NCBI GenBank assembly: GCA_016209015.1
Contig: JACQWY010000040.1
Span: 1 to 64,000, forward strand
Length of the DNA stretch: 64,000 nt
Reading direction: 5' to 3'
From: Gammaproteobacteria bacterium
GTDB taxonomy: Bacteria > Pseudomonadota > Gammaproteobacteria > Ga0077536
Shown: one piece after another, positions 1-64,000 of the stretch
Numbering within the stretch: the first letter of the stretch is position 1
Layout: each line of letters starts with the position of its first letter
The notes under the pieces: model-generated
Told to the model about the DNA's origin: nothing
Seen by the model: the letters and a program-made list of their open reading frames with translations, nothing else
Databases searched by the model: none
Made by a program: the position numbers and the translations under genes

Positions 1-90
1 ACGTTCAACTCCTCGCCTCCCAGGCAAAAGGGAGGCAGCGTAAACGTCCCGCCGCACCGCCGGCGGCAGCGCTCGGATCAGCTCAGCACT

Positions 91-133
91 GGGGGAGTTT
101 CAGGTGGCCACAGATGGGGGAATTTGGGTGGCC
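91..133. repeat. Two short direct repeats resembling IS21-family terminal repeats
   Basis: Two imperfect copies of a GGGGGA-TTT-GGTGGCC pattern lie at 91-109 and 116-133. Multiple internal terminal repeats of this kind occur at the ends of IS21-family elements, whose istA/istB genes would then lie to the left, outside the window. No transposase is visible here, so this is only a suggestion. Confidence 0.3.
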
Positions 134-260
134 GCCGGGGCTTCCATGACGTGAACAAGCGCAAACGGGAAAGTCGGCTAGCATTGTAGTGCTAGCCCGT
201 AACACGCGCTATGTTCAGAATTGAATCCAGAATCCCGTAGATGCCAAGACGAGGAACGTG

Positions 261-773
261 ATGGCCGGCATCGATTTTGACTTTGATCTGGAGCTGCTCA
301 AAAGCGCCGTGAGGCTGGTCGACGACCGACTGAAAAACCTGGAAGCCGCGATCGCAAGATTAGAAGCCCCGGAGGTACTCTTCGATGAAGCGGAGCACGT
401 CACCGGCTTCGGCTTTGTCGCTTGTCAGACATTCATCGCCACAAAAATCAGCGCGAGCGCGCTTAGAGGTCAGGGTCGGGAAGCGCTTGCGCTCGGGCCG
501 AGACATCGCACCGGGAAGCCCATGGTTCAGATTGTTAACGCCGCCGCAAACTACTGGAAGCACTCTCACCAATGGTCCATCGATGGCCCGGACGCGAAGG
601 CGTCAACGACTATCGAAGCAATCGAAAGCCTGGGCATCAGTACAACAGGCCCGTTCCCATATGCGACCACGAACGTGCTGCACGAAATTCTAGCGCCGCG
701 TAGGGCACGCTTTTTGTATTTAATCCCGTTCTTGAAGCAGTGGCGCAATGCGCTACCCCGGCCTGCGGCTTGA
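261..773 (+). CDS. Hypothetical protein, island cargo
   Basis: I do not recognise this protein of about 170 residues. The start is chosen at the ATG at 261, preceded by GAGGA at 251-255; an in-frame GTG lies immediately before it. The N-terminus is acidic and helical (DFDFDLELLKSAV), with no signal peptide or membrane segment. It is the only clear plus-strand gene in the island and lies next to the cargo end, facing the minus-strand genes. Its 3' end carries a GGCGCAATGCGC palindrome that recurs at about 10200. Cargo or defence roles are possible but nothing in the sequence proves one. Confidence 0.55.
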   Translation: MAGIDFDFDLELLKSAVRLVDDRLKNLEAAIARLEAPEVLFDEAEHVTGFGFVACQTFIATKISASALRGQGREALALGPRHRTGKPMVQIVNAAANYWKHSHQWSIDGPDAKASTTIEAIESLGISTTGPFPYATTNVLHEILAPRRARFLYLIPFLKQWRNALPRPAA

Positions 774-833
774 TCCACCGCTATGCGCCGTCTGCGATCA
801 CCCGTATGGATCCCGGCCGCTGCTACCGAAAGC

Positions 834-1769
834 CTATTCTGCGACGGACGGACCCGGATTTTCGGGGAACACGTAGGGGCGCGCGAGATTAAACACCACC
901 TGAAATGCGACCGCTTGGAGAAAGATCGCGTCAGCTGCATGCGAGGCTTGATCATCCGGATGCCAGGGCTTCGCCTTGCCTACTTTCGGCGGACTATGGT
1001 GCAACCGCCCTCGAAGTTCGATGATGCGATCGATCACGCGATCAACGCTTGAAGATCCATACGTTTCCAGGAACGCTTTCCGCGTTTGATTGTTCATCGG
1101 CCCGACAGCGCCACGATCGATTAGGGCGGCGTGAATATAGTTCCTCAGATCGTTCGAGCTTCTAAAATTCCGTGCCACGGCGTTCTTCTTGAAGTGGCCG
1201 GCCGCGAACTCCCGCTCCAACACGAAGTAGAAATCGTAAATGGCTTCGATGTAGGCGCCGGAGGCAATATCAAGCATTCCTCGCCGGAAAAAATTCAACG
1301 AAAGTTCGATGTCAGGAGCGGATTCGATCGCGTCGACCGATCTCGCGATTAGATCGAAGTCGACGAGTGGCGCTGCATCTGGATCCTGCGGCTCTAGTCT
1401 GGAGGAAAAGGAGCGTAGCTGTAGAGCGTTGGCCTCCTCGTCCGTTTCGGGAGTCCACACAACCTCATGGTGCTCTAGATCGATCCACCGAAGGCCGTAA
1501 AGGGCGAGTAGCCCTTGCAGTGTTACCAGCTCCCTCCGCACGAAGGGCCAATCCACTCGTCCGAGGTGAACGTTGTATTTCACCGGGCCGTTCGGGTTTT
1601 CTTCAACACGCGGCCAGTGCGTCGGGTCGGGTAGCGGAACGGTCACGTCGATATGCGTGACAACTCGGTCTCGCGTAATAAATTCGAACGTCCAGCCTCG
1701 CGCAACGACGGGACGAGCACACTCCACGCAGAGCGTGCCGTGAACGGAAACCCGGTACCGGCATCTCAT
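834..1769 (-). CDS. Hypothetical protein with possible C-terminal HEPN-like domain
   Basis: This soluble protein of 311 residues has no recognised family. The C-terminal half is helical, with a conserved-looking SLNFFRRGMLDIASGAYIEA segment and later an ELRGRLHHS motif. RGRLHH fits the R-X4-H pattern of HEPN ribonuclease domains, which are common in phage-defence and stress proteins, but this is a short-motif argument. The N-terminal half has CVEC, a possible half zinc site. It lies beyond the terminase gene at the cargo end of the island, where satellites usually carry accessory or defence genes. The start is uncertain. Confidence 0.55.
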   Translation of the reverse strand: MRCRYRVSVHGTLCVECARPVVARGWTFEFITRDRVVTHIDVTVPLPDPTHWPRVEENPNGPVKYNVHLGRVDWPFVRRELVTLQGLLALYGLRWIDLEHHEVVWTPETDEEANALQLRSFSSRLEPQDPDAAPLVDFDLIARSVDAIESAPDIELSLNFFRRGMLDIASGAYIEAIYDFYFVLEREFAAGHFKKNAVARNFRSSNDLRNYIHAALIDRGAVGPMNNQTRKAFLETYGSSSVDRVIDRIIELRGRLHHSPPKVGKAKPWHPDDQASHAADAIFLQAVAFQVVFNLARPYVFPENPGPSVAE

Positions 1770-1827
1770 CGAAGCGTGCGCTCAGGCATCCATAGAGTTC
1801 GCGGCAAAGCCGGTCACGAGCGCCGGT

Positions 1828-2202
1828 CTACTTGCACAATGCGTTGAACAGGCGCTCGTCTGTCGTGCCGGGCTCGATGCCAAATGGCCGATTTAGGAAT
1901 GGCGCGTTATAGACGTAGCGCCCGTCCACTATGGCGGACTTCACGGTCACTTCTCGTCGGCGGCAATCCAGGTGAACAAAGTTTTTTGTCGCATCTCGCC
2001 CCGCAACAACGTATCGGACCCACACCGCTGTGATCCCTTTCGTTTCGCCCGGATATGCAATGCTGTCTTTGTCGTAGAACGCAGTTCCCTCGATTCCTTC
2101 CTCAAGCGGAGCGTGCTCGGCGAGCAGGTTCCAGTCGACTCCTCTTGAGGTCGCGCTCACGAGAAGAAGAAGCCCCCCGACAGCGACCGAACTGAATCTC
2201 AT
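1828..2202 (-). CDS. Exported protein resembling surface-adhesin protein E
   Basis: A protein of 124 residues with an N-terminal signal peptide (MRFSSVAVGGLLLLVSA) and a small mature domain. The layout W-x-L...FYDKDSI...VWVRYVV...LDCRRRE...LFNALCK matches the Adhesin_E-like domain: a Tyr-Asp strand, a V-W-V-R strand, a mid-domain Cys and a C-terminal Cys that would form a disulfide. Its ATG overlaps the stop of the upstream 66-residue gene as ATGA, so the two are translationally coupled. The role is probably a periplasmic or surface protein; adhesion is only the family name. Confidence 0.6.
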   Translation of the reverse strand: MRFSSVAVGGLLLLVSATSRGVDWNLLAEHAPLEEGIEGTAFYDKDSIAYPGETKGITAVWVRYVVAGRDATKNFVHLDCRRREVTVKSAIVDGRYVYNAPFLNRPFGIEPGTTDERLFNALCK

Positions 2203-2399
2203 GGTTTCTGCGTCCGCTCTCCGTCCGCGACAGGAAACGCGTCGTCAGCGTGCGTGCTCGGCGCCGGCTGCGCCGGAGAATGATCCTGCGGGGTTCCCCC
2301 GTGACTCACGCTGTCCGGGTGCTGCCGCAACTTCGGCGTGTGCCCCGCCGCTACGTTCCGGTCGTGCCACTCCAGCACCATCTTTGCCTTGACGCCCAT
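2199..2399 (-). CDS. Small hypothetical protein coupled to the exported protein
   Basis: A 66-residue product starting MGVKAKMVLEWHDRN, with a Pro/His/Asp-rich tail and no recognised family. An upstream in-frame TTG at 2456 would give 85 residues; the ATG at 2399 is preferred. The main evidence that it is real is the ATGA overlap of its stop with the start of the next gene. Confidence 0.45.
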   Translation of the reverse strand: MGVKAKMVLEWHDRNVAAGHTPKLRQHPDSVSHGGTPQDHSPAQPAPSTHADDAFPVADGERTQKP

Positions 2400-2456
2400 T
2401 GCGGATCCCCGTTGCCGATGTAGTTCGAGCGTAGCGCTAGGCGCCGATCGCTTCAA

Positions 2457-2596
2457 TGCGCGGGTCTGAAAATTTCGGGACTCCGACTATTCCGCGAACA
2501 CCGCCCCGGTCGATAGCCGCCTATACGCGCGTCTCTGAAATTCCGGGACTCCGGTTATCCGCAGAAATACCCCGGCGTCTTCGGCGCCTGTGAAGC
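2457..2596. repeat. Degenerate tandem repeat of about 70 bp in a non-coding gap
   Basis: Two diverged copies begin at 2457 and 2527. They share GCGCG-TCTGAAA-TT-CGGGACTCCG followed by a CCGC-GAA-A-C-CC block; a third, weaker start (CTCCGAAAATTTGGGG) lies at about 2602. A related copy occurs outside the island at 11678-11720. The gap 2400-2993 contains no convincing gene. Confidence 0.5.
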
Positions 2597-2993
2597 GGCG
2601 GTCTCCGAAAATTTGGGGAGGTACTTCGATCCACGAAGGCCGGGGGTGCTCCGGGCGCAAAGGATTTCGACCTCACGGAATTGCCGCGAGCGGCCGCAAG
2701 ACGAATGGAGAGGGCGCAGGAGATGAGGTCGGGTGTCGATGAGGGCGAAGTACACAGAGGGCGGCGGCCCTCTTCCTCCTCGCGCCGGCCTTTACTCCGA
2801 CTCGTGCGGGATCTCCCCCTGGAGGGGTGTGGTCAATCCTTTCGACCCGCTCCCGGGGGGCCTGCCTTCCACGTCGTCGGGCAGCGCGCGTCGAGGACCG
2901 TTCACTGAACGTTCGCCAAATGTTCGTCGAACACCATCGCCGCAGCGTGCGCTACCGTCATCAAGACGATCGCGGCGCAATTCCGGCGCGCCG

Positions 2994-3449
2994 TCAGTGC
3001 GGTTTAGCGGCGCCGTCAGCCTGAGCCGCCCGATTCTTGTCATGTTCGGCCAGCATGACTTTGATCGCTTCCTGGACCGTGCGCAGGTCGTCGCGGCTTA
3101 ACGACGCGAGCGGGCTACGCTGCCGGTTGTCGATCCCGAACACTCCGACGATGCGGCCGAGCGCCTGCCATGCCGCTACGCGGGCGCTGTGGCTGGCGCC
3201 GGGACCGGAGAACTCGGCTTCACGCATCAACCCCTCGATCACCTTCTCGCGCGTGATCTCCGTCTTGGCACTTTGGCGACTACGCAGCGCCGCGATGGCG
3301 CGAACCACGTCAGCGTCCTTGAGCAGCCGATAAGCAGTCGTGCCCGCTCCTGTTCGTGCGTAGCCGGCACGAATGGCCGCTGCCGACCCGTTCGAATCCA
3401 CGACGTACTCCTCGACGAATCGAGCGCGCTTCCCAATCAAGTTAGCCAT
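2994..3449 (-). CDS. Phage terminase small subunit (TerS)
   Basis: A 151-residue protein beginning MANLIGKRARFVEEY, followed by a helix-turn-helix stretch (GSAAAIRAGYARTGAGTTAYRL) typical of the Terminase_2 small-subunit family. These proteins recognise the packaging site on DNA and hand it to the large subunit. ATG at 3449 is chosen because it has GAGGAG upstream; an earlier TTG is in frame. It is the last gene of the leftward replication-like operon. No large subunit is visible next to it. In satellites a lone TerS redirects packaging by a helper phage. Confidence 0.85.
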   Translation of the reverse strand: MANLIGKRARFVEEYVVDSNGSAAAIRAGYARTGAGTTAYRLLKDADVVRAIAALRSRQSAKTEITREKVIEGLMREAEFSGPGASHSARVAAWQALGRIVGVFGIDNRQRSPLASLSRDDLRTVQEAIKVMLAEHDKNRAAQADGAAKPH

Positions 3450-3614
3450 CAAGATCTCCTCGTCGTCGCGTGATCTTCAGCTCGTCGCGTGCGATTCAAT
3501 CCTGCACCAGAGCTACGGAGAAGGCGCTGAATCGTCGATCACTTGCGACCCGCGCCCTTGCCCTTACCCCGAATGTCCCGATCGTCTGCGCGCCGTCTCC
3601 GTCGTTGCAGATTC

Positions 3615-5048
3615 TCATGCTGCCCGTCGCTCGTCGGCATAGCGGAGACGCACTGCGCGGGCGATTCGCTTCGTCTCCTCGCTGGGCGCGAGCGGAGCCA
3701 GATTCTCCCACGATTTCGCGGGCGCCTGTCGAACGGCCTCGCGGTAGATCCATTCGGCCCATCCGCGATCCCTATCAAGATCTGACGCGAGGCCGAGGAG
3801 TTCCTGAAACAGTCGCCGCAGACTTGCGCGCGTCATCTCGTCAATCCGAACCAGCGCACCGTCCCGAACTCCAATCCGATTCCCGCGAGTCGGGCGGAAT
3901 CCGCAGGAGCACTGCCGCACATGAGCGGCGAGCATCTTGGAGCAGTGCGGGCAGGGTTCGAGCCACTTCGAATCCGGGAGACGCGCCCGCCAAGTCTTCG
4001 ACTCCTCGTCGAGCTGGCCGATCGCGATGTCCTCGGGCATGCCGTGCATCTCCACGTTGCCGGCGTGGTCGAGGATCAGCGCATCGCGCTTCCCGGGATG
4101 GGGCCGTAGCACGCGGCCGATCTGCTGGATGTGCAGGGTCAGACTCCTGGTCGGACGCGCGAGGACCGCGCAGCTCGCGATCGGCGCGTCGAATCCGGTC
4201 GACAAACAGGCGACCGACGCCAACACGCGGATCTCGCCGCGCTTGAACCGCTCGATCGTCTCGCGCCGCTGCTTCAAGTCCTGGTAACCGTGCACGTGAT
4301 CGGCGGGGATCCCAGCAGCCGCGAACGATTCGGCAACGACCCGGGCGTGTTCGATGTCGGCGCAGAACGCTAGCGTCGAGCGAGCATCGCCGAGTCGCTG
4401 CCATGTCGAAACGATGTCGGCAGTGATGGCCCCGCCGCGCAGGCGAGCCGAGAGCTGGGCGACAACGTAATCCCCGCCGCGCACATCGATCCCAGTGAGA
4501 TCCGGCCGTGACGGGCCGTAAGCGACGGCTGGCACCAGAAATCCACGAGCCACGAGCTGCGCGATCGTCGCCGGCAGCACGATGTTCGAGAAACAACGGC
4601 CGAGGCCGGTCGTGTACGGCGTCGCGGTCAAGCCGACTACCGGCACTTCGGAATATCCTTCGAGTAGATCCGCGTGCGCGCGGTGCAGGACGTGCGCCTC
4701 GTCGATGATGAGCAACCCGGGATCCGGCAGACCGCGCCGGGCGATCGTTTGAATCGATCCGACGAGTACCTCGTGCTCCGATTCCATTTGCGAGTTCGCG
4801 CCCTGCAAGACGGAGCACCGCAACCCAACGGCGCGCATCGTCTCTGCTGCCTGTGCGGCGAGTTCAATCCGATCCACGATGAACGCGGTCAAGCGTCCTC
4901 GGTCCCGAGCGGCGAGCGCGATGTGTGCGGCCGTGAGCGTTTTGCCGCTGCCGGTCGGCATGACGAGGAGTTGCCGGTCATAACCCTTCCGAAACCCTTC
5001 CCGAAGGGTTTGGATACCGTTTCGCTGGTGTTCGCGGAGTTCGATCAC
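3615..5048 (-). CDS. SF2 DEAD/DEAH-box helicase, phage type
   Basis: A 477-residue protein with the superfamily 2 motifs in order: Walker A MPTGSGKT (about residues 30-37), DEAH (about 116-119), TATP (about 141-144), and a C-terminal RecA lobe with QQIGRVLRP. A Cys-rich tail (CPHC...CSCG) looks like a small zinc site. It probably unwinds or remodels DNA or a replication fork during element replication. The start is placed at GTG 5048, which overlaps the primase stop as GTGA like its neighbours; an ATG at 5114 would instead give a 70-nt overlap. Confidence 0.88.
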   Translation of the reverse strand: MIELREHQRNGIQTLREGFRKGYDRQLLVMPTGSGKTLTAAHIALAARDRGRLTAFIVDRIELAAQAAETMRAVGLRCSVLQGANSQMESEHEVLVGSIQTIARRGLPDPGLLIIDEAHVLHRAHADLLEGYSEVPVVGLTATPYTTGLGRCFSNIVLPATIAQLVARGFLVPAVAYGPSRPDLTGIDVRGGDYVVAQLSARLRGGAITADIVSTWQRLGDARSTLAFCADIEHARVVAESFAAAGIPADHVHGYQDLKQRRETIERFKRGEIRVLASVACLSTGFDAPIASCAVLARPTRSLTLHIQQIGRVLRPHPGKRDALILDHAGNVEMHGMPEDIAIGQLDEESKTWRARLPDSKWLEPCPHCSKMLAAHVRQCSCGFRPTRGNRIGVRDGALVRIDEMTRASLRRLFQELLGLASDLDRDRGWAEWIYREAVRQAPAKSWENLAPLAPSEETKRIARAVRLRYADERRAA

Positions 5049-5968
5049 GGAGAAATTTCCGGAGTGGTCGCGAACGTTCGCGCGCCCTCGCGAGCGCTGC
5101 TCATCGATCGCCATGCGTTTACCGCATCGTTGAAATCCCCGCCGCCGCCGTGGCCGGGCGGGAATTTCGGCAACACGACCCGGCAGCCGACAGCGGCGCC
5201 CGCTTCTTTTGCCGCCGTGTGCCCCGGATTGCCCGGCGTTTTTTGATCGTCATCGGCCATGATCACGAGGTCGATCGCCCCCCAGGTGCGCCGGATTTCC
5301 TGCGCAACCGGAAGGAGGTACCTCGCACTGAAAGCAACGACCACGCACTCGCCGAATTCTTCATGCAGGCTCGCGCCGGTCGCGAAGCCTTCGCAAAGCC
5401 AGACTTGCGGCGTGCGCTCTCCGATGACGAAGAACGAACCCGACGCACGGCCGCCCGTGAGGAACGTCTTGCCGCCGTCTGGGTTGATGAACTGCAAACT
5501 CTGGACCTGCCCCTCGGCGTTCCGCATGGGCACGACGAGGAGGCCCCCCCGCTGCCGTACGCCGTACCGGCGAACGCTCTTAATCCTCAGGTAGGGGTGA
5601 GCAGCGCTGGCCGGCCGCGAGTCGTTCCAGATTTGGACTGCCCGAGCTGCGGCGGCACGATACTTTTCCGCCTGCTCCTGTTCGCGGATCCTGCGCTGTT
5701 CTGCTTGTCGTTTGCGCTGCGCTAGCGCTTCGACTGAGTTCACGTCGCGGGCCTCACGCCAGGAATACCATTCGCCGGTTTTCCAGCTCCCGAACGATAC
5801 ATGCAGCGGAATCGAGCCATCGCAGATGTACCGACCGTTCTTGCGGCCGGGTCGATCTCCCGCCACCTGGAAGTCATGCCAGTCGTCGTCTGCAACGATT
5901 TCGAGGTTCTCAGCCGGCGCGACGCCGTGAGCGGACATCTCCGCGAGCAACGCATCGGGCGGGATCAT
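5045..5968 (-). CDS. Toprim-domain DNA primase-like protein
   Basis: A 307-residue protein. The C-terminal half has a Toprim fold signature: VWLCEGFATG with the catalytic Glu, then DLVIMADDD with the acidic triad, and a GDFND motif near the end. The N-terminal part (IPLHVSFGSWKTGEWYSW) resembles the substrate-binding region of phage and plasmid TraC-like primases, and an Arg/Gln/Glu-rich helix links the two. It lacks a fused helicase, which the next gene supplies. Its ATG overlaps the upstream stop as ATGA. Confidence 0.8.
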   Translation of the reverse strand: MIPPDALLAEMSAHGVAPAENLEIVADDDWHDFQVAGDRPGRKNGRYICDGSIPLHVSFGSWKTGEWYSWREARDVNSVEALAQRKRQAEQRRIREQEQAEKYRAAAARAVQIWNDSRPASAAHPYLRIKSVRRYGVRQRGGLLVVPMRNAEGQVQSLQFINPDGGKTFLTGGRASGSFFVIGERTPQVWLCEGFATGASLHEEFGECVVVAFSARYLLPVAQEIRRTWGAIDLVIMADDDQKTPGNPGHTAAKEAGAAVGCRVVLPKFPPGHGGGGDFNDAVNAWRSMSSAREGARTFATTPEISP

Positions 5969-6510
5969 CGGGAACCCCTTGCGGCTTTCGGAAGCACCCT
6001 GTCCTCATGCCCAACTGTGCCGTGGTTATAGGTGGCAGTAGATCCCTCCTTCGGAGAGGAAGAGTTAGAGTTAGACGCGCGTGAAATGGAGTTTGCCATT
6101 TTCGACGAATGGCAATTGCCATCGCCACCGGCAGTGTGTTCATCGTTTGGCTCGATAGCATTTGCCATCGGTTTGTCATCCCACCGCGCCGCCGCCCCTT
6201 CCTTGCCCGCAGCCGCGCGTTTCTCGCTCTTGGCCGCTGCTTCCGCCATTTTTTCGGCGAGTTCGGGATGCTCGTAGCCGGCATCGGTGAGACGGAAAAA
6301 GCGCGCGAGGATGTCATCGATCATCGGCCGGTGCCGTCGCTTGGCCCGGATGATTTTCGCGATCTCGTCAGAAGATTTAGGAAGAGGTCCGTTCAGCCAC
6401 TGAAAATTTTTCATGCGAATTAGCGCACCTTCAGCCTCAAGCGAGAGGTCGGCAGTGGCGGCCAAGTGTTCGAGCGGCTCGAACTTGTACCAAGGGAAGC
6501 GCCGGCTCAC
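5965..6510 (-). CDS. DUF1376 family phage protein
   Basis: A 181-residue protein. The first 80 residues (FPWYKFEPLEHLAATADLSL, then EGALIRMKNFQW and LARFF) match the DUF1376 domain found in phage replication modules. The remainder is Ala/Lys- then Ser/Asn-rich and probably disordered. Start GTG at 6510 overlaps the upstream stop as GTGA. The molecular role is unknown; members often sit where a replication-initiation protein would be, as here directly upstream of the primase. Confidence 0.72.
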   Translation of the reverse strand: MSRRFPWYKFEPLEHLAATADLSLEAEGALIRMKNFQWLNGPLPKSSDEIAKIIRAKRRHRPMIDDILARFFRLTDAGYEHPELAEKMAEAAAKSEKRAAAGKEGAAARWDDKPMANAIEPNDEHTAGGDGNCHSSKMANSISRASNSNSSSPKEGSTATYNHGTVGHEDRVLPKAARGSR

Positions 6511-7310
6511 GCGGCCCCCTGTTCCCGCTCACGTACGAGATCCAGAAGGCCCCGAACGGCGTCGAGGAGCGCTGCCACGCATTCCGGAGTCACCATCTCG
6601 TGCTTGAGTCGTTCGGAGAATCCGAACGCGTAGCGGGCATCGTCAAAGGATCGATGCGTCGCGTCCCGAAGCGCCTGCGCGGCGGCGAGGGCCGTCAGAG
6701 GTGGCGCGGCGTATGGGTCAGACTCGCACTCCCGCTCCTCGCGCCGGCCATCGTTCCGTCTGCGTGGCTTCCTGCGGCGCGCCGGATCGGCAGCAGGCTT
6801 CTCGTGATCGTTACCATCACGAGGATCGGGCTTCACTTGCGTCGCTTCAACCGCAGCGCGCGCATCGTCAGCAGTAACGCGAGCGTTCCCGTCTCCATCC
6901 AGGCGGGCACGTTCCATCGCCGCCGACAGCGCCGCCTGCGCCTCGGATGGATCGTCGACCACATCGGCGAATTCTCGAATCGCAGCGTCGCTCATAGGCG
7001 GCAGCTCAGTGATCAATTTTTCACTGGCGGAGGCGAGAGCATCGGCAATTTTGGCGGCTTGGAGCTTCAGGTAGGCGGCGCGCGGCGACATCCCGAACTC
7101 GGCTTCGCAGTATTCGCCGAAGTTCGTGTAGCCCAGCGCGACGTGCCCGGCGCCTTCGTAAATCCGAAGAAGGAGCATGCGTAACTCGTCGTGACGTGTC
7201 CGGGCTTGTGCGGTGAGTTCCGTCGCTTCCTCTCGGCTGAGCGGTCGGCCGCCCGGCGGGTGCGTCGCAATGGCATCGGCGTGGAGGCCGATGGTGATCG
7301 CGTTGCTCAC
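6507..7310 (-). CDS. Putative DNA-binding phage protein
   Basis: A 267-residue protein with no firm family. Residues of about 45-90 (YEGAGHVALGYTNFGEYCEA, then SPRAAYLKLQAAKI) look like a helical DNA-binding region seen in phage and plasmid proteins annotated as ParB-like or of unknown function. The middle is a basic Pro/Arg/Asp-rich linker (DPARRRKPRRRNDGRREERE) and the C-terminus is helical. GTG start and stop overlap their neighbours by four bases. Confidence 0.55.
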   Translation of the reverse strand: MSNAITIGLHADAIATHPPGGRPLSREEATELTAQARTRHDELRMLLLRIYEGAGHVALGYTNFGEYCEAEFGMSPRAAYLKLQAAKIADALASASEKLITELPPMSDAAIREFADVVDDPSEAQAALSAAMERARLDGDGNARVTADDARAAVEATQVKPDPRDGNDHEKPAADPARRRKPRRRNDGRREERECESDPYAAPPLTALAAAQALRDATHRSFDDARYAFGFSERLKHEMVTPECVAALLDAVRGLLDLVREREQGAA

Positions 7311-7576
7311 GCGGCTGCCTCGGCACTGGAAACCAGAACCGCGCGCTCGTTCATAAGTCGCGTGCTCAGCTCGCGGAGACCCTCGTCGGTCACTCCGCCG
7401 ATGAGGGCTACCACAATCCGATCGATTTCGTGAGCGGGCAGCCGGCGCGACCTGCCCAGGCCGATCGGACGAGGCAGCCGGCCGTCGGCGATCATTGCGT
7501 AGCCGCGAGATTTCTTAGTTCCGATGCGCGAAAACGCATCTTCGAGAGAGAGAAGGGCGAGGGTAATCTGGGTCAT
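7307..7576 (-). CDS. AlpA-like regulator or excisionase
   Basis: An 89-residue product beginning MTQITLALLSLEDAFSRIG, followed by KKSRGYAMIADGRLPRPIGL and RSRRLPAHEIDRIV. This is the short winged-helix pattern of AlpA/excisionase regulators, which bind DNA near attachment sites and activate integrase or excision. ATG 7576 is preferred to a TTG at 7600. It heads the tightly coupled replication operon, and its stop overlaps the next start. In Gram-negative satellites AlpA is the main activator, which fits this position. Confidence 0.75.
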   Translation of the reverse strand: MTQITLALLSLEDAFSRIGTKKSRGYAMIADGRLPRPIGLGRSRRLPAHEIDRIVVALIGGVTDEGLRELSTRLMNERAVLVSSAEAAA

Positions 7577-7659
7577 CGTTTCTGTCTCCACTTGGTTCAA
7601 GTGGATATGAAAGATATACCCCGGACCGTGTACTCATCGCCCTGTTGAGTACACTTTTT

Positions 7660-8340
7660 TTACTCTAGGTCGGCAGGCTCCTCGTCGTCGCGGACAATTG
7701 TCGAATAGCTGACGCTGAACTTCTTCTCTGCCAGTTTCCGGGCGGAGCGCTGAGTGTGCCCCTGCGACCGCTTTTCTTTCACGAAGGTCCGGACCTCTCT
7801 TCCTCGTTGCTCGCGCTCCTCGACGGTACTGCGCGAATTCAGACCACCAACCCTGGATTTTCTCCCGGCTTCGGCGTCAGGGCGCATACGGATCGCTTCG
7901 AGCTGTCGAATCCGCGCCTCCGCCGTCGCAGCGCCGCGCAGATTCCCGCGCACGTCGAGTTCATACAGGCCGACCGCCGCGAATACGGGAGCTGCCCTGA
8001 ACTCCCGGAAAAGCTCCTCGATGAGCGCTGGCTGTTCTACACCCAGCAGGACCAGCAGATCGGCATCGTCGACCTCCACGTCTTCTTTGACCCGGAGCCG
8101 CCTTCGCCGTAGAGCGGGATCAACATCGACCAACCCCGGCGGTGGGGCTAAGTTCGGGGACCGGCGAATGAACTCGTTCAAGACCGCGTCGATCTGATGC
8201 CAGATGAATTCAGAATCGTGACCGCCGAGGGCTTCTTGGAAGTATTGGCGTTGAGCCGAGTGACGCTCTGGCCGTTTCGGCTCGATCGAGTGCTCGTCCT
8301 TCGCGACACGAGCACGTTTTTCAGGTGGACGCTTCGCCAT
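7660..8340 (-). CDS. Hypothetical protein with C-terminal helix-turn-helix-like region
   Basis: A basic, soluble protein of 226 residues with no recognised family. The last 45 residues (SQGHTQRSARKLAEKKFSVS, then YSTIVRDD) resemble a helix-turn-helix. The middle contains an acidic strand-rich stretch (DDADLLVLLGVEQPALIEEL). It lies between the integrase side and the AlpA-like gene, where repressors or partners of the lysis-lysogeny switch are usually found; that role is an inference. Confidence 0.5.
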   Translation of the reverse strand: MAKRPPEKRARVAKDEHSIEPKRPERHSAQRQYFQEALGGHDSEFIWHQIDAVLNEFIRRSPNLAPPPGLVDVDPALRRRRLRVKEDVEVDDADLLVLLGVEQPALIEELFREFRAAPVFAAVGLYELDVRGNLRGAATAEARIRQLEAIRMRPDAEAGRKSRVGGLNSRSTVEEREQRGREVRTFVKEKRSQGHTQRSARKLAEKKFSVSYSTIVRDDEEPADLE

Positions 8341-8378
8341 TGATTAGCCCCGCGCCTGCCAGCGCCGAGCACCAGCCA

Positions 8379-8639
8379 TCAGCGAGCGACGGTGCGCTTG
8401 ATTCGACCGACCGCGCCGATCCCTTCGTCGGGCAGGTGGCGAACCCCAGCGAGCACGGCCCGAAGCAAGTGCAGGCGCTCGCCCGTGAGCGCCGGCGCCG
8501 AGAGCCAGTCTTCGGCGACGCCAAGAACGCTCGCGAGCGCGTCGAAGTGGTCGCGCACCTGATCGAGCAGTTGATTGATTTCCGCGCTGTCATCGCGCGC
8601 GTTCAGAGAGACAACCGAAGTAGAATTTCGAGTAGCCAT
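8379..8639 (-). CDS. Small hypothetical island protein
   Basis: An 86-residue product starting MATRNSTSVVSLNARDD, with a GGGGGAA stretch just upstream of the ATG. It is largely helical (AEINQLLDQVRDHFDALASV) with no recognised motif. It is the gene nearest the integrase in the leftward series. Confidence 0.45.
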   Translation of the reverse strand: MATRNSTSVVSLNARDDSAEINQLLDQVRDHFDALASVLGVAEDWLSAPALTGERLHLLRAVLAGVRHLPDEGIGAVGRIKRTVAR

Positions 8640-8740
8640 GGTGCATTCCCCCAAGTAGGTTTGCGCTGTGGTTAGGCCGGGATCGGTGGTATCGACATCG
8701 ATCTCGGCCGATTCGCCGGCAGCCGGCCGGCGCGGATCTC

Positions 8741-9943
8741 TTACCGAAGTTTCACGTTCGCGAAAGCTTCAGCAGCGTGAGCGCCGACTAGCTTTCCGTA
8801 TGCGATCGAGATCTGCTGCAGCGACGTGCCGACGATCTTGGAGACCGTCAACGGATCAACGCCGCCGTTCAATGCGGTCGTGATGAATGAATGCCGTAGA
8901 TCGTAAGCCGTGAACGGCTTCAGGGCGGCAGCTTTTACCGCTTCGCGAACCAGGTCATCCCAGCTCGAATGCGCCCACGGCTTGCCGTCGTCGTCGGTGA
9001 AGATTGGTGCGGCCGGGAGCTTTCGCGCGCAGAGCCGTTTAATCAACTCCTCGGCGCCCAGCGCACGCAGCGGAACATCGCGATTGCGCGGCTCGGGGCT
9101 CCTGCCCTTGTACGAAAACAGCCGCAACGTCGCCGAGGTCTTGTCGAAGTCGCCAACCGTTGCCCGGGCAAGCTCGATGGGCCTCGCGCCCGTGAACATC
9201 AGTGCTTCGAGCAGGTCCGCGATCTTCCCCCCGCCGACGTTCTTAGCGGCGTGCAGAAGGGCCTTGCGCTCCTCGATTGTGACGAACCGGCGCGCCGTGC
9301 GGGCTTGCACGTCAGAAAACTTGCTGACCCCTGCCCATGCCATATCGCTCGCGACGAGCTGGCGGCGGTGCGCGAAGTTCAAAACCGCAATCAACGCCGA
9401 GAACTCTCGGTTCGCTGTCGCCCGAGCTTTCCGCCGCGCCTCTCCCGTCAGGCCGTCAGGCACCAGCGCATCCCGCCACGCCTCGATGTCGGCCGCACGA
9501 AGTTTGGCGAGCGGCTTGCGCACCAGCGGATTCGGCTCCAGAGAACGCGCACGGGCCTTTCGAGCTTCCTCGATGCTTCGCCCCAGGACGCCGCGCTGCA
9601 GGCGGCCACGGGCTTCCTGCGCGGCGCGAGTGCCCTTCTGCGCTTCGAGGCTCGATAGGTAGGCCCGGCATGCGTCCCCGACCGTCGCGTCATGGTGCAC
9701 CACGCCTTGGTTGCGGGATTCAATCCACTGGCGGGCTGCCCGCATCGCAGCGCGGTGATCCTCGAATTTGCCGAGCTGATGATAGTGCTGCCGGCCGTCT
9801 TCTCGCAGGCGAGCGACCCAGGTGTCAGGGCCCCGCCGGAAACCTACGTAGGCTCCGGTGATGTCGCTCAGGGGTAGCCAGTACGGCTCGCGCCGAGGCT
9901 CAAGCCGGCGGCGGCCGGCCACAGTTTCGAGAGGGTTCGCCAT
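8741..9943 (-). CDS. int: Tyrosine integrase
   Basis: A 400-residue site-specific recombinase. The N-terminal arm-type region (about 20-75) and a core-binding helical domain are followed by the catalytic domain: Arg254 in FTGARPIEL, Lys279 in FSYKGRS, YDLRHS at 347-352 with Arg350, and the nucleophile Tyr382 in ISIAYGKL. The usual first His of the HxLRH box is Tyr, and the GH before the Tyr is GT, both tolerated variants. The start codon lies about 130 bp from the tRNA-Val fragment, the classic int-att arrangement. Confidence 0.93.
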   Translation of the reverse strand: MANPLETVAGRRRLEPRREPYWLPLSDITGAYVGFRRGPDTWVARLREDGRQHYHQLGKFEDHRAAMRAARQWIESRNQGVVHHDATVGDACRAYLSSLEAQKGTRAAQEARGRLQRGVLGRSIEEARKARARSLEPNPLVRKPLAKLRAADIEAWRDALVPDGLTGEARRKARATANREFSALIAVLNFAHRRQLVASDMAWAGVSKFSDVQARTARRFVTIEERKALLHAAKNVGGGKIADLLEALMFTGARPIELARATVGDFDKTSATLRLFSYKGRSPEPRNRDVPLRALGAEELIKRLCARKLPAAPIFTDDDGKPWAHSSWDDLVREAVKAAALKPFTAYDLRHSFITTALNGGVDPLTVSKIVGTSLQQISIAYGKLVGAHAAEAFANVKLR

Positions 9944-10073
9944 CGGGGGGTTGCTCTCCGTACGGAATCCGTACGGAAAACATAGCGCGGAATCGGGTGG
10001 AACTCAATGGACCTGTTTTCTTAGCAATCAATTGCTTAAATGAAAGCCATGGAAGCCAGCGGACCCGTATCCC

Positions 10074-10122
10074 ACCCTTCACACGGCAGGGGTCAGTGGT
10101 TCGATCCCACTATCGCCCACCA
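10074..10122 (+). other. Right attachment site: 3' fragment of tRNA-Val(CAC)
   Basis: The stretch from the anticodon loop (TTCACAC, anticodon CAC) through the anticodon 3' stem GGCAG, the T-arm AGTGG-TTCGATC-CCACT, acceptor ATCGCCC and ACCA is present. The 5' half is absent: the bases before the loop do not pair with GGCAG and no D-arm is found. This is the remnant left when an element inserts into a tRNA 3' end; the restored full tRNA-Val should lie at the left end, before position 1. Confidence 0.85.
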
Positions 10123-10313
10123 AATTGATCTACATCTTGTAGCGATTTTCCTTCCACGGCCGGCTCTGTACTTACGGAATCCCGCCTTGAAGCAGTAGCG
10201 CAACGCGCTATCATTTTGCTGTCCGACTGCCGACACAGCGTCGGCTGCCAATCCTCGGCATTCAGTTTACATTGACAGGCCGCGACATGGCGCGGCGAAA
10301 CCCGCGCCGGGCT

Positions 10314-11441
10314 TTACGCGGACGGCGCGCTGCCTTCACGTGGGAGGCGCAGCGTGAATGTTGCTCCCTTTCCGAGACCTTCGCTCGTGACGCTCAGCGT
10401 CCCGCGATGCTGCTCCGCAATCGACTTCGCCAACCACAAGCCGAGGCCGAGGCCGTCTTCGCTCATATCCCGACCGCGCTCGACCTGAAAGAAGCGCTGG
10501 AAGATGCGCGGCAGGTCCTCGTCGTCGATGCCGACGCCGGAGTCCCGGACCACGACGTTCATGGCGTCGTTGTCCTCATCCAACACGACACCGATCTCGC
10601 CCATGTCGGGCGTGAACTTGCACGCGTTGTTCAGCAGGTTGGAGAGCGCCTGCGTGAGGCGCACGAAATCGCCCCGCACCATCAGGGGCCGGGACGGAAC
10701 CTGCACGATGAGGCGATGGCGCTTCGATTCGATGCGTTGAGCGACGTTCGCGACTGCCGCATGTACCACAGCGCCCAAATCGATCTCGGACATTCTGATC
10801 TCCAGCTTGCCGGTATGAATGCGGCTCGCGTCCATCAGATCGTCCACGAGCCGGGTAAGCTGCTGGAGCTGGCGATGCAGAATTCCCTGCACCCTCGCCG
10901 CGAGCGGTACGTCGATCGCGCCCAGAAGTTCGGCGGCGTTCGAAATCGGACCGAGCGGGTTGCGGAGTTCGTGGGCGAGCATCGCAAGGAACCGGTCCTT
11001 GTTTTGATCCCGGATCTTGAGCTCGCGTTCGAGCCCCTTCTCATGCGTCACCTCCCGCACCGCAATCGCCATCAGCGGCTCAGCGCCCGGCGGCTCGATG
11101 GGAAACCAGGTCTCCAACCAGCTTCGCACGACACCGGGTTGTGCGGCGGTTTCCCCCGTGATGAGGACTTCCACGGCGGGCTCGCGCGAGGCCACGATGC
11201 GATGGAGAACTTCTCCGCACCGGCGGTACAGGTCCGGCACGATCTCGGCGACGGAATGGCCCAGGTGATCCTCGACAGCGCGCCCGTTCATCGCCGCGAG
11301 ACAGGGATTTACGTAGAGGTATTCGAAATTGTGATTCAGCACGCACATGCCGATCGGCGCGTGCTCTACGAGTTCATGAAGGGCCTTGAGGCGCATCGAG
11401 CCCGCGAGAACCGGAGCTGCAAAGTACAGCGTCTTCAGCAT
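10314..11441 (-). CDS. PAS-domain sensor histidine kinase
   Basis: A 375-residue soluble kinase. An N-terminal PAS domain (about 20-140, LHELVEHAPIGMCVLNHNFE) is followed by a HisKA helix with the phospho-accepting His in LAHELRNPLGPISNAAELL and a HATPase domain with the N box LLNNACKFTP, G1 box DSGVGI and G2 box GLGLGL. ATG 11441 is chosen because AGGAGGGG precedes it; longer in-frame starts lack this. It has no membrane segment and no adjacent response regulator. The signal is unknown; no cofactor-binding residue is evident. Confidence 0.9.
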   Translation of the reverse strand: MLKTLYFAAPVLAGSMRLKALHELVEHAPIGMCVLNHNFEYLYVNPCLAAMNGRAVEDHLGHSVAEIVPDLYRRCGEVLHRIVASREPAVEVLITGETAAQPGVVRSWLETWFPIEPPGAEPLMAIAVREVTHEKGLERELKIRDQNKDRFLAMLAHELRNPLGPISNAAELLGAIDVPLAARVQGILHRQLQQLTRLVDDLMDASRIHTGKLEIRMSEIDLGAVVHAAVANVAQRIESKRHRLIVQVPSRPLMVRGDFVRLTQALSNLLNNACKFTPDMGEIGVVLDEDNDAMNVVVRDSGVGIDDEDLPRIFQRFFQVERGRDMSEDGLGLGLWLAKSIAEQHRGTLSVTSEGLGKGATFTLRLPREGSAPSA

Positions 11442-12206
11442 GGGCTTCACCCCTCCTGAGGGAAACCAATCGGCGAGAGCCCAATCCATCGAACCGTTGC
11501 CGCAGCCTTCGTCGAGCAAATCCTATACGGACATTACCATACCGCTGTCAGAAAGTGCGGCTGTCAAGAACGCACCGGGGCTCGAGGATATGCCGGAGAC
11601 AACGCACCGGCTCTGTGCGGACTCCACCAGGACTGCCGTCCACTTCGCCCTGTCTCCATGAGGCGGAGGCGCAAAAAAAGCGGGACTCCGGTTGCCGGCA
11701 GAAACGCCCGGCCTCGTCCGCGTGGCTGTAGCGGCGTAGGTCACTGACACGGGATTGATCGCCGTCACGCCGCACGCAATTCGCCCGAATCCCGAAGCAA
11801 CCGCAGCGCATGCACGCGGTCCCGGCGAAGAGACGCCGGTGAATCCGACGTCGCGATGCTCCTGGCACCTGCGAAATTGGGATAGACCGCCCGATGTTCA
11901 GAACGCACCTGGCCGAACGGAAGCGGGCCGAACAGAAGATCACGGAAGCCATCCGGCAGTTCGAGTCGGCCACGGGTGTCACAGCGTCGACGAGGTCGAG
12001 CTCGACGTGACGATGACGGAGTCGACGACGCTCTCGCATGCCTCGCGTGACATGCCGCACCGGGCGCGGCGCCGCGAGCGGTCTCTCCGCTTCTGCGAGC
12101 GAGTCGAACACGCCGACCTGTTGACCGCCCGACAGCGGCGCCGCGACGGAGTGCCGCGGCGAGATCGTGCAATGCCGCGTACGTGCCGACGCAGGCCACC
12201 CATAGC
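11442..12206. other. Long gap without an intact gene
   Basis: No frame reads as a plausible complete protein. A short plus-strand stretch from 11894 (MFRTHLAERKRAEQKITEAI) resembles a signalling linker helix and may be the upstream remnant of the EAL gene that follows. A copy of the CGGGACTCCGGTT repeat also found in the island lies at 11678-11720. Confidence 0.5.
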
Positions 12207-12467
12207 TCGAATTTCGTCGACATCCTGAAGATCGATCAGTCGTTCATCCGCGACAGGCTCACCGATCCGGACGACGCGACGATCGCGCTGGCGGTGATTT
12301 CGCTCGCGCACAGCCTGAATTTCAAGATCATCGCGGGAGGTGTCGAGAGCACCGAGCGCAGCCGCGTGCTGAGCGCAAGCGGCTGCGACGAGATCCAGGG
12401 CCAGTACTTCAGGAACCCCGTGCCGGCCGCGGAATGCGCGGCGATGCTGAGCCGGGACATGCGATCC
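12207..12467 (+). pseudogene. EAL-domain phosphodiesterase remnant (C-terminal part)
   Basis: The plus-strand frame gives FVDILKIDQSFIRDRLTDPD, then IALAVISLAHSLNFKIIAGG, VESTE and SGCDEIQGQYFRNPVPAAEC. These are the K-I-D, V-E-T/S-E and DxxQGxxF/Y blocks of the C-terminal half of a cyclic-di-GMP phosphodiesterase. No EAL signature, start region or GGDEF domain precedes it in frame, so only about 85 of some 240 residues remain and it cannot be active. The linker-like stretch near 11894 may belong to the same lost gene. Confidence 0.75.
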
Positions 12468-12603
12468 GGATTCCGATCCGCGCCCGCGCATGCGGCAGGC
12501 GGGCGGCGCTCGAGAAAGCGGCACGGGAGTCGCCTCGCGTGCCGCCCGTCGCGCCTTCGTGACGGATTCCCCTGCCGTCACCGTTCACGCGATACCGCTC
12601 GAG

Positions 12604-13242
12604 TCACGCACCGCTCCTGCGCCGCAGGCCGCCGAGTCCCAGCAGTCCGGAGCCGAACAGCACCGCCGGCAACGGCAACGGCACCGCGCTCGTCGACGGC
12701 GCCTGCACGAGGTCGAGCGTGTAAGTGTTGCCGGCGCCCGGGTCGTTCAGGCTCAGCCAGAAGCTGCCCGTCGTGCTCTGGCCGGTGGCGAGCGCGCCCG
12801 TGAAGCTCAGCGCATCCGGTCCACTCGCCGGCGGCTTGTCGAGCGTAAAGCCGCCGAGCGTCGCGTTCGAGAAGTTCGCGAAGACGTTGCCGTTCGGCGC
12901 GTTCTCGATCGAGATGTGGTAATCGGTCCAGTCCTTGCCCGAGGCGTTGTTGATCGTCTCCGACACGACGAACGGTCCGCCGCCGCCCGTGCCGTGAGCG
13001 ACGGTGATCCGCAGCGTGAGCGGCACGGGTGCCGGGTCGAATGTCTTCGTGTAGCTGATCGCGTATTGCAGATTGTCGACGCTGAAGACGTCGAGCGAGC
13101 CGGCGCTCGGCTCCATGAGCTGGATGCCGGTGACGATCGGCGAGGCGGCAGCCGGCGCGCTCGCGAACAGCGTGGATGCGGCGAGCGCCGAGGCGACGAG
13201 CGTGGCGAGCGAGGGCGGGCGTGCGCTGAACATTGCTTTCAT
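12604..13242 (-). CDS. PEP-CTERM-type exported protein
   Basis: A 212-residue protein. The start at 13242 has GAGGAG upstream; the frame runs further back but that part is non-coding in character. It has a signal peptide (MKAMFSARPPSLATLVASAL), a beta-rich Gly/Thr/Asn mature part, and a C-terminal VPLPLPAVLFGSGLLGLGGL helix followed by RRR. That tripartite end is the exosortase sorting signal in its VPLP variant. Known: such proteins are cleaved and released or anchored at the surface by an exosortase, usually with exopolysaccharide; no exosortase is in this window. Its partner or ligand is unknown. Confidence 0.8.
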   Translation of the reverse strand: MKAMFSARPPSLATLVASALAASTLFASAPAAASPIVTGIQLMEPSAGSLDVFSVDNLQYAISYTKTFDPAPVPLTLRITVAHGTGGGGPFVVSETINNASGKDWTDYHISIENAPNGNVFANFSNATLGGFTLDKPPASGPDALSFTGALATGQSTTGSFWLSLNDPGAGNTYTLDLVQAPSTSAVPLPLPAVLFGSGLLGLGGLRRRSGA

Positions 13243-13445
13243 GGGGTACTCCTCGAGATTCCGATAAGGGGAGCCGCCGGCGCAGTGGCCATGCGGCGCG
13301 GATCGTTTTGCGATCGGGTTCAGCCGATGACGCGAGGAGTAGTGTGTGGAGACGGGTAGTGTTTGCCTGCCCGGGGAAACGTCTGACCTGCTGTCGGGCG
13401 TGCGCTCACCGCTGCAGGAAACCCGGCGGTTCGCGCGCGCGAGTT

Positions 13446-13739
13446 CTAGCCGGCGGGGATCGGGCTCCTCCGCCCGGCGATCTCCCGCATCGCCGACCGC
13501 AGGCCCGAGGCGATCTCGGGATCGTCCATTCCCGCGGACACCCGCTCCAGCGAATAGGGCCGATCGAATACCGCGTGGCCCTCGTAGGACAGCACGAGCC
13601 GGATCATGCCGACCGACGGCTGACGATCGGCGCGCACGCACCATCGCAGATCGCCCCGTCGCACACCGGGCGCGATTTCACGCGCGCAGTCGAGCGTCGC
13701 CTCCCGGAATCGCAGCAGCAGATGGACGAGCTCGTTCAT
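13446..13739 (-). CDS. Small hypothetical protein
   Basis: A soluble 97-residue product starting MNELVHLLLRFREATLDCAR, with no recognised family and no signal peptide. It shows a helix-strand pattern and ordinary codon use for this genome. It lies upstream of the PEP-CTERM-type gene on the same strand but some 200 bp away. Confidence 0.45.
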   Translation of the reverse strand: MNELVHLLLRFREATLDCAREIAPGVRRGDLRWCVRADRQPSVGMIRLVLSYEGHAVFDRPYSLERVSAGMDDPEIASGLRSAMREIAGRRSPIPAG

Positions 13740-13859
13740 GTGGCGCCTCCCGGCACGTGGGTGGTGGTGAGAGGCAATGCTGACGGAGTCGCGGCGATAC
13801 CGGAGTCGGCGTCCGGCGGTTCGTGTGTAGGTGCACGCGATGCTTCGCTGTAGGCGCGC

Positions 13860-14168
13860 TCAGAACTCCGGGAGATCCGTCAAGGTCGGTCCGGAATGTC
13901 CGATGGAACCGGCATTGACGATGGTGTGCCGGCCGTTGCGGAGCACCGCGCGCCGCACCTGCGCCCCGGTGAAATGCAGCCCCTCCACTTCGAACGCCGT
14001 CATCACCGTGTGGCCGGCGGCGAGGGCGCCGATCACGGCGTCCACGCCCGCCTCGCGCGGTGGCTCGAGATACACGCGCCGCGAGGGATCGAAGCGCCCC
14101 CAGCGTACGCGCGCAACGTGGCCGTCCACCTCGTCGTGACGGATCGCGGCAATTGCATAGACGTCCAT
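13860..14168 (-). CDS. Small hypothetical protein
   Basis: A 102-residue protein starting MDVYAIAAIRHDEVDGHVAR, chosen at the ATG 14168 with GGAAAGGA upstream. It contains strands such as VRWGRFDP and HTVMTAFEVEGLHFTGAQVR and resembles a small beta-barrel-like domain, but I do not recognise the family. It is read in the same direction as the hybrid kinase upstream, from which it is separated by about 165 bp. Confidence 0.5.
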   Translation of the reverse strand: MDVYAIAAIRHDEVDGHVARVRWGRFDPSRRVYLEPPREAGVDAVIGALAAGHTVMTAFEVEGLHFTGAQVRRAVLRNGRHTIVNAGSIGHSGPTLTDLPEF

Positions 14169-14333
14169 GCGAGTCCTTTCCGCCCGAACGGGGAAATCGT
14201 CTCTTCCCATCGAGAGAGCCGGGGCCGAACTCCGCACGGGAACCGCCCGACCGCGGCAAGATAGCGCGACAAACCGTGTGGGAATACAGGAATCGTCCGA
14301 TGCCCCGGCGGAGCCGGAGGGGAGAGCCGGGTC

Positions 14334-16757
14334 TCACCCCGCCCCACGCCGCGCGATCTGCAGCTCGCCGCCGCCGGTCTCGCATTGCTCGAGCACGGCG
14401 ACGAGCGCGGCGTAGTCGACGGGCTTCACGAGATGAGCGTCGAAACCCGCCGTGCCCGAGCGCTGGCGGTCTTCGTGCTGGCCCCAACCGGTGAGCGCGA
14501 CGAGCGTGATGTCGCGGCCCCACGGCTGCTCGCGGATGCGGCGGCAGACGTCGTAGCCGTTGAGATCCGGCAGGCCGATGTCGAGGATGATCGCGTCGGG
14601 CACGACGGCTTCCGCGATGCCGAACGCGTCGTTGCCGTTGTGTGCGACGTGGACTTCGTTGCCGGCCATGCGCAACAGCATCGCGAGCGATTCGGCGGCG
14701 TCGTGATTGTCGTCGACGATGAGCATGCGACGCGAGCCCGGAAGGGCCCGCGCCGGCGCTTCGAGCGGCAATTCGGCGGGAGCGCGCTCCGCGAGCGTCG
14801 GCAGATGCACGGTGAACTCGCTGCCGCGGCCTTCGCCCTCGCTCGCCGCGCTGACGCCGCCGCCGTGCAGCTCGACGAGCCGCTTCACGAGTGCGAGACC
14901 GATGCCGAAACCGCCGCGCGATCCCGGCGCCATGCGATCGACCTGACCGAACATATCGAAGACGAGCCCGAGCTTCTCCGGCGGGATGCCGCAGCCGAAA
15001 TCACGCACACGCACTTCGGTCGTCCCCGCGCCGCTCGTCGCGGACACCACGATGCGGCCGCCGGGGTCGCTGAACTTGCAGGCGTTGTTCAGGAGGTTCG
15101 TGAAGACCTGCACCATGCGCACGCGATCCGCCTGCAGCCAGATCGGTTGGTTCGGAAGCTCCGTGTCGATGCGCAGGCCGTAGCTTTCGGCGATCGGCCG
15201 GATCGACTCGATCGCCTCGCGCAACAGACTGCGCAGCTCGGTCGAAGCCATGCGCAGTTCGAGGCGGTCGTGAGTGATGCGGTTCACGTCGAGCAGATCG
15301 TCGACGAGGCGCACGAGATGCGTGAGCTGCCGGTCCATTTTCTTGCGGCATTCCTCGATGACGGCAGCATCGTCCGGCGCGCGCCGCATCAGCTCGAGCG
15401 CGTTGCGCAACGGCGCGAGCGGATTGCGCAGCTCGTGGGCGAGCGTCGCGAGGAATTCGTCCTTGCGCCGATCGGCGCCGCGCAGCGCCGCGATGTAGCG
15501 CACGCGCTCGTAGGCGACGGCGACGTAGTGCGTGATCGTGCGCAGGAACTCCACGTCCTTCGGATCGAAGTGATCGCGCGAGCAGCTCGCGAAGGACAGC
15601 GTGCCGACGAGCCGGTCGCCCCACATCATCGGATTGCAGACGTAGGCGCGCACGCCGAAGGATTTCACGATCTGCACCGCCGGATCGCTCGAGCGCTGGA
15701 TGAACGTCTCGACGGCGGGCTGGCCGTTCTGCGCCACGCGCCCGCAGATCGCCTGGCCGATCTCCAGGCGCTCGACGGAGCTCGCGAGCGCCTCGCTGAA
15801 GCCCGAGTACGAGGCGAGGCGCAGACCACTGCCGGTGTCGTCGCGCATGTAGTTGAAGAACAGATCGAGCCCGAGCTGCGGGCCGATGCGCGCGAAGAGC
15901 TCGCGCAGCATCGCGTCCGGATCCTCGGCGTGGAGGATCAGCGCCGCGCTCTCCGAGAGCATCGCCAGCCGCTGGTTCTTGCGGCGCAGGCGCTCCTCGA
16001 GCTGACGGCGGTGATCGATGTCGTAGACCAGCGCGATCCAGCCGTCGATCTCCCCCCGCTCGTCACGCGTCGGCGAGCACGACACGCTGACCCAGCGCGT
16101 GCCGCCCTGCACGAAGCTCGCCGCGCGCTCGTAGCGTACGCGTTCCCCGGCGAGGACGCGTTCGAAGTGCGGCATGAGCTCGCGCATCGCGTCGTTGCCG
16201 ATGACGTCCACGATCGCCCGGCCTTCGAGATCCTCGGGCGCCGCGCCGAACGGCTCGGCATAGCCCTTGCTCACCCAGACATAACGCAGATCGCGGGAGC
16301 AGCGCGCGACGCCGGCCGCCATGCTGTCCGTGATGTACTGCAGGTCCTCGGCCAGGTGCTGGTGACTGCGCTGCGCCGAGCGCATGAACTCGCCGAACAG
16401 CATGATCACGCCGCAGGTGAGCGCGAAGGCCGAAGCACTCGCGAGGCTGAAGACGCTCGAGAGGTCACGCTGCGGGCCCGCCATGAACCAGCTCGCCGCC
16501 GCCGCATACCCCACCGCGGCGACGAGCAGCGCCGGGCGCCAGCCGCCTGCCCAAACCGCGACGAAGACCGCGGCGTAGAGCGTGACGAGCGGCAGACGCT
16601 CGTGCAGCACCGGCGCCAGTGCGGCACGGATCGCGAGCGCGACGGCGAGGGCGGCGAGCGCGACGGCATAGACGGCGAGCGGATTGCGCGGCCCGCGCTC
16701 GAGGCGATAGAGGTTCAGGCGCATGCGCGCGCCGGCACGGCGCCACCACGGGCGCAT
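14334..16757 (-). CDS. DUF4118-PAS-GAF hybrid sensor histidine kinase
   Basis: About 807 residues. Four hydrophobic helices near the N-terminus (AVYAVALAALAVALAIRA to SAFALTCGVIMLF) form a KdpD-like DUF4118 membrane unit. They are followed by a PAS domain (ITDSMAAGVARCSRDLRYVW), a GAF domain (LGLDLFFNYMRDD to VAVAYERV), HisKA with LAHELRNPLAPLRNALELM, HATPase (NLLNNACKF, DFGCGI, GFGIGLAL) and a receiver with its phospho-Asp in AIILDIGLPDLNGYD. The receiver at the C-terminus makes it a hybrid kinase that needs a phosphotransfer partner, none of which is nearby. The start is uncertain: 16757 or 16724 are likelier than the longer 16892. Confidence 0.9.
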   Translation of the reverse strand: MRPWWRRAGARMRLNLYRLERGPRNPLAVYAVALAALAVALAIRAALAPVLHERLPLVTLYAAVFVAVWAGGWRPALLVAAVGYAAAASWFMAGPQRDLSSVFSLASASAFALTCGVIMLFGEFMRSAQRSHQHLAEDLQYITDSMAAGVARCSRDLRYVWVSKGYAEPFGAAPEDLEGRAIVDVIGNDAMRELMPHFERVLAGERVRYERAASFVQGGTRWVSVSCSPTRDERGEIDGWIALVYDIDHRRQLEERLRRKNQRLAMLSESAALILHAEDPDAMLRELFARIGPQLGLDLFFNYMRDDTGSGLRLASYSGFSEALASSVERLEIGQAICGRVAQNGQPAVETFIQRSSDPAVQIVKSFGVRAYVCNPMMWGDRLVGTLSFASCSRDHFDPKDVEFLRTITHYVAVAYERVRYIAALRGADRRKDEFLATLAHELRNPLAPLRNALELMRRAPDDAAVIEECRKKMDRQLTHLVRLVDDLLDVNRITHDRLELRMASTELRSLLREAIESIRPIAESYGLRIDTELPNQPIWLQADRVRMVQVFTNLLNNACKFSDPGGRIVVSATSGAGTTEVRVRDFGCGIPPEKLGLVFDMFGQVDRMAPGSRGGFGIGLALVKRLVELHGGGVSAASEGEGRGSEFTVHLPTLAERAPAELPLEAPARALPGSRRMLIVDDNHDAAESLAMLLRMAGNEVHVAHNGNDAFGIAEAVVPDAIILDIGLPDLNGYDVCRRIREQPWGRDITLVALTGWGQHEDRQRSGTAGFDAHLVKPVDYAALVAVLEQCETGGGELQIARRGAG

Positions 16758-17080
16758 GCGCTTCGTCCACGCGGCGGCGCTGCCGCCGCGACGGTCGGAA
16801 TCCCGGGATCGTTCATCTGCAAGCTCCGCGCAATGGGCTACGCGATTCACCGCAGTGCGGTCGGGGTTTTCGCCCTCACCGCGGGGGCTCATTCTAGCGT
16901 GCGCGTTTTCCGCGGGTATGACCAGTCACCGCGGGTTCTCGAAATCCGTCACGGATCGCTGAATCCGTCGTGCGCCGCCTCCATGAGACCGCGTGTACCG
17001 GCTTTCGTTGCAGCGCCGCCGTCGGGCGGACGCGTCAAACGCCGACAGGACGACCGCGGCGTGCGCAGTATAGTCAATCG

Positions 17081-17704
17081 ATGAAACGAGTGCTGTGGGC
17101 CGGCGTGTGCGCGCTCGCGCTCTGTGCTCTCGCCGCGCGCGCCGCCACGGGTTACGAATACGACATCCGCTACGTCGGCCGCATCACCGTGCCCGAGCTC
17201 CCCGAGTATTGCGACGGCCGCTACAGCGAGCCCGTCATCGGCTGTGCCGTTGCCCAGGACGGTTCCGAGTTCCTCGGCCATTTCAGCACCGACATCGAGC
17301 TCGAGCGTCTGCCGGACGGCATCTACGCCGGCGCCTACGCTCCGCGCTTCCTCACGTTCACGACGCGCTTCGGCGCGCTCGTCTGGGACAGCACCGACCG
17401 CACGTCCGCGTTCACCGGCTTCCGCGATCCGCGCCTCGGCGGCAGCGGCATCGGCGTGGTGGTGCGCGGTGGCAAGGTGCTCGGCCTCGTCGGCGGCGTG
17501 TACGGCGCTGCGGACCATCCCTATCTCGATTTCTTCGCGGACGCGGGCCCGCCCTTCGTCGACTGGGACAGCACGACGCCGCAGGCCGCGCTGCAGGCCT
17601 GGCAGGCCCTGCTGCGTGGAGGGCTCGATCACTTCAGCGCGGCCGACGATCGCGGCGGGCGCGTGAGTGGCACGTACTCCGTCATCCGCGCCGCCGGCCC
17701 CTAG
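17081..17704 (+). CDS. Exported hypothetical protein
   Basis: A 207-residue protein starting MKRVLWAGVCALALCALAAR with a clear signal peptide ending near ARAA. The mature part has two Cys (YCDGRY, IGCAV) that could form a disulfide, and Gly-rich strands; no family is recognised. It is divergent from the kinase at 16757, leaving a 320-bp shared upstream region in which I see no strong promoter. It ends 37 bp before the repeat block at 17741. Confidence 0.6.
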   Translation: MKRVLWAGVCALALCALAARAATGYEYDIRYVGRITVPELPEYCDGRYSEPVIGCAVAQDGSEFLGHFSTDIELERLPDGIYAGAYAPRFLTFTTRFGALVWDSTDRTSAFTGFRDPRLGGSGIGVVVRGGKVLGLVGGVYGAADHPYLDFFADAGPPFVDWDSTTPQAALQAWQALLRGGLDHFSAADDRGGRVSGTYSVIRAAGP

Positions 17705-17740
17705 AGCGGGAGCGCTACCGAGCCGCGCCCGGCTCGCCGA

Positions 17741-17876
17741 GGTTCGATTTGATTCGGGGTCAGGTTCGATTTGATTCGGGGTCAGGTTCGATTTGATTCG
17801 GGGTCAGGTTCGATTTCGCGGCCGACACGGGTGCCCCTCGCCGAACAATTGCCTGCGAAATCGAACCTGACCCCAT
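17741..17876. repeat. 22-bp tandem repeat with inverted arm (GGGGTCAGG family)
   Basis: A 22-bp unit (GGTTCGATTTGATTCGGGGT plus CA) occurs three times at 17741-17806, and a partial fourth copy follows. The last GGGGTCAGGTTCGATTTCGC (17800-17819) faces its exact reverse complement at 17855-17874, making a large hairpin. The same arms occur twice more at 31199 and 31516. Such elements are REP-like and are often mobilised by RAYT transposases; none is in this window. Confidence 0.85.
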
Positions 17877-18057
17877 TTCCCGTCCGCACCGCACTTCTTT
17901 CACGCCAACCCACGAGCTCTGCGAGCCGAGGGCCGCTGGACGTCGTTCTTCGGTCCGAGCAGGATTCTCCACGTAGAACTTACACGCCGACGCAAGGCTT
18001 ACGCGGTCACGAAGCCGACCGCACGCAGCGCATCCCATGCACCCCGCGGCCCAACCG

Positions 18058-18073
18058 CGGCACGGAACTTGCC
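18058..18073 (+). promoter_or_regulatory. Sigma-54-like -24/-12 element, quinoprotein-caa3 operon
   Basis: CGGCACGGAACTTGCC has GG and GC at the required spacing of ten bases and matches the RpoN consensus except for the first T. It ends 48 bp before the start at 18121. Confidence 0.6.
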
Positions 18074-18120
18074 ATCTCCGCGGTGCCGCGCGGCCGTTCT
18101 GCCGCGCAGACCGGGAGCGC

Positions 18121-19923
18121 ATGATCACGCTCGAGTCATCCCTCATCTGCACGTGCGTTCGCGCGCCGCTTCGCGCGCGTCGCGCCTGGCCGGCCGCGCT
18201 GCTCCTCCTCCATGCCCTCGCCGCCTCGGCCGTCGATGCCGAGTGGCCGATGGCGAGCGGTGATTACGCGAACACGCGCTACAGCACGCTCGCCGACATC
18301 GACACCTCGAATGTCGGCACGCTCGCCGAGGCCTTCGCCTTCGATACCGGTGTCGAGCGCGGCCAGGAAGCCGCACCGATCGTCGTGGGCGGCACGCTCT
18401 ATCTCCTCACCGCCTGGCCGAACGTGCTCTACGCGCTCGATCTGACGCGGCCCGGTGCCGCGGTGAAATGGAAGTTCGAGCCGCATCCCGCGCCGCGGGC
18501 GCAGGGCGAGGCGTGCTGCGACGTCGTGACGCGCGGCATTGCGTATGCCGACGGGACGGTGTTCATGGTCACGCTCGACGGCCAGGCAATCGCCGTCGAC
18601 GCCGCGACGGGCGCCGAACGCTGGCGCACGCCGCTCGCCGACGTCGCCCACGGCGAGACCGTGACCATGGCGCCGCTCGTGGTGAAGGACCGCATGCTCG
18701 TCGGCAACAGCGGCGGCGAGATGGGTGTGCGCGGCTGGCTGACCGCGCTCGACACGCACACCGGCGCCGTCGCCTGGCGCGCCTACAGCACCGGCCCCGA
18801 TCGCGACGTGCTGATCAATCATTCGCGCTACGCGCCGTTCTACCCGACCGACCGCGGCACGGATCTCGGCGTCGCCACCTGGCCGCCCGAAGCCTGGAAG
18901 AGGGGCGGCGGCGGCGCCTGGGGCTTCGTGTCCTACGATCCCGCGCTCGATCTCCTCTACTACGGCACCGCGAATCCCGGCCCCTGGAATCCCGAGCAGC
19001 GCGCAGGCGACAACAAATGGACCTCGGGCGTGTTCGCGCGCCGCCCCGGCGACGGCACGGCGGCCTGGTTCTATCAGTGGAGCCCGCACGATCGCCACGA
19101 TTACGACGGCATCAACGAGATGATGCTGCTCGATCTCGACTGGCAGGGCGCGCGGCGCGAGGTACTCGTCCACCCCGATCGCAACGGCTATGTCTACGTG
19201 CTCGATCGGAAGAACGGTGAAGTCCTCGCCGCCGATCCCTTCGTCACCGTCAACACGAGCACGGGAGTCGATCTGAAGACGGGGCGGCTGCAGTACGACC
19301 CGGGCAAGGATCCGCGCGCGGGGCTCACGATCAGGAACGTCTGTCCTGCCGCGCCCGGCGCGAAGGACTGGCAGCCGTCCGCGTATTCGCCGCGCACGGG
19401 GCTCCTCTATCTGCCGCACCAGCACCTCTGCCACGACGCCCAGACCTACACCACGAGCTACATCGCGGGCACGCCCTTCCTCGGCGTGACGGCGCAGATG
19501 AACGGCATGGCGGGCACGAGCCGCGGCGCGTTCACGGCCTGGGATCCGCTCGCGCGGCGCGCGCGCTGGACGCTGCCCGAGGTGTTCCCGGTGTGGAGCG
19601 GCGCGCTCGCGACCGCGGGCGATCTCGTGTTCTACGGAACGCTGGACGGCTGGTTCAAGGCCGTCGACGCGCGCAGCGGCAAACCGCTCTGGCAGCAGCA
19701 GACGGGCTCGGGGATCATCGGTCAGCCCATGGCGTATCGCGGGCCGGACGGGCGCGAGTACGTCGCGATCATGAGCGGCGTCGGCGGCTGGGCCGGCGCC
19801 GTGTCCTCGGGGTGTCTCGATCGCCGCGACGGCACGGCCGCGCTCGGCTTCGTCGGGGCGATGAAGGATCTCCCGATGCCGGAAGTGAAGACCGGCGTGC
19901 TGCACGTCTATGCGCTGCCCTGA
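18121..19923 (+). CDS. PQQ-dependent dehydrogenase, lanthanide-type active site
   Basis: A 600-residue periplasmic quinoprotein with a signal peptide to about residue 40 and an eight-bladed propeller. It has the adjacent Cys132-Cys133 pair (EACCDVV) that packs on PQQ, Glu200 in SGGEMGVRGW, Asn285 in YGTANPGPWN and catalytic Asp327 in HDYDGINEMML. Asp329, two residues after the catalytic Asp, is the extra ligand found in XoxF/ExaF-type lanthanide enzymes; calcium enzymes have Ala or similar there. It oxidises an alcohol or aldehyde of unknown identity and passes electrons to cytochrome c. It overlaps the next gene by 14 bp and leads the operon that ends in a caa3 oxidase. Confidence 0.88.
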   Translation: MITLESSLICTCVRAPLRARRAWPAALLLLHALAASAVDAEWPMASGDYANTRYSTLADIDTSNVGTLAEAFAFDTGVERGQEAAPIVVGGTLYLLTAWPNVLYALDLTRPGAAVKWKFEPHPAPRAQGEACCDVVTRGIAYADGTVFMVTLDGQAIAVDAATGAERWRTPLADVAHGETVTMAPLVVKDRMLVGNSGGEMGVRGWLTALDTHTGAVAWRAYSTGPDRDVLINHSRYAPFYPTDRGTDLGVATWPPEAWKRGGGGAWGFVSYDPALDLLYYGTANPGPWNPEQRAGDNKWTSGVFARRPGDGTAAWFYQWSPHDRHDYDGINEMMLLDLDWQGARREVLVHPDRNGYVYVLDRKNGEVLAADPFVTVNTSTGVDLKTGRLQYDPGKDPRAGLTIRNVCPAAPGAKDWQPSAYSPRTGLLYLPHQHLCHDAQTYTTSYIAGTPFLGVTAQMNGMAGTSRGAFTAWDPLARRARWTLPEVFPVWSGALATAGDLVFYGTLDGWFKAVDARSGKPLWQQQTGSGIIGQPMAYRGPDGREYVAIMSGVGGWAGAVSSGCLDRRDGTAALGFVGAMKDLPMPEVKTGVLHVYALP

Positions 19924-20398
19924 GCTCGCATGCCTCGCGTTGATCGTCTGTCTCGCGGGCTGCGAGCGCGAGACGCGGCACTTCACCGCCGACGTCCCCG
20001 GCCCGGCCTACCCCGGCCCGCGCGCCCAGACGGGCACTGTCGCCGGACGTGCCGAGAATCCCTACGCGCGCAACGCCTACGCCGTGAACGAGGGCAAGCG
20101 GCTGTTCCGCTGGTACAACTGCAACGGCTGTCACGCCGAGGGCGGCGGCGGGATGGGCGTGCCGCTGATGGATGCGGAGTGGCGTTACGGTGACCGTCCC
20201 GTCGACGTCTTCACGAGCATCCACGACGGCCGCCCCGACGGCATGCCGGCGTTCGGCGGGCGCGTGACGGACGATCAGATCTGGCGGCTCGCCGCCTACG
20301 TGCGCGCGATCGAAGGCCGCGTCGCGAGCGCCACCGCGCCGAACCGCGACGACAGCCTGCAGGAAGCGAAGCCCGAGACGCGGCGCGCCGGGCAGTGA
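19910..20398 (+). CDS. Lipoprotein cytochrome c
   Basis: A 162-residue class I cytochrome c. The N-terminus MRCPELACLALIVCLAGC is a lipoprotein signal with lipobox LAGC, so it is probably tethered to a membrane. One haem site, NCNGCH, is present, and Met in MPAF is a likely sixth ligand. It overlaps both neighbours. Position suggests that it takes electrons from the quinoprotein and delivers them to the oxidase. Confidence 0.85.
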   Translation: MRCPELACLALIVCLAGCERETRHFTADVPGPAYPGPRAQTGTVAGRAENPYARNAYAVNEGKRLFRWYNCNGCHAEGGGGMGVPLMDAEWRYGDRPVDVFTSIHDGRPDGMPAFGGRVTDDQIWRLAAYVRAIEGRVASATAPNRDDSLQEAKPETRRAGQ

Positions 20399-20400
20399 GC

Positions 20401-21411
20401 ATGAGCGGCCTTCCTCTCGCTGCATTCCTCGACACGCCCCCGCTCGGCGAGCTCTCGCAGGACGCGCTGCGCGCGGCCGGCCCGCAGGCCGCGGCGACCC
20501 TCGCGCTGTGGTGGCCGACGCTCGCGCTGTGCAGCGCCGTGCTGCTCGGGATCCTCATCGCGCTCGGCTATGCGCTCGCGACGAGCGGCCGCGCCGTGCG
20601 CAGCGCGCCGGGTGATCTGTCCTCGCTCGCGAATCGCGAGCCGGGCCTCGTGCGCGCCGTGAGCGTCGGCGTCGCGCTCTCGACCGTCGCCCTGCTCGGC
20701 CTCGTCGCGGCGAGTGCCGCGACGGATCGCAAGCTCGCGAGCCTCGACACCGCGGGCGCGCTGCAGGTCCACGTCATCGCGCATCAATGGTGGTGGGAGT
20801 TCGAATACCTCGATGCGGACGTCACGCGCCGCTTCGTCACGGCGAACGAGCTGCACCTGCCGGTCGGCCGCGCCGTCGAGCTCGTGCTCGATGCCGACGA
20901 CGTGATCCACAGCCTGTGGATCCCGAACCTCGCGGGGAAACGCGATCTCATTCCCGGCCATACGCAGACGCTGCGCCTGCGCGCGGATCGTGCCGGCGTC
21001 TATCGCGGCCAGTGCGCGGAGTACTGCGGCTACCAGCACGCGAACATGGCGCTGCGCGTCGTCGCCGAGGAGCCCGGCGCGTTCACGGCCTGGGCGGATC
21101 GCATGCGCGCGCCGGCCGCCGCGCCGGCGACGCCGCTCGCGCAGCAGGGCCGCGCGATCTTCGAGAACGGCACGTGCGCGATGTGCCATACCGTGAGCGG
21201 TACGCCGGCCGCGGCGAAGCACGCGCCGGATCTCACCCACCTGGCCTCGCGCCGGCGGCTCGCCGCCGAGACGCTCGAGAACACGCACGATCTCCTCGCG
21301 CGCTGGATTTCGCGGCCGAACGCGCTGAAGCCCGGCGTCTACATGCCGGACCAGGCATATTCGGAATCGGACGTGCAGGCGCTCACCGCCTACCTGGAGA
21401 CCTTGAAATGA
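20401..21411 (+). CDS. coxB: Cytochrome caa3 oxidase subunit II with fused cytochrome c
   Basis: About 336 residues. Two N-terminal transmembrane helices (LALWWPTLALCSAVLLGILI; VSVGVALSTVALLGLVAA) precede the cupredoxin domain with QWWWEFEY and the CuA ligands His in IHSLWIP and CAEYCGYQHANM. A C-terminal cytochrome c domain with CAMCH and a YMPDQAY methionine ligand makes it caa3-type. The ATG at 20401 is chosen; a GTG at 20395 overlaps the upstream stop. It receives electrons from cytochrome c and feeds CuA, then subunit I. Confidence 0.95.
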   Translation: MSGLPLAAFLDTPPLGELSQDALRAAGPQAAATLALWWPTLALCSAVLLGILIALGYALATSGRAVRSAPGDLSSLANREPGLVRAVSVGVALSTVALLGLVAASAATDRKLASLDTAGALQVHVIAHQWWWEFEYLDADVTRRFVTANELHLPVGRAVELVLDADDVIHSLWIPNLAGKRDLIPGHTQTLRLRADRAGVYRGQCAEYCGYQHANMALRVVAEEPGAFTAWADRMRAPAAAPATPLAQQGRAIFENGTCAMCHTVSGTPAAAKHAPDLTHLASRRRLAAETLENTHDLLARWISRPNALKPGVYMPDQAYSESDVQALTAYLETLK

Positions 21412-21436
21412 ACGGCAGCGTGGAGAACGGGTGCCG

Positions 21437-23332
21437 ATGAGCATCCACGACACCCGCAGCGCCGAGCTCGAGGCCACCTGGCGCGACCCCCCGGGCCTGC
21501 GCGGCGTCCTCTCCGCCGTGAATCACAAGACGATCGGCCGGCGCTTCATCGTCACCGCCTTCAGCTTCTTCGTCGCGGCCGGCATCCTCGCCGGCCTCAT
21601 GCGGCTGCAGCTCATGCACCCGGGCAATACGGTTCTCGGTCCCGATCGCTACGCGCAGATCTTCACCATGCACGGCACGACGATGATGTTCCTGTTCGCC
21701 GTGCCGGTGATGCAGGCCGTCGCGGTCTACGTCGTGCCGCTCATGATCGGCGCGCGCAGCATCGCCTTCCCGCGGCTCAACGCCTACGCGTTCTGGATCT
21801 ACCTCTTCGGCGGCGTGATGCTCTACGGCGCGTTCCTGCTGAACGTCGGACCTGACGCGGGCTGGTTCGCCTACGTGCCGTTGTCCGGTCCCGCCTATTC
21901 GCCCGGCAAGCGCGTCGACTTCTGGGCGCAGATGATCACGTTCACGGAGCTCTCGGGCCTGCTCGAGGCCGTCATCCAGATCACGACCATCTTCAAGCTT
22001 CGCGCGCCCGGCATGACGCTGAACCGGCTGCCGCTCTACGTGTGGTCCGTGCTGGTGACGAACTTCATGATCCTCTTCGCGATGCCGGCGGTGATGCTGT
22101 CGAGCACGGCGCTGATCATGGACCGCCTCGTCGGCACGCATTTCTACAACCCGGCCGAAGGCGGCGACGTGCTGCTGTGGCAGCACCTCTTCTGGTTCTT
22201 CGGGCATCCGGAGGTGTATTTCATCTTCGTGCCGGCACTCGGCTTCATGTCGACGATCATCGCGACGTTCTCCCGGCGGCAGATCTTCGGCTACACCGCG
22301 ATGGTCGTCGCATTGATCGCGACCGCGTTCCTCGCGTTCGGGCTGTGGGTCCACCACATGTTCGCGACGAACCTGCCGGAGCTCGGCAAGAGCTTCTTCA
22401 CCGCCGTCAGCATGATGATCGCCATTCCCTCGGCCGTGCAGATCTTCTGCTGGCTCGCGACGCTGAAGACCGGCCGGCTCGTCATGGAGGTTCCGCTCCA
22501 CTTCGTCCTTGCGTTCTTCTTCATCCTCGTCGTCGGCGGGCTGACGGGCGTGATGCTCGCCGCCGTGCCGCTCGACCTGCAGGTGCACGACACCTACTTC
22601 GTCGTCGCGCATTTCCACTACGTCCTCATCGGCGGCGCGGTGTTCCCGCTCGTCGGCGCGTTCTACTACTGGTTCCCGAAAGTCACGGGCCGCATGCTCT
22701 CCGGCGTGCTCGGGCGCTGGCATTTCTGGCTCTTCTTCGCCGGCTTCAACCTCACGTTCTTTCCGATGCACGTGCTCGGGTTGCTCGGCATGCCGCGACG
22801 CGTCTACACCTATCCCGCGGATCCCGGCTGGGGTGCGCTGAATCTCCTCTCCACCGTCGGCGACTGGATCACCGGCGTGAGCTTCCTGCTGTTCGCCCTG
22901 AACGTGTGGCGCGCGCTCGCCCGCGGCATGCCGGCCGGTGCGAACCCCTGGGGCGCGCCCACGCTCGAATGGGCGACGAGCTCGCCGCCGCACGCCGCGA
23001 ATTTCCCGCGCGTGCCGCTCGTCCGGGGCGTGGCGCCGCTGTGGCTCGCCGAACCGTACGCCGGCCACGTGCGCGGCCTCGCGGACACGCAGCGCGAGGT
23101 GCTCGCGACGACCGTGCTCGATGCGGCGCCCGATCACCGCATGATCATGCCGACGCCGACGATCTGGCCGTTCCTGAGTGCGGTCGCGACGACGATGCTG
23201 TTCATCGGCTCGATCTTCACGCCCTGGGCCGTCGTGTGGGGCACGGTGCCGGTCGCCGTCGCGCTCGTCGCCTGGTTCTGGCCGACGCGCGCGGAAACGG
23301 CAGAACATCTCGCGCTCGAGAAGCGGCCGTGA
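21437..23332 (+). CDS. coxA: Cytochrome c oxidase subunit I
   Basis: About 631 residues with twelve or more hydrophobic helices. Visible ligands are His in TMHGTTMMF (low-spin haem), WQHLFWFFGHPEVY with the CuB His, the proton-channel Glu and the cross-linked Tyr, LWVHHMF (two CuB His) and VVAHFHYVLIGG (both haem His). The GHPEVY glutamate places it in the A1-like group of haem-copper oxidases. ATG 21437 is preceded by GGAG. Its stop overlaps the subunit III start as GTGA. Confidence 0.97.
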   Translation: MSIHDTRSAELEATWRDPPGLRGVLSAVNHKTIGRRFIVTAFSFFVAAGILAGLMRLQLMHPGNTVLGPDRYAQIFTMHGTTMMFLFAVPVMQAVAVYVVPLMIGARSIAFPRLNAYAFWIYLFGGVMLYGAFLLNVGPDAGWFAYVPLSGPAYSPGKRVDFWAQMITFTELSGLLEAVIQITTIFKLRAPGMTLNRLPLYVWSVLVTNFMILFAMPAVMLSSTALIMDRLVGTHFYNPAEGGDVLLWQHLFWFFGHPEVYFIFVPALGFMSTIIATFSRRQIFGYTAMVVALIATAFLAFGLWVHHMFATNLPELGKSFFTAVSMMIAIPSAVQIFCWLATLKTGRLVMEVPLHFVLAFFFILVVGGLTGVMLAAVPLDLQVHDTYFVVAHFHYVLIGGAVFPLVGAFYYWFPKVTGRMLSGVLGRWHFWLFFAGFNLTFFPMHVLGLLGMPRRVYTYPADPGWGALNLLSTVGDWITGVSFLLFALNVWRALARGMPAGANPWGAPTLEWATSSPPHAANFPRVPLVRGVAPLWLAEPYAGHVRGLADTQREVLATTVLDAAPDHRMIMPTPTIWPFLSAVATTMLFIGSIFTPWAVVWGTVPVAVALVAWFWPTRAETAEHLALEKRP

Positions 23333-24000
23333 GCGATCCGAAATTCGAGCCCGGCGCGGAGCCCGCGCTGCCGATCCCGGACGGCGACGGCGGTACGGAT
23401 CTCGACGTCGCCGTCCTGCCGAGCTTCGGCTTCGGTCACCGCAGCCTCATGTGGTGGGGCACCTGGGGCATGATCGCGATCGAGGGCACGGTGTTCGCGC
23501 TCACGATCGCGACTTACTTCTACCTGCGCGGCCAGGGCACGCAGTGGCCGATCGCCGAGCCGCCGCCGGATCTGCTGTGGGGCACGCTGAACGTCCTCGT
23601 CTTCCTCGCGAGCGCCGTGCCGAACCAGGCCGCGAAACGTGCGGCGGAGCGCTACGATCTCGCCGGGGCGCGGCGCGCGACGCTCGGCTGCGCGGCGCTC
23701 GGCATGGTGCTGCTGATCCTCCGCGTCTTCGAGTTCCGGCACCTGAACTGCCGCTGGGACACGGATGCCTACGGCTCGGTCGTGTGGACGCTGCTCGGCT
23801 TCCACACCGCGCATCTCCTCACCGACTGGCTCGATACGGCCGTGCTCGGCGTGATGCTCTGCACGGGGCCCATCGAGGGCAAGCGCTACGTCGACGTGAG
23901 CGAGAACGCGATGTACTGGTACTTCGTGCTCGCGAGCTGGCTGCCGATCTACGGCGTCATCTACTGGGTGCCGCGCCTGCCGCCGGTACTCTCGCCATGA
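23329..24000 (+). CDS. coxC: Cytochrome c oxidase subunit III
   Basis: A 223-residue membrane protein starting at GTG 23329 inside the stop of subunit I. It has the expected helices (LMWWGTWGMIAIEGTVFALT; LGFHTAHLLTDWLDTAVLGV) and an ENAMYWYFVLASWLPIYGVI C-terminal helix of the COX3 family. It stabilises the oxidase core. The ends are coupled to both neighbours. Confidence 0.92.
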   Translation: MSDPKFEPGAEPALPIPDGDGGTDLDVAVLPSFGFGHRSLMWWGTWGMIAIEGTVFALTIATYFYLRGQGTQWPIAEPPPDLLWGTLNVLVFLASAVPNQAAKRAAERYDLAGARRATLGCAALGMVLLILRVFEFRHLNCRWDTDAYGSVVWTLLGFHTAHLLTDWLDTAVLGVMLCTGPIEGKRYVDVSENAMYWYFVLASWLPIYGVIYWVPRLPPVLSP

Positions 24001-24320
24001 TCTGGCCGGCGCTCCTGCTCGCGCCCTCGATAGCGCTCTGCGACGTGCTCGCGAGCCATGCGCTGACCGGCCAGGACTGTACGATCGCGACCTCGCGCAT
24101 ACTCTACGCCGTGCAGTTGCCGAGCCTCGCGCTCGTCGTCGTCTGCACGCTGCTCGCCGCCGCGCACCGGCGCGCGCACGCGCCCGGCACGGCGATCGAT
24201 GCCACCGTCATGCAGCCGTGCTTCCTCGCCGGCGTCGCGTCGTGGACCGGGCTGCTCTCCGTTCTCGTCGTCGTCGCGATCGGGATCCCGCTGTGGTTCG
24301 TGCCGCCCTGTGCGGGCTGA
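23997..24320 (+). CDS. Small membrane protein of the oxidase operon
   Basis: A 107-residue protein whose ATG overlaps the subunit III stop as ATGA. It has three hydrophobic segments (MIWPALLLAPSIALCDVLAS; ILYAVQLPSLALVVVCTLLA; WTGLLSVLVVVAIGIPLWFV). The family is not recognised. Its place between subunit III and CtaG suggests an accessory or fourth subunit. Confidence 0.65.
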   Translation: MIWPALLLAPSIALCDVLASHALTGQDCTIATSRILYAVQLPSLALVVVCTLLAAAHRRAHAPGTAIDATVMQPCFLAGVASWTGLLSVLVVVAIGIPLWFVPPCAG

Positions 24321-25141
24321 TCGTCGCACCGGCCGCGGCGGCGCACGGCGTGACGGCAGCGGACGACGCGGGCACGGCCTTCGTCGTCGCCTGCCTCCTC
24401 ATGAGCGGTGCGACATACGCGCTCGGGATGGCGAAGCTCGCGCGGCGCGGCCGGGCGCTGCGGCAGCGCCTGCCTGCGCTTTCCTTCCTCGCCGGCTGGC
24501 TCGCGCTCGCGGCGGCGCTGCTCACGCCGCTCGACACGCTCGCCGCACGGAGCTTCGCCGCGCACATGGTCCAGCACGAGATCCTCATCCTCGTCGCCGC
24601 GCCGCTCTGCGTGCTCGGTCAGCCGCTCGCGATCTGGAGCTGGGCGCTGCCGCATGCAGGGAGGCTCCGCCTCGCCGCGGTGTTCCATCATCCGGCGTGG
24701 CAGCGTCCCTGGCATGCGCTCACCGCGCCGCTGCCGGCCTGGGCGCTGCACGCCGCGGCACTCTGGATCTGGCATCTGCCGCTGCTGTTCGAAGCCGCGC
24801 TCGCGCGGCAGGCCGTGCACGTCGCGCAGCACGCGAGCTTCCTCGGCACGGCGCTCCTCTTCTGGTGGGCCCTGCTGCGTCCGGCCGCGCGCCACGCGCC
24901 CGGCGTCGCGCTCGCGGTGCTGTTCACGACGATGCTGCACAGTACTGCGCTCGGCGCGCTGCTCACGCTCGCGACGCACGCGTGGTACGGCGTCTACGGC
25001 GGGGCGTTCGGTCTCGACGCGCTCGAGGATCAGCAGCTCGGCGGACTCGTGATGTGGGTGCCCGGGGGGCTCGTCTATCTGGGCTCCGGACTCGCGCTCG
25101 CGGCGCGCTGGCTCGCGGCGCGGCCGGCGCGCGCCGTGTAG
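24293..25141 (+). CDS. ctaG: Cytochrome oxidase assembly factor CtaG (caa3 type)
   Basis: A 282-residue multi-pass membrane protein of the caa3_CtaG family. It has about seven helices and conserved His-rich blocks (HMVQHEILILVAAPL, WIWHLPLLFEAAL, HVAQHASFL, MLHSTALGALL). These proteins help insert copper into caa3 oxidases. The start is probably GTG 24293, overlapping the previous gene by 28 bp. It is the last gene before the hairpins at 25214-25324. Confidence 0.85.
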   Translation: MVRAALCGLIVAPAAAAHGVTAADDAGTAFVVACLLMSGATYALGMAKLARRGRALRQRLPALSFLAGWLALAAALLTPLDTLAARSFAAHMVQHEILILVAAPLCVLGQPLAIWSWALPHAGRLRLAAVFHHPAWQRPWHALTAPLPAWALHAAALWIWHLPLLFEAALARQAVHVAQHASFLGTALLFWWALLRPAARHAPGVALAVLFTTMLHSTALGALLTLATHAWYGVYGGAFGLDALEDQQLGGLVMWVPGGLVYLGSGLALAARWLAARPARAV

Positions 25142-25213
25142 GACTATGCCGGACACGATCAGCGTCCCGCCGCCGACACACCGCGCCGTCGCCGCGACCG
25201 TAGACTGACCCCA

Positions 25214-25324
25214 CAGTTTGACCCCCCGGGCCCCCCCAAGCCCACCCAAACTGAGGTATCAGGTCTCGATACCGGGCGATTGCAGCTTCCCAGCGGAGCT
25301 GCAATCGCCTTATTCCTTTTTCCC
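25214..25324. terminator. Three consecutive hairpins, probable terminator of the oxidase operon
   Basis: CAGTTTG...CAAACTG (25214-25253), GGTATC-AGGTCTC-GATACC (25255-25273) and a perfect 13-bp stem GGCGATTGCAGCT with AGCTGCAATCGCC (25275-25309) lie in a row. TTATTCCTTTTT follows on the plus strand, so the third hairpin can end the oxidase transcript. It also sits just past the stop of the minus-strand exonuclease. Confidence 0.6.
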
Positions 25325-26680
25325 TCCGCCCTTTCCCAATGGACGCACCCGCGCCCTGCCGAGCCGCGTCGCGAGCAGCTCGAACACCGCGACGTCGACT
25401 TTCGCCGCCCGAGTCCGCGCCAGGACCGCGAGCTCGTCCTCGTCGCGCGCCGTGCCGAGATGACACCAGTCCGCGAAGACGTGCACGACGCCGTGCTCGC
25501 GCACCGCGATCGCGCCCGCGTACGGCCACGCCGGCAGGCGCAGCGCGCTCGTCGCCTGCACGAGCTTCGCAAGCGTGCGCAGCCGCGCGGCGGGATGGCT
25601 CGTACAGGCCTTCGAGGCACAGGCCGGACACGGCGCGCGCCGCGCTGCGAGCCCGAGCGCGCTGCGACAGAGACCGTGATCCCGCGCGAGCCTGCCGAGT
25701 GCCCGGTCCGCACGCTTGCGGCTCGCATACACCGCGAAGCAGCGCTCGCCCTGCGGCCAGCCGGCGGCCACGGGCAGGCGCTCGACGAGCGGGCCCGCGG
25801 AGTCGGGCGTGACACGCAGGAACACGCCGTCCTCGGCCACACGGGTCGCCGCGTCGAGCTCGCGCGCCCACGCGAGCCGGACGAGTGCGGCATCGAGCGG
25901 CCCGGCCGCACGGCGTGCCTCGACGGTGTGCGGGACGGAGGCACCCCGCGCGTCGAGCGCCGCGACGAGCGTCGAGGCTTCACTGCGCAGGCGGCGCGCG
26001 CTGCGGATCGCGAGCGGCGTGCGCGCGGCGTCGAACACCGCGTAGACGCCGCGCCCTGCCGGCAGATCGGCGCACAGCGCGGGACGCTCCGGCGGCTCGC
26101 CGCCGTAGTGCGCGAGCCCGGCCTCGACGATCGCGGCGGGCGTGTCGCGCACGAGCCTCTGCCACCAGCGCCACAGCGCGCGGGCATCGGGCAGCGCGCG
26201 ATGCCGCGTGCCCGTCGTGAGGCCGTGTGCGGCGAGCAGCGCGTCGAGGTGATGGGCCGGGGCGGTCGGCTGGAGCCGGCGGGCGAGCGCGAGCGTGCAG
26301 ATCGCCGGTGTCTCGAAGCGGATCCCGAGGCGCGCGAACTCGGCGGCGAGGAAGCGGAAGTCGAAGCGCGCGTTGTGGGCGATGAAGACGCGCCCGGCGA
26401 GCCTCGCGCGCAGCTCCTCCGCGACGTCGCGAAAGCGCGGCGCGTCCGCGAGCGCGTCGCGCGACAGATCCGCGAACGCCGGCACGTCGCGCCGCCACCG
26501 CCGCTCGGGATCGAGCAGCGTCGTCCATTCGCTCACCTCGTCTCCGTCCACACCGACGAGTCCGAGCTCGACAATCCGATCGCGGGCCGCGTCGAAGCCC
26601 GTGGTTTCGACGTCGACGAAAACCAACAGCCGTTGGATCACCGGAGTCACGGGAAAGGGCGCGGTGTGCAGCGAATACAT
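25310..26680 (-). CDS. DnaQ-like 3'-5' exonuclease with degenerate GIY-YIG-like region
   Basis: About 456 residues. Residues of about 15-180 form a DEDDh exonuclease: FVDVETTGFD, IAHNARFDFRF and HRALPDARAL supply the D, E, D, H and D ligands. The middle (LPAGRGVYAVFDAARTPLAI) has the GIY-like strand of UvrC/Cho nucleases, but the YIG part is AIRSA, so nuclease activity there is doubtful. The C-terminal part has CPACASKAC, a possible zinc site. DnaQ-UvrC fusions of this kind are known in proteobacteria. ATG 26680 is chosen over a TTG at 26701. Confidence 0.8.
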   Translation of the reverse strand: MYSLHTAPFPVTPVIQRLLVFVDVETTGFDAARDRIVELGLVGVDGDEVSEWTTLLDPERRWRRDVPAFADLSRDALADAPRFRDVAEELRARLAGRVFIAHNARFDFRFLAAEFARLGIRFETPAICTLALARRLQPTAPAHHLDALLAAHGLTTGTRHRALPDARALWRWWQRLVRDTPAAIVEAGLAHYGGEPPERPALCADLPAGRGVYAVFDAARTPLAIRSARRLRSEASTLVAALDARGASVPHTVEARRAAGPLDAALVRLAWARELDAATRVAEDGVFLRVTPDSAGPLVERLPVAAGWPQGERCFAVYASRKRADRALGRLARDHGLCRSALGLAARRAPCPACASKACTSHPAARLRTLAKLVQATSALRLPAWPYAGAIAVREHGVVHVFADWCHLGTARDEDELAVLARTRAAKVDVAVFELLATRLGRARVRPLGKGGGKKE

Positions 26681-26974
26681 CGGAGAGCGTAGAAGTTGCA
26701 AATACGCGGAGGATGTTACACGCGTTGCGCGCCCGTGGTGCGCTCGCGTCGGTGGTTTCGCGACGCATTCCGGCGCGCCTCGGCGGCGCGGCGGGCGACA
26801 CGGCGCGCGGGGTACGAGCGCGCCCGTCGCGCATCTCGCGTCAGCGTGTCCTGCACTTCCCCGCGCGAATGCTAAGCGCCGCGCGCGGCCGCATCTGTAG
26901 GATTCCGGCGGGGCGTACGTAGTCGCCGACGTCTGTCACAGCTCCGCGATCGGCCCACGCCGCGAGCCGGCCCG

Positions 26975-26990
26975 TGGCTTGGAACTTGCT
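26975..26990 (+). promoter_or_regulatory. Sigma-54-like -24/-12 element, CHRD gene
   Basis: TGGCTTGGAACTTGCT has exact TGGC-N7-TTGC spacing, 71 bp before the start at 27061. The rest of the 26702-27060 gap shows no gene. Confidence 0.6.
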
Positions 26991-27060
26991 CCTTCACCGC
27001 GTCGGCCCCGCATGGCGTGGGCCGCGAACGTCTCAAACCACTCACCAAGGAGTCATCGAC

Positions 27061-27630
27061 ATGCGGAGTAAATTAGTTGCGCTGTTATGCAGCGTCGTTC
27101 TGATGTTGCCGTTCGCCGCGAACGCGGCGCTCTGGAACTTCTCCGGCGGCATCAACGCCGACCAGGAGCGGGCAACCCATACGGTCGACGTGCCGGCGAT
27201 CTTTTTCGGCGGCGGCGTACTGTCCGGGTCGCTCGACGACGTCACGGGCAGCTTCGTCCTCAACGCCTATTACGCGGGCACGACCGGACCCACGATGGGC
27301 CAGCACCTCCACGAGGGTGCGCCGGGCGTCGCAGGGCCGATCGTCATCGACCTCGGCTCGCCCGTCCTGGTCGCGCCCGGGATCTGGTCGGCGAACTATT
27401 CGTCCACGCTCAGCGGATCGCAGATGGACTCGCTGTTCGGCGGCCCGTCGCGCAATCTCGGCGTCGGCGACGCCATGAACTGGTACGTCAACATCCACAC
27501 CGCCGCGAACCCCGATGGCGAGATCCGTGGCCAACTGCTGGTCGCGAGCTCACCGGTCCCGGTGCCGGCGAGCCTGTGGCTGCTCGGCTCGGCGCTCGTC
27601 GGCACGCTCGGTGTGCGCCGCCGCGCCTGA
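27061..27630 (+). CDS. CHRD-domain PEP-CTERM-type protein
   Basis: A 189-residue exported protein with AAGGAG upstream of the ATG. It has a signal peptide (MRSKLVALLCSVVLMLPFAA), a CHRD domain with the hallmark HLHEGAPGVAGPIVIDL and WYVNIHTAANPDGEIRGQL blocks, and a VPVPASLWLLGSALVGTLGV helix ending RRRA, an exosortase-type signal. CHRD domains occur in secreted proteins and their bacterial role is uncertain. A clean terminator follows at 27654. Confidence 0.88.
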   Translation: MRSKLVALLCSVVLMLPFAANAALWNFSGGINADQERATHTVDVPAIFFGGGVLSGSLDDVTGSFVLNAYYAGTTGPTMGQHLHEGAPGVAGPIVIDLGSPVLVAPGIWSANYSSTLSGSQMDSLFGGPSRNLGVGDAMNWYVNIHTAANPDGEIRGQLLVASSPVPVPASLWLLGSALVGTLGVRRRA

Positions 27631-27653
27631 AGGAGGGAAACACCCGCCGTGTG

Positions 27654-27683
27654 GCGAGCAGGCCGTGCGGCCTGCTCGCGTTT
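27654..27683 (+). terminator. Rho-independent terminator of the CHRD gene
   Basis: A perfect 11-bp stem GCGAGCAGGCC-gtgc-GGCCTGCTCGC is followed by GTTT, 24 bp past the stop at 27630. The T-run is short. Confidence 0.65.
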
Positions 27684-27809
27684 ACCCAGCATGCCGCGAA
27701 AGAACTGCGGCACCGCGATCGCATCCGACGCCACGCCGTCCGTGCGCAGGAGGGGACCCCGGCCGGTGACGTCCGGCACACCGGGTGAACCCCGCCGTTC
27801 CCGAGCGCC

Positions 27810-28755
27810 GAGGCGCTCGTCGTTCGAGAAGTGCCCGCACATCGGCGGCAACGCCTGCGACGAGCACGATCGCTACGGTCCGCACATCTTCCACCCGCAG
27901 GCGAAGCGCATCCCGACTGTCTCTCGCAGTTCACGGCCTGGCGCCCCCACGAGCATCGCGTGCTGTCCTCCGTCGACGGCGCGCTCGTGCCGATGCCGAT
28001 CGACCGCACGACGATCAAGCCCCTCTACGATCCCGATTTCGACGAGCGCGGCGTCGCCGGGCATCTCGCGAAAGTGTGCGAGAACCGCGCGCCGATCGTG
28101 ACGGGCGAGGACGCGGTCTGAACAGCGTCGGCCGCGATTCGGGAAACGAGCGCTGCGGCGGCTGCACGCGCAAGCTATGGAGTGTGGAACTCTCCGTGCT
28201 CGCGGCGCGCACGAACGACGACGATCGCTATTTCACGGACGAGTTCCAGGCGATGCCGCGCGACAGTTACACGGCGATGTTCCGCCATCTGCTCGATCAT
28301 CCCGGCATCGCCGTCGAGCTCGGCGCCGACTACCGGAGCCTGCGCTCACCGTCTACACCGGCCCGGTCGACGCGTGCTTCGATCACTGCCACGGCCACCT
28401 GCCCTGCCGCTCGCCCGGCTCCGTCCACGAACACCCCGAGTCGGCGCGCTATCAACCGCCAGGCGCGGTGAACTCCCCGAGCGAATTCGCGTTCACGCGG
28501 ATCACGGAAACAAGACACCTCGCCGGCCAGCGTGCGGCCGGGACGTCGATCGTGAAGGAACACCCGGGCGCCGAGGGCGATCCCTGTCATCCGATCCCGA
28601 ACGTGGTGAACGAGGCGCTCGACCAGCGCTACGGGGCGCGAGCGCGGCGCGACCGCCGGGTATTCTTTGCAGGGCGACGGGCACAATAGCGCTACTACGA
28701 CATGGCTCAGGTCGACGCCGCGGCCTCGAGCGCGGCGCGGCACATCTGCGGGTGA
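27810..28755 (+). pseudogene. glf: UDP-galactopyranose mutase pseudogene
   Basis: Segments of UDP-galactopyranose mutase appear in the right order but in different plus-strand frames: ALVVREV, then PHIGGNACDEHDRYGPHIFH, SQFTAWRPHEHRVLSSVDGA, DDDRYFTDEFQAMPRDSYTA, FRHLLDHPGI, VYTGPVDACFDH, FAFTRITETRHLAG, EHPGAEGDPCHPIPN, VFFAGRRAQ and RYYDMAQVDAAAS. At least three frameshifts, in-frame stops and a short internal loss separate them, and the FAD-binding N-terminus is missing. The intact enzyme makes UDP-galactofuranose for surface glycans. No other glycan gene is adjacent. Confidence 0.88.
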
Positions 28756-28831
28756 CGGACGAATTCACGGCCGAGCCGGCGCGACTCCGCCGACGGGCGG
28801 CGCCGGGCCCGTGCCGGCGCCGCCCCGGTGA

Positions 28832-29440
28832 TCAGCTCGCCTTGCGACTGCGCGAGCGCGAACCGCCCGCCTCTTCGTCCTCCTCGCCGGCGGCCTCCTC
28901 GTCCGTGTCATCCTCGTCCGTGTCCTCCTCGTCCTCCTCGTCGAGGCCGAGCTCGCTGCGCAGCTCCTCGCGGCGGGCCGCGAGCTCCTCGCCGATCGCC
29001 TCGAAATCGAGAGCGGACTTCTTCGCCTGCTTGAACATCTCGCCCTCTTCCTCCTCGATGTGGTGCCTGATGTATTCACCGAGCACGGTCACTTTCGCGT
29101 CGAACAGCTCTTCGTCGGGCGACATGCCCTCGATCTGCTCGATGAGATCCTTCGCCGAGGCGTGCTCGACCTCGGCCTCGTCGAGCAGGTCCATCTCCTC
29201 GAGCGCGCCGCGCAGCGCCGGATAGAAGATCTCCTCCTCGATCTGCGCATGCACCGTGAGCTCGCCGCAGAGGCGCGTGGCGAGCGTCTGACGGTCGTCG
29301 GCGTCCGCCTCGCTGCCGGCGAGCTCCTCGTACTGATCGAACAGCTTGCGAACGGCGTCGTGATCCGCCTTCAGCAGATTCAGCGCGGCCGGGCCGGCGG
29401 CGGACTTGCCGGACTTCGACGCGGATTTCGTACGGGCCAT
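28832..29440 (-). CDS. Hemerythrin-domain protein with acidic tail
   Basis: A 202-residue protein. The start at 29440 has AGGAG upstream. The helical HHE cation-binding domain has HDAVRKLFDQYEEL, HAQIEEEIFYPAL, HASAKDLIEQIEG and YIRHHIEEEEGEMF, giving a plausible di-iron set. The tail is almost entirely Asp/Glu, then a basic RSRSRKAS end. These proteins bind oxygen or NO or buffer iron, and respond to oxidative stress. A -24/-12 element precedes it at 29482-29497. Confidence 0.85.
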   Translation of the reverse strand: MARTKSASKSGKSAAGPAALNLLKADHDAVRKLFDQYEELAGSEADADDRQTLATRLCGELTVHAQIEEEIFYPALRGALEEMDLLDEAEVEHASAKDLIEQIEGMSPDEELFDAKVTVLGEYIRHHIEEEEGEMFKQAKKSALDFEAIGEELAARREELRSELGLDEEDEEDTDEDDTDEEAAGEEDEEAGGSRSRSRKAS

Positions 29441-29481
29441 GGTGTGTTGCTCCTGAACGGGTGTTGCGGAACTGGGGCCGG

Positions 29482-29497
29482 AGCAATCTCCATGCCC
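29482..29497 (-). promoter_or_regulatory. Sigma-54-like -24/-12 element, hemerythrin gene
   Basis: On the minus strand GGGCATGGAGATTGCT gives GGGC-N7-TTGC, one base from consensus, 43 bp before the start. Confidence 0.5.
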
Positions 29498-29517
29498 GCG
29501 TGCGGCGTTGGGGAAAA

Positions 29518-29668
29518 ATTGTGGGGACACGACACTTGATTTCGGGAAATCGTGGGAACACGAGCCTTGATTCGCCCGGCGTCATGGGACGCATCACTCG
29601 ATCCAGCCGCTCCGACCGGCCGGCGACGACGGCGGGTCCGAAATCAAGTGTCGTGTCCCCCTAATTTT
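29518..29668. repeat. Inverted repeat of the GGGGACACGACACTTGATTT family
   Basis: GGGGACACGACACTTGATTT (29523-29542) and its exact reverse complement (about 29640-29659) bracket some 97 bp of spacer, with AATT outside both arms. A partial related motif (GGTGTCCCCATGATTT) lies at about 29946. The form matches REP/MITE-like elements; no transposase is inside. Confidence 0.8.
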
Positions 29669-29720
29669 CCGAACCGCGGGGCACGATTCACGGGCAGGCA
29701 GAGGTGGCCTTCTGTATACG

Positions 29721-29883
29721 TCGTCCTCGCGCAGGCGAGGGCCCAGTCGTTCAGCCCCGGCGCCGAGGTCGAACCGCGGAGCAAGCGCAGATTACCAGCG
29801 CGGTGCGGCGCCCTCGAAAGCCCGGGATTCGCTGCGCGTGCCATGGGTCATCGACTGGGCCCTCGCCTGCGCGAGGGCGACAG
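29721..29883. repeat. Dispersed inverted repeat (CCTCGCGCAGGCGAGGG family), copy A
   Basis: CCTCGCGCAGGCGAGGGCCC near 29726 and GGGCCCTCGCCTGCGCGAGG at 29858-29877 are inverted arms around about 110 bp. Each arm is also a small palindrome. A close copy is at 57553 and a diverged one at 31345. The layout resembles the very common proteobacterial intergenic repeats with a CGAAGGCGGG-type palindrome at each end. Confidence 0.8.
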
Positions 29884-30053
29884 GAAGCGCCCACGGCGGG
29901 AGGCGTCGAATGACGCCGCAGTCTGGAGAAGATCCCAATTCTTGGGTGTCCCCATGATTTTTCCATGCAGAATCTACGTGTCGCGTGTAAAAGCGGTATG
30001 ACGACGGCGCGCGCTGCGCGCCGCGGGGCGAGCCTGCGCGCGCCCTGCGACCG

Positions 30054-30069
30054 TGGCACGCGGGTTGCT
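30054..30069 (+). promoter_or_regulatory. Sigma-54-like -24/-12 element, topoisomerase IB gene
   Basis: TGGCACGCGGGTTGCT is a near-perfect match to the RpoN consensus, ending 35 bp before the ATG at 30104. Confidence 0.75.
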
Positions 30070-30103
30070 CCGTTCCTGCCGGTCCACGCCGCCAGGAGTA
30101 GCC

Positions 30104-31144
30104 ATGTCTCGGGTCGTGACGCGCGACGCCGGGCTGCGCCACGTGCGCGACGATGCGCCCGGCCTTCGACGACTGCGCCACGGTGAAGGTTTTCGATACG
30201 TCGACGCCGAAGGCCGGCCGGTCCGCGACCGCGCGGTGCTCGCACGCATCCGGGCCCTGGCGATTCCACCGGCGTGGACCGACGTGTGGATCTGCCCTTC
30301 CGCGCACGGTCACCTGCAGGCCACGGGCCGCGATGCACGCGGCCGCAAGCAGTATCGCTATCACGCCGCGTGGCGGAGCTTCCGCGAGGAGACGAAATAC
30401 GGCCGCCTCGTCGCGTTCGCGGGCGCGCTGCCGGGGATTCGGGCCCGCGTCGCCGCGGATCTCGCGCAGCCCGGCCTGTCGCGCGAACGCGTGCTCGCGA
30501 CCGTCGTGCGCCTGCTCGAGCTCACGAACATGCGCGCCGGCAACGACGAGTACGCGCGTACGAACGGCACTTTCGGGCTCACCACGCTGCGCAACCGTCA
30601 CGTACGGATCGAAGGCGCGACGCTCTCGTTCGACTTCAAGGGCAAGAGCGGCAAGCGGCATTCGATCGAGCTCACGGATCGCCGCCTGTCCCGCCTCGTC
30701 GCACGCTGCCGCGAGCTCCCGGGCTACGAGCTCTTCCAGTACGTCGATGCGGCAGGCGAAGTCCACGCCGTCGACTCCGGCGATTTGAACGCCTATCTGC
30801 GCGAGGCCGCGGGCGCGGACTACACCGCGAAGGACTTCCGCACCTGGGGCGGCACGCGCCAGTTCGCGCGCGCGATGAGGGGTGCGGAGCCCGGCGCGAC
30901 GCTCACCGAATCGCGCTCGCGTCTGAAGGCCCTCATCGGGGAAGTCGCCGCCGTGCTCGGCAACACGCCGGCGATCTGCCGCAAGAGTTACGTCCATCCC
31001 GCGCTGATCGAGGGCTACCTCGCCGGCGAGCTGCCGGCGGCGCTCATGGCGCTGCGCGACGAAGACGAGGACGAGCCGCACGGTCTCAGCGCGGAAGAGC
31101 GGGCACTCGTGCGGTATCTGTCGCGACGCGCCGGGGTTCGTTAG
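30104..31144 (+). CDS. DNA topoisomerase IB
   Basis: A 346-residue poxvirus-like type IB topoisomerase that relaxes supercoils through a 3'-phosphotyrosine. The start at 30104 has CAGGAG upstream. Blocks include IPPAWTDVWICPSAHGHLQA, GRKQYRYHAAWR, TNMRAGNDEYAR, FDFKGKSGKRHSIEL, KDFRTWGGT and the active-site Tyr296 in CRKSYVHP. The length agrees with bacterial homologues. Confidence 0.93.
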   Translation: MSRVVTRDAGLRHVRDDAPGLRRLRHGEGFRYVDAEGRPVRDRAVLARIRALAIPPAWTDVWICPSAHGHLQATGRDARGRKQYRYHAAWRSFREETKYGRLVAFAGALPGIRARVAADLAQPGLSRERVLATVVRLLELTNMRAGNDEYARTNGTFGLTTLRNRHVRIEGATLSFDFKGKSGKRHSIELTDRRLSRLVARCRELPGYELFQYVDAAGEVHAVDSGDLNAYLREAAGADYTAKDFRTWGGTRQFARAMRGAEPGATLTESRSRLKALIGEVAAVLGNTPAICRKSYVHPALIEGYLAGELPAALMALRDEDEDEPHGLSAEERALVRYLSRRAGVR

Positions 31145-31198
31145 CGGTCATGAAGTTTGTGCAGCGCCCGCAATCATGAAAGACGCGTAGAGGGAATT

Positions 31199-31285
31199 GG
31201 GGTCAGGTTCGATTTCGCGGCCGACGCGGTGGCGCGTACCCGGGCGCTCCCCCGCGAATTCGAACCTGACCCCATTTCCCGCCGG
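31199..31285. repeat. GGGGTCAGG-family inverted repeat, copy 2
   Basis: GGGGTCAGGTTCGATTTCGC and GCGAATTCGAACCTGACCCC form arms around about 40 bp. Copy 3 at 31516 is almost identical over more than 80 bp, and copy 1 at 17800 shares the arms. The whole 31145-31742 gap is made of such repeats and holds no gene. Confidence 0.88.
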
Positions 31286-31344
31286 CGCCGCCGCTCTTTC
31301 ACGGCGACCTGCGAGGACCGGGCGCAGACGGGTCGCCCACCCCG

Positions 31345-31494
31345 GCGTCACCCTCGCGGACGAGGGTCCAGTCGGTGACCCGCGGCACGGCGAGCGAACC
31401 CGGGCTGTTGCCGACGCGGGTCCCGGGACCCGCGGATGCTCCCGAGCGCCGGGGCTGGACGACTGGACCCCGCGTGTGCGCGGAGATGACGCGA
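31345..31494. repeat. Dispersed inverted repeat, diverged copy C
   Basis: CACCCTCGCGGACGAGGGTCCAGTCGG at the left and CGACTGGACCCCGCGTGTGCGCGGAGATG at the right match the outer arms of copies A and B with many changes. It is sandwiched between the two GGGGTCAGG-family copies. Confidence 0.6.
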
Positions 31495-31515
31495 CACAGA
31501 AATCTGCAGAGGGAA

Positions 31516-31605
31516 TTGGGGTCAGGTTCGATTTCGCGGCCGACGCGGTGGCGCGTACCCGGGCGCTCATCCGCGAATTCGAACCTGACCCCATTTCCCG
31601 CCGGC
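31516..31605. repeat. GGGGTCAGG-family inverted repeat, copy 3
   Basis: Nearly identical to the copy at 31199, including the spacer GCCGACGCGGTGGCGCGTAC and the flanking CGCCGGCGCCGCCGCTCTTT. This suggests recent duplication or transposition. Confidence 0.88.
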
Positions 31606-31742
31606 GCCGCCGCTCTTTCACGGCAACCTGCGAGGCGCGCGGAGATGACAGCGAGGGAAGGCCACCAGGCGCGCCTCGGATGAACGACGGAGAGACCGCG
31701 GCTCATACGCCGGCTCCGCGATCGTACCTGCGAAAAGCTCCC

Positions 31743-33986
31743 TCACGCCGCCGACGGCCGGCCCACGAGTCCTTCGAGCACCTTGTCGAGCGTGAGCGGG
31801 TAGTCGCGGATGCGCACGCCGCAGGCGTTGTAAACGGCGTTCGCGAGCGCGGCGCCCGCGCCGCAGATGCCGAGCTCGCCGAGCCCTTTGATCTTCAGCG
31901 GATTCGTCTTGTCGTCGATCTCGGGCAGGAAATACGCCTCGACGGCCGGGATATCGGCGTGCGCGGGGACGTGGTAGTGGACGAGATCCTGCGTGACGAA
32001 CATCCCGCTCCGCGCATCGACGACGCCTTCCTCGTGCAACGCGGCGCCGACGCCCCAGATCATCGCCCCCTGGAGCTGACTGCGCGCGGTCTTCTCGTTG
32101 AGGATCCGTCCCGCCGCGAACACCCCGAGCATGCGCCGCAGGCGGATCTCGCCCGTGTCCGCGTCGACCGCGACTTCGGCGAAGTGCGCTCCGTACGCGT
32201 ACTGCGACCATTGCTTCTCGAGTCCGCCCGGCACGATCTCGCCCTCCGCCGTGAGCCCGCGGCGACCGGCGAGCTCGGCGAGCGTCGCGCCGCGATCGCC
32301 TGCGCTCACGCGGCCGCCCGCGAAGACCGCCTCGGTCGCGGGCACGCCGAGCTTCGCGGCGAGCGCGGCGCGCAGCTTCATGCAGGCGTCGTAGAGTCCC
32401 GAGCCCGCGCTCGCCGCGCCCCAGGAGCCGCCCGAGCCCGGCGTCGGCGGCAGCGCGCTGTCGCCGAGCTCGACGCGCACGCGCTCGAGCGGCAGGCCGA
32501 GCATCTCGGCGGCGATCTGCGCGAGGATCGTGTAACTGCCGGTGCCGATGTCCGTCATCGCCATCTGGACCGTGAGCGCGCCCTCGCCGTCGAGCGCGAG
32601 CCGGCACTGCGAGGGCCGCAGGAAGTTGCTGCGGATCGCGGCCGCGACGCCCATGCCGACGTAGGCGTTGCCCTCGCGCACGCTGCCCGGCGCCGGATTG
32701 CGCCGCGACCAGCCGAAGCGCTCGGCGCCCGTGCGCAGGCAGGACACGAGGTGCCGCGTCGAGAACGGGATCCTCTTCTCGGGATCCTGCGAGGGCTCGT
32801 TGCGCAGGCGCAGCTCGATCGGATCCATGTTCAGCTTCTCGGCGAGCTCGTCCATCGCCTGCTCGAGCGCGAGCAGACCGACGGCCTCGCCCGGCGCCCG
32901 CGTCGAATCCGAGACCGGCAGATCGAGTGCGACGGAACGATGGCGCGTGAGCCGCGCGGGTGCGGCGTAGAGCGTGCGCGTCTGCGCGCTCGCCGCTTCG
33001 TAGAAATCGTCGTCGCGTGCGCGGTGCGACCAGGTCTCGTGGGCGATCGCGGTCAGGCGCCCGTCCGCGCTCGCGCCGAGCCGCACGCGCTGGCTCGTCG
33101 GCGTGCGGTGCGTCGTGAGATGGAACATCTGCTGGCGCGTCTGCGCACACTTCACGGGGCGGCCCAGCTCGCGCGCGGCGATCGCGGCGAGGATGACCTC
33201 GGCGTTGATCGGCAGCTTGCCGCCGAAGCCGCCGCCGACGTAGCGCGAGACGACGCGCACGTCGTCTTCCGGCACGAGCAGCGTCGCGGCGAGCGATTTG
33301 CGCGCGGCTGCGATGAGCTGCGCCGCGCAGTACACCGTGAGCTTGCCGTCGCGCCACAGCGCGAACGCGGCGTGCGGTTCCATCTGGGCGTGGAAGTGAT
33401 ACGGCGTCGTGTAGGTCGCGTCCAAGGCGATCTCGGCCGCCGCGAACGCGACCTCGAAATCGCCGACGATGCTGTCCGGCGCTTCGCCGAACAGCGTCGC
33501 GGGCTCCTCCGCCGCGTCGAGCCGCGCGCCGAAGTCGTAGTCCCCCTCGGCCGGCGCATACGCGACACGCACGAGCCCCGCGGCGTGGCGCGCGGCCTCG
33601 AACGTCTCGGCGACGACGAACGCGACCGCCTGCCCCCAGTGCGCGATGCGCGTGCCGGCGAGCTGCGGGCAGGCGCGGGCGTAACGCTCGCCGCCGCTCT
33701 CGACACGCCGCTCGCCCTGCTTCGGCGCATTGAGATGCGTCATCACGCGCAGAACGCCCGCGGCGTTCTCCGCGGCCGCCGCATCGATCGTCGCGATCTC
33801 GCCGCGCCCGATCGCCGCCTCGACGATGCAGCCGTACGCGAGCTTCCGCGCCTCTTCGACGTCGTGGGCATAGGGCGCCGTGCCGCGCACCTTGAGAGGG
33901 CCCTCGACGCGATCGACGGCGGCGCCGACGAGGCCGTTGCGGTTCTCGTCGATCGCGTTCGGCGGCGCGGGCGCGTTCATCTCCAT
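31743..33986 (-). CDS. paoC: Aldehyde oxidoreductase, molybdenum-binding subunit (PaoC/YagR-like)
   Basis: A 747-residue large subunit of the xanthine oxidase family. It holds the molybdopterin cytosine dinucleotide cofactor and oxidises aldehydes by hydroxylation. Seen: the a/b hammerhead start (VEGPLKVRGTAPYAHDVEEA), YVGGGFGGKLPINAE, TRAPGEAVGLLALEQAMDEL, a Gly/Ser block PGSGGSWGAASAGSGLYDAC and the catalytic Glu in KGLGELGICGAG. The ATG at 33986 lies 12 bp after the stop of the FAD subunit. Confidence 0.9.
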   Translation of the reverse strand: MEMNAPAPPNAIDENRNGLVGAAVDRVEGPLKVRGTAPYAHDVEEARKLAYGCIVEAAIGRGEIATIDAAAAENAAGVLRVMTHLNAPKQGERRVESGGERYARACPQLAGTRIAHWGQAVAFVVAETFEAARHAAGLVRVAYAPAEGDYDFGARLDAAEEPATLFGEAPDSIVGDFEVAFAAAEIALDATYTTPYHFHAQMEPHAAFALWRDGKLTVYCAAQLIAAARKSLAATLLVPEDDVRVVSRYVGGGFGGKLPINAEVILAAIAARELGRPVKCAQTRQQMFHLTTHRTPTSQRVRLGASADGRLTAIAHETWSHRARDDDFYEAASAQTRTLYAAPARLTRHRSVALDLPVSDSTRAPGEAVGLLALEQAMDELAEKLNMDPIELRLRNEPSQDPEKRIPFSTRHLVSCLRTGAERFGWSRRNPAPGSVREGNAYVGMGVAAAIRSNFLRPSQCRLALDGEGALTVQMAMTDIGTGSYTILAQIAAEMLGLPLERVRVELGDSALPPTPGSGGSWGAASAGSGLYDACMKLRAALAAKLGVPATEAVFAGGRVSAGDRGATLAELAGRRGLTAEGEIVPGGLEKQWSQYAYGAHFAEVAVDADTGEIRLRRMLGVFAAGRILNEKTARSQLQGAMIWGVGAALHEEGVVDARSGMFVTQDLVHYHVPAHADIPAVEAYFLPEIDDKTNPLKIKGLGELGICGAGAALANAVYNACGVRIRDYPLTLDKVLEGLVGRPSAA

Positions 33987-33997
33987 CGTCTGCGTCC

Positions 33998-34972
33998 TCA
34001 GGCGCCGCGGAGCGTCGCGGCGATCGTGCGCGCGGCGAGCCGCGGCTTGAAATCGTTGTGGCCGCAGCCGCGCGCGCCGGCGAACACGCCCGCCGCGAGC
34101 ACGCCCGCACTCGTTTCGTCCGGCGGCAGACCGGCGATGCGGCGCTCGGCGTCCTCGCTGCGCCACGGCTTGTGCGCGATGCCGCCGAACGCATAGCGGG
34201 CATCGACGATGCGGCCATCCGTCACGTGCACGATCGCCGCGACCGAGACGAGCGCGAAGGCGAACGACGCGCGGTCGCGCACCTTGCGATAGATCTGCGT
34301 GCCGCCGACCGGCGGCGGCAGCGTGACGGCGAGGATCAGCTCGCCGCGCTCGAGCGTGGTGTCGCGCTCCGGATGATCCTCGGGCAGGCGATGGAGCTCC
34401 GCGATCGGCACGACGCGCCGCGTGCCGCGCGGGGTCATGGTGTGGACCCGCGCGTCGAGCACGCGCAACGCGACCGCCATGTCCGAAGGATGGACGGCGA
34501 TGCACGCCTCGCTCGCCCCGACCACGGCATGCATGCGATTGAAGCCCTGCAGCGCCGCGCAGCCGCTGCCCGGCTCGCGCTTGTTGCAGGCCTGGCCCGG
34601 CGCGTAGAAATACGGGCAGCGCGTGCGCTGGAGCAGATTGCCGCCCGTCGTCGCCATGTTGCGGAGCTGGCCCGAGGCGCCGGCGAGCAGCGCCCGCGCG
34701 AGCACCGGGTAGTCGCGCCGCACGCGCGGATGCGCCGCGAGATCGCTGTTGCGGACCATCGCGCCGATGCGCAGGCCGCCGTCCGCGAGATCCTCGCAGC
34801 GGGCGAGATCGAGATCCGCGAGATCGATGAGATGCCGCGGCCGCTCGATTTCGAGCTTCATGAGATCGAGCAGGTTCGTGCCGCCCGCGATGTAGCGCGC
34901 GTCCGGCTCCGCGATCGCGGCGGCGAGCGCCTGTTCCAACGTCGCCGGCCGCGTATAGGTGAACGGGATCAC
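33998..34972 (-). CDS. paoB: Aldehyde oxidoreductase, FAD-binding subunit (PaoB/YagS-like)
   Basis: A 324-residue subunit with the FAD motif [19 protein letters not shown] and the GNLLQRTRC segment. The Cys-rich insertion TRCPYF...[17 protein letters not shown]...ASEACIA is the [4Fe-4S] site that distinguishes PaoB-type subunits from ordinary xanthine dehydrogenase FAD subunits. GTG 34972 overlaps the stop of the FeS subunit as GTGA. Confidence 0.9.
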
Positions 34973-35631
34973 GCGGCGGCCTCGCGGATCGCCGCCACGA
35001 TGTTCGGATAGGCGCTGCAGCGGCAGAGGTTTCCGCTCATGCGCTCGCGGATCTCCGCGTCCGTCAGTACGCCCGGCTGCTCGAGATCCGCGCTCACGAA
35101 GCTCGCCGCGCCGGCGCGGTGCTCGTCGAGCATGCCGAGTGCCGAGCAGATCTGCCCCGGCGTGCAGAAGCCGCACTGGAAGCCGTCGTGCGCGAGGAAC
35201 GCCGCCTGCAGCGGGTGCAGCCTATCGCCCGCGAGACCGTCCGCCGTGACGACGTCCGCGGCTTCGTGCATGACCGCGAGCGTGAGGCAGGATACGACGC
35301 GCCGGCCGTCGAGCAGCACGGTGCACGCGCCGCACTGGCCGTGATCGCAGCCCTTCTTCGGCGCCTTCGCACCGACTTCTTCGCGCAGGAAATCGAGCAG
35401 CGTCGTGCGCGTGTCGATCATGCCGGAGTAGCGCCGGCCGTCGACCTTCAGATACGTCGCCCGCAGCGAGGGCCGCGTCGCATCGACGAGCGCCTCGGGT
35501 GCCTGCGGCGCGCCGAGCGCGGGTGCCGCCTGCGCGCGCGGCCCGCGCAGGACCTGCGCCACTGCCGCCCAGAGCCCCGCGACGAGCAACGCGCGGCGGC
35601 TCAGGCGCAGACGCGGGGTGCCGCGCTTCAT
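34969..35631 (-). CDS. paoA: Aldehyde oxidoreductase, 2Fe-2S subunit with Tat signal (PaoA/YagT-like)
   Basis: A 220-residue protein. The N-terminus [20 protein letters not shown] is a twin-arginine signal, so the complex is exported folded. Ferredoxin cysteines lie in [18 protein letters not shown] and VVSCL, and the second cluster in CGFCTPGQ and [11 protein letters not shown]. The ATG overlaps the stop of the EF-hand gene as ATGA. A PaoD-like maturation factor is not in the window. Confidence 0.92.
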
Positions 35632-36203
35632 CGCGTCGAGTGATCGTGCATGCCCTGTTCGAACTCGATCGAGTCCACGGAGCCGTTGTGATCCGCGTCG
35701 AAGGAACTGAAGTCGGGAACCGTCCCCGGCGTGCGTTGCGCTTCCTCCGGCGTGATGCGGCCGTCGCCGTTGCGATCCATCGCGCTGAACGTCGGCGCGC
35801 CCGTCGCCCCCGTCGCCGTCGACGGCAACGGCGTCATGCCGCCCGTGCGGCCGCTCGGTCCCGGCGCATTCGGATTGCCGGGCGTGCCGCCTGTGCCGTC
35901 GTCGAGGCGTCCCGGCGCCGCGGTGTCGCCCGGCATGCCGCTCGTCGCGGGCGGCGTGCCCGCGGCCGGCCCGGTCGTCGACGGCGATTGCCCGAGCCCG
36001 CCGTCCGTCGTGCCGTTCGGGCTCGCGCCCTGGGCCGTACCGACGCCGTCCGAACCGCCCGTCGCGCCGGGCGAAACGCCGAGGCCTTGCGTGCCGCCGG
36101 ACGTGCCGCCGGACGTGCCGCCGCCCGCGGCGCCGACGGCCGCGCCCTGCGCGAACGCGAGCTGAGAGACGAGACACGCGATGATGACTGTCATGAGCTT
36201 CAT
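35628..36203 (-). CDS. Exported EF-hand protein with Gly/Thr/Pro-rich linker
   Basis: A 191-residue protein: signal peptide MKLMTVIIACLVSQLAFAQ, about 100 residues of low-complexity Gly/Thr/Ser/Pro, then two calcium loops DRNGDGRITPEE and DADHNGSVDSIEF. Its stop overlaps the aldehyde oxidoreductase FeS start, so they share one transcript. A calcium-dependent role in the periplasm is likely, but a link to the oxidoreductase is only positional. Confidence 0.8.
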   Translation of the reverse strand: MKLMTVIIACLVSQLAFAQGAAVGAAGGGTSGGTSGGTQGLGVSPGATGGSDGVGTAQGASPNGTTDGGLGQSPSTTGPAAGTPPATSGMPGDTAAPGRLDDGTGGTPGNPNAPGPSGRTGGMTPLPSTATGATGAPTFSAMDRNGDGRITPEEAQRTPGTVPDFSSFDADHNGSVDSIEFEQGMHDHSTR

Positions 36204-36238
36204 GGCTCTATCCTCCCGAAGCGTGAAGCGCGGAGTCA

Positions 36239-36254
36239 CGCAAGCGATATGCCA
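36239..36254 (-). promoter_or_regulatory. Sigma-54-like -24/-12 element, EF-hand/paoABC operon
   Basis: On the minus strand TGGCATATCGCTTGCG is exact TGGC-N7-TTGC, 36 bp before the start at 36203. Confidence 0.7.
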
Positions 36255-36520
36255 TGAAACGCGCGGCCGGCATTCGAGGCTCCGCCGCGCCGCCCTGCGC
36301 GTGCACCGTGTAAGCGCTACAGCGGACGAGTAAGGAAGGGCAGCGCGGCGTGATCGCGAGCCTGCTCACGGCTTCGCTCCCCCGAACGCGAGGGTGGCCA
36401 AGGGGCGGTCGCTGCGCGAGCGGCGACCGTCGCCGTCGCGAGTGACGTCGGCGTAATCGCGCGTTCGTGCCGCCGGGCCCGCCGAGCCCCCGCGCCGCGC
36501 AGGCTGTACGAACCTGCGTG

Positions 36521-37036
36521 CTACGCCCGGCCCGCCTTCACGAGGCGCGCAGCCGCCGCCGCGCCCTTGTGTCCGAGCACCTCGAAGCGCACCTCGCGGG
36601 CGTCGTTGTAGACGGCGAAGAAGCGCTCGAGATCGTCCACGAAGCCCGGCGGCAGATCGCCGGGCGCCCGGCAGCGCGCGTAACGCAGCGCGGGCTCGAC
36701 GGCGGCGAGGAGGCGATCGTTGCGCTGCCAGGGTCCGCCCGCTTTCTTCTGCCGCGCTTCGATCACGCCCAGCAGCCGGCAGCGCACGACGCTGCCGCAA
36801 GGCGCGGGCTCGTCCATGCAGAGCAGCACGTCGAGCGGATCGCCGTCGCCGCCGCGGGTCGCGGGCAGGAAGCCGAAATCGACGGGGAACGCGAGGCCGG
36901 CCGGCAGCACGGCGTGGAGCACGAAGACGCCGAGCGCGGGCTCGTACTTGAATTTGTGGCGCGAGCCGGCCACGGCTTCGACGACGGCGTGATAGGTCCC
37001 GTCGCCGGCCGCGAGCGGTAGCGCGTCATAGCGCAT
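36521..37036 (-). CDS. ppa: Inorganic pyrophosphatase
   Basis: A 171-residue family I soluble pyrophosphatase. HKFKYEPALGVF, FPVDFGFLPAT and the metal-binding GDGDPLDVLL are clear. It hydrolyses diphosphate to drive biosynthesis. Its ATG overlaps the stop of the DUF6496-like gene by one base, so it is third in an SDR-DUF6496-ppa run. It is more divergent than housekeeping pyrophosphatases and could be a second copy. Confidence 0.85.
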   Translation of the reverse strand: MRYDALPLAAGDGTYHAVVEAVAGSRHKFKYEPALGVFVLHAVLPAGLAFPVDFGFLPATRGGDGDPLDVLLCMDEPAPCGSVVRCRLLGVIEARQKKAGGPWQRNDRLLAAVEPALRYARCRAPGDLPPGFVDDLERFFAVYNDAREVRFEVLGHKGAAAAARLVKAGRA

Positions 37037-37236
37037 CAGCGGGATGTCGACTTCGACTTCTTCTTCGCGGGCACCTTGTCCCCCTCGGCGCGCGCTTCCG
37101 AGAGACCGATCGCGATCGCCTGCTTCGGATTCGTCACTTTCCTGCCCGACGATCCGCTCTTCAGCTTGCCGGCCTTGAACTCCTTCATGACCTTCTCGAC
37201 TTTCTTGCCGGCCTTCTTGCCGTATTTCGCGGCCAT
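37036..37236 (-). CDS. Small Lys-rich protein (DUF6496-like)
   Basis: A 66-residue very basic protein: MAAKYGKKAGKKVEKVMKEF, then GKLKSGSSGRKVTNPKQAIA and IGLSEARA. This is the DUF6496 pattern; such proteins are often seen with stress genes and may bind nucleic acid. It starts 5 bp after the SDR stop and overlaps ppa by one base. Confidence 0.72.
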   Translation of the reverse strand: MAAKYGKKAGKKVEKVMKEFKAGKLKSGSSGRKVTNPKQAIAIGLSEARAEGDKVPAKKKSKSTSR

Positions 37237-37241
37237 CGCCT

Positions 37242-38120
37242 TCAGCCCGTCGTCTCGCCGCCCATCACCTCGAGCACCGTGCCCGTGACGTAGGACGAAT
37301 CGGCGTTCGAGGCGAGGAACACGTAAGCCGGTGCGAGCTCCTCGGGCTGCGCGGGCCGGCCCATCGGATTCTTCTCGCCGAATTTCGCGACGCGCTCCGG
37401 CGGCAGGCCGGGATCGGAAGGATTCAAGGGCGTCCACACCGGACCCGGCGCAACGGCATTCACGCGCACGCCGCGCGGGATCAGCAACTGCGCGAGCGAT
37501 TTCACGAACGCGTTGATCGCCCCCTTCGAGGCCGAGTAATCGGGCAGGTTCTTCGAGCCGAGAAGCCCCGTCTCCGAGCTCGTGGCGATGATGCAGCCGC
37601 CGGGCCGCAGATGGCGCAGCGCCGCGCGCGACAGCCATACGAGCGCATAGACGTTTGTGCGCATCGTGCGATCGAGCTCCTCGTCGGACACGTCGTCGAG
37701 GCTCTGCTTGCGCGCCTGGTGTGCGGCGTTCGAGACGAGCACGTCGAGGCGGCCGAACTTCTGCACGGTGCGCTCGACGAGCGAGCTGCACGTCTTCGAC
37801 TCCGTGAGGTCGGCGGGCAGCAGCAGGCATTCGCCGCCGTGCTGCTCGACCGCGTCGCGCGTTTCGAACGCATCCGCTTCCTCGTCGAGCAGGTAGTTGA
37901 TCGCGATCTTCGCGCCTTCGCGCGCGAACATCACGGCGACCGCGCGCCCGATGCCGGAGTCGCCGCCCGTGATCAGCGCGACCTTCCCTTCGAGCTTGCC
38001 GGCGGGACGATAGGCCTCGGCCGCGTAGCGCGGCGCGGGACGCAGCTCCGATTCGAGCGAGGGGCGATCCTGGTGCTGCGCCGGGAACGGCAGTTTCGGC
38101 TCCTGCGGTGCGTCGGTCAT
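37242..38120 (-). CDS. SDR-family oxidoreductase (YghA-like)
   Basis: A 292-residue short-chain dehydrogenase with an extended N-terminus. The NAD(P) motif is TGGDSGIGRAVA, then SNAAHQA, catalytic Ser in IIATSSETG, and YSASKGAIN (Tyr and Lys). GGAG precedes ATG 38120; a GTG at 38132 is in frame. YghA-like members reduce carbonyls or act in stress; the substrate is unknown. The 340-bp gap upstream (to 38463) shows no gene. Confidence 0.88.
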   Translation of the reverse strand: MTDAPQEPKLPFPAQHQDRPSLESELRPAPRYAAEAYRPAGKLEGKVALITGGDSGIGRAVAVMFAREGAKIAINYLLDEEADAFETRDAVEQHGGECLLLPADLTESKTCSSLVERTVQKFGRLDVLVSNAAHQARKQSLDDVSDEELDRTMRTNVYALVWLSRAALRHLRPGGCIIATSSETGLLGSKNLPDYSASKGAINAFVKSLAQLLIPRGVRVNAVAPGPVWTPLNPSDPGLPPERVAKFGEKNPMGRPAQPEELAPAYVFLASNADSSYVTGTVLEVMGGETTG

Positions 38121-38462
38121 GGCGTTCTCCACACTGGAGCCACGATCGTCCGTCGCGCGACGCGCCCACCACAGTAGGCGGGCGTCGCGGCACCACGTAG
38201 GTCCGTGGCGAAGGCCTCATCAACGGTTACCGCGCGAGCGCTTTGGCGCATCGGCCATGAGCGGACTCGCGGGTGATCGAAAAACGCCTTACCGCCCGAG
38301 TTCACGAAGCAGTATGCGCATGCGGCTATGGCCCACACGCTACATTCCGCCGGATGGATTGCCGGCTCCGGTACCCGGTCCGGCTGTATTGATAAACCGT
38401 TCTACGGAGATGCCACCGTTATTTCGATGACGCGGCGGGAACGCGTCGGGATGCGGCATGGA

Positions 38463-41400
38463 CTAGCGCGCCAGCAGCCGCTCCAGTGCGTGCAGGTCGG
38501 CCGGCTTGGTGAGATGGTCATCGAAGCCCGCCTCCAGCGCCCGCTTGCGGTCCTCGTCCTGGCCGTAGCCGGTGATCGCCACAAGATAGACCGAATGCAG
38601 TTCGCCGCACGTGCGAATGGCCTGGGCGACTTCATAGCCGTCCATCCCGGGAAGCCCGAGATCGCACAGGATCACGTCGGGCGGGTGGGCACGTGCTTGG
38701 TCCAGTCCCTCTCGACCAGAGTGGGCGACGGCGACCGCGTGACCGGACATTTCGAGGAAAAGCTTCAACGATTCAGCCGCGTCGGCATTGTCCTCGATGA
38801 TGAGCACCCGCCGCGGCCGCACGGCCGAAGGCGCGGCGGGCGGGTGGCCGTCGCTGCCGGCCGACTGACGCCGCACGGTCGGCAGGCTGACCATGAACTC
38901 GGAGCCGTGCCCCTGGCCGTCACTGATCGCCTGCACCCGCCCGCCATGCAATTCCGCGAGACCTTTGACCAGCACCAGCCCCAGCCCGAGCCCGCCGCTG
39001 CTGCGGTCGATGCTGCGGTCCGCCTGGGTAAACGGCTGGAAGAGCCGGGCCAGGGTATCGGCATCGATGCCGATGCCGCTGTCACGCACCCGAATCATCA
39101 CCTGCCGTTCCCCATCCATTTCGAGGCTCACATCCACCTGGCCGCCCGGGTCGGTGAACTTGATGGCGTTGACCAACAGGTTGGCAACGATCTGGCTGAT
39201 CCGCGCCGTATCAGCGAGAACCCACACCGATTCACTGGGCGCGACAAAGGTGAGCTGCAGACCGCGGGCTTCCGACAACGGCCGCTGGTCTTCGACGGCG
39301 CACTGCACGACCTCGGTCAAGTCCAGTTCCTCTCTGCGCAAGCGGATCTTGCCGGTGGCGATCCGCGACACGTCCAGCAGATCGTCGATCAGCCGGATCA
39401 TGTGCGTGACTTGGCGGTCGATCATGTCTCGCGCGCGCTCCAAGGCCGGGTCCGCCGGGCCGAGCCGCTTGAGCAGGGCAACCGAATTGCGGATGGGTGC
39501 CAGGGGATTGCGCAACTCGTGGCCGAGCACGGCGAGAAAATGATCCTTCTGGCGGTTGGCTTCCTCGGCGGCGGCTTTTGCCTCCTGTAGCGCGGCCTCC
39601 ACCTGCCTGCGCGCGGTGATGTCAATCGAGACGCCAAGCCAACGATCAATGTCCCCGTGCTCGTTTCTGAGCGGTATGGCGCGGCCCAGAAACCACCGGT
39701 ATTGCGCATCGTGCCGGCGATAACGGAACTCCGCCTCCATCGCGTGCCCGGCTCGCGTAGCTTCCTCCCACGCTGCTTTAATCCGGGGCACGTCTTCTGG
39801 GTGATACAGCCGGTACCAGCCTTGCGCGTTCAACTCCTCCAACGTCAGACCGGTGTATTCACGCCAGTTGGAATTCACATATTCGGCATGGCGCTTGACA
39901 TCGCCGATCCACACGAGAGCCGGCAATGTCTCGGCCAGCGCGCGATAGCGCTCTTCGCTCGCGCGCAACTTCGCCTCGTCTTGCATGCGCGCGGTGATGT
40001 CGGTGGTGATACCGGCTACGGCGTAGATCCTGCCGTGCGCGTCGCGCAGGGGAAACTTCGTCGTCAGCCACGTGATCGAGCGGCCCCGCAGCTCGTTGTG
40101 CTCCTCGAACTCCAGCGCCCGGCCCGCTGCGATCACCTTGCGGTCGTTGGCCTCGTGCAAGTCGGCATCGGATTGCGGCATGAACGCGTGCCGGCGGTTC
40201 CCGAGTACCTGTTCCGGCGTGGACTCGAGCACTTCGGCAAGGGCGGTATTGACCATGACGAACCGCTCGTCCAGATCGCAGGCATAGACCAGCGCCGGGG
40301 TATTGTCGATGATGCTCTGAACCTGCCGGTGCGCGGTGGCCAACGCCTCGTCCGCCCGCTTGCGCGCAGTGATGTCCTGGAAGAACGTCGCCACGCCGCC
40401 GTCCGGTGTCGGGTAATTTTGAACGGTGAACCACCGTTGCCCCGGCTCGTAAAAACTCTCCGCCTCCGTCGGCACGCGTTCTCTGAGCGTCCGGAACAGG
40501 GCTCGGGTGCCGCCGAGGTCGCGCGAGTCCGGAAGCGCTTCGCGCACGTATTGGCCGATGAGCGCATCGGGATCGCGCCCGCAGTCCGCGATCAATTTGC
40601 GAGCGCCTGCGTTGAGCTCGACGTAGCGCCCGTGCCGGTCCATGACCTGATAGCCCGAAGTGATGTTCGACAGAATGTCCGTGACGCGTTGCTCCGCGCG
40701 CTGGCGCGCGGCAATCAGTGTGACTTCGGCCTCGGCGGCGGCGGCCCGGGCCTGCGCCGCTTGCATCGCGTGGACGACCCAGATACTCAAGCCCGCGCCC
40801 GCCAGGAATGTGCCCAAGGTCTGCCAATCCGTTCTGCCCGTGGAAAATTCGCCGACTGGCTCGAGAAAGGAATAGTGCATCGCCGACGCCGACAGCAGCG
40901 CCGCGACGATGCCGGGTCCGCGCCCGCCGTAGATCGTCGCCAACACCACTGCGGTAAAAGAGAACATATCCACGGCGCGCGATCCCAATTCGTCAGCGAC
41001 CAGCAAGCGCAGCGTCCACGCCGCCCCGACTAACACCGTGGCCAACCCGTACTTCATCCGTACATCCTTCGGCGCGACCACGAGCGAAAGGACGGGCGCC
41101 CCAGATTCGCGTTGCGCGGCCAGCGCGGCGATGTACATGTAAATCCCACTGAGGTAAGCCGTGCAGCGGCAGGTCCAGTCCAGCGCCGAATCGAGCGACG
41201 ATTCGAGCAGCGCGCCAATCTGTGCGACGGCGATCAGCAGCAGGGCGAAGGCATACCAACGCCCGAAGGCGGATAAAGAGCGGCGGCCCGTCGCCAGCAT
41301 CATTGCGGCCGCCAGCACGAACATACCGGTGGCCGAGGCGAGCACCAGATACCGCGCCGGGGTCCCGCCCTGCCCTTGCGCGAAGAAGACCGGCAGCCAG

Positions 41401-41885
41401 CCTGCGGACGCCGCCAGCACCAGCAGCCCCACGGCGCTCGAGGCCAGCGCATAGCCCAAGCCCAGCCACAACGGCGCGCGAGCCACGTGCCGCGGCTGCT
41501 GCGCGAGGATCGCGCCGACCAGGTGACATAGCGCCGCCGCCAGGATGCCGAGATTGCTCAGTGTGGCAATGAGATTGGCATCGCGGATTCCGAGCGAATT
41601 CGAAACAAAGAGGGCGCCGCCCAAGATCGCCGCGCCGCAGCCGAACAACAGCACGCCCGGCTCCCGGCAGACCAGGAAACTGCGGCCCGCCAGATGCATG
41701 ATCCACAGCGGCGCCAGTGTCAGCGTGAAGAAATTCAGCGTCTGCGCCAGCAGGGGCGCTTTGTATTCGGTTTGCCCGCCCGCAGCCCACAGCGCCAGCA
41801 CCGACAGGAACAGCAAGGGAATGGGCAGCCAGGCCCACCGGCTCGGGTCCGGCCCGCTCGCGCCGGGTTGCAGTGCCGCGCTCAT
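38463..41885 (-). CDS. Multi-PAS hybrid sensor histidine kinase
   Basis: A 1140-residue hybrid kinase. The N-terminus has eight or more hydrophobic helices (LPIPLLFLSVLALWAAG onward), then further DUF4118-like helices (GLATVLVGAAWTLRLLV). Three PAS domains follow (VTDILSNITSGYQVMDRHG; QVQSIIDNTPALVYACDLDE; YRALAETLPALVWIGDVKR), then HisKA with LGHELRNPLAPIRNSVALL, HATPase (NLLVNAIKFTDP, DSGIGI, GLGLGLVL) and a receiver with Asp in VILCDLGLPGMDGYE. AAAGGA lies upstream of ATG 41885. The reading frame stays open to 42209 across a PAS-like remnant. Confidence 0.9.
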   Translation of the reverse strand: MSAALQPGASGPDPSRWAWLPIPLLFLSVLALWAAGGQTEYKAPLLAQTLNFFTLTLAPLWIMHLAGRSFLVCREPGVLLFGCGAAILGGALFVSNSLGIRDANLIATLSNLGILAAALCHLVGAILAQQPRHVARAPLWLGLGYALASSAVGLLVLAASAGWLPVFFAQGQGGTPARYLVLASATGMFVLAAAMMLATGRRSLSAFGRWYAFALLLIAVAQIGALLESSLDSALDWTCRCTAYLSGIYMYIAALAAQRESGAPVLSLVVAPKDVRMKYGLATVLVGAAWTLRLLVADELGSRAVDMFSFTAVVLATIYGGRGPGIVAALLSASAMHYSFLEPVGEFSTGRTDWQTLGTFLAGAGLSIWVVHAMQAAQARAAAAEAEVTLIAARQRAEQRVTDILSNITSGYQVMDRHGRYVELNAGARKLIADCGRDPDALIGQYVREALPDSRDLGGTRALFRTLRERVPTEAESFYEPGQRWFTVQNYPTPDGGVATFFQDITARKRADEALATAHRQVQSIIDNTPALVYACDLDERFVMVNTALAEVLESTPEQVLGNRRHAFMPQSDADLHEANDRKVIAAGRALEFEEHNELRGRSITWLTTKFPLRDAHGRIYAVAGITTDITARMQDEAKLRASEERYRALAETLPALVWIGDVKRHAEYVNSNWREYTGLTLEELNAQGWYRLYHPEDVPRIKAAWEEATRAGHAMEAEFRYRRHDAQYRWFLGRAIPLRNEHGDIDRWLGVSIDITARRQVEAALQEAKAAAEEANRQKDHFLAVLGHELRNPLAPIRNSVALLKRLGPADPALERARDMIDRQVTHMIRLIDDLLDVSRIATGKIRLRREELDLTEVVQCAVEDQRPLSEARGLQLTFVAPSESVWVLADTARISQIVANLLVNAIKFTDPGGQVDVSLEMDGERQVMIRVRDSGIGIDADTLARLFQPFTQADRSIDRSSGGLGLGLVLVKGLAELHGGRVQAISDGQGHGSEFMVSLPTVRRQSAGSDGHPPAAPSAVRPRRVLIIEDNADAAESLKLFLEMSGHAVAVAHSGREGLDQARAHPPDVILCDLGLPGMDGYEVAQAIRTCGELHSVYLVAITGYGQDEDRKRALEAGFDDHLTKPADLHALERLLAR

Positions 41886-41924
41886 GGCGGAGAGTCCTTT
41901 TCGTTCGAACGCAGGTCGTATCGG

Positions 41925-42100
41925 ACGGGCTGTGGCCGGTTCCCGGTCCACCATTGATTCATTGGGCTCGGGCAACTCCGCGTTGCGGGCGCGCAATTGG
42001 TCCTCCGCACGCTTGTGCGCGGAGAATTCGAAGTTGATGCCCAGGTCGGAAGTCACGCCCGTCGGCGTGGTGAAGCGGGACACGCCGAGCCAAAATCGCC
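41925..42100 (-). pseudogene. PAS-domain C-terminal remnant
   Basis: In frame upstream of the kinase start, the minus strand reads RFWLGVSRF, then SAHKRAEDQLRARNAEL and ESMVDREPATA. This resembles the end of a PAS domain and the conserved ELERFNxxMVxREL-type linker seen in other sensor proteins, here with altered residues. It could be a fossil of an adjacent sensor gene, or the kinase could truly start further upstream. Confidence 0.4.
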
Positions 42101-42209
42101 CCGCATTCGCACTGACCGCCAGACAGCAGCGGCGCATAGGCAGCATCACGCGGCAAAAGAACCCCGTTGATGGAACGCGCGTTCTCATCGCCGCTTCTGC
42201 CCCCCGCAC

Positions 42210-42766
42210 AGCGCCGATTACCGGCGTTTCGCGGATGTTGCTCCGGAACGGCGCGTGAGTCCAGCGTGATGGGCGCCGCCCCGAGCGACTGGCAACTCAC
42301 CTCTACCCAGTGCCCGCAGTTGGCCGATCAGGGGCTTCCCGAGCTCCGTGCCCCATGTCCGTGATCCGGCGACATGCGGACTTCCGGGTTCTTCCAAACG
42401 AGTGGACTTCGTGCGGCAGTAGCGCGGGGATCGCGGTGACCCTCGAGGGCTTTCGCGGCACTACGCCGTTCCATGAGCCGAAGTACTCTCGTGCTGCGCG
42501 GGCCTACGAGTCTGCTGTCGAAGTCAACGTGCCAGCCGACGCCGCAACCACGCCGGTGGCGCATGAGGCCCCCGTTCCCTCCGTACTGCGGCTGCCGCAC
42601 CGCGCTCGTACCTGGTCGCGTGCGACTCGCCGACTGCCGCATTCGCACACTTGCGGCTCGCCCCCTGGTCTTGAAGAAAGGGAACATGCAGTCACGAAGA
42701 AGATGGCAGGAGAGCTCCGCAGGCGATTTCGAAGCCTCGCACGACAGGAATTCGCTGCGCGTGGAC
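42210..42766. other. Gap with no supported gene
   Basis: Neither strand gives a protein that looks real between the two kinase genes. No strong hairpin or repeat was noted. Confidence 0.4.
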
Positions 42767-43930
42767 CTATGGCTGCAGCAGCTCGCGCAGGAATTCGCCC
42801 GTCTCGAGCTTCGCCACGCAGCGATCGATGCCGGCCGCACGCGCCTCGTCGCGCAGCGTCGCGTTGAATTCCTCGCCGCTCATCATCACGAGCAGGGGTC
42901 TCGGCCCGGGCATGCCGCGCAGGCGCCGCGCGACGCCGAAGCCGTCGAGACGGGGCAGGTGGATGTCGATCATCACGACGTCCGGCGCCCAGCGCGCCAC
43001 GAGGCCGAGCGCCTCGAAGCCGTCATCGGCACAGGTCGCCGTCCCGCCGAGCTCTTCGATGAGCGCGACGAGCGAACGCTGCAAGGCGCGGTTGTCGTCG
43101 ACGACGAGCACGCGCCGCGGGCGTTGCGCGGAGCCGGCGACCGGCCGCGGCGGGGCCGGCGCGAGGGCGTCCGTTGCGGAGGCGGTCACGAGCGGCAGGC
43201 GCAGCGTGAACACCGCGCCGCCGCCGAGTCCGGGGCTCGCCGCTTCGACACTGCCGCCGCTCAGCGCCATGATGCGCCGGACCATCGCGAGCCCGACGCC
43301 GAGCCCGGGCCGCACGCGGTCCGCGCGCGGCCCGCGGCTCTCCGGACCGAGCTCGAACAGCCCGGGAAGACGCTCCGGTGCGATGCCGACACCTTCGTCG
43401 CGCACGCCGACGAGCACCTCGCGTCCGGCCGTGCGCGCGTCGATCCACAGCCGGCTCGCGTCGACGGAATGCGCGGCCGCATTCTCGACGAGCTCGGCGA
43501 CGGCGATCGCGAGATGCGGCGCGCTGCCGAGCACGCAGACGTCCGGCGGCGGCAGGTCGATCTGCAGCTCGTGCCGGCCCGCGTCGATCGCCGGCCGCGC
43601 GCTGCGCACGGCGTCGGCGACGATCGCGGCGAGCGGCACGGGCGCCGCAGGCAGCACCGCGTCGTCTTTCAGGATCTTGTCCGCGACCGCGAGCTTGTCG
43701 AGCAGGCGGCACAGCCGGCCGATCTGACGCTCCATGATGTCGGTCGCGGGCAGGAGCTGCGGCATCGCCGCGGCGTGCAGGCGCACGAGCTGCGCGGCAT
43801 TGCCGACGGGCGCGAGCAGGTCGCGGATGTCGTGGATGAGCCGGCCGAAGAACGTGCCCGCGGCAATGGCCGTGTGCTGCGCCTCCGCAGGCGCCGCGTC
43901 TCCGCGCAGATCGGGATTCGTCGCCGCCAC
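42767..43930 (-). CDS. Soluble hybrid histidine kinase (HK-REC)
   Basis: A 387-residue protein starting at GTG 43930. It has a HisKA-like helix whose His sits in GRLIHDIRDLLAPVGNAAQL (HDIR rather than HELR), a HATPase domain (ELVENAAAHSVDA, DEGVGIAP, GLGVGLAM) and a C-terminal receiver (RVLVVDDNRAL, phospho-Asp in VVMIDIHLPRLDGF, KLE in place of the usual KP). It lacks a sensor domain, so its input may come from a partner. The atypical His box resembles kinases such as those of the HisKA_2/HWE-like diversity. Confidence 0.85.
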   Translation of the reverse strand: MAATNPDLRGDAAPAEAQHTAIAAGTFFGRLIHDIRDLLAPVGNAAQLVRLHAAAMPQLLPATDIMERQIGRLCRLLDKLAVADKILKDDAVLPAAPVPLAAIVADAVRSARPAIDAGRHELQIDLPPPDVCVLGSAPHLAIAVAELVENAAAHSVDASRLWIDARTAGREVLVGVRDEGVGIAPERLPGLFELGPESRGPRADRVRPGLGVGLAMVRRIMALSGGSVEAASPGLGGGAVFTLRLPLVTASATDALAPAPPRPVAGSAQRPRRVLVVDDNRALQRSLVALIEELGGTATCADDGFEALGLVARWAPDVVMIDIHLPRLDGFGVARRLRGMPGPRPLLVMMSGEEFNATLRDEARAAGIDRCVAKLETGEFLRELLQP

Positions 43931-44136
43931 GTGCTCGCCTCCGCATCGACGTCGCTGTTGCCCGTCCCTGCTCCACCGGCGCCCGCTGCCGCGACCGCAC
44001 GTCCTTCAGGCCAATTTATCACGCCCGGCGCGAAGGCGGACGTCAGACCGGGGCTCGCGCGAGCGGCGCAACACCGCGAACGATGCGCCCCGCACATCCC
44101 ATACCGCTCTCGCAGGTCCCAGTAGGTCCCATTAGG

Positions 44137-44355
44137 GAAGCTCTGAATAAGTCCATCCTGGACTTTTCAGAGCACGGTCGGCAAGAAGCGTGGTTCTTGC
44201 CGACCTTACGTGAACAATGGCTTACGCCACTGTTCACGGCGGCACATCCCTGTGCCGCCGGAAGCTCTGAATTCCGCAGGCGTAATCGGACGTTCGAGCC
44301 TTCACCGCAGAGCGTCCGATTACCTGCGCTCATCGGACCTGCGCTCATCGGACCT
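44137..44355. repeat. Array of five to six consecutive hairpins
   Basis: In 220 bp, five strong hairpins follow each other: GCTCTGAA-AAGTCCA (44140-44173), GGTCGGCAAGAA (44176-44205), GTGAACA-TGGC (44210-44237), GGCGGCACA (44238-44259) and GCAG-GTAATCGGACG (44276-44327). A weak one lies at 44260-44275. GGAAGCTCTGAAT occurs twice, 123 bp apart, and GCGCTCATCGGACCT occurs twice in tandem at the end, overlapping the Ku stop. There is no open reading frame across it. Confidence 0.85.
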
Positions 44356-45229
44356 ACGACGCGGCTTTGCGCCTGCGCCCTGCTTTCGCCGGGGCGCCGA
44401 CGCTCTTCTTCAGCGCCGCGACGAGATCGATGATCTCGGCGCCCGCGGGCTCCTCCTCCTCGTCGACTTCGACCGGGCGCTGGTGTTTCGCCTTCGCTGC
44501 GACGAGCGCCCGCAGCGCCTCGGTGTAGCGATCCTCGAACGCCGCCGGATCGAAGGGCGCGGACTTGCGGCGGATGAGCTCGCGGGCGAGCCCGACGAGC
44601 TCGCGGTCCGAGCGCTCGTCGGCGATCGCGGCGAACACCGGCGCGGCGGCACGCACCTCGTCGGCGAAGCGCAGCGTTTCCATGAGGAGGCCGTCACCGC
44701 AGGGCTTCAGCGCGCACACGTACTCGCGGCCGCGCATGACGAGCTGCCCGAGCCCGAGCTTGCCGCTCTCGCGCAGCGCGTCGCGGAGCACGCGGTAGGC
44801 GTCCTCGGCGAGATCGCCGTCGGGTGCCGCGTAATACGGCTGATCGAAATAGATCGGATCGATTTCGCCGTGGTCGACGAACTGCACGAGCTCGAACGTG
44901 CGCTTCGCTTCGAGCTTCACGGCGTCGAGCTCCGCTTCCTCGAGCAGGACGTAATGTCCCTTGCTCACCTCGTAGCCCTTCAGGATCTCCGAATTGTCGA
45001 CGGGTCCGATGCCCGGCGCGACTTTCTCGTAGCGGATGCGCTTGCCGCTCGGCCCGTGCACCTGGTGGAAAGTGAGGCGTGCGCCGGACTTGATCGCGGA
45101 ATAGAGGAGCACCGGCACGGCGACGAGCGAGAGCCGGATCTGGCCGCTCCACGAGGGCCGGCGCGCCGCGGTCTGCGGCGCGGCCCGCGGCGCCTTCTTC
45201 GCCGCGGGCTTGCGGCGGCGCGTCGCCAT
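44354..45229 (-). CDS. ku: Ku DNA-end-binding protein
   Basis: A 291-residue bacterial Ku homodimer subunit. The core has SWSGQIRLSLVAVPVLLYSA, FHQVHGPSGKRIRYEKVA, ILKGYEVSKGHYVLLEEAEL and AFEDRYTEALRALV. N- and C-termini are Lys/Arg-rich tails. It binds double-strand breaks and recruits LigD for end joining; no LigD is in the window. It lies 60 bp after the zinc-ribbon gene and is probably on its transcript, giving it the sigma-54-like promoter at 45558. Confidence 0.94.
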   Translation of the reverse strand: MATRRRKPAAKKAPRAAPQTAARRPSWSGQIRLSLVAVPVLLYSAIKSGARLTFHQVHGPSGKRIRYEKVAPGIGPVDNSEILKGYEVSKGHYVLLEEAELDAVKLEAKRTFELVQFVDHGEIDPIYFDQPYYAAPDGDLAEDAYRVLRDALRESGKLGLGQLVMRGREYVCALKPCGDGLLMETLRFADEVRAAAPVFAAIADERSDRELVGLARELIRRKSAPFDPAAFEDRYTEALRALVAAKAKHQRPVEVDEEEEPAGAEIIDLVAALKKSVGAPAKAGRRRKAAS

Positions 45230-45289
45230 CAGGGGGCGTTCACGGCAATAACTACATACCTGTGCAAGCGTTACGATCGGCTCCCGCGT

Positions 45290-45526
45290 TCAGCTCGAGC
45301 GATCCTTCAGCGTCGTCTCGCCCTGCGCCGAGGCGCAATGCGCGCAACAATAAATGTGGCCCGCGTTCTCCACGCCGTGGCCGATCACCGCGCAGCCGCA
45401 GTGCTCGCAGCGCGGCGCGAGCCGCTGAATCGCACACTCGAAACTGTCGAACCAGAAGTCGCGTCCCTCTTTCACGATCTGGAACGCCTTGTCGTAATCG
45501 TTGCCACAACTCGCACATGTCGGCAT
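45290..45526 (-). CDS. Small zinc-ribbon protein
   Basis: A 78-residue protein starting MPTCASCGNDYDKAFQIVKE, with GCGGAGGA upstream. CASC, FEC, CEHCGC and CCAHC provide Cys for one or two zinc sites. No family name is certain. It precedes ku in the same direction. Confidence 0.72.
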   Translation of the reverse strand: MPTCASCGNDYDKAFQIVKEGRDFWFDSFECAIQRLAPRCEHCGCAVIGHGVENAGHIYCCAHCASAQGETTLKDRSS

Positions 45527-45557
45527 GGGATGTCCTCCGCGGTTTGGACCGATAAAT

Positions 45558-45573
45558 TGCAAGCGATGTGCCA
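45558..45573 (-). promoter_or_regulatory. Sigma-54-like -24/-12 element, zinc-ribbon/ku unit
   Basis: TGGCACATCGCTTGCA on the minus strand is a full consensus match, 33 bp before the start at 45526. It is divergent from the element at 45605. Confidence 0.78.
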
Positions 45574-45604
45574 CCGCCGCCGGCGTCTTCCGGCACGCAG
45601 ACCG

Positions 45605-45620
45605 TGGCATGCCGCTTGCT
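45605..45620 (+). promoter_or_regulatory. Sigma-54-like -24/-12 element, BON/DUF1003 unit
   Basis: TGGCATGCCGCTTGCT matches TGGC-N7-TTGC exactly, 70 bp before the start at 45689, back to back with the element at 45558. Confidence 0.75.
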
Positions 45621-45688
45621 CCGTCCGCGTTCGCGCGGCGCGACGATCGCGCCGTTCATTCTTGCGAAATCATGAGAGGAGACGTGCA

Positions 45689-46867
45689 ATGGCTCAGAGA
45701 CAGTCGAGAGAGCGCTTCGATCCCTACGACCAGTACGGCGCCGGAAACGACGAGCAGTGGGGCGGCCGCGGCCGCCGCGACGATGAACGCGAAGCCTGGG
45801 GCGGCGGCCGCATGCGCGGCGAAGGCTGGCGCGGCGGTGAACGCGGCGGCGAGTACGAGCCCGGACGTTCCTACGACGCGAACGCGAGCCGCTATCGCGG
45901 CGGCTACGGCGGCCAGAACGAACAATGGTCCGACGATTACCAGTCCGACTGGCGGCGCCGGAACATGGACGAGGACCGCTATCGCGGCGGCTACAGCGGC
46001 GGCACGCAGGAATACGGTCGCGCCGGCGGCATGGGCGGCCAGGGCCGCGGCGAGTATTCCGGTCAGGGCGGCTTCGGCGGTGCGCAGCAGGGCTGGGGCC
46101 GCGAGCGCGACTGGGCCGGCGGTCACGGCAGCGAGAACTGGAACCGCGGCCAGCAGAGCGGCTACGGCGGCGGCCAGACCTGGAACCGCAGCGGCTACGG
46201 CGGTGGCGGTTACGGCGGCCAGCAGGGCGGCGGCGGCTACGGCAGCCAGAACTACGGCGGCAGCTATCCGAGCGGCGATCGCGAATCCTTCGGCCAGGGC
46301 GGCGGCTACGGCGCGTGGCAGGATCCCTACGGCCACCCGGCTTACGGCGGCTCGCGCAATCCCTACGCCTACGGCAGCGGTTACGGCGGCAGATCGACCG
46401 ACAGCTCCTGGGGTCGCGGCGAAGAGTCCGGCATGGGCGGCATCCGCGGCTCGCTCGGCTCCGCGCAGCGCGGCCAGGGCCGGCAGTCGTTCCACGGCGT
46501 CGGTCCGCAGGGCTACGAACGTTCGGACGACAAGCTGAAGGAGATGGTCTGCGAGCGTCTCACCGAGGACTCCGAGATCGACCCGAGTCAGGTTCACGTC
46601 GAGGTCAGCCGCGGTGAGGTCACGCTGACGGGACAGGTCCGGGATCGCGAGACGAAATTTCGCATCGAGGATCTCGTCGACAAGTGCGGCGGCGTGAAAG
46701 AGATCCACAACAACGTCCGCGTGCAATCCGGAACCGGCCAGACCGGGCAGCAGCACGGCACGCAGCGCGCCATGCAGAGCGGCGAGTCCGGCCAGCTCGG
46801 CGGCAGCACGTCCGGCTCGGGACGCAGCGCGGAGAAATCCCCGGATCAGTCGAAGCAGCAGCGCTGA
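45689..46867 (+). CDS. RGG/GY-rich protein with C-terminal BON domain
   Basis: A 392-residue protein with AGGAG before the ATG. Residues of about 1-275 are low-complexity and built of Gly, Tyr, Arg, Gln, Ser and Trp, with many GYGG and RGG steps (SGYGGGGYGGQQGGGGYG), similar in composition to FUS-like condensate-forming regions. A BON domain follows (DDKLKEMVCERLTEDSEIDP; VEVSRGEVTLTGQVRDRETK) and the tail is Ser/Gln/Thr-rich. There is no signal peptide, although BON proteins are usually periplasmic. It is probably a stress protein. Confidence 0.8.
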   Translation: MAQRQSRERFDPYDQYGAGNDEQWGGRGRRDDEREAWGGGRMRGEGWRGGERGGEYEPGRSYDANASRYRGGYGGQNEQWSDDYQSDWRRRNMDEDRYRGGYSGGTQEYGRAGGMGGQGRGEYSGQGGFGGAQQGWGRERDWAGGHGSENWNRGQQSGYGGGQTWNRSGYGGGGYGGQQGGGGYGSQNYGGSYPSGDRESFGQGGGYGAWQDPYGHPAYGGSRNPYAYGSGYGGRSTDSSWGRGEESGMGGIRGSLGSAQRGQGRQSFHGVGPQGYERSDDKLKEMVCERLTEDSEIDPSQVHVEVSRGEVTLTGQVRDRETKFRIEDLVDKCGGVKEIHNNVRVQSGTGQTGQQHGTQRAMQSGESGQLGGSTSGSGRSAEKSPDQSKQQR

Positions 46868-46911
46868 GGCGCGCGGGGTCGCGGCCACCCGGCCGCGGCC
46901 CCACCCGGCGC

Positions 46912-47505
46912 ATGCTGCCCACGGATCCCGGTACGAAGCTCGCCTCGCCGCCCCCTCTGCCGCGCGATCACGACGGCGACGAGCAGACGGCGCGCAATGT
47001 CCGTTCGATCGCCGAGATCGAGCGCACCGCGCGCGACAACGTCTCGTTCGCCGAGCGGATTGCGCGACGCGTCGCGGCGTTCTGCGGCAGCGTGACGTTC
47101 GTCTGGCTGCACGTCGTGTGGTTCGGCGGCTGGATGCTCGCGAACTCGCACTGGCTGCCGGATCCGCCCGATCCCTTTCCCTATACCTTCCTCACGCTCA
47201 TCGTCTCGCTCGAGGCGATCTTCCTCTCGGCGTTCATCCTCATCAGCCAGAACCAGGAGGCACGTGTCGCGGACCGCCGCAACCAGCTCGATCTCCAGAT
47301 CAACCTGCTCGCCGAGCAGGAGGCGACGAAGACGCTGTGCCTGCTGGAGAAGATTTGCACCCGCCTCGACATTCCGGTCCACGATCCGGAGCTCGCCGAG
47401 CTGAAGCGCGCGAGCGAGCCCGAAGCGATGCTCGAGCTCATCGATCGCAACATGGACGAGCGGGAGAGCGATCCGCCGCCGGCCGACGCGCCTCAGGACG
47501 CCTGA
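46912..47505 (+). CDS. DUF1003 membrane protein
   Basis: A 197-residue protein: NVRSIAEIERTARDNVSFAE, two transmembrane helices (VTFVWLHVVWFGGWMLANS; FLTLIVSLEAIFLSAFILI), then the conserved SQNQEARVADRRNQLDLQIN and a cytoplasmic helix. This is the DUF1003 family (function unknown). It follows the BON gene by 44 bp, with a GC-rich hairpin (46876-46902, no T-run) in between that may reduce read-through. Confidence 0.85.
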   Translation: MLPTDPGTKLASPPPLPRDHDGDEQTARNVRSIAEIERTARDNVSFAERIARRVAAFCGSVTFVWLHVVWFGGWMLANSHWLPDPPDPFPYTFLTLIVSLEAIFLSAFILISQNQEARVADRRNQLDLQINLLAEQEATKTLCLLEKICTRLDIPVHDPELAELKRASEPEAMLELIDRNMDERESDPPPADAPQDA

Positions 47506-47685
47506 TCGCCGAGCAGACGCACGAGCGTGTCGCTCCGCACCGGCGCCGCGCACGAGGAACCCGGTCGCAAGCGGCGTCCTGCCGCAGCCCGCTCCGCCGC
47601 AGACGAGCGCTTCGCCGCGTGCAACGCGCGGATCGACGACCTGCCGCGGGCAGCCGATTTCCGGCGCCGCGTGCCGGACCGCTGC

Positions 47686-48008
47686 TCACGCGGCGTCTCC
47701 GCCGCCATCTCCGACATCGTCGATCGCGGCATGCACGGGCTCGAGGAAGACCCGGCGCGCCCGGGGAAATTCGCGCTGCAGGGCACGCCTGCAATCGGCG
47801 ATGTCCTGAAGCAGGCGATGCCCGTCCGCGCGCTCGCGCATGCGGGCGCGAATCGCCACCGCGAGATAATCGCCTTCCTGCGTCGTGATCACGCGCCCGA
47901 GCCCGTCGCCGCCGCTCCGGCGAATTTCGCGGCGGCGATCACGGCGTTGCTCGCGAGCGCGACGAGGGTCGTGCGCGTCGGATCGGCCGCGTCGCGACGC
48001 CGTGCCAT
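47686..48008 (-). pseudogene. Cation-diffusion-facilitator transporter pseudogene with internal deletion
   Basis: From ATG 48008 the minus strand reads MARRRDAADP, then TRTTLVALASNAVIAAAKFA, the first helix of a cation diffusion facilitator. It then hits a stop. A second frame continues with GRVITTQEGDYLAVAIRARM and FPRARRVFLEP, the cytoplasmic C-terminal domain. The junction near 47890 removes most of the membrane core, some 200 residues in a normal transporter, so the product cannot transport. Confidence 0.75.
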
Positions 48009-48030
48009 GGCGCCTCCCGCCCTGCACCGC

Positions 48031-49785
48031 TCATCGCTCTCCCGCCGGTGCGGCGAGCGCTCGCACCGCGTCCAAGAGCGCGAGCGGTTCCACGGGCTTC
48101 GCGAGATGGGCCTGGAAGCCGGCGGCGAGCGCGCGCGCGCGGTCGTCCGGCCCGGCATAGGCAGTGAGTGCGACGGCCGGCAACGCCCCGCCCTCCGCCG
48201 CGGGCAGCGCACGCAGGCGGCGCACGAGCGTATAGCCGTCCTCGCCCGGCATCTCGATGTCGGCGATGAGCACGTGCGGCAGCGCGCGCGGCACGAGCGC
48301 GTAGGCCTCGGACGCGGACGACGCGACGTGCGCCGCCGCGCCCCATTTTTCGAGCAGCGCCGCGACCGCCTCGCGGCCGTCGGCTTCATCGTCCACGACG
48401 AGCACGCGCACGCCGCTCAGCGCGGATTCGGGCTTCTCTCGAGCGTCCTGCGTCGTCGCGGGCTGCAGTGCGGCGGGCCACTCGACGGCGGCGCGCGGCA
48501 GACGCACCACGAAGCGCGCGCCGGGACGGTCGCTGCGGTTCGCGGCGTCGACCCGGCCGCCATGCATTTCGACGAGATGGCGGACGATCGCGAGGCCGAG
48601 GCCGAGGCCTTGATGCGGCCGCGTGCTCGAGGAATCCCCCTGCCGGAAGCGCTCGAAGATGTAGGGCAGGAACTCCGGCGCGATGCCGGGCCCGTCGTCG
48701 AGCACGGTGAGCTCGACGGCCGTCTCGTCGCCGCCGAGCGCGACCCAGACGTTGCCGCCCTGTTGCGCGAATTTCACGCCGTTCGAGACGAGATTCCACA
48801 CCACCTGCTGCAGGCGCTGCGCGTCGCCGGTGAGCGTGACCGGCGCGGTGCCGAGCGCGGCGTGCAGCGCGACGTCCTTCGCCGCCGCGGTCGGGCGCAG
48901 CGTGTCGATCGCCGCCTCGACGACGGTGTTGAGATCCAGCGGCGCGAGCTCGAGCCTGAGCCTGCCGGTGATGATCCGGGACACGTCCAGGATCTCGCCG
49001 ACGAGCCGGCCCTGCAGACGCGCGTTGCGCTCGATCGTCTCGACCGCTTTCGCGCGCGTCGCGGCATCGACGCCGGGCACTTTCAGGATTTCGATCCAGC
49101 CGCTGATCGCGTGCAGCGGCGTGCGCAGCTCGTGGGAGATCGTCGCCAGGAACTCGTCCTTCAGGCGGTTCGCGGCCTCGGCCTCGCGCCGCGCGTCCTC
49201 GGCGCGCACGAGCAGCTTCTCGATCTGCGCCGTGCGCGCCTCGACGCGCTGCTCGAGCTCGCGATTGAGATTCTCGAGCGCGTGGTTCTTCCGGAACAGC
49301 TCCGCGAACACCGCGACCTTCGCGCGCAGGATTTCCGGGATGATCGGCACGGAGACGTAATCGACCGCGCCGGAGTCATAGCCCTTGAGTCGCGCGTCGT
49401 CCTCCACCGTCACGCCCGAGACGAGGATGAGGGAGGTCTTCGAGAGGCGCGGGTGCTCGCGGATCATGCTCGTCAGCTCGAAGCCGTCGATCTCCGGCAT
49501 GCAGACGTCGATCAGCACGACCGCGACCTCGATCTTCAGCAGGATCTGCAGCGCCTCGAGACCGGACGCGGCGCGGACGAGACGCTCGCCGAGGCCCGCG
49601 AGGATAGACTCGTAGCTCAGGAGCTTCGCCGGCTGGTCGTCGACGAGCAGGATGTTCACGGGGGTCTTGTCGGGCACGGCGTCCTCCGGCATCACCTCCG
49701 GCGCAGCCTCGCCGCCGGCCGCCCCGGAATGCGGATCGGGGGCGGCGCCGCCGGCCCGGCCGTTCGCGGCGGGCAGCGCGCTCAC
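48031..49785 (-). CDS. REC-HK-REC hybrid kinase
   Basis: A 584-residue protein starting at GTG 49785, which overlaps the stop of the HAMP-array kinase (GTGA). It has a receiver ([20 protein letters not shown], Asp in [14 protein letters not shown]), a coiled coil, HisKA with [20 protein letters not shown], HATPase ([28 protein letters not shown]) and a second receiver ([12 protein letters not shown], Asp in [14 protein letters not shown]). It probably takes phosphate from, or passes it to, the upstream giant kinase. Confidence 0.9.
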
Positions 49786-52700
49786 CGGTGCAGCCAGATG
49801 CGCAGCGCCGAGAGGAGCTGCTCGGTGTTCACGGGTTTCGCGAGATAGTCCGAGGCGCCGGCCTCGAGGCATTTCTCGCGATCGCCCTTCATGGCCTTCG
49901 CCGTGAGCGCGATGATCGGCAGGCGCTGGTGGCGCGCATTGCGGCGTATGGCCTGCATCGTCTCGTAGCCGTCCATTTCGGGCATCATGATGTCCATCAG
50001 CACGATCGCCGTGTCCGGGCGCTCTTCGAGCGTCGCTATCGCCTCGTGTCCGGTGTTCGCCGCGAGCACCTGCATGCCGCGCCGCTCGAGCACGCTCGAC
50101 AGCGCGAAGATGTTGCGCACGTCGTCGTCGACGACGAGCACGGGCTTGCCGATGAGGTCCTCGTCCGAGCGGTGCAGGCGATCGAGCATCTGCTGCTTCT
50201 CGGGCGGCAGATCGCCGACGACGCGGTGCAGGAACAGCGCGGTCTCGTCGAGCAGGCGCTCCGGCGACTCCACGCCCTTCACGACGACGCTGCGCGCCAT
50301 GCTGTGCAGACGCGCGTCCTCTTCCGGCGTCAGCTCCTTGCCCGTGAACACCACGACCGGCAGATCGCGCAGCTCCGCGTCGGCGCTGATCTCCTCCAGC
50401 ACCTCGAAGCCCGAACGGTCCGGCAGGCGCAGATCGAGCACCATGCAGTCGTGCGGCACCTCGCGCAGGCGCGCGAGCGCTTCCGCGCCGCTCGCCGCGG
50501 CGGAGATCTCGACGTCGTCGTGGCCGAGCAGCTCGCGGATGCCGAGCTGCTCGGCGGTGTTGTCCTCGGCGACGAGCAGGCGCTTGCGGCGCGGCCGCGC
50601 GTAATCCTTGATTCGCAGCAGCGCGGCGCGCAGGCCCTCGGGTGTCGTCGGCTTCGTGACGAACGCGAACGCGCCGCGCGCGAGGCCGTGCTGGCGGTCC
50701 TCCTCGAGCGTCACCATCTGCACGGGGATGTGACGCGTCGCCGGGTCGTGCTTCAACTGGCTCAGCACCGTCCAGCCCAGCATGTCGGGCAGGAAGACGT
50801 CGAGCGAGACCGCGGTCGGCCGGTATTCGCGGGCCAGCGCGAGCGCCTCGGCGCCGCGGGTCGCGACGAGTACCTTGAAGCCGTTGTCGCGCGCGAGATC
50901 GACGATCGCGCGGCAGTAGTGCGGATCGTCCTCGACGACGAGCAGCACGGCGTCGTCGGGCTCGAGCTCCTCGCGGTCGTCGGGGATGTGGACCTCGGCC
51001 GTGCGCTCCGGCAGCCGCACGACGACCTGGCGCGCGATCTGCGGCCGCTCGCCGGCCGCGGACCGCGCCTCGGGGCCGGCCTCGAGCGACAGCGAGGGCC
51101 CCGCGTATTTCGTCGGCAGATAGAGCGTGAACGTGCTGCCGACCGCGGGCTGGCTCGAGAGCTGCAGCTCGCCGCCGAGCAGGAACGCGAGCTCGCGGCT
51201 GATCGCGAGCCCGAGGCCCGTGCCGCCGTACTTGCGGCTCGTGCTCGCGTCCGCCTGCTGGAAGGCCTCGAAGACGATGCGCTGCTTGTCCGCCGGTATG
51301 CCGATGCCGGTGTCGGAGACCGCGAACGCGACGATGCCGTCCGCGTGCTTCAACACCGGATGCTCGACGTTCCAGCCGCTCGTCCCGGCGAGCACCTGCA
51401 GACGCACACCGCCGTGGGCCGTGAACTTGAACGCGTTCGAGAGCAGATTCTTCAACACCTGCATGAGGCGCTTCGAATCCGTGGTGATGCCGCGGCCGAC
51501 GTTCGGATCGACCTCGATCGTGAAGCTGAGCCCCCGCGCCTCGGCGACGTGGCGGAACGCGCGCTCGACGGCGTCGAGCAGCTTCACGAACGGCAGCTCC
51601 TCCGCCTCGACCGTCACCGTGCCCGACTCGATCTTCGAGAGGTCGAGGATGTCGGTGATGAGGTTCAGCAGGTCCGTGCCGGCGCCGTGGATCGTCTTCG
51701 CGAACTCGATCTGCTTGTCGCTGAGGTTGCCCTCGACGTTCTCCGAGAGCTGCTGGCCGAGGATCAGGATGCTGTTCAGCGGCGTGCGCAGCTCGTGCGA
51801 CATGTTCGCGAGAAACTCCGACTTGTATTTCGAGGTCAGCGCGAGCTCGTCCGCCTTCTCCTCGAGCGCGCGGCGCGCCTGCTCGATCTGCTGGTTCTTG
51901 CGCTCGACTTCGGCGTTCTGCTCGGCGAGCTGCTGCGCCTTCTGCGCGAGCTGCTCGTTCTTCTCCTGCAACTCCTTCTGCTGGGTCGTGAGCTCCTGCG
52001 CGAGCTGCTGGGACTGCGCGAGCAGCGCCTCGGTGCGCATCGTCGCCTCGATGCTGTTCAGCACGATGCCGACGCTCGCCGTGAGCTGCTCGAGGAACAT
52101 GAGATGCTGGCCGGTGAACGTGTTGACGGTCGCGAGCTCGACGACCGCCTTCACCGTGCCCTCGAACAGCACGGGCAGCACGACGATGTCGCGCGGCGCG
52201 GCCTGGAAGAGACCGGAGAAGATCGGCGGCCCGGCCGCCGGCGGATCGGAGATGAGGATCCGGCTCCGGTCCGCGGCGCACTGGCCGATCAGCCCCTGAC
52301 CGGGCGCGAGCTCGCGCGGCACGAGCTCGATCTCGTGGCTGCCCGCGTACATCGCGAGCAGGAACAGCCGGAAACCGTCCGCCGTCGCGCTCATGTGGTA
52401 GATCACGGCGTGCTGGGCGTTGACGAGCGGCGCGAGCTCGGAGAGCAGGATGCGCCCGACGGTCTCGAGATCGCGCTGGCCCTGCAGCATGCCGGTGACG
52501 CGTGCGAGATTGCTCTTCAGCCAGTCCTGCTCGCTGTTGCGCTCCGTCGTCAGGCGCAGGTTCGTGATCATGGTGTTGATGTTGTCCTTGAGCTCGGCGA
52601 CCTCGCCGCGCGCGTCGACCTGGATGGCGCGCGTCAGATCGCCCTTCGTCACCGCGGTCGCGACCTCGGCGATCGCGCGCACCTGGTTCGTGAGGTTGTC

Positions 52701-55700
52701 GGCGAGCAGGTTCACGTTGCCGGTGAGGTCCTTCCAGGTGCCGGCCGCGCCCGGCACGTTCGCCTGGCCGCCGAGCCGGCCCTCGACGCCGACTTCGCGC
52801 GCGACGCTCGTCACCTGGTCCGCGAACGTCGCGAGCGTGTCCGTCATGTTGTTGATCGTCTCGGCGAGCGCCGCGACCTCGCCTTTCGCGCGCACGGTGA
52901 GGTTCTGCTTCAGATCGCCGTCCGCGACCGCGGTCACGACCTTCACGATGCCGCGCACCTGCTCGGTCAGGTTCGCGGCCATCACGTTCACGTTGTCCGT
53001 GAGATCCTTCCAGATGCCGGCGACGCCGGGCACGTCGGCCTGGCCCCCGAGCTTGCCCTCGGTGCCGACCTCGCGCGCGACCCGCGTCACTTCGGCCGCG
53101 AACGCGTTCAACTGGTCGACCATGATGTTGAGCGTGTTCTTGAGCTCGAGCATCTCGCCCTTCACGTCGACAGTGATCTTCCGCGAGAGATCGCCGCGCG
53201 CGACCGCGGTCGTCACCGCCGCGATGTTGCGGACCTGGCCCGTGAGGTTGTTCGCCATGGAGTTCACGGAATCGGTGAGGTCCTTCCACGTGCCCGCGAC
53301 GCCCGGCACGTTCGCCTGCCCGCCGAGGCGCCCTTCCGTGCCGACCTCGCGCGCGACGCGCGTCACTTCCGCGGCGAAGGAGCGGAGCTGCTCGACCATC
53401 GTGTTCAGCGTCTCCTTCAGGAGCAGGATCTCGCCCCGCACGTCGACGGTGATCTTCTTCGAGAGATCCCCGTTCGCGATCGCGGTCGCGACCTCCGCGA
53501 TGTTGCGGACCTGGGCGGTGAGGTTCGAGGCCATGAAGTTGACCGAGTCCGTGAGGTCCTTCCACGTGCCCGCCACGCCGTGCACCGCGGCCTGGCCGCC
53601 GAGCTTGCCCTCGGTGCCGACTTCGCGCGCGACGCGCGTCACTTCCGCGGCGAACGCGTTCAACTGATCGACCATCGTGTTGATGGTCTCCTTCAATTGC
53701 AGAATCTCGCCCTTCACGTCGACGGTGATCTTGCGCGAGAGATCGCCGCGCGCGACGGCAGTCGTCACCTCCGCGATGTTGCGCACCTGCGCCGTGAGCG
53801 AGCTCGCCATGGTGTTCACGGAGTCCGTCAGGTCCTTCCACGTGCCCGCCATGCCCGGCACATTCGCCTGGCCCCCGAGACGGCCCTCGGTGCCGACCTC
53901 GCGCGCCACCCGCGTGACTTCGCCCGCGAACGCGTTCAACTGGTCGACCACGGTGTTCAGCGTTTCCTTGAGCAAGAGGATCTCGCCGCGCACGTCGACG
54001 GTGATCTTCTTCGAGAGGTCCCCGCCGGCGATCGCGGTCGCGACCTCGGCAATGTTGCGGACCTGGGCCGTGAGGTTGTTCGCCATGGAGTTCACCGAGT
54101 CCGTGAGATCCTTCCACGTGCCCGCCACGCCCGGCACCGCGGCCTGGCCGCCGAGACGCCCTTCCGTACCGACCTCGCGCGCGACGCGTGTCACCTCGCC
54201 CGCGAACGCGTTCAACTGGTCGACCATCGTATTCAGCGTTTCCTTCAGCAGCAGGATCTCGCCGCGCACGTCGACGGTGATCTTGCGCGAGAGATCGCCG
54301 CGCGCGACCGCGGTCGCGACTTCGGCGATGTTGCGCACCTGTCCCGTCAGATTGCCGGCCATGGAGTTCACGGAGTCCGTGAGATCCTTCCACGTGCCCG
54401 CGACGCCGTGCACCTGCGCCTGCCCGCCGAGCTTGCCCTCGGTGCCGACCTCGCGCGCGACGCGCGTCACCTCGCCCGCGAACGCGTTCAACTGGTCGAC
54501 CATCGTGTTGATGGTCTCCTTCAGGCGCAGGATCTCGCCGCTGACGTCGACGGTGATCTTGCGCGAGAGATCGCCGTTCGCGATCGCGGTCGCGACGTCC
54601 GCGATGTTGCGGACCTGCGCCGTGAGGTTGTTCGCCATGGAGTTCACGGAGTCGGTCAGGTCCTTCCAGGTGCCCGCGACCCCCGGCACGACCGCCTGGC
54701 CGCCGAGACGCCCCTCGGTGCCGACCTCGCGCGCGACGCGTGTCACTTCGGAGGCGAAAGAGCGGAGCTGGTCGACCATCGTGTTGATGGCCTCTTTCAA
54801 TTGCAGGATCTCACCGCGCACGTCCGCGGTGATCTTCTTGGAGAGATCCCCGCTCGCGACCGCAATCGTCACTTCCGCGATGTTGCGGACCTGCGCCGTG
54901 AGATTGCTGGCCATGAGGTTCACGTTGTCCGTGAGATCCTTCCACACGCCGCTCACTTCCCGCACCTGCGCCTGGCCGCCGAGCTTGCCGTCCGTGCCGA
55001 CTTCGCGTGCGACGCGCGTCACTTCCGCGGCGAACGCGTTCAACTGATCGACCATCGTGTTGATGGTCTCCTTCAACTGCAGGATTTCGCCGCGCACGTC
55101 GACGGTGATCTTGCGCGAGAGATCGCCGCGCGCGACGGCGGTCGTCACGTCCGCGATGTTCCGCACCTGGTCCGTGAGATTCCCGCACATCGCGTTCACG
55201 GAGTCGGTGAGATCCTTCCACGTGCCCGCAACCCCCGGCACGACGGCCTGACCGCCGAGACGCCCTTCCGTGCCGACCTCGCGCGCGACGCGCGTCACTT
55301 CGGAGGCGAAGGAGCGGAGCTGGTCGACCATCGTGTTGATGGCCTCCTTCAACTGCAGGATCTCGCCGCGTACGTCCACCGTGATCTTCTTCGAGAGATC
55401 GCCGTTCGCGACGGCGATGGTCACCTCCGCGATGTTGCGCACCTGCGCCGTGAGATTGCTCGCCATGAGGTTCACGTTCTCGGTGAGGTCCTTCCACACG
55501 CCGCTGACTTCGGGCACCTGCGCCTGGCCGCCGAGCTTGCCGTCCGTGCCGACTTCGCGCGCGACGCGCGTCACCTCGGACGTGAAGACTTCGAGCTGCT
55601 GGATCATCGTGTTCACGATCGTCGCGGAGCGCAGGAACTCGCCCTGCAGGCGCCGGCCCTCGACTTCGAGCGGCACCGTGCGCATGAGATCGCCGTCCGC

Positions 55701-56081
55701 GACCGCGGCGATCGCGCGCGTCACTTCCGTCGTCGGCCACAGCAGATCGTCGACGAGCGCGTTGTACGCGTTCTGCATCTCGCCCCAGGCGCCCGTGACG
55801 CGATGCAGTCGCGCGCGCTTGCTGGTACGGCCTTCACGTCCGACGGCGTGGCCGACGCGCGAGAGCTCGTCCGCGAGGCGCGCGTTCGCGGCGACGATCT
55901 CGTTGAACGTGTCCGCGATCTTGCCGGTGACGCCGGTGAGATCGCCGGGCATGCGCACGGAGAAATCACCGTCGCGCACGGCCTGCAGCGCGGCGAGCAG
56001 TTGTCGCGATTCGATCGACACGTCGTCCGCGCGGCGACCGTACTGCGGCAGGGCTTCGCGGTCTTCGGCGGGCGCGCTCAT
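49782..56081 (-). CDS. Giant HAMP-array hybrid histidine kinase (HAMPs-GAF-HK-REC3)
   Basis: A 2099-residue cytoplasmic kinase. After a short N-terminus there are about twelve tandem HAMP-like units of 92 residues, eleven with a GGQA block ([20 protein letters not shown]) and a first, diverged one. They span residues of about 40-1170. A GAF domain follows ([20 protein letters not shown]), then a Gln/Glu coiled coil, HisKA with [20 protein letters not shown], HATPase ([32 protein letters not shown]) and three receivers whose Asp lie in [23 protein letters not shown] and [12 protein letters not shown]. The layout resembles fungal group III (Nik1-type) osmosensing kinases. There is no membrane helix. 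Confidence 0.93.
52560..55960 (-). repeat. Tandem 276-bp coding repeats (HAMP units)
   Basis: Phrases such as CGACGCGCGTCAC and GAGTCCGTGAGATCCTTCCA recur every 276 bp. Central units are nearly identical in DNA, alternating between GKLGGQA and GRLGGQA types, which points to recent expansion or gene conversion. The outermost units are diverged. Confidence 0.9.
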
Positions 56082-56479
56082 GGCACTGCCGCGTCGTTCG
56101 CGGAACGAGTCGTTCGGGACATGCGCAATCCCCTTCAGGCTGAGCGATGGGACGAACCGGCATCGCGCGTCCTCGTCGCGCCGCGGCTGCGGCGGGTGCG
56201 GATCGGACGTCGAAGCCGGAAGCTGGCGCGAGAGATGCAACGCTGCACGGGCCGTGCAGACGCGATGCCTGCATCGCGCACGCGAAAAAGGATCGCCCGA
56301 TTCGCGGGATATTGCTGTAGGCGCAGTCCTACCCGCACCGTGGCCCGGTACCGACATGCCCGACAGGGGGCGGCGCATAGGATGGCTTTCCGCCCGGCCC
56401 GGACGGCCGCGACGCTGCGTATGGCAACGTCGCGCGGCGCTGCCCACGCGAGAAGCACAACAATCGGAGAACCCCGACG

Positions 56480-56797
56480 ATGGATGAAACGATAGAACAG
56501 CTCTGCACCACCCTGCTGAAGCACGAGCTCACGCTGAAGGCCTTGAGCGCAGGCACGCTGCGCGCGACCGCCTCGGAGGTCGAAGCCGTGCGCCAGAAGG
56601 CGCGGCGCTGCGAGAGCTGGCTGAAGCTGCTCGGCGGCAGGCTCGCGCTCGAGCGCGTGAAGTCGCGCGCCGCGGCGGTACAGTTGGGCGGCGTGCCGAG
56701 CGCGCTCGCGCGGCCGACGGTCGTCGGCGCTTCGCGCCTGCCGCAGGTCGCGGAGCGTCCGCGCGAAATGCCCGTCCGCCAGCGTCTCGCGGTCTGA
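56480..56797 (+). CDS. Small hypothetical helical protein
   Basis: A 105-residue protein starting [20 protein letters not shown], with GGAGAA upstream. The first 65 residues are strongly helical, the rest Ala/Pro/Arg-rich. No family is recognised. It is divergent from the giant kinase; the 400-bp region between (56082-56479) shows no further gene. Confidence 0.6.
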
Positions 56798-56890
56798 ACT
56801 TTCGTCCGTCGCGTGCAAATCTTGCGCGCGACATGGTCACGATTCCCGCGCCGCGCGGTCCGCTTCGCGGCGATCCGCGGTGCCGCCCGC

Positions 56891-56906
56891 TGGCATGCAA
56901 CATGCT
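56891..56906 (+). promoter_or_regulatory. Sigma-54-like -24/-12 element, PRC-barrel gene
   Basis: TGGCATGCAACATGCT has the GG/GC pair at the right spacing but ATGC for TTGC. It lies 123 bp before the start at 57029, the longest leader of the set. Confidence 0.45.
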
Positions 56907-57028
56907 CGCTTCCTCTTGCCGCCTCACGACGCGATCCGTCGTCGTGGCGCGCGACGTACCGCGCCGGCCGGGCCGCGCGCGGAAGGACCAACAGGCGGTG
57001 GAACATCGCCACGCATGAGAGGTGCGAT

Positions 57029-57463
57029 ATGGGTCAGACAACTCCTTACGATTCCTCGAAGGGCAAGGGTGCCCGCATCATCGGCGGTGAAGCGAATGCC
57101 AGCGGACCCGGACCCGAAATCATGGCGGCCTCGACGCTCACGGGTGACGACGTCGTCAACATGGCGGGCGAGGATCTCGGCGAGATCGAGTCCATCATGC
57201 TGGACGTGCAGCGCGGCCGCATCGCCTATGCCGTGCTCGCGAGCGGCGGCTTCCTGGGCATCGGCGAGAAGCTCTTCGCGATCCCGTGGGCGGCGTTCAC
57301 GCTCGACGCGGACCGCAAGTGCTTCGTGCTCGACATCAGCGCGGATCGTCTGAAGAACGCCCCCGGCTTCGACAAGGATCATTGGCCGTCGATGGCGGAT
57401 CCGAGCTGGGCGCAGGGCGTACACGCCTACTACGACGTACCGATCTACTGGAACGAGCTGTGA
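57029..57463 (+). CDS. PRC-barrel domain protein
   Basis: A 144-residue protein starting MGQTTPYDSSKGKGARIIGG. The PRC-barrel (LTGDDVVNMAGEDLGEIESI, then GRIAYAVLASGGFLGIGEKL and FAIPWAAF) binds protein or RNA partners in other systems. The C-terminus is aromatic (PSWAQGVHAYYDVPIYW). GAGAGG precedes the ATG. A hairpin terminator follows. Confidence 0.87.
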   Translation: MGQTTPYDSSKGKGARIIGGEANASGPGPEIMAASTLTGDDVVNMAGEDLGEIESIMLDVQRGRIAYAVLASGGFLGIGEKLFAIPWAAFTLDADRKCFVLDISADRLKNAPGFDKDHWPSMADPSWAQGVHAYYDVPIYWNEL

Positions 57464-57470
57464 GCGATGC

Positions 57471-57492
57471 GAGGCCAGGGACGGCCTCTTTT
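57471..57492 (+). terminator. Rho-independent terminator of the PRC-barrel gene
   Basis: GAGGCC-AGGGAC-GGCCTC followed by TTTT, eight bp after the stop. Confidence 0.75.
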
Positions 57493-57552
57493 GTGGCTCT
57501 TCTCCGAACTGTGGGACTGTTCCTCGGCACACCGCCGGGTGCATTTTCCACG

Positions 57553-57783
57553 TGTCGCCCTCGCGCAGGCGAGGGCCCGGTCGTTCAGCCTCGGCGCCGG
57601 GGCCGGGCTGCGGGGCCGGCGCAGAAGACGAGCGCGGTGCGGAACGGAGCTCTCGAAAGTCCGGGGTTCGCCGTGCGTGCCGTGGGTCGCCGACTGGACC
57701 CTCGCCTGCGCGAGGGCGACAGCCTCGAAAACGTGATCAGCATGCTCCTGCTGATGAACCTTCGCCTGCGCGAGGGCGACAGG
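57553..57783. repeat. Dispersed inverted repeat, copy B, with an extra half copy
   Basis: Arms GTCGCCCTCGCGCAGGCGAG (57554) and GCCTGCGCGAGGGCGACAG (57704-57722) are inverted around about 110 bp and match copy A. A third copy of the right arm (CGCCTGCGCGAGGGCGACAG) lies at 57763-57782. A GTCTTAT-TGG-ATAAGAC hairpin follows at 57817-57833. The 57493-57949 gap has no gene. Confidence 0.82.
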
Positions 57784-57949
57784 CATCTTCGTCCGCAGGG
57801 CGGACGCACGGGGACAGTCTTATTGGATAAGACGACGGAGGAGGCGCCTCGATCGCGGTTCTTCTTCGTGCTCTCCGGGGAGCCGGGATCGGACCCGTCG
57901 GCGGACCCGCGTGCCGCGAGTCGCCCCTCCGCGTCCGACCCCTTCCCTG

Positions 57950-58363
57950 CTACTTCGACGCCACGACCTCGAGGACGTTGGCCCAGGTCACGATGTGGCC
58001 GTCATCGCGCTCGGGCGCGGCTCGGCTCGCCTGAACGCTGAAGTCGGCGCGCTGATGCGGCTCGAGGGTCTGCGGCACGGTCGCGAAGTCGGCCCAGCCG
58101 GGCGAATCCGGACCGGGACGGTATTCGTTCGCCCAGATCCAGTTGTGACGCACGACGAACTGCGGGTTCGCGAGATGCCGGCTCGTGTTGTTGACGATCG
58201 TGCCCGTCACCTGCGTGCCGTCGACGCGCACGTTCTCGACCGTCACCGTCTCGCGCATGTCGGCGGGCGAGACGAGATGCTGATCGTCGGCCTGCACGAA
58301 TGCGCCGGTGAGCCCGCACACGGCGGCACAGGCGAGACGAATGTCGTTGCGAATGCTCATCAT
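57950..58363 (-). CDS. Exported hypothetical protein
   Basis: A 137-residue protein with GGAGG upstream of its ATG, a signal peptide (MMSIRNDIRLACAAVCGLTG) and a beta-sandwich-like mature part. That part (VTVENVRVDGTQVTGTIVNN, VVRHNWIWANEY, TVPQTLEPHQRADFSVQ) resembles FxLYD-type modules for binding or folding at the cell surface. It is the last gene of the csbD run. Confidence 0.62.
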   Translation of the reverse strand: MMSIRNDIRLACAAVCGLTGAFVQADDQHLVSPADMRETVTVENVRVDGTQVTGTIVNNTSRHLANPQFVVRHNWIWANEYRPGPDSPGWADFATVPQTLEPHQRADFSVQASRAAPERDDGHIVTWANVLEVVASK

Positions 58364-58382
58364 GGGCTGCCTCCTCCGCTGT

Positions 58383-58601
58383 TCACAGCGGCTCGTTCGC
58401 GGCCTCGGCCGCCGCCGCTTCCGGCGGGGCCGCGCCACCTTCGTTTTCCCAGTTCTTGACCTGTTCGTCGACGTCGTGGCGTTCCTCGCTGCGCTTCTGC
58501 GCGTGACTCAGCACGTCGATGACCGCGATGCCGGCCGCGGCGGCGCAGAGCGCGAGCCGCCAGCCGAAGCTCGCGCCGGGCCCTCGGGACTGCCTGTACA
58601 T
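58383..58601 (-). CDS. Small membrane-anchored hypothetical protein
   Basis: A 72-residue protein starting MYRQSRGPGASFGWRLALCA with one hydrophobic helix (LALCAAAAGIAVIDVLS) and an acidic tail. GAGGAA lies upstream. It is 11 bp downstream of the Cys-repeat gene. Confidence 0.55.
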   Translation of the reverse strand: MYRQSRGPGASFGWRLALCAAAAGIAVIDVLSHAQKRSEERHDVDEQVKNWENEGGAAPPEAAAAEAANEPL

Positions 58602-58612
58602 GGTGTCGTTCC

Positions 58613-59164
58613 TCACTGCTTGCCGTAGCGCGCCCTGGCCTCGGAGAGGCAGGTGTCCCTCGTCTCGCCCGCGTAGTTTTCGCAGCGCTCCTTCGCGGCG
58701 TCGTAATCCGCGTCCATCGATTTCTTCGCGGCGTCCTGATGGGCTTCGGCGGACTTGCGATACGCCTTCGCGTCGGCGATGGCCTTCGTGTGCGCGGCCT
58801 CGGCATCCTTCAGGCAGATGTCCTTGTCGTTGCCGGCCTTCGCGTCGCACTTCTCTTTCGCGACCTTGTAGTCGCCGTCGGCGCGCGTCGTCATCTCGTC
58901 GGTGATGTGATCCGCGTTCGGCTTGTAGGCGGCTTCGGCGTCGGCCTTCTCCGTGCGCTCGTCGCGCCTGGCCTCGGCCATGCACACGTCGCGCTTGTTG
59001 CCGCTCAACTGCTTGCAGCGCTCCTTCTGCGCCTCGTAACTGTCCTCCGCGCGCTGCACGTTCGCATCGTGATAGCTCTTCGCATCGTCGTCCGCGCCGG
59101 GCGCGGCGTACGACACGGCGAGGAGACAGGCCGGCACGGCGAATCGCCAGAGCTGCGTCTTCAT
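58613..59164 (-). CDS. Exported Cys-repeat helical protein
   Basis: A 183-residue protein with signal peptide MKTQLWRFAVPACLLAVSYA. The mature part is charged and helical with three similar blocks: KERCKQLSGNKRDVCMAEAR, KEKCDAKAGNDKDICLKDAE and KERCENYAGETRDTCLSEAR. Each has two Cys ten residues apart that could pair as helical-hairpin disulfides. The family is unknown. It is co-directional with csbD, 11 bp upstream. Confidence 0.68.
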   Translation of the reverse strand: MKTQLWRFAVPACLLAVSYAAPGADDDAKSYHDANVQRAEDSYEAQKERCKQLSGNKRDVCMAEARRDERTEKADAEAAYKPNADHITDEMTTRADGDYKVAKEKCDAKAGNDKDICLKDAEAAHTKAIADAKAYRKSAEAHQDAAKKSMDADYDAAKERCENYAGETRDTCLSEARARYGKQ

Positions 59165-59174
59165 GAGCATCACC

Positions 59175-59396
59175 TCAATGCGCACGCGGTCGGCGCGCGC
59201 CGTAGCCGGATTCGAAATCCGCAATCTGCTTCTCCGCGACGTCGCGCGTCACGCCGTAGACCTCCTGGATCCGGCCCGCGAGCTGATCGCGCTTGCCGGC
59301 GATGACGTCGAGCTCGTCGTCCGTGAGCTTGCCCCACTGCTCCTTCACCTTGCCCTTGGCCTGTTTCCAATTGCCCTCGATCTTGTCCCAGTTCAT
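59175..59396 (-). CDS. csbD: CsbD-family stress protein
   Basis: A 73-residue protein: MNWDKIEGNWKQAKGKVKEQ, then WGKLTDDELDVIAGKRDQLA and GRIQEVYGV, the full CsbD pattern. CsbD proteins are abundant under general stress, but their function is unknown. It heads a run of four genes (58601 and 58363 follow) behind the -24/-12 element at 59441. Confidence 0.93.
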   Translation of the reverse strand: MNWDKIEGNWKQAKGKVKEQWGKLTDDELDVIAGKRDQLAGRIQEVYGVTRDVAEKQIADFESGYGARRPRAH

Positions 59397-59440
59397 GACG
59401 AACCTCCTCGTCGGTTGCCCGGTTGCGGTGGAGAGGCCGG

Positions 59441-59456
59441 TGCAAGCGGGATGCCA
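59441..59456 (-). promoter_or_regulatory. Sigma-54-like -24/-12 element, csbD unit
   Basis: TGGCATCCCGCTTGCA on the minus strand is a consensus match, 46 bp before the start. Confidence 0.75.
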
Positions 59457-59558
59457 CACGGCGGGGCCACGCGGTCCATGCACTCCGGCGGGGAGGCGGC
59501 GCGGCGCGCAGTAAGTTCTGCGCGCGCGGTTTGCAAGTTTTACCAGGCCGCGTGCGGT

Positions 59559-59801
59559 TCAGCGCCGCCACACGGGCTCGCCGAGATCGACCTGGCGTTT
59601 CTTCGTCAGACCGCCCGTGGCGGCACCCGCGGCCGCACCGATGGCCGCGCCCGTGCCCGGACCCATCCCGGTCACCGCGCCAATCGCGGCGCCCGCGCCG
59701 GCGCCGATGCCGGCACCGCTGAGGGCGCGATCGCCCGTCGTCGTACCGCAGGCGGCAAGGAAGGCGATCGAAATCGCGAGCAATGTGTTGCGTGTCTTCA
59801 T
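59559..59801 (-). CDS. Glycine-zipper lipoprotein
   Basis: An 80-residue protein. MKTRNTLLAISIAFLAACGT has a lipobox (LAAC) and the mature part is a glycine zipper (GAGIGAGAGAAIGAVTGMGP). Such YMGG-like lipoproteins sit in the outer membrane. It is read after the hemerythrin-like gene. Confidence 0.8.
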   Translation of the reverse strand: MKTRNTLLAISIAFLAACGTTTGDRALSGAGIGAGAGAAIGAVTGMGPGTGAAIGAAAGAATGGLTKKRQVDLGEPVWRR

Positions 59802-59816
59802 ATGCGTTCTCCTCTC

Positions 59817-60254
59817 TCAGTGCTCTGTCAGTGCTCCGTCATGCGCTCCTGCGTGTCGAGGAGCGCCGTATGGAGCCGCGCGCTCTCCGCGGCGGGAAGT
59901 GCTTCGAGCGCCGGCACGAGCTCGCGCGGCGAGCGCCTCGAGTGCCGCGGCGTATTCAGGACCGGCCGCCGGCGCGGCCTCGAGGCGGGCCGTGAGTGAA
60001 ATGAGCCCGGCGCGGCGTGCGGCGGCCATCGAGCCGGGGCCGAAGTGATCCGGAGCACGCGCTGCGAGCCACGGCCCGAGCACATCGTCCTCGAGGGCGA
60101 CGAACGTCGCGAGCTCCTCCGCGAGCCGGCTGACGAGCTCCACGCGCTCGTCCTCCTCACGGCTCGCCTCGAGCGTGCGCACGAGGTCGAGCAGACGCCG
60201 GTGACGATCCCGGACGAAGGCCGCGGGAGCCGCGGGCGCCGGATGCGGCAACAT
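59817..60254 (-). CDS. Hemerythrin-like helical protein, probable frameshift near the C-terminus
   Basis: The N-terminal 105 residues (FVRDRHRRLLDLVRTLEASR; LATFVALEDDVLGPWLA) look like a hemerythrin-type four-helix protein with few of the iron His. At about 59935 the frame changes into Arg/Ser-rich sequence, while the neighbouring frame continues sensibly with RELVPALEALPAAESARLHT and ends at 59828. A one-base indel is likely, either real or a sequencing error. It follows the EF-hand gene with a one-base gap. Confidence 0.5.
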   Translation of the reverse strand: MLPHPAPAAPAAFVRDRHRRLLDLVRTLEASREEDERVELVSRLAEELATFVALEDDVLGPWLAARAPDHFGPGSMAAARRAGLISLTARLEAAPAAGPEYAAALEALAARARAGARSTSRRGERAAPYGAPRHAGAHDGALTEH

Positions 60255-60255
60255 C

Positions 60256-60582
60256 TCAGCGTTTCGGCTTGCCGGTGATCTCGTCGGCGTCGATGTAGCC
60301 GTCGTGATCCGTGTCGACGTCCTTGAACGTCTTCACGACCTCGGCCTGGTGCTTCGTCGCCGGCAGGCCCTTGCCGGGCTCGTCCTGCGTCGCGCCTTGC
60401 GGATGCTCGGTCAGCGCGCGGTATTCGTCTTTGTCGAGACGACCGTCGTTGTTCTTGTCCGCGCCGTGGAATACGTCGGGACTCTGCGCGCTGGTCTGCT
60501 GCGCGTGCAGCGCCGGCACGCCGGCCGCGAATACGACCGCGAGCGCGGCGGCAAAGAGCGTGGGATGTCGATGTATGTTCAT
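60256..60582 (-). CDS. Exported EF-hand protein
   Basis: A 108-residue protein: signal peptide (LFAAALAVVFAAGVPALHAQ) and two calcium loops, DKNNDGRLDKDEY and DTDHDGYIDADEI. It probably binds Ca in the periplasm. It starts the unit running to the glycine-zipper gene. Confidence 0.85.
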   Translation of the reverse strand: MNIHRHPTLFAAALAVVFAAGVPALHAQQTSAQSPDVFHGADKNNDGRLDKDEYRALTEHPQGATQDEPGKGLPATKHQAEVVKTFKDVDTDHDGYIDADEITGKPKR

Positions 60583-60618
60583 GAGTTGCCTCGCATGGGG
60601 CTGTGTGGAGCCGGTCCG

Positions 60619-60634
60619 AGCAGGTTCCATGCCA
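60619..60634 (-). promoter_or_regulatory. Sigma-54-like -24/-12 element, EF-hand unit
   Basis: TGGCATGGAACCTGCT on the minus strand has the GG/GC spacing with CTGC for TTGC, 38 bp before the start. Confidence 0.55.
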
Positions 60635-60651
60635 CGGACCGGCGGAGTGGA

Positions 60652-61221
60652 TCAGGCCTGGGGCACCGCCGAGAGCTGCTCGGTCCACGTCGCGAGCGTC
60701 TGCAGGAGCTGCTTCAGGAGCTCGCGCGTCTTCTCGTCGTGGAGCTGGCCTGTCGCGTCGATGCGCGCGCCGGCATTGCCGACGAGGATCTCCGGCCTGT
60801 TCAGCGGGTGCATGTCGAGCGTGACGAAGATCTGCCGCAGATGGGCCTGCGCGCGTGCCGTGCCGAACGCGCCGCTCGACGCGCCGATCACGGCCACGGG
60901 CTTGCCGGTCCACGCGCTCTCGCCGAACGGCCGCGAGCACCAGTCGATCGCGTTCTTCAACACGCCGGGCACGGAGTAGTTGTACTCGGGGGTCGCGATC
61001 AGAATCGCGTCCGCCGTGCGGATGCGCTTCTTCATCTCCTCGACCGCCGCCGGCAGCGGGGACTCCTGGTCCTGGTTGTAGAGCGGGATCGCGTCGAGCT
61101 CGCAGATTTCGATCTGCATGCGATCGGGGGCGAGCGTGTGCGCCGCGCGGAGCAGCGCGCGATTATAGGAATCGCGACGCAGACTGCCCGCGATACCGAG
61201 GACGCTGAGCGTGCGCTGCAT
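60652..61221 (-). CDS. NADPH-dependent FMN reductase
   Basis: A 189-residue flavodoxin-fold reductase. GIAGSLRRDSYNRALLRAA binds FMN phosphate, TPEYNYSVPGVLKNAIDWCS the isoalloxazine, and ASSGAFGTARAQAHLRQ is typical of the ChrR/SSU-type quinone or azo reductases. It probably reduces quinones or metals under oxidative stress. It follows the BON lipoprotein by 9 bp. Confidence 0.88.
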   Translation of the reverse strand: MQRTLSVLGIAGSLRRDSYNRALLRAAHTLAPDRMQIEICELDAIPLYNQDQESPLPAAVEEMKKRIRTADAILIATPEYNYSVPGVLKNAIDWCSRPFGESAWTGKPVAVIGASSGAFGTARAQAHLRQIFVTLDMHPLNRPEILVGNAGARIDATGQLHDEKTRELLKQLLQTLATWTEQLSAVPQA

Positions 61222-61230
61222 GGTCCGGCC

Positions 61231-61677
61231 TCAGCGGCTGACCATGAGGTTCAGACGATTGTCGACGTTGACGACGCCGTCCACTTCGGCGGCGAGGGCC
61301 GCGGCGTGTTGCGAGGCGGCGACGGAGTCCACGGTGCCGGCGAGGCTCACGACGCCGTCGTGCGTCTGCACCTTGATCGGCTGACGTGCGAGTGTCGGGT
61401 CGGAGTTGATCGCCGCGCTCACGTTCGCGGTGATCGCGGCATCCCTCACGCTCGCAGGGCCCATGGCCGGCATTTCGTCGTCGTTCGCGAGGGCGACCTT
61501 CTCGCCGCCGTTCGCGGCCGGCTCCGGTGCCGCGGCGTTCTGCGGCGCAGTCGCCGCGGGCGGCGCTTCGTCGCGGCTGCCCATCTGCTTGTTCTCCTGA
61601 TTGTCCTTGCGCTGGCAGCCCGCCATGGCGAGGGCGGCGCACAGGCTCACGATCAGCATGGTGTGTTTCATCGGCAT
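61231..61677 (-). CDS. BON-domain lipoprotein
   Basis: About 148 residues. A lipoprotein signal (LIVSLCAALAMAGC) precedes a Pro/Ala/Asn linker and one BON domain (ITANVSAAINSDPTLARQPI; VQTHDGVVSLAGTVDS). BON domains bind phospholipid in OsmY/DolP-like envelope proteins. AGGAGG precedes two possible ATGs (61677 and 61671). Confidence 0.83.
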   Translation of the reverse strand: MPMKHTMLIVSLCAALAMAGCQRKDNQENKQMGSRDEAPPAATAPQNAAAPEPAANGGEKVALANDDEMPAMGPASVRDAAITANVSAAINSDPTLARQPIKVQTHDGVVSLAGTVDSVAASQHAAALAAEVDGVVNVDNRLNLMVSR

Positions 61678-61719
61678 AGAACCTCCTCTCTGTCGTGGGA
61701 TTCCGACTGGAGTGAGCAG

Positions 61720-61735
61720 TGCAAGGCATATGCCA
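61720..61735 (-). promoter_or_regulatory. Sigma-54-like -24/-12 element, BON/FMN reductase unit
   Basis: TGGCATATGCCTTGCA on the minus strand is an exact TGGC-N7-TTGC, 44 bp before the start. Confidence 0.75.
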
Positions 61736-61835
61736 CGGGCCGCCTCCCGTGAACACGGCTGCGGCTCCGCCGCGCATGTAAGACCTACACGCGCCCTGCC
61801 CCGTCCTTACACGCGGTGCGCGGCGCGCGGGCCCC

Positions 61836-61851
61836 GGGCACGCTCGTTGCA
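61836..61851 (+). promoter_or_regulatory. Sigma-54-like -24/-12 element, DUF3182 unit
   Basis: GGGCACGCTCGTTGCA differs from consensus only in the first base, 37 bp before the start at 61887. It is divergent from 61720. Confidence 0.6.
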
Positions 61852-61886
61852 CGGGCGCCCGCAGACACCCCGGATGGAGGAGTGCG

Positions 61887-63059
61887 ATGTTTTCCGAGCC
61901 TGCGCCATCGCGATCGGCAACGCCCGCCGCGCCCCGGCGCGGCGCGGTCGTGACCTACGTCGGCGATACAGAGCGCAGGCCCGACGAGCACGAGCGCGTG
62001 ACGCTCGAGCATCTCGGCCGGCGCGTCGCGGCGCTGCTCGCCTACGACTATCTCGGCCCGTACGCCGCCGCCTCGCCACGCGATCGCCCGCTCTTCTTCG
62101 TGCCGCGCGACACACTCACGAGCGACGAGGCGCGTGCGCTCGGCGTGCGCGGCCGCGAGGATCTGCTCGGCGGCATCGTGCCGCATCGCGTCGCCGCCTC
62201 GAAGCTCGTGATGCGCCCGCTCGTCGCCGAGGACGCGCGCACGCCGCCCGGCTGGCGCCACGTGTTCACGCCGCGCATGGCACGCGTTGCGCTGCCCGGC
62301 CACAGCACGTTCTGCCACGACGATGCATGGCGCGCCGGCCGCGCGCTGCTGCCGCTCGGTCGCGTACGGTTGAAGCCCGGCGACGGCGTCGGCGGTCACG
62401 GTCAATGCGTCGTGGACGACGAACCCGCCCTCGCGGCCGCGCTCGCCGGCTACACGCCGGACGACGTCGCGAGGCACGGGCTCGTCGTCGAGATGGATCT
62501 CGCCGACGCCGTCACGTACAGCATCGGACAGATCCGCCTCGGCGGGCGCTGCGCGAGCTATTGCGGCCGCCAGCGCACGACGCGCGATCACGCGGCGCGC
62601 GAGGCCTACGGCGGTTCCGAGCTCTGCGTGGTGCGCGGCGGCTACGCGGAGCTGCTCGCGCTCGCCCTGCCCATGCCGGCGCGGCTCGCGGTCATGCAGG
62701 TGCGCGAGTTCGACGCCGCGCTGCATGCCGTCCTGCCCGGACTCGAGGTCTCGCGCGACAACTACGACGTCATCCAGGGCACGGACGCCGCGGGCCGGCC
62801 GCGCTCCGGCGTGCTCGAACAATCCTGGCGCGTCGGTGGCGCGAGTCCCGCGGAGCTCGCGGCGCTCGAGGCCTTCGACGCGGCTCCGCACGCGCGCGTC
62901 GTCCGCGCCGCGACCGTCGAACGCTACGGCGCGGACGCGCCGCCCCCGGGCGCCACCGTGCATTACCGCGGCCACGACCCGCGCGTCGGCCCGCTCGTCA
63001 AATTCACGACCGTCGAATGCGATGAACACGCGTCTCGAATCCTTCACGATCCCCGTTGA
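61887..63059 (+). CDS. DUF3182 family protein
   Basis: A 390-residue soluble protein with GGAGG upstream of the ATG. Blocks such as TYVGDTERRPDEHERVTLEH, VRLKPGDGVGGHGQCVVDD and GLVVEMDLADAVTYSIGQI match DUF3182. The layout suggests an ATP-grasp-like fold (lysine after a Gly-rich loop, then acidic metal ligands), so ligase-type activity is possible. The end overlaps the hydrolase gene by 38 bp. Confidence 0.8.
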   Translation: MFSEPAPSRSATPAAPRRGAVVTYVGDTERRPDEHERVTLEHLGRRVAALLAYDYLGPYAAASPRDRPLFFVPRDTLTSDEARALGVRGREDLLGGIVPHRVAASKLVMRPLVAEDARTPPGWRHVFTPRMARVALPGHSTFCHDDAWRAGRALLPLGRVRLKPGDGVGGHGQCVVDDEPALAAALAGYTPDDVARHGLVVEMDLADAVTYSIGQIRLGGRCASYCGRQRTTRDHAAREAYGGSELCVVRGGYAELLALALPMPARLAVMQVREFDAALHAVLPGLEVSRDNYDVIQGTDAAGRPRSGVLEQSWRVGGASPAELAALEAFDAAPHARVVRAATVERYGADAPPPGATVHYRGHDPRVGPLVKFTTVECDEHASRILHDPR

Positions 63060-63819
63060 CGACGAGCGGATCTCCGGCACGCTGCTGATCCCGGCGACGG
63101 CGTTTCCCGGCGTGCTGTTCGTGCACGGCTGGGGCGGCAGCCAGGAACAGGATCTCGCGCGCGCGCGCGACGTCGCCGCGCTCGGCTGCGCGAGTCTGAC
63201 CTTCGATCTGCGCGGTCACGATCGGACCGCGGAGCGCTTCCAGTCCGTGAACCGCGATCAGAATCTCCGCGATCTGATCGCCGCCTACGACTGGTTCGTG
63301 AGCCAGCGCAGCGTCGAGCCGAGCGCGATCGCCGTCGTCGGCATCAGCTACGGCGGCTATCTCGCCTCGCTGCTGACGGCGCTGCGCCCCGTGCGCTGGC
63401 TCGCGCTGCGGGCACCGGCGATCTACAAGGACACGGACTGGACGCGGCCGAAGCTCGCGCTGCACGCCGATCCCGAGCTGCCCGCGTATCGCCAGCGCGC
63501 GATCCCCTGGAACGAGAACAAGGCGCTCACCGCCTGCGCGGCATTCCGCGGCGACGTGCTCGCCGTCGAATCGGAATGCGACGACGTGATCCCGCACCAG
63601 GTCGTCGAGAACTACGTCGCGGCATGCCGCAATGCGCGCTCGATCACCTCGCGCGTCATCGCGCACGCGGATCACAGCCTGAGCGACAAGCGCTGGCAGC
63701 ACGCCTACACGCAGATCCTCGTCGCCTGGCTCACCGAGATGGTATTCGGCGCGCGCAGCGACGGTGCGAGCGCGCAAGTCGACACCCGCCGCCCGCAGGG
63801 CTACGCCGCGGGGCGGTAA
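63022..63819 (+). CDS. Alpha/beta hydrolase
   Basis: A 265-residue hydrolase. VLFVHGWGGSQ is the oxyanion region, GISYGGYLASL holds the nucleophile Ser, ESECDDVIPHQV the Asp and AHADHSLSD the His. It starts within the DUF3182 gene, so the two are translationally linked and probably act together. The substrate is unknown. Confidence 0.87.
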   Translation: MNTRLESFTIPVDDERISGTLLIPATAFPGVLFVHGWGGSQEQDLARARDVAALGCASLTFDLRGHDRTAERFQSVNRDQNLRDLIAAYDWFVSQRSVEPSAIAVVGISYGGYLASLLTALRPVRWLALRAPAIYKDTDWTRPKLALHADPELPAYRQRAIPWNENKALTACAAFRGDVLAVESECDDVIPHQVVENYVAACRNARSITSRVIAHADHSLSDKRWQHAYTQILVAWLTEMVFGARSDGASAQVDTRRPQGYAAGR

Positions 63820-63860
63820 AGCTTGCACGTCGCGGGCAATCGCTACACGGCCCGCGATTC

Positions 63861-63876
63861 TGGCACGCGCGCTGCA
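63861..63876 (+). promoter_or_regulatory. Sigma-54-like -24/-12 element, last gene
   Basis: TGGCACGCGCGCTGCA matches consensus except C for T at -13, 80 bp before the start at 63955. Confidence 0.55.
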
Positions 63877-63954
63877 GGGCGCCGCTCACGGCAGACGTTC
63901 GGCGCGGTGGATGCCGCGCGGCCTGCCGGCCCCTCCAGGAACAGGACACGATCC

Positions 63955-64000
63955 ATGAACAAATTCATTGCGAAGACCGGCGGCCTGCTCGCGCTCTGCG
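63955..64000 (+). CDS. Exported protein, N-terminus only
   Basis: Only MNKFIAKTGGLLALC is in the window: a Lys-containing start then a hydrophobic stretch, so the beginning of a signal peptide. CCAGGA and CAGGA lie upstream. The product is unknown because the gene runs off the window. Confidence 0.6.
   Translation, partial: MNKFIAKTGGLLALC

Follow-up and report, generated by a model that had tools for sequence, protein, structure and literature searches.

In Pseudomonas sp. ANT_H14, PhiAH14b, an inducible element of 16.8 kb, is co-induced with its helper PhiAH14a, and its DNA is packed in PhiAH14a capsids; structural, terminase and lysis genes were not identified in it (PMC4936722). The element described here resembles PhiAH14b in its integrase gene, an AlpA-type gene (weakly matched in our case) and a short, Toprim-only primase gene followed by a large replication gene, as well as in the lack of recognised structural, TerL and lysis genes and in its comparable size class. 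However, PhiAH14b has no terminase gene, carries another integrase, gave no DUF1376 match, and its post-primase gene is unrelated to the SF2 helicase found here. PhiAH14b depends on helper capsids, as our element probably does. Gram-negative PICIs such as EcCICFT073 share with it an integrase at one end, an alpA-type regulator (a sub-threshold candidate in our element), replication genes, accessory genes and the absence of structural genes, and in some of them terS lies near the far end (PMC6092414). In contrast to the Toprim primase, SF2 helicase and weakly matched AlpA of our element, these PICIs use a pri-rep module (PMC6092414). The PICMI of Vibrionaceae, which are helped by infecting phages, are likewise small and contain an integrase, alpA and a primase core, but differ in their fis site, their DUF3987/DUF5906 primase and the six genes of the prototype (PMC10803314).

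The window, by which we mean the whole stretch of DNA that was analysed, corresponds to positions 1 to 64,000 of contig C8; the draft genome, of 5.7 Mb in 65 contigs, is rated 100% complete. The element occupies positions 141-10123 and, since the window starts at a contig end, its left part lies outside. Judged by gene content and ends, it is probably a helper-dependent phage satellite that uses the 3' end of a tRNA-Val gene as its integration site and is PICI-like in its working. This follows the initial annotation in part: the satellite reading is supported by the attachment ends and by the absence of TerL and HK97 capsid matches, whereas membership in the PICI family was not established. 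We do not file the element as a PICI because the typical pri-rep replicon was looked for and not found, a phage-type Toprim_3 primase and an SF2 helicase being present instead. Among P4-like features, psu, sid, delta and a long P4-type primase had no match in Pfam or PHROG searches, the primase being short and Toprim-only. As a satellite, the element would add a poorly sampled family of Gammaproteobacteria to the known range of helper-dependent satellites, connect the published PhiAH14b system with PICI-like islands that carry terS, and offer a test case for an own TerS redirecting packaging although the genome has no helper.

Layout and replication genes

Bases 1-140, which the initial annotation had counted as part of the element, are instead the terminal part of an insertion sequence that occurs in several copies, located at the contig end. 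They are 100% identical to G000:C38:2-141, recur as partial copies on contigs C29 and C14 and carry terminal repeats that we assigned as IS21-like by inspection. With 10.1 kb in the window and 0.65 kb on contig C53 (see below), the element measures at least 10.7 kb plus an IS-bounded gap, compared with about 15 kb for PICIs. Eleven of its 12 genes lie on the minus strand, the sole plus-strand gene being a 171-aa ORF at 258-773; the home-made gene caller is weak on high-GC DNA and served as a guide only.

From right to left, the integrase gene is followed by ORFs of 91 aa (8379-8654) and 226 aa (7660-8340), both without a family, by a gene for a small HTH protein (7307-7600) and by an early gene of 267 aa with no family above cut-off (6507-7310). 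Then come a DUF1376 primosomal-type protein of 181 aa (5965-6510; PF07120 above cut-off, phrog_3992), a Toprim-type primase of 307 aa (5045-5968; PF13362, phrog_2249 with E 5e-61), an SF2 DNA helicase of 499 aa (3615-5114; PF04851 and PF00271, phrog_16 with E 9e-88) and TerS. Beyond TerS, a stretch of about 0.8 kb in which no gene was convincing separates this block from three proteins without a family of 124, 311 and 171 aa. The genes from the HTH gene to the helicase overlap in an operon-like manner (for example 7310/7307, 6510/6507, 5968/5965). The order of int, small genes, alpA-like gene, DUF1376, primase, helicase and terS is as the initial annotation had claimed, although the AlpA match is weak, and its statement that structural genes are lacking agrees with our failure to recognise any structural or lytic gene in the 10.1-kb stretch.

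The HTH_17-type protein of 97 aa is a candidate for an AlpA-like DNA-binding protein or excisionase, based on its position between the integrase and the replication genes and on weak profile matches to PF12728 (E 0.005), TIGR01764 (E 0.009) and phrog_66 (E 0.05), the first two of which are below the curated cut-offs. The AlpA model PF05930 itself was not matched by this protein.

Integration into tRNA-Val

The integrase is a tyrosine recombinase of 400 aa (8741-9943, minus strand; PF00589 with 45 bits and E 1e-11, phrog_1 with E 1e-41). It is adjoined by a putative arm-type integrase-binding repeat, TCCGTACGGAATCCGTACGGAAA, at 9957-9979. The attR core at 10076-10123 (plus strand) corresponds to the 3' end of tRNA-Val from the anticodon loop to the CCA end. 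The proposal that the right border is a tRNA-Val 3' fragment was borne out by an intact tRNA-Val(CAC) on contig C53 of the same genome, the core of which (G000:C53, 47319-47366) is identical to the 48-bp copy in the window at 48/48 positions, and the matching attL that the initial annotation expected was located on this contig as well. The intact tRNA gene adjoins a glutamyl-tRNA synthetase gene. Exactly at attL, 53 bp of the tRNA-Val 3' end occur twice in tandem, so that two att cores lie side by side (G000:C53:47291-47422; L007 1473-1600); the second core, at 47372-47422, follows directly after the first and also matches the window core.

Just inside attL, the arm-type repeat recurs with 22/23 matches (G000:C53:47471-47493), and the form common to both ends is TCCGTACGGAATC[C/A]GTACGGAAA. 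Among the 294 loci examined, this repeat was found only at these two places on C8 and C53. Because of the matching core and arm-type repeat, we take the sequence on C53 to be the left end either of this element or of a sister element. Like PICIs, the element has an integrase and a specific attachment site, the tRNA-Val core and an arm repeat being present at either end. C53 ends about 0.5 kb further in, in an IS3-type end that it has in common with contigs C13 and C59, and a remnant of an IstA-type transposase was recognised by eye in this stretch. As IS ends bound both sides, the interior between C53 and C8 remains an unread gap, and joining the two via shared contig ends gave no unique path, the IS ends recurring on several contigs.

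This IS-bounded interior makes a truncated prophage the main rival to the satellite reading. The element would then be a decayed prophage that kept its early half, with integrase, regulators, replication genes and terS, and that lost TerL together with the head, tail and lysis genes by deletion, with insertion sequences marking the scar. We consider such an origin rather unlikely. The order of integrase, replication genes and terS does correspond to the early half of a prophage, and both the left of the window and the end of C53 have insertion sequences. Against it, the reading frames of the named element genes are intact over their full length, and neither attachment arm is missing.

TerS, large terminase and capsid

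The small terminase TerS (152 aa, full length; 2994-3452, minus strand) matched PF03592 with 57.5 bits (cut-off 26.1; E 3e-15) and phrog_51 with E 2e-16, and could be aligned to the solved TerS of Pam5 and to 3zqp. Genome-wide searches for TerL with phrog_2, for GpA_ATPase (PF05876) and for the HK97 capsid (PF05065), the latter covering this one fold family, gave zero matches, with positive controls found in other genomes. Phrog_2 is the broad PHROG family of TerL and also detects the TerL behind the most similar phage terS. Contigs below about 3 kb seem to be missing from the draft, the smallest one seen having 3,006 bases, so that a small fragment could have escaped, but hardly a full structural module. 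The claim that TerS stands alone therefore holds for the two TerL families (phrog_2, PF05876), both for the adjoining sequence and for the rest of the genome. TerS without TerL corresponds to the state of those PICIs that carry a terS gene, whereas the own TerL, capsid and connector of capsid-forming PICIs have no counterpart here as far as phrog_2, PF05876 and PF05065 are concerned. In the part of the element in the window, none of the TerL, portal, capsid, tail and lysis genes of an ordinary prophage was recognised either. According to the initial annotation, TerL, portal and capsid genes directly left of position 1 would identify such a prophage; the genome-wide absence of TerL and HK97 capsid matches speaks against this, whereas the IS-bounded interior leaves room for a truncated one.

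In four phages or prophages with related TerS, the terS and TerL genes overlap by 14-38 bp, whereas here terS is followed by the approximately 0.8 kb without genes (2203-2993). This region contains two imperfect short repeat families (2470-2490/2538-2558 and 2480-2505/2794-2819) and is possibly a pac or ori region; when it was folded as single-stranded DNA, the stability was not above that of shuffled sequences. Profiles built from 11 and 8 TerL sequences detected nothing in positions 1-3000 above the background of other chunks of the same genome, and the lack of a TerL remnant behind terS argues against a decayed prophage. With tblastn, positions 2791-2618 gave an alignment of 58 residues that had an E-value of 0.02 in a very small database and of 0.19 with composition adjustment off; it was rejected as short and of low complexity.

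Relatives, proposed propagation and probable cargo

The top match of the window primase in the phage collection is the primase of PhiAH14b (42% identity over 263 aa), a satellite, which counts against a decayed prophage. The replication module alone cannot separate a satellite from a phage, because broader relatives of the primase also occur in full prophages. The closest relative in the same bacterial family, on contig G002:C33 (JACPPA010000052) of a gammaproteobacterial MAG from groundwater, is a compact and complete island of 9.4 kb, bounded by tRNA-Gln and its 16-bp 3' repeat, which again disfavours decay. It has the DUF1376, primase and helicase genes in the same order (47%, 44% and 55% identity, respectively), and no structural genes were seen in it. 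In contrast to our element, it has a PhiAH14b-type integrase, a repressor, GmrSD-type cargo and a frameshifted primase, but no terS. A lone terS recurs on L220, a MAG contig of 8,988 bp with a Toprim primase, DUF927, a Terminase_2 TerS, a small ORF, an antitoxin-like HTH protein and no TerL, which also counts against a decayed prophage.

A locus in the same genome gives the decayed-prophage reading more weight: G000:C51:423-16000 (L049) encodes an integrase, a Toprim primase (46% identity to that of the window), an SF2 helicase and a different TerS (phrog_57), directly followed by tail genes for a tape measure protein and a baseplate hub; neither head genes nor TerL were seen. It looks deleted, and represents either a deleted prophage or a tail-bearing satellite.

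Further loci carry parts of the same gene set. On L231 (CAJXVN010000108), positions 2725-9258 comprise tRNA-Lys, an integrase, AlpA (PF05930), a Toprim primase, a large gene without Pfam family and a DUF5681 gene, which is possibly a TerS; this locus is a further satellite candidate, cut by the contig end. At L050 (G002:C21, 5589-19154), an island at tRNA-Arg next to glnS contains HigA-like genes together with the same primase/helicase module, which frameshifts appear to have disrupted. L066 (G026:C60, 9587-10159), from the same bacterial family, encodes a Terminase_2 TerS with 40% identity, with no adjoining TerL and no integrase recognised close by. In the class as a whole, terS homologues are few, and three of them belong to prophages with TerL. 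None of the close relatives of the replication module carries this terS, and viral contigs contained no close relatives when queried singly with primase, terS and integrase. The absence of terS in relatives is no argument against packaging, since PhiAH14b is encapsidated without a terminase of its own (PMC4936722). For the same reason we regard it as very improbable that the element is a self-sufficient, replicating and defence-carrying integrative island with an incidental or repurposed TerS, which the GmrSD-type gene and missing terS of the integrase-, primase- and helicase-bearing G002:C33 island and the lack of a known helper might suggest, as such an island would offer little explanation for a full-length TerS downstream of replication genes and no conjugation genes were recognised.

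For the satellite reading, three features can be read from the sequence: the element is integrated site-specifically at tRNA-Val, brings its own replication module and has a TerS that lacks a partner. Upon infection by a helper, the integrase and the AlpA/Xis-type HTH protein would excise the element, and the DUF1376/primase/helicase module would generate concatemers. TerS might then tag the DNA of the satellite, possibly at a site within the gap behind terS, and load it onto the TerL of the helper for packaging in helper particles. The helper is probably an infecting phage and not a resident prophage, because the genome has no resident TerL of the phrog_2 or PF05876 families. More tentatively, the combination of a PhiAH14b-like Toprim primase, an SF2 helicase and an own TerS could define a separate lineage of satellites which, in hosts without a resident helper prophage, compete for the TerL that infecting phages supply, a possibility to which we give less credence than to the satellite reading as such.

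The genes past terS are probably cargo, and their role is possibly anti-phage, which is a guess. In agreement with the initial annotation, none of them matched a Pfam, PHROG, PADLOC or NCBIfam model above cut-off. The 124-aa protein (1828-2202, minus strand) has a sub-threshold Adhesin_E match (E 0.018), and no family was found for the 171-aa protein encoded on the plus strand. The 311-aa protein (834-1769, minus strand), likewise without a family, has two plasmid homologues (23% identity, E 2e-10). By eye, an R-x4-H string (RGRLHH) was noticed in its C-terminal half, which is reminiscent of HEPN RNases and may be taken as a lead only; a fold from single-sequence prediction was discarded as too poor (pLDDT 38). 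In the left part of the element, positions 722-755 form one copy of a 34-bp direct repeat (88%) containing a small palindrome, the other copy of which lies at 10178-10210, 54 bp outside attR; just these two copies were found in approximately 1.4 Mb of the genome.

Follow-up and report, generated by a model that had tools for sequence, protein, structure and literature searches.

Are the thirteen TGGC-N7-TTGC-like elements in a 64,000-nucleotide stretch of a gammaproteobacterial contig (the window) true sigma-54 promoters, and do they answer to a single activator? An earlier note read them as -24/-12 elements of a regional sigma-54 regulon of stress and envelope genes. The question matters because the usual regulators of general stress genes, among them those for Dps, CsbD, OsmY-like BON proteins and Ku, are RpoS, EcfG or SigB. 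If such genes were controlled by sigma-54 and a dedicated activator, the response would stay tightly off until the cell produces the ATP-driven activator, and an activator module with its enhancers could carry the programme from one genome to another.

All thirteen elements are present at the positions and in the orientations first given, with minus-strand starts off by one base (Table 1; the text keeps the earlier numbers as site names). Each differs from TGGC-N7-TTGC at 0-1 positions, seven of the thirteen are exact, and GG and GC occur in every one. Leader lengths before the start codons match the earlier description, the genes behind the sites do make up a stress and envelope set, and the kinases and left-hand island lack a strong sigma-54 site in promoter position. 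The bare pattern is not rare: allowing up to one mismatch, it occurs 71 times in the window compared with 59.7 ± 7.6 times in shuffles, which is no excess. Therefore, the argument that so many matches would not be expected by chance holds for placed sites only, meaning matches outside genes with a called start 15-135 bp downstream on their own strand. There are 13 placed matches in the window (twelve listed earlier, plus one at 16819 on the minus strand), and 300 letter-permuted patterns produced a mean of 1.9 and a maximum of 12, with none reaching 13. This bears out, within the window, the upstream enrichment that had been proposed as a check. A literature-style weight matrix placed 11 window sites at 12 bits or more in promoter position, compared with 0-1 for nine control matrices.

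Table 1. Predicted sigma-54 promoter elements, enhancer dyads and the large kinase gene of the window.
Feature	Position	Strand	Context
-24/-12 CGGCACGGAACTTGC	18058..18072	+	before PQQ dehydrogenase / cytochrome c / caa3 oxidase operon (18121-25141)
tandem enhancer dyads	17969..18006	.	20.1 + 12.4 bits; centres -80, -61 from -24 element at 18058
-24/-12 TGGCTTGGAACTTGC	26975..26989	+	before CHRD/PEP-CTERM protein (27061-27630); dyad absent; possible PrsR target
-24/-12 GGGCATGGAGATTGC	29483..29497	-	before hemerythrin (28832-29440); dyad absent
-24/-12 TGGCACGCGGGTTGC	30054..30068	+	before topoisomerase IB (30104-31144)
enhancer dyads	29963..30001	.	17.3 + 9.3 bits; centres -82, -62 from 30054
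-24/-12 TGGCATATCGCTTGC	36240..36254	-	before EF-hand protein + aldehyde-oxidase subunits (36203-31743)
enhancer dyad	36306..36324	.	14.4 bits; centre -61 from 36240(-); half-site at -82
-24/-12 TGGCACATCGCTTGC	45559..45573	-	before small Cys-rich protein (45290-45526) + Ku (44354-45229); dyad absent
-24/-12 TGGCATGCCGCTTGC	45605..45619	+	before BON protein (45689-46867) + DUF1003 (46912-47505); dyad absent at threshold
-24/-12 TGGCATGCAACATGC	56891..56905	+	before PRC-barrel protein (57029-57463)
enhancer dyad	56811..56829	.	19.0 bits; centre -71 from 56891
-24/-12 TGGCATCCCGCTTGC	59442..59456	-	before CsbD (59175-59396) + three downstream genes
tandem enhancer dyads	59507..59547	.	12.4 + 13.4 bits; centres -60, -82 from 59442(-)
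-24/-12 TGGCATGGAACCTGC	60620..60634	-	before EF-hand protein (60256-60582); weak dyad core only, at -73
-24/-12 TGGCATATGCCTTGC	61721..61735	-	before BON lipoprotein (61231-61677) + FMN reductase (60652-61221)
enhancer dyad	61774..61792	.	20.4 bits; common to divergent promoters 61721(-)/61836(+); kept in relative G033
-24/-12 GGGCACGCTCGTTGC	61836..61850	+	before DUF3182 (61950-63059) + alpha/beta hydrolase (63022-63819)
-24/-12 TGGCACGCGCGCTGC	63861..63875	+	before BON-domain gene, start 63955, extending beyond window end
tandem enhancer dyads	63812..63850	.	12.4 + 13.8 bits; centres -40, -20 from 63861
2099-aa kinase	49782..56081	-	without sigma-54 site

The motifs could instead be products of chance or belong to another factor, either RpoS or an ECF factor with its -35 GGAACTT. 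The bare pattern shows no excess and GGAACTT lies inside two sites (18058 and 26975), as this explanation would have it, but placed sites are about seven times as numerous as the permuted-pattern mean. In 12 of the 13 sites an A comes directly after TGGC, and the next base is C or T in every site, which fits the RpoN consensus; these flanking bases had played no part in the first reading. The extended pattern TGGCAY-N5-TTGC occurs 40 times in the genome, five times as often as its reversed form (8), and the promoters are conserved between genera. Moreover, GGAACTT is missing from most sites, and in the two that contain it no ECF-type -10 follows at the expected distance. On the strength of the placed-site statistics, the reversed control, the RpoN flanks and conservation, we rejected both chance and an ECF factor, and the alternative as a whole is extremely improbable. 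Six of the 40 genomic matches fall inside the window (Poisson P ~8e-6). Beyond whole-genome pattern searches, the analysis drew on a sample of about 0.85 Mb. Half of this sample was picked because it surrounded known sites, and genome-wide densities are accordingly taken from the whole-genome pattern counts alone. RpoN is encoded in a single copy (PF04552, 236.5 bits, C37:48674-49147). The genome also encodes RpoS (C50:99781, 463.5 bits against a cut-off of 378.7), which rules out sigma-54 as its replacement, and the promoter analysis suggests a sigma-54 stress programme run alongside the usual RpoS. An Rfam search of the window gave no match.

A second element accompanies eight of the thirteen sites, in seven promoter regions. 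This 19-bp dyad has the core GYAR-N3-YTRC, is often duplicated at a spacing of about 20 bp (two helical turns), and lies mostly 50-80 bp upstream of the -24 element, with centres recurring near -80 and -60. It was discovered de novo and cross-validated between unlinked contigs: a matrix trained solely on two other contigs recovers the eight dyad-bearing window sites, and the cross-validated matrix finds 8 of 14 window sites at 0.3-1.2% of intergenic background. Dyad and promoter occur together 14 times in this genome, compared with 0 in the reversed control. Counts in two relatives are small (4 in G028 and 3 in G033, with control counts of 1 and 1), and orthologous promoters in G033 keep both the dyad and the -24/-12 element. 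Sigma-54 promoters of the flagellar, exopolysaccharide and nif type mostly lack the dyad. Two further clusters of dyad promoters (Dps, BON, DUF1328, PQQ/caa3) lie on contigs C42 and C39. Because the same enhancer and promoter architecture is found on at least these two other contigs, the regulon is not regional, contrary to the original proposal. The dyad combined with -24/-12 also provides a search key for other genomes.

The earlier note had suggested looking for an enhancer-binding protein gene nearby. The window contains none; the candidate sits on C42 (128041-129135) and encodes 365 residues with an AAA+ sigma-54 domain (PF00158, 220 bits), a GSFTGA loop and an HTH_8 domain (51.5 bits), and without a sensory domain. 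It scores below the family cut-offs for PspF (TIGR02974; 276.7 against 443.55 bits), ZraR (227.1 against 760 bits) and NorR (299.4 against 476 bits). Its neighbours encode a UvrY-like response regulator and a CHASE3/HisKA_3 kinase, and this kinase-regulator-activator module is conserved in four genomes. Among 369 genomes of the class that were searched, one further relative of the activator turned up, 56% identical. All four dyad promoters of G028 are found no more than 14 kb from its two C42-activator orthologues, and some activator-adjacent promoters of G033 are without the dyad. In the window's genome, a dyad (13.7 bits, at -133) also stands in front of the activator's own gene, where a search for a -24/-12 site found none. 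The 2099-residue kinase of the window has a 64%-identical homologue beside the module on contig L174, making it a possible upstream component.

From this linkage and co-occurrence, we infer that the C42 activator binds the dyad, and the enhancer probably belongs to this one small activator encoded outside the window. Together, the dyad clusters on C42 and C39, the activator on C42 and the G028 linkage point to a sigma-54 stress and envelope regulon with its own activator. We consider it probable that the elements are sigma-54 promoters and that most of them belong to one such regulon under a dedicated enhancer-binding protein. The sigma-54 reading is upheld by promoter sequence, position, genome-wide statistics and the presence of RpoN; its extension to a regional unit of all thirteen sites is not.

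The promoters and shared dyad could also be real with a different protein on the dyad, namely the UvrY/GacA-like response regulator with its LuxR-type HTH, the activator acting elsewhere or from solution. The regulator gene adjoins the activator in all four genomes (the window's own, called G000, and G028, G033 and L174) and encodes the best conserved part of the module, 65-77% between G000 and the relatives. Its closest NCBIfam model is UvrY/SirA/GacA, to which it is related without being an equivalog (NF007018, 199.3 bits against a cut-off of 280), and GacA boxes have TGTAAG...CTTACA half-sites related to those of the dyad. However, GacA half-sites have an 18-bp spacing and NorR sites a GT-N7-AC core, and the dyad's 11-bp core is a better fit to a Fis-type HTH. 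Sites of enhancer-binding proteins typically come in pairs and lie, like most of the dyads, 50-80 bp upstream of -24. Furthermore, near the second activator copy of G028 (L147) there is a dyad promoter, but the surrounding 20 kb contain no called regulator gene. We therefore regard the regulator as an unlikely binder and retain the C42 activator in that role.

The dyad is absent at threshold from five of the thirteen sites (26975, 29482, 45558, 45605 and 60619), so the evidence for one regulon comes from the eight that carry it and does not extend to all thirteen. The genes at the dyad-less sites encode Ku, the divergent BON protein, hemerythrin, one EF-hand protein and the PEP-CTERM protein. 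Such a division might mean that several unrelated activators (the C42 activator, PrsR and others) serve what are genuine sigma-54 promoters, and that the stress set is not one regulon. The genome encodes about 19 activators, and PrsR is present (C51:108249, 702.9 bits against a cut-off of 502.6). The target of 26975 has a PEP-CTERM tail (PF07589, residues 165-188), RpoN dependence of PEP-CTERM genes has been documented elsewhere (PMC9850573), and this site may belong to the PrsR system. No element clearly shared by 26975 and candidate PrsR promoters emerged when we sought one, and a search for a common enhancer of the dyad-less and PEP-CTERM promoters gave only -12-like words of the divergent promoters. 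Thus, the dyad-less group offers no alternative common element beyond those words, and the dyad is common to eight sites, far above chance. A set without a common regulon is accordingly quite improbable in our judgement, and a single regulon covering the dyad-bearing promoters is preferred.

How might this regulon work? Lacking a sensory domain of its own, the C42 activator is probably governed by the two proteins encoded beside it, the CHASE3/HisKA_3 kinase and the UvrY-like regulator, and the simplest route would be control over transcription of the activator gene itself. The activator would then bind the upstream dyads, loop to the sigma-54 polymerase and open the promoter. Predicted outputs are Dps, CsbD, BON and PRC-barrel proteins, topoisomerase IB, alternative caa3 oxidases and aldehyde oxidase, which suggests a role in keeping stressed or non-growing cells alive. 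A fuller model, which we put forward tentatively as somewhat less than an even prospect, is a sigma-54 general stress response beside RpoS: a kinase (perhaps including the 2099-residue protein) and the UvrY-like regulator would set the level of the sensor-less activator, which, through paired dyads, would switch on genes for DNA protection, envelope and alternative respiration from at least a dozen promoters spread over several clusters. The dyad and activator make the regulon directly testable.

PspF, ZraR and NorR are sigma-54 activators that act in stress responses through upstream dyads, and PspF has no sensory domain. The present system, known from sequence alone, resembles them in placing a sigma-54 activator and upstream dyads before stress genes; its activator is sensor-less like PspF, and the dyad core resembles that of NorR sites. 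In contrast, it seems to act on many genes for general stress and respiration, spread over several clusters, rather than on one operon. The GacA-HrpR/HrpS-HrpL cascade of Pseudomonas syringae also joins a GacA-type regulator to sensor-less sigma-54 activators. The likeness is one of outline, the control step here being our proposal, and the targets differ, as does the position of the regulator, which here adjoins the activator. RpoS regulons include Dps, OsmY-like BON, CsbD-like and Ku proteins, so the kinds of output overlap, but promoter type and the requirement for an activator do not. Our search of open-access papers found no sigma-54 stress regulon of such content. PEP-CTERM genes in PrsK/PrsR systems have RpoN promoters in front (PMC9850573); PrsR is present here and 26975 may belong, whereas the remaining targets are not PEP-CTERM genes and bear the dyad that 26975 lacks. 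Francke 2011 described sigma-54 as the central controller of the bacterial exterior and predicted envelope-centred regulons from promoter scans (PMC3162934); that text makes no mention of CsbD. The regulon proposed here is likewise envelope-centred, but its DNA-protection genes and alternative oxidases exceed the exterior theme.

All thirteen -24/-12 elements claimed for the window were found in the orientation described. The bare pattern (TGGC-N7-TTGC, at most one mismatch) was not in excess, occurring 71 times versus 59.7 ± 7.6 in shuffled sequence, and the earlier argument from chance counts holds only for placement. Genes were called with a codon-usage model, and sites were counted as placed when they lay outside genes and 15-135 bp before a same-strand start. 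The window contains 13 placed sites (12 of those originally reported plus 16819 on the minus strand), whereas 300 permuted-letter patterns gave a mean of 1.9 and a maximum of 12. Placement before genes carries the signal, rather than raw motif count. A matrix scan also revealed enrichment before starts: a literature-style matrix yielded 11 promoter-placed window sites of at least 12 bits versus 0-1 for reversed or column-permuted matrices, and 35 versus 1-4 in the remaining sample, half of which was picked around exact matches. Across the 5.7-Mb genome, TGGCAY-N5-TTGC occurs 40 times compared to 8 for its reversal, and the window's contig holds 6 of the 40. The genome encodes one RpoN, along with some 19 strong sigma-54 activator domains. 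Genes that by eye resemble nifV, nifS and nifB lie behind sigma-54 sites and close to sigma-54 activators on two other contigs (L065:9793 on C13; L067:12189 and 17747 on C57), and the organism may fix nitrogen.

Pfam searches bore out the gene annotations, and no strong site occupies a promoter position before the window's kinases, as the earlier note had stated. The BON-domain gene behind 63861 extends beyond the window end.

Features of the proposed regulon and possibly linked kinases
Feature	Location	Basis
PQQ dehydrogenase, cytochrome c, caa3 oxidase		behind element; Pfam
CHRD protein with PEP-CTERM tail		behind element; Pfam
Hemerythrin		behind element; Pfam
Topoisomerase IB		behind element; Pfam
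EF-hand protein, then aldehyde-oxidase-type subunits		behind element; Pfam
Small Cys-rich protein, then Ku		behind element; Pfam
BON and DUF1003		behind element; Pfam
PRC-barrel		behind element; Pfam
CsbD		behind element; Pfam
EF-hand		behind element; Pfam
BON lipoprotein and FMN reductase		behind element; Pfam
DUF3182 and alpha/beta hydrolase		behind element; Pfam
Dyad-positive window sites	18058, 30054, 36239, 56891, 59441, 61720, 61836, 63861	C42+C39-trained matrix
BON lipoprotein/DUF3182	L152	architecture retained in G033
C39:137160 gene	L154	architecture retained in G033
BON	L150:5922	architecture retained in G033
Candidate activator	C42:128041-129135	
2099-aa kinase	49782-56081	
Kinase homologue	L174:3260-9004	

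We compared the 260 bp before sites of the window and of two other site-rich regions, C42:114149-134148 (L061) and C39:132000-151999 (L060). TTACACG was present upstream of 10 of 28 sites versus 14 of 730 genes (nominal P ~1e-10, with divergent promoters counted twice). This heptamer is half of a dyad with the core GYAR-N3-YTRC, which often occurs in two copies separated by ~20 bp. Counted from the first base of the -24 element, the centres usually fall near -80 and -60; the better copies span -20 to -83. To guard against circularity, a matrix was trained on the C42 and C39 regions alone and the window was scored separately. Eight of 14 window sites scored at 0.3-1.2% of intergenic background, with one dyad common to 61720 and 61836, and the reverse test gave 6 of 14 sites at ≤1.2%. 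The test is conservative, because the background includes real sites. No dyad reached threshold at 26975, 29482, 45558, 45605 or 60619; the last shows a weak in-phase core at -73. These promoters may respond to the candidate activator through enhancers that are weaker or lie farther away, or may depend on other activators. PrsR is a candidate for 26975, because it is encoded in the genome and RpoN-dependent PEP-CTERM expression is documented in other organisms (PMC9850573).

A second PQQ dehydrogenase/caa3 oxidase set (L060:7072-13621), similar in content to window 18121-25141, is preceded by divergent sigma-54 sites with tandem dyads. The recurrent intergenic sequence CCCATGGCACGCGCAGTGAACC (L060:16734, 17009 and 17287, ~275 bp apart; L069:16712; L077:9153) mimics a -24 element and looks like a repeat family rather than a promoter. 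Inverted repeats upstream of 29482 and 18058 (29500-29750 and 17780-17920; GGGGACACGACACTTGATTTCGG / AAATCAAGTGTCGTGTCCCC and GGGGTCAGGTTCGATTTCGC / GCGAAATCGAACCTGACCCC) look like mobile-element or REP-type repeats. A second intergenic family, with CGTCCGATTACGC / GGTCCGATTA units (C8:64270-64450, in L235; L061 upstream of 9119), adjoins BON and DUF1328 genes.

In the window's genome, promoter plus dyad at a spacing of 46-76 bp occurs 14 times (12-13 places), and the reversed control gave none. Most of the 57 relatives have 0-3, similar to their controls; G031 and G014 are highest (5 versus 2 each), and G028 has 4 versus 1, all four within 14 kb of its two activator copies. Orthologous promoters in G033, of a different genus, retain the architecture. 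Among non-coding stretches, the dyads stand out most clearly as conserved in pairwise alignments, more so than the -24/-12 elements; the latter were sometimes left out of register by the aligner. The dyad appears specific to the stress/envelope set, because flagellar and exopolysaccharide promoters of the same genomes lack it despite scoring as sigma-54 sites.

The candidate activator on C42 (365 aa) matches PF00158 (220 bits) and HTH_8 (51.5 bits) and contains the GSFTGA loop; it carries no sensory domain and passes no NCBIfam equivalog cut-off. It adjoins a UvrY/GacA-like regulator (199 bits, cut-off 280) in a run that also holds a receiver-only protein and a CHASE3-HisKA_3 kinase, interspersed with Dps, DUF1328, BON, AI-2E and small helical envelope-type genes behind sigma-54 sites. 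Activator, regulator and kinase stay together in G028, G033 and the MAG contig L174. On L174, the module adjoins hemerythrin-like and BON-like genes and a homologue (64% identity) of the 2099-aa kinase in the window, which suggests, though it does not prove, that the window's kinases feed this regulon. The module looks rare, since 369 genomes of the class held only one further activator relative (56%). CCTAC-N5-GTAG-like palindromes precede the activator gene (L061:14987-15290, CCTACAGCCCGTAGG; L146:9300-9628, CCTACGGTTTGTAG), as does TGTAAG-N7-CTTACG in the window's genome; these are possible response-regulator sites.

Promoter sequences, enhancer, conservation and linkage, all read from sequence, best support a single sigma-54 regulon that covers stress, the envelope and alternative respiration. 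We infer the dyad-binding protein, the mode of control and the occasion of use: the sensor-less activator would act through paired enhancer sites, its level probably set by the adjoining two-component system. RpoS is also encoded, so the regulon would be a second programme and not a replacement. Control of the bacterial exterior has been attributed to sigma-54 (PMC3162934). Our searches of the open literature found no precedent for a broad general-stress set under one sigma-54 activator. The known stress activators PspF, ZraR and NorR each serve a single stress, whereas here a broad general-stress gene set would lie behind one candidate activator.
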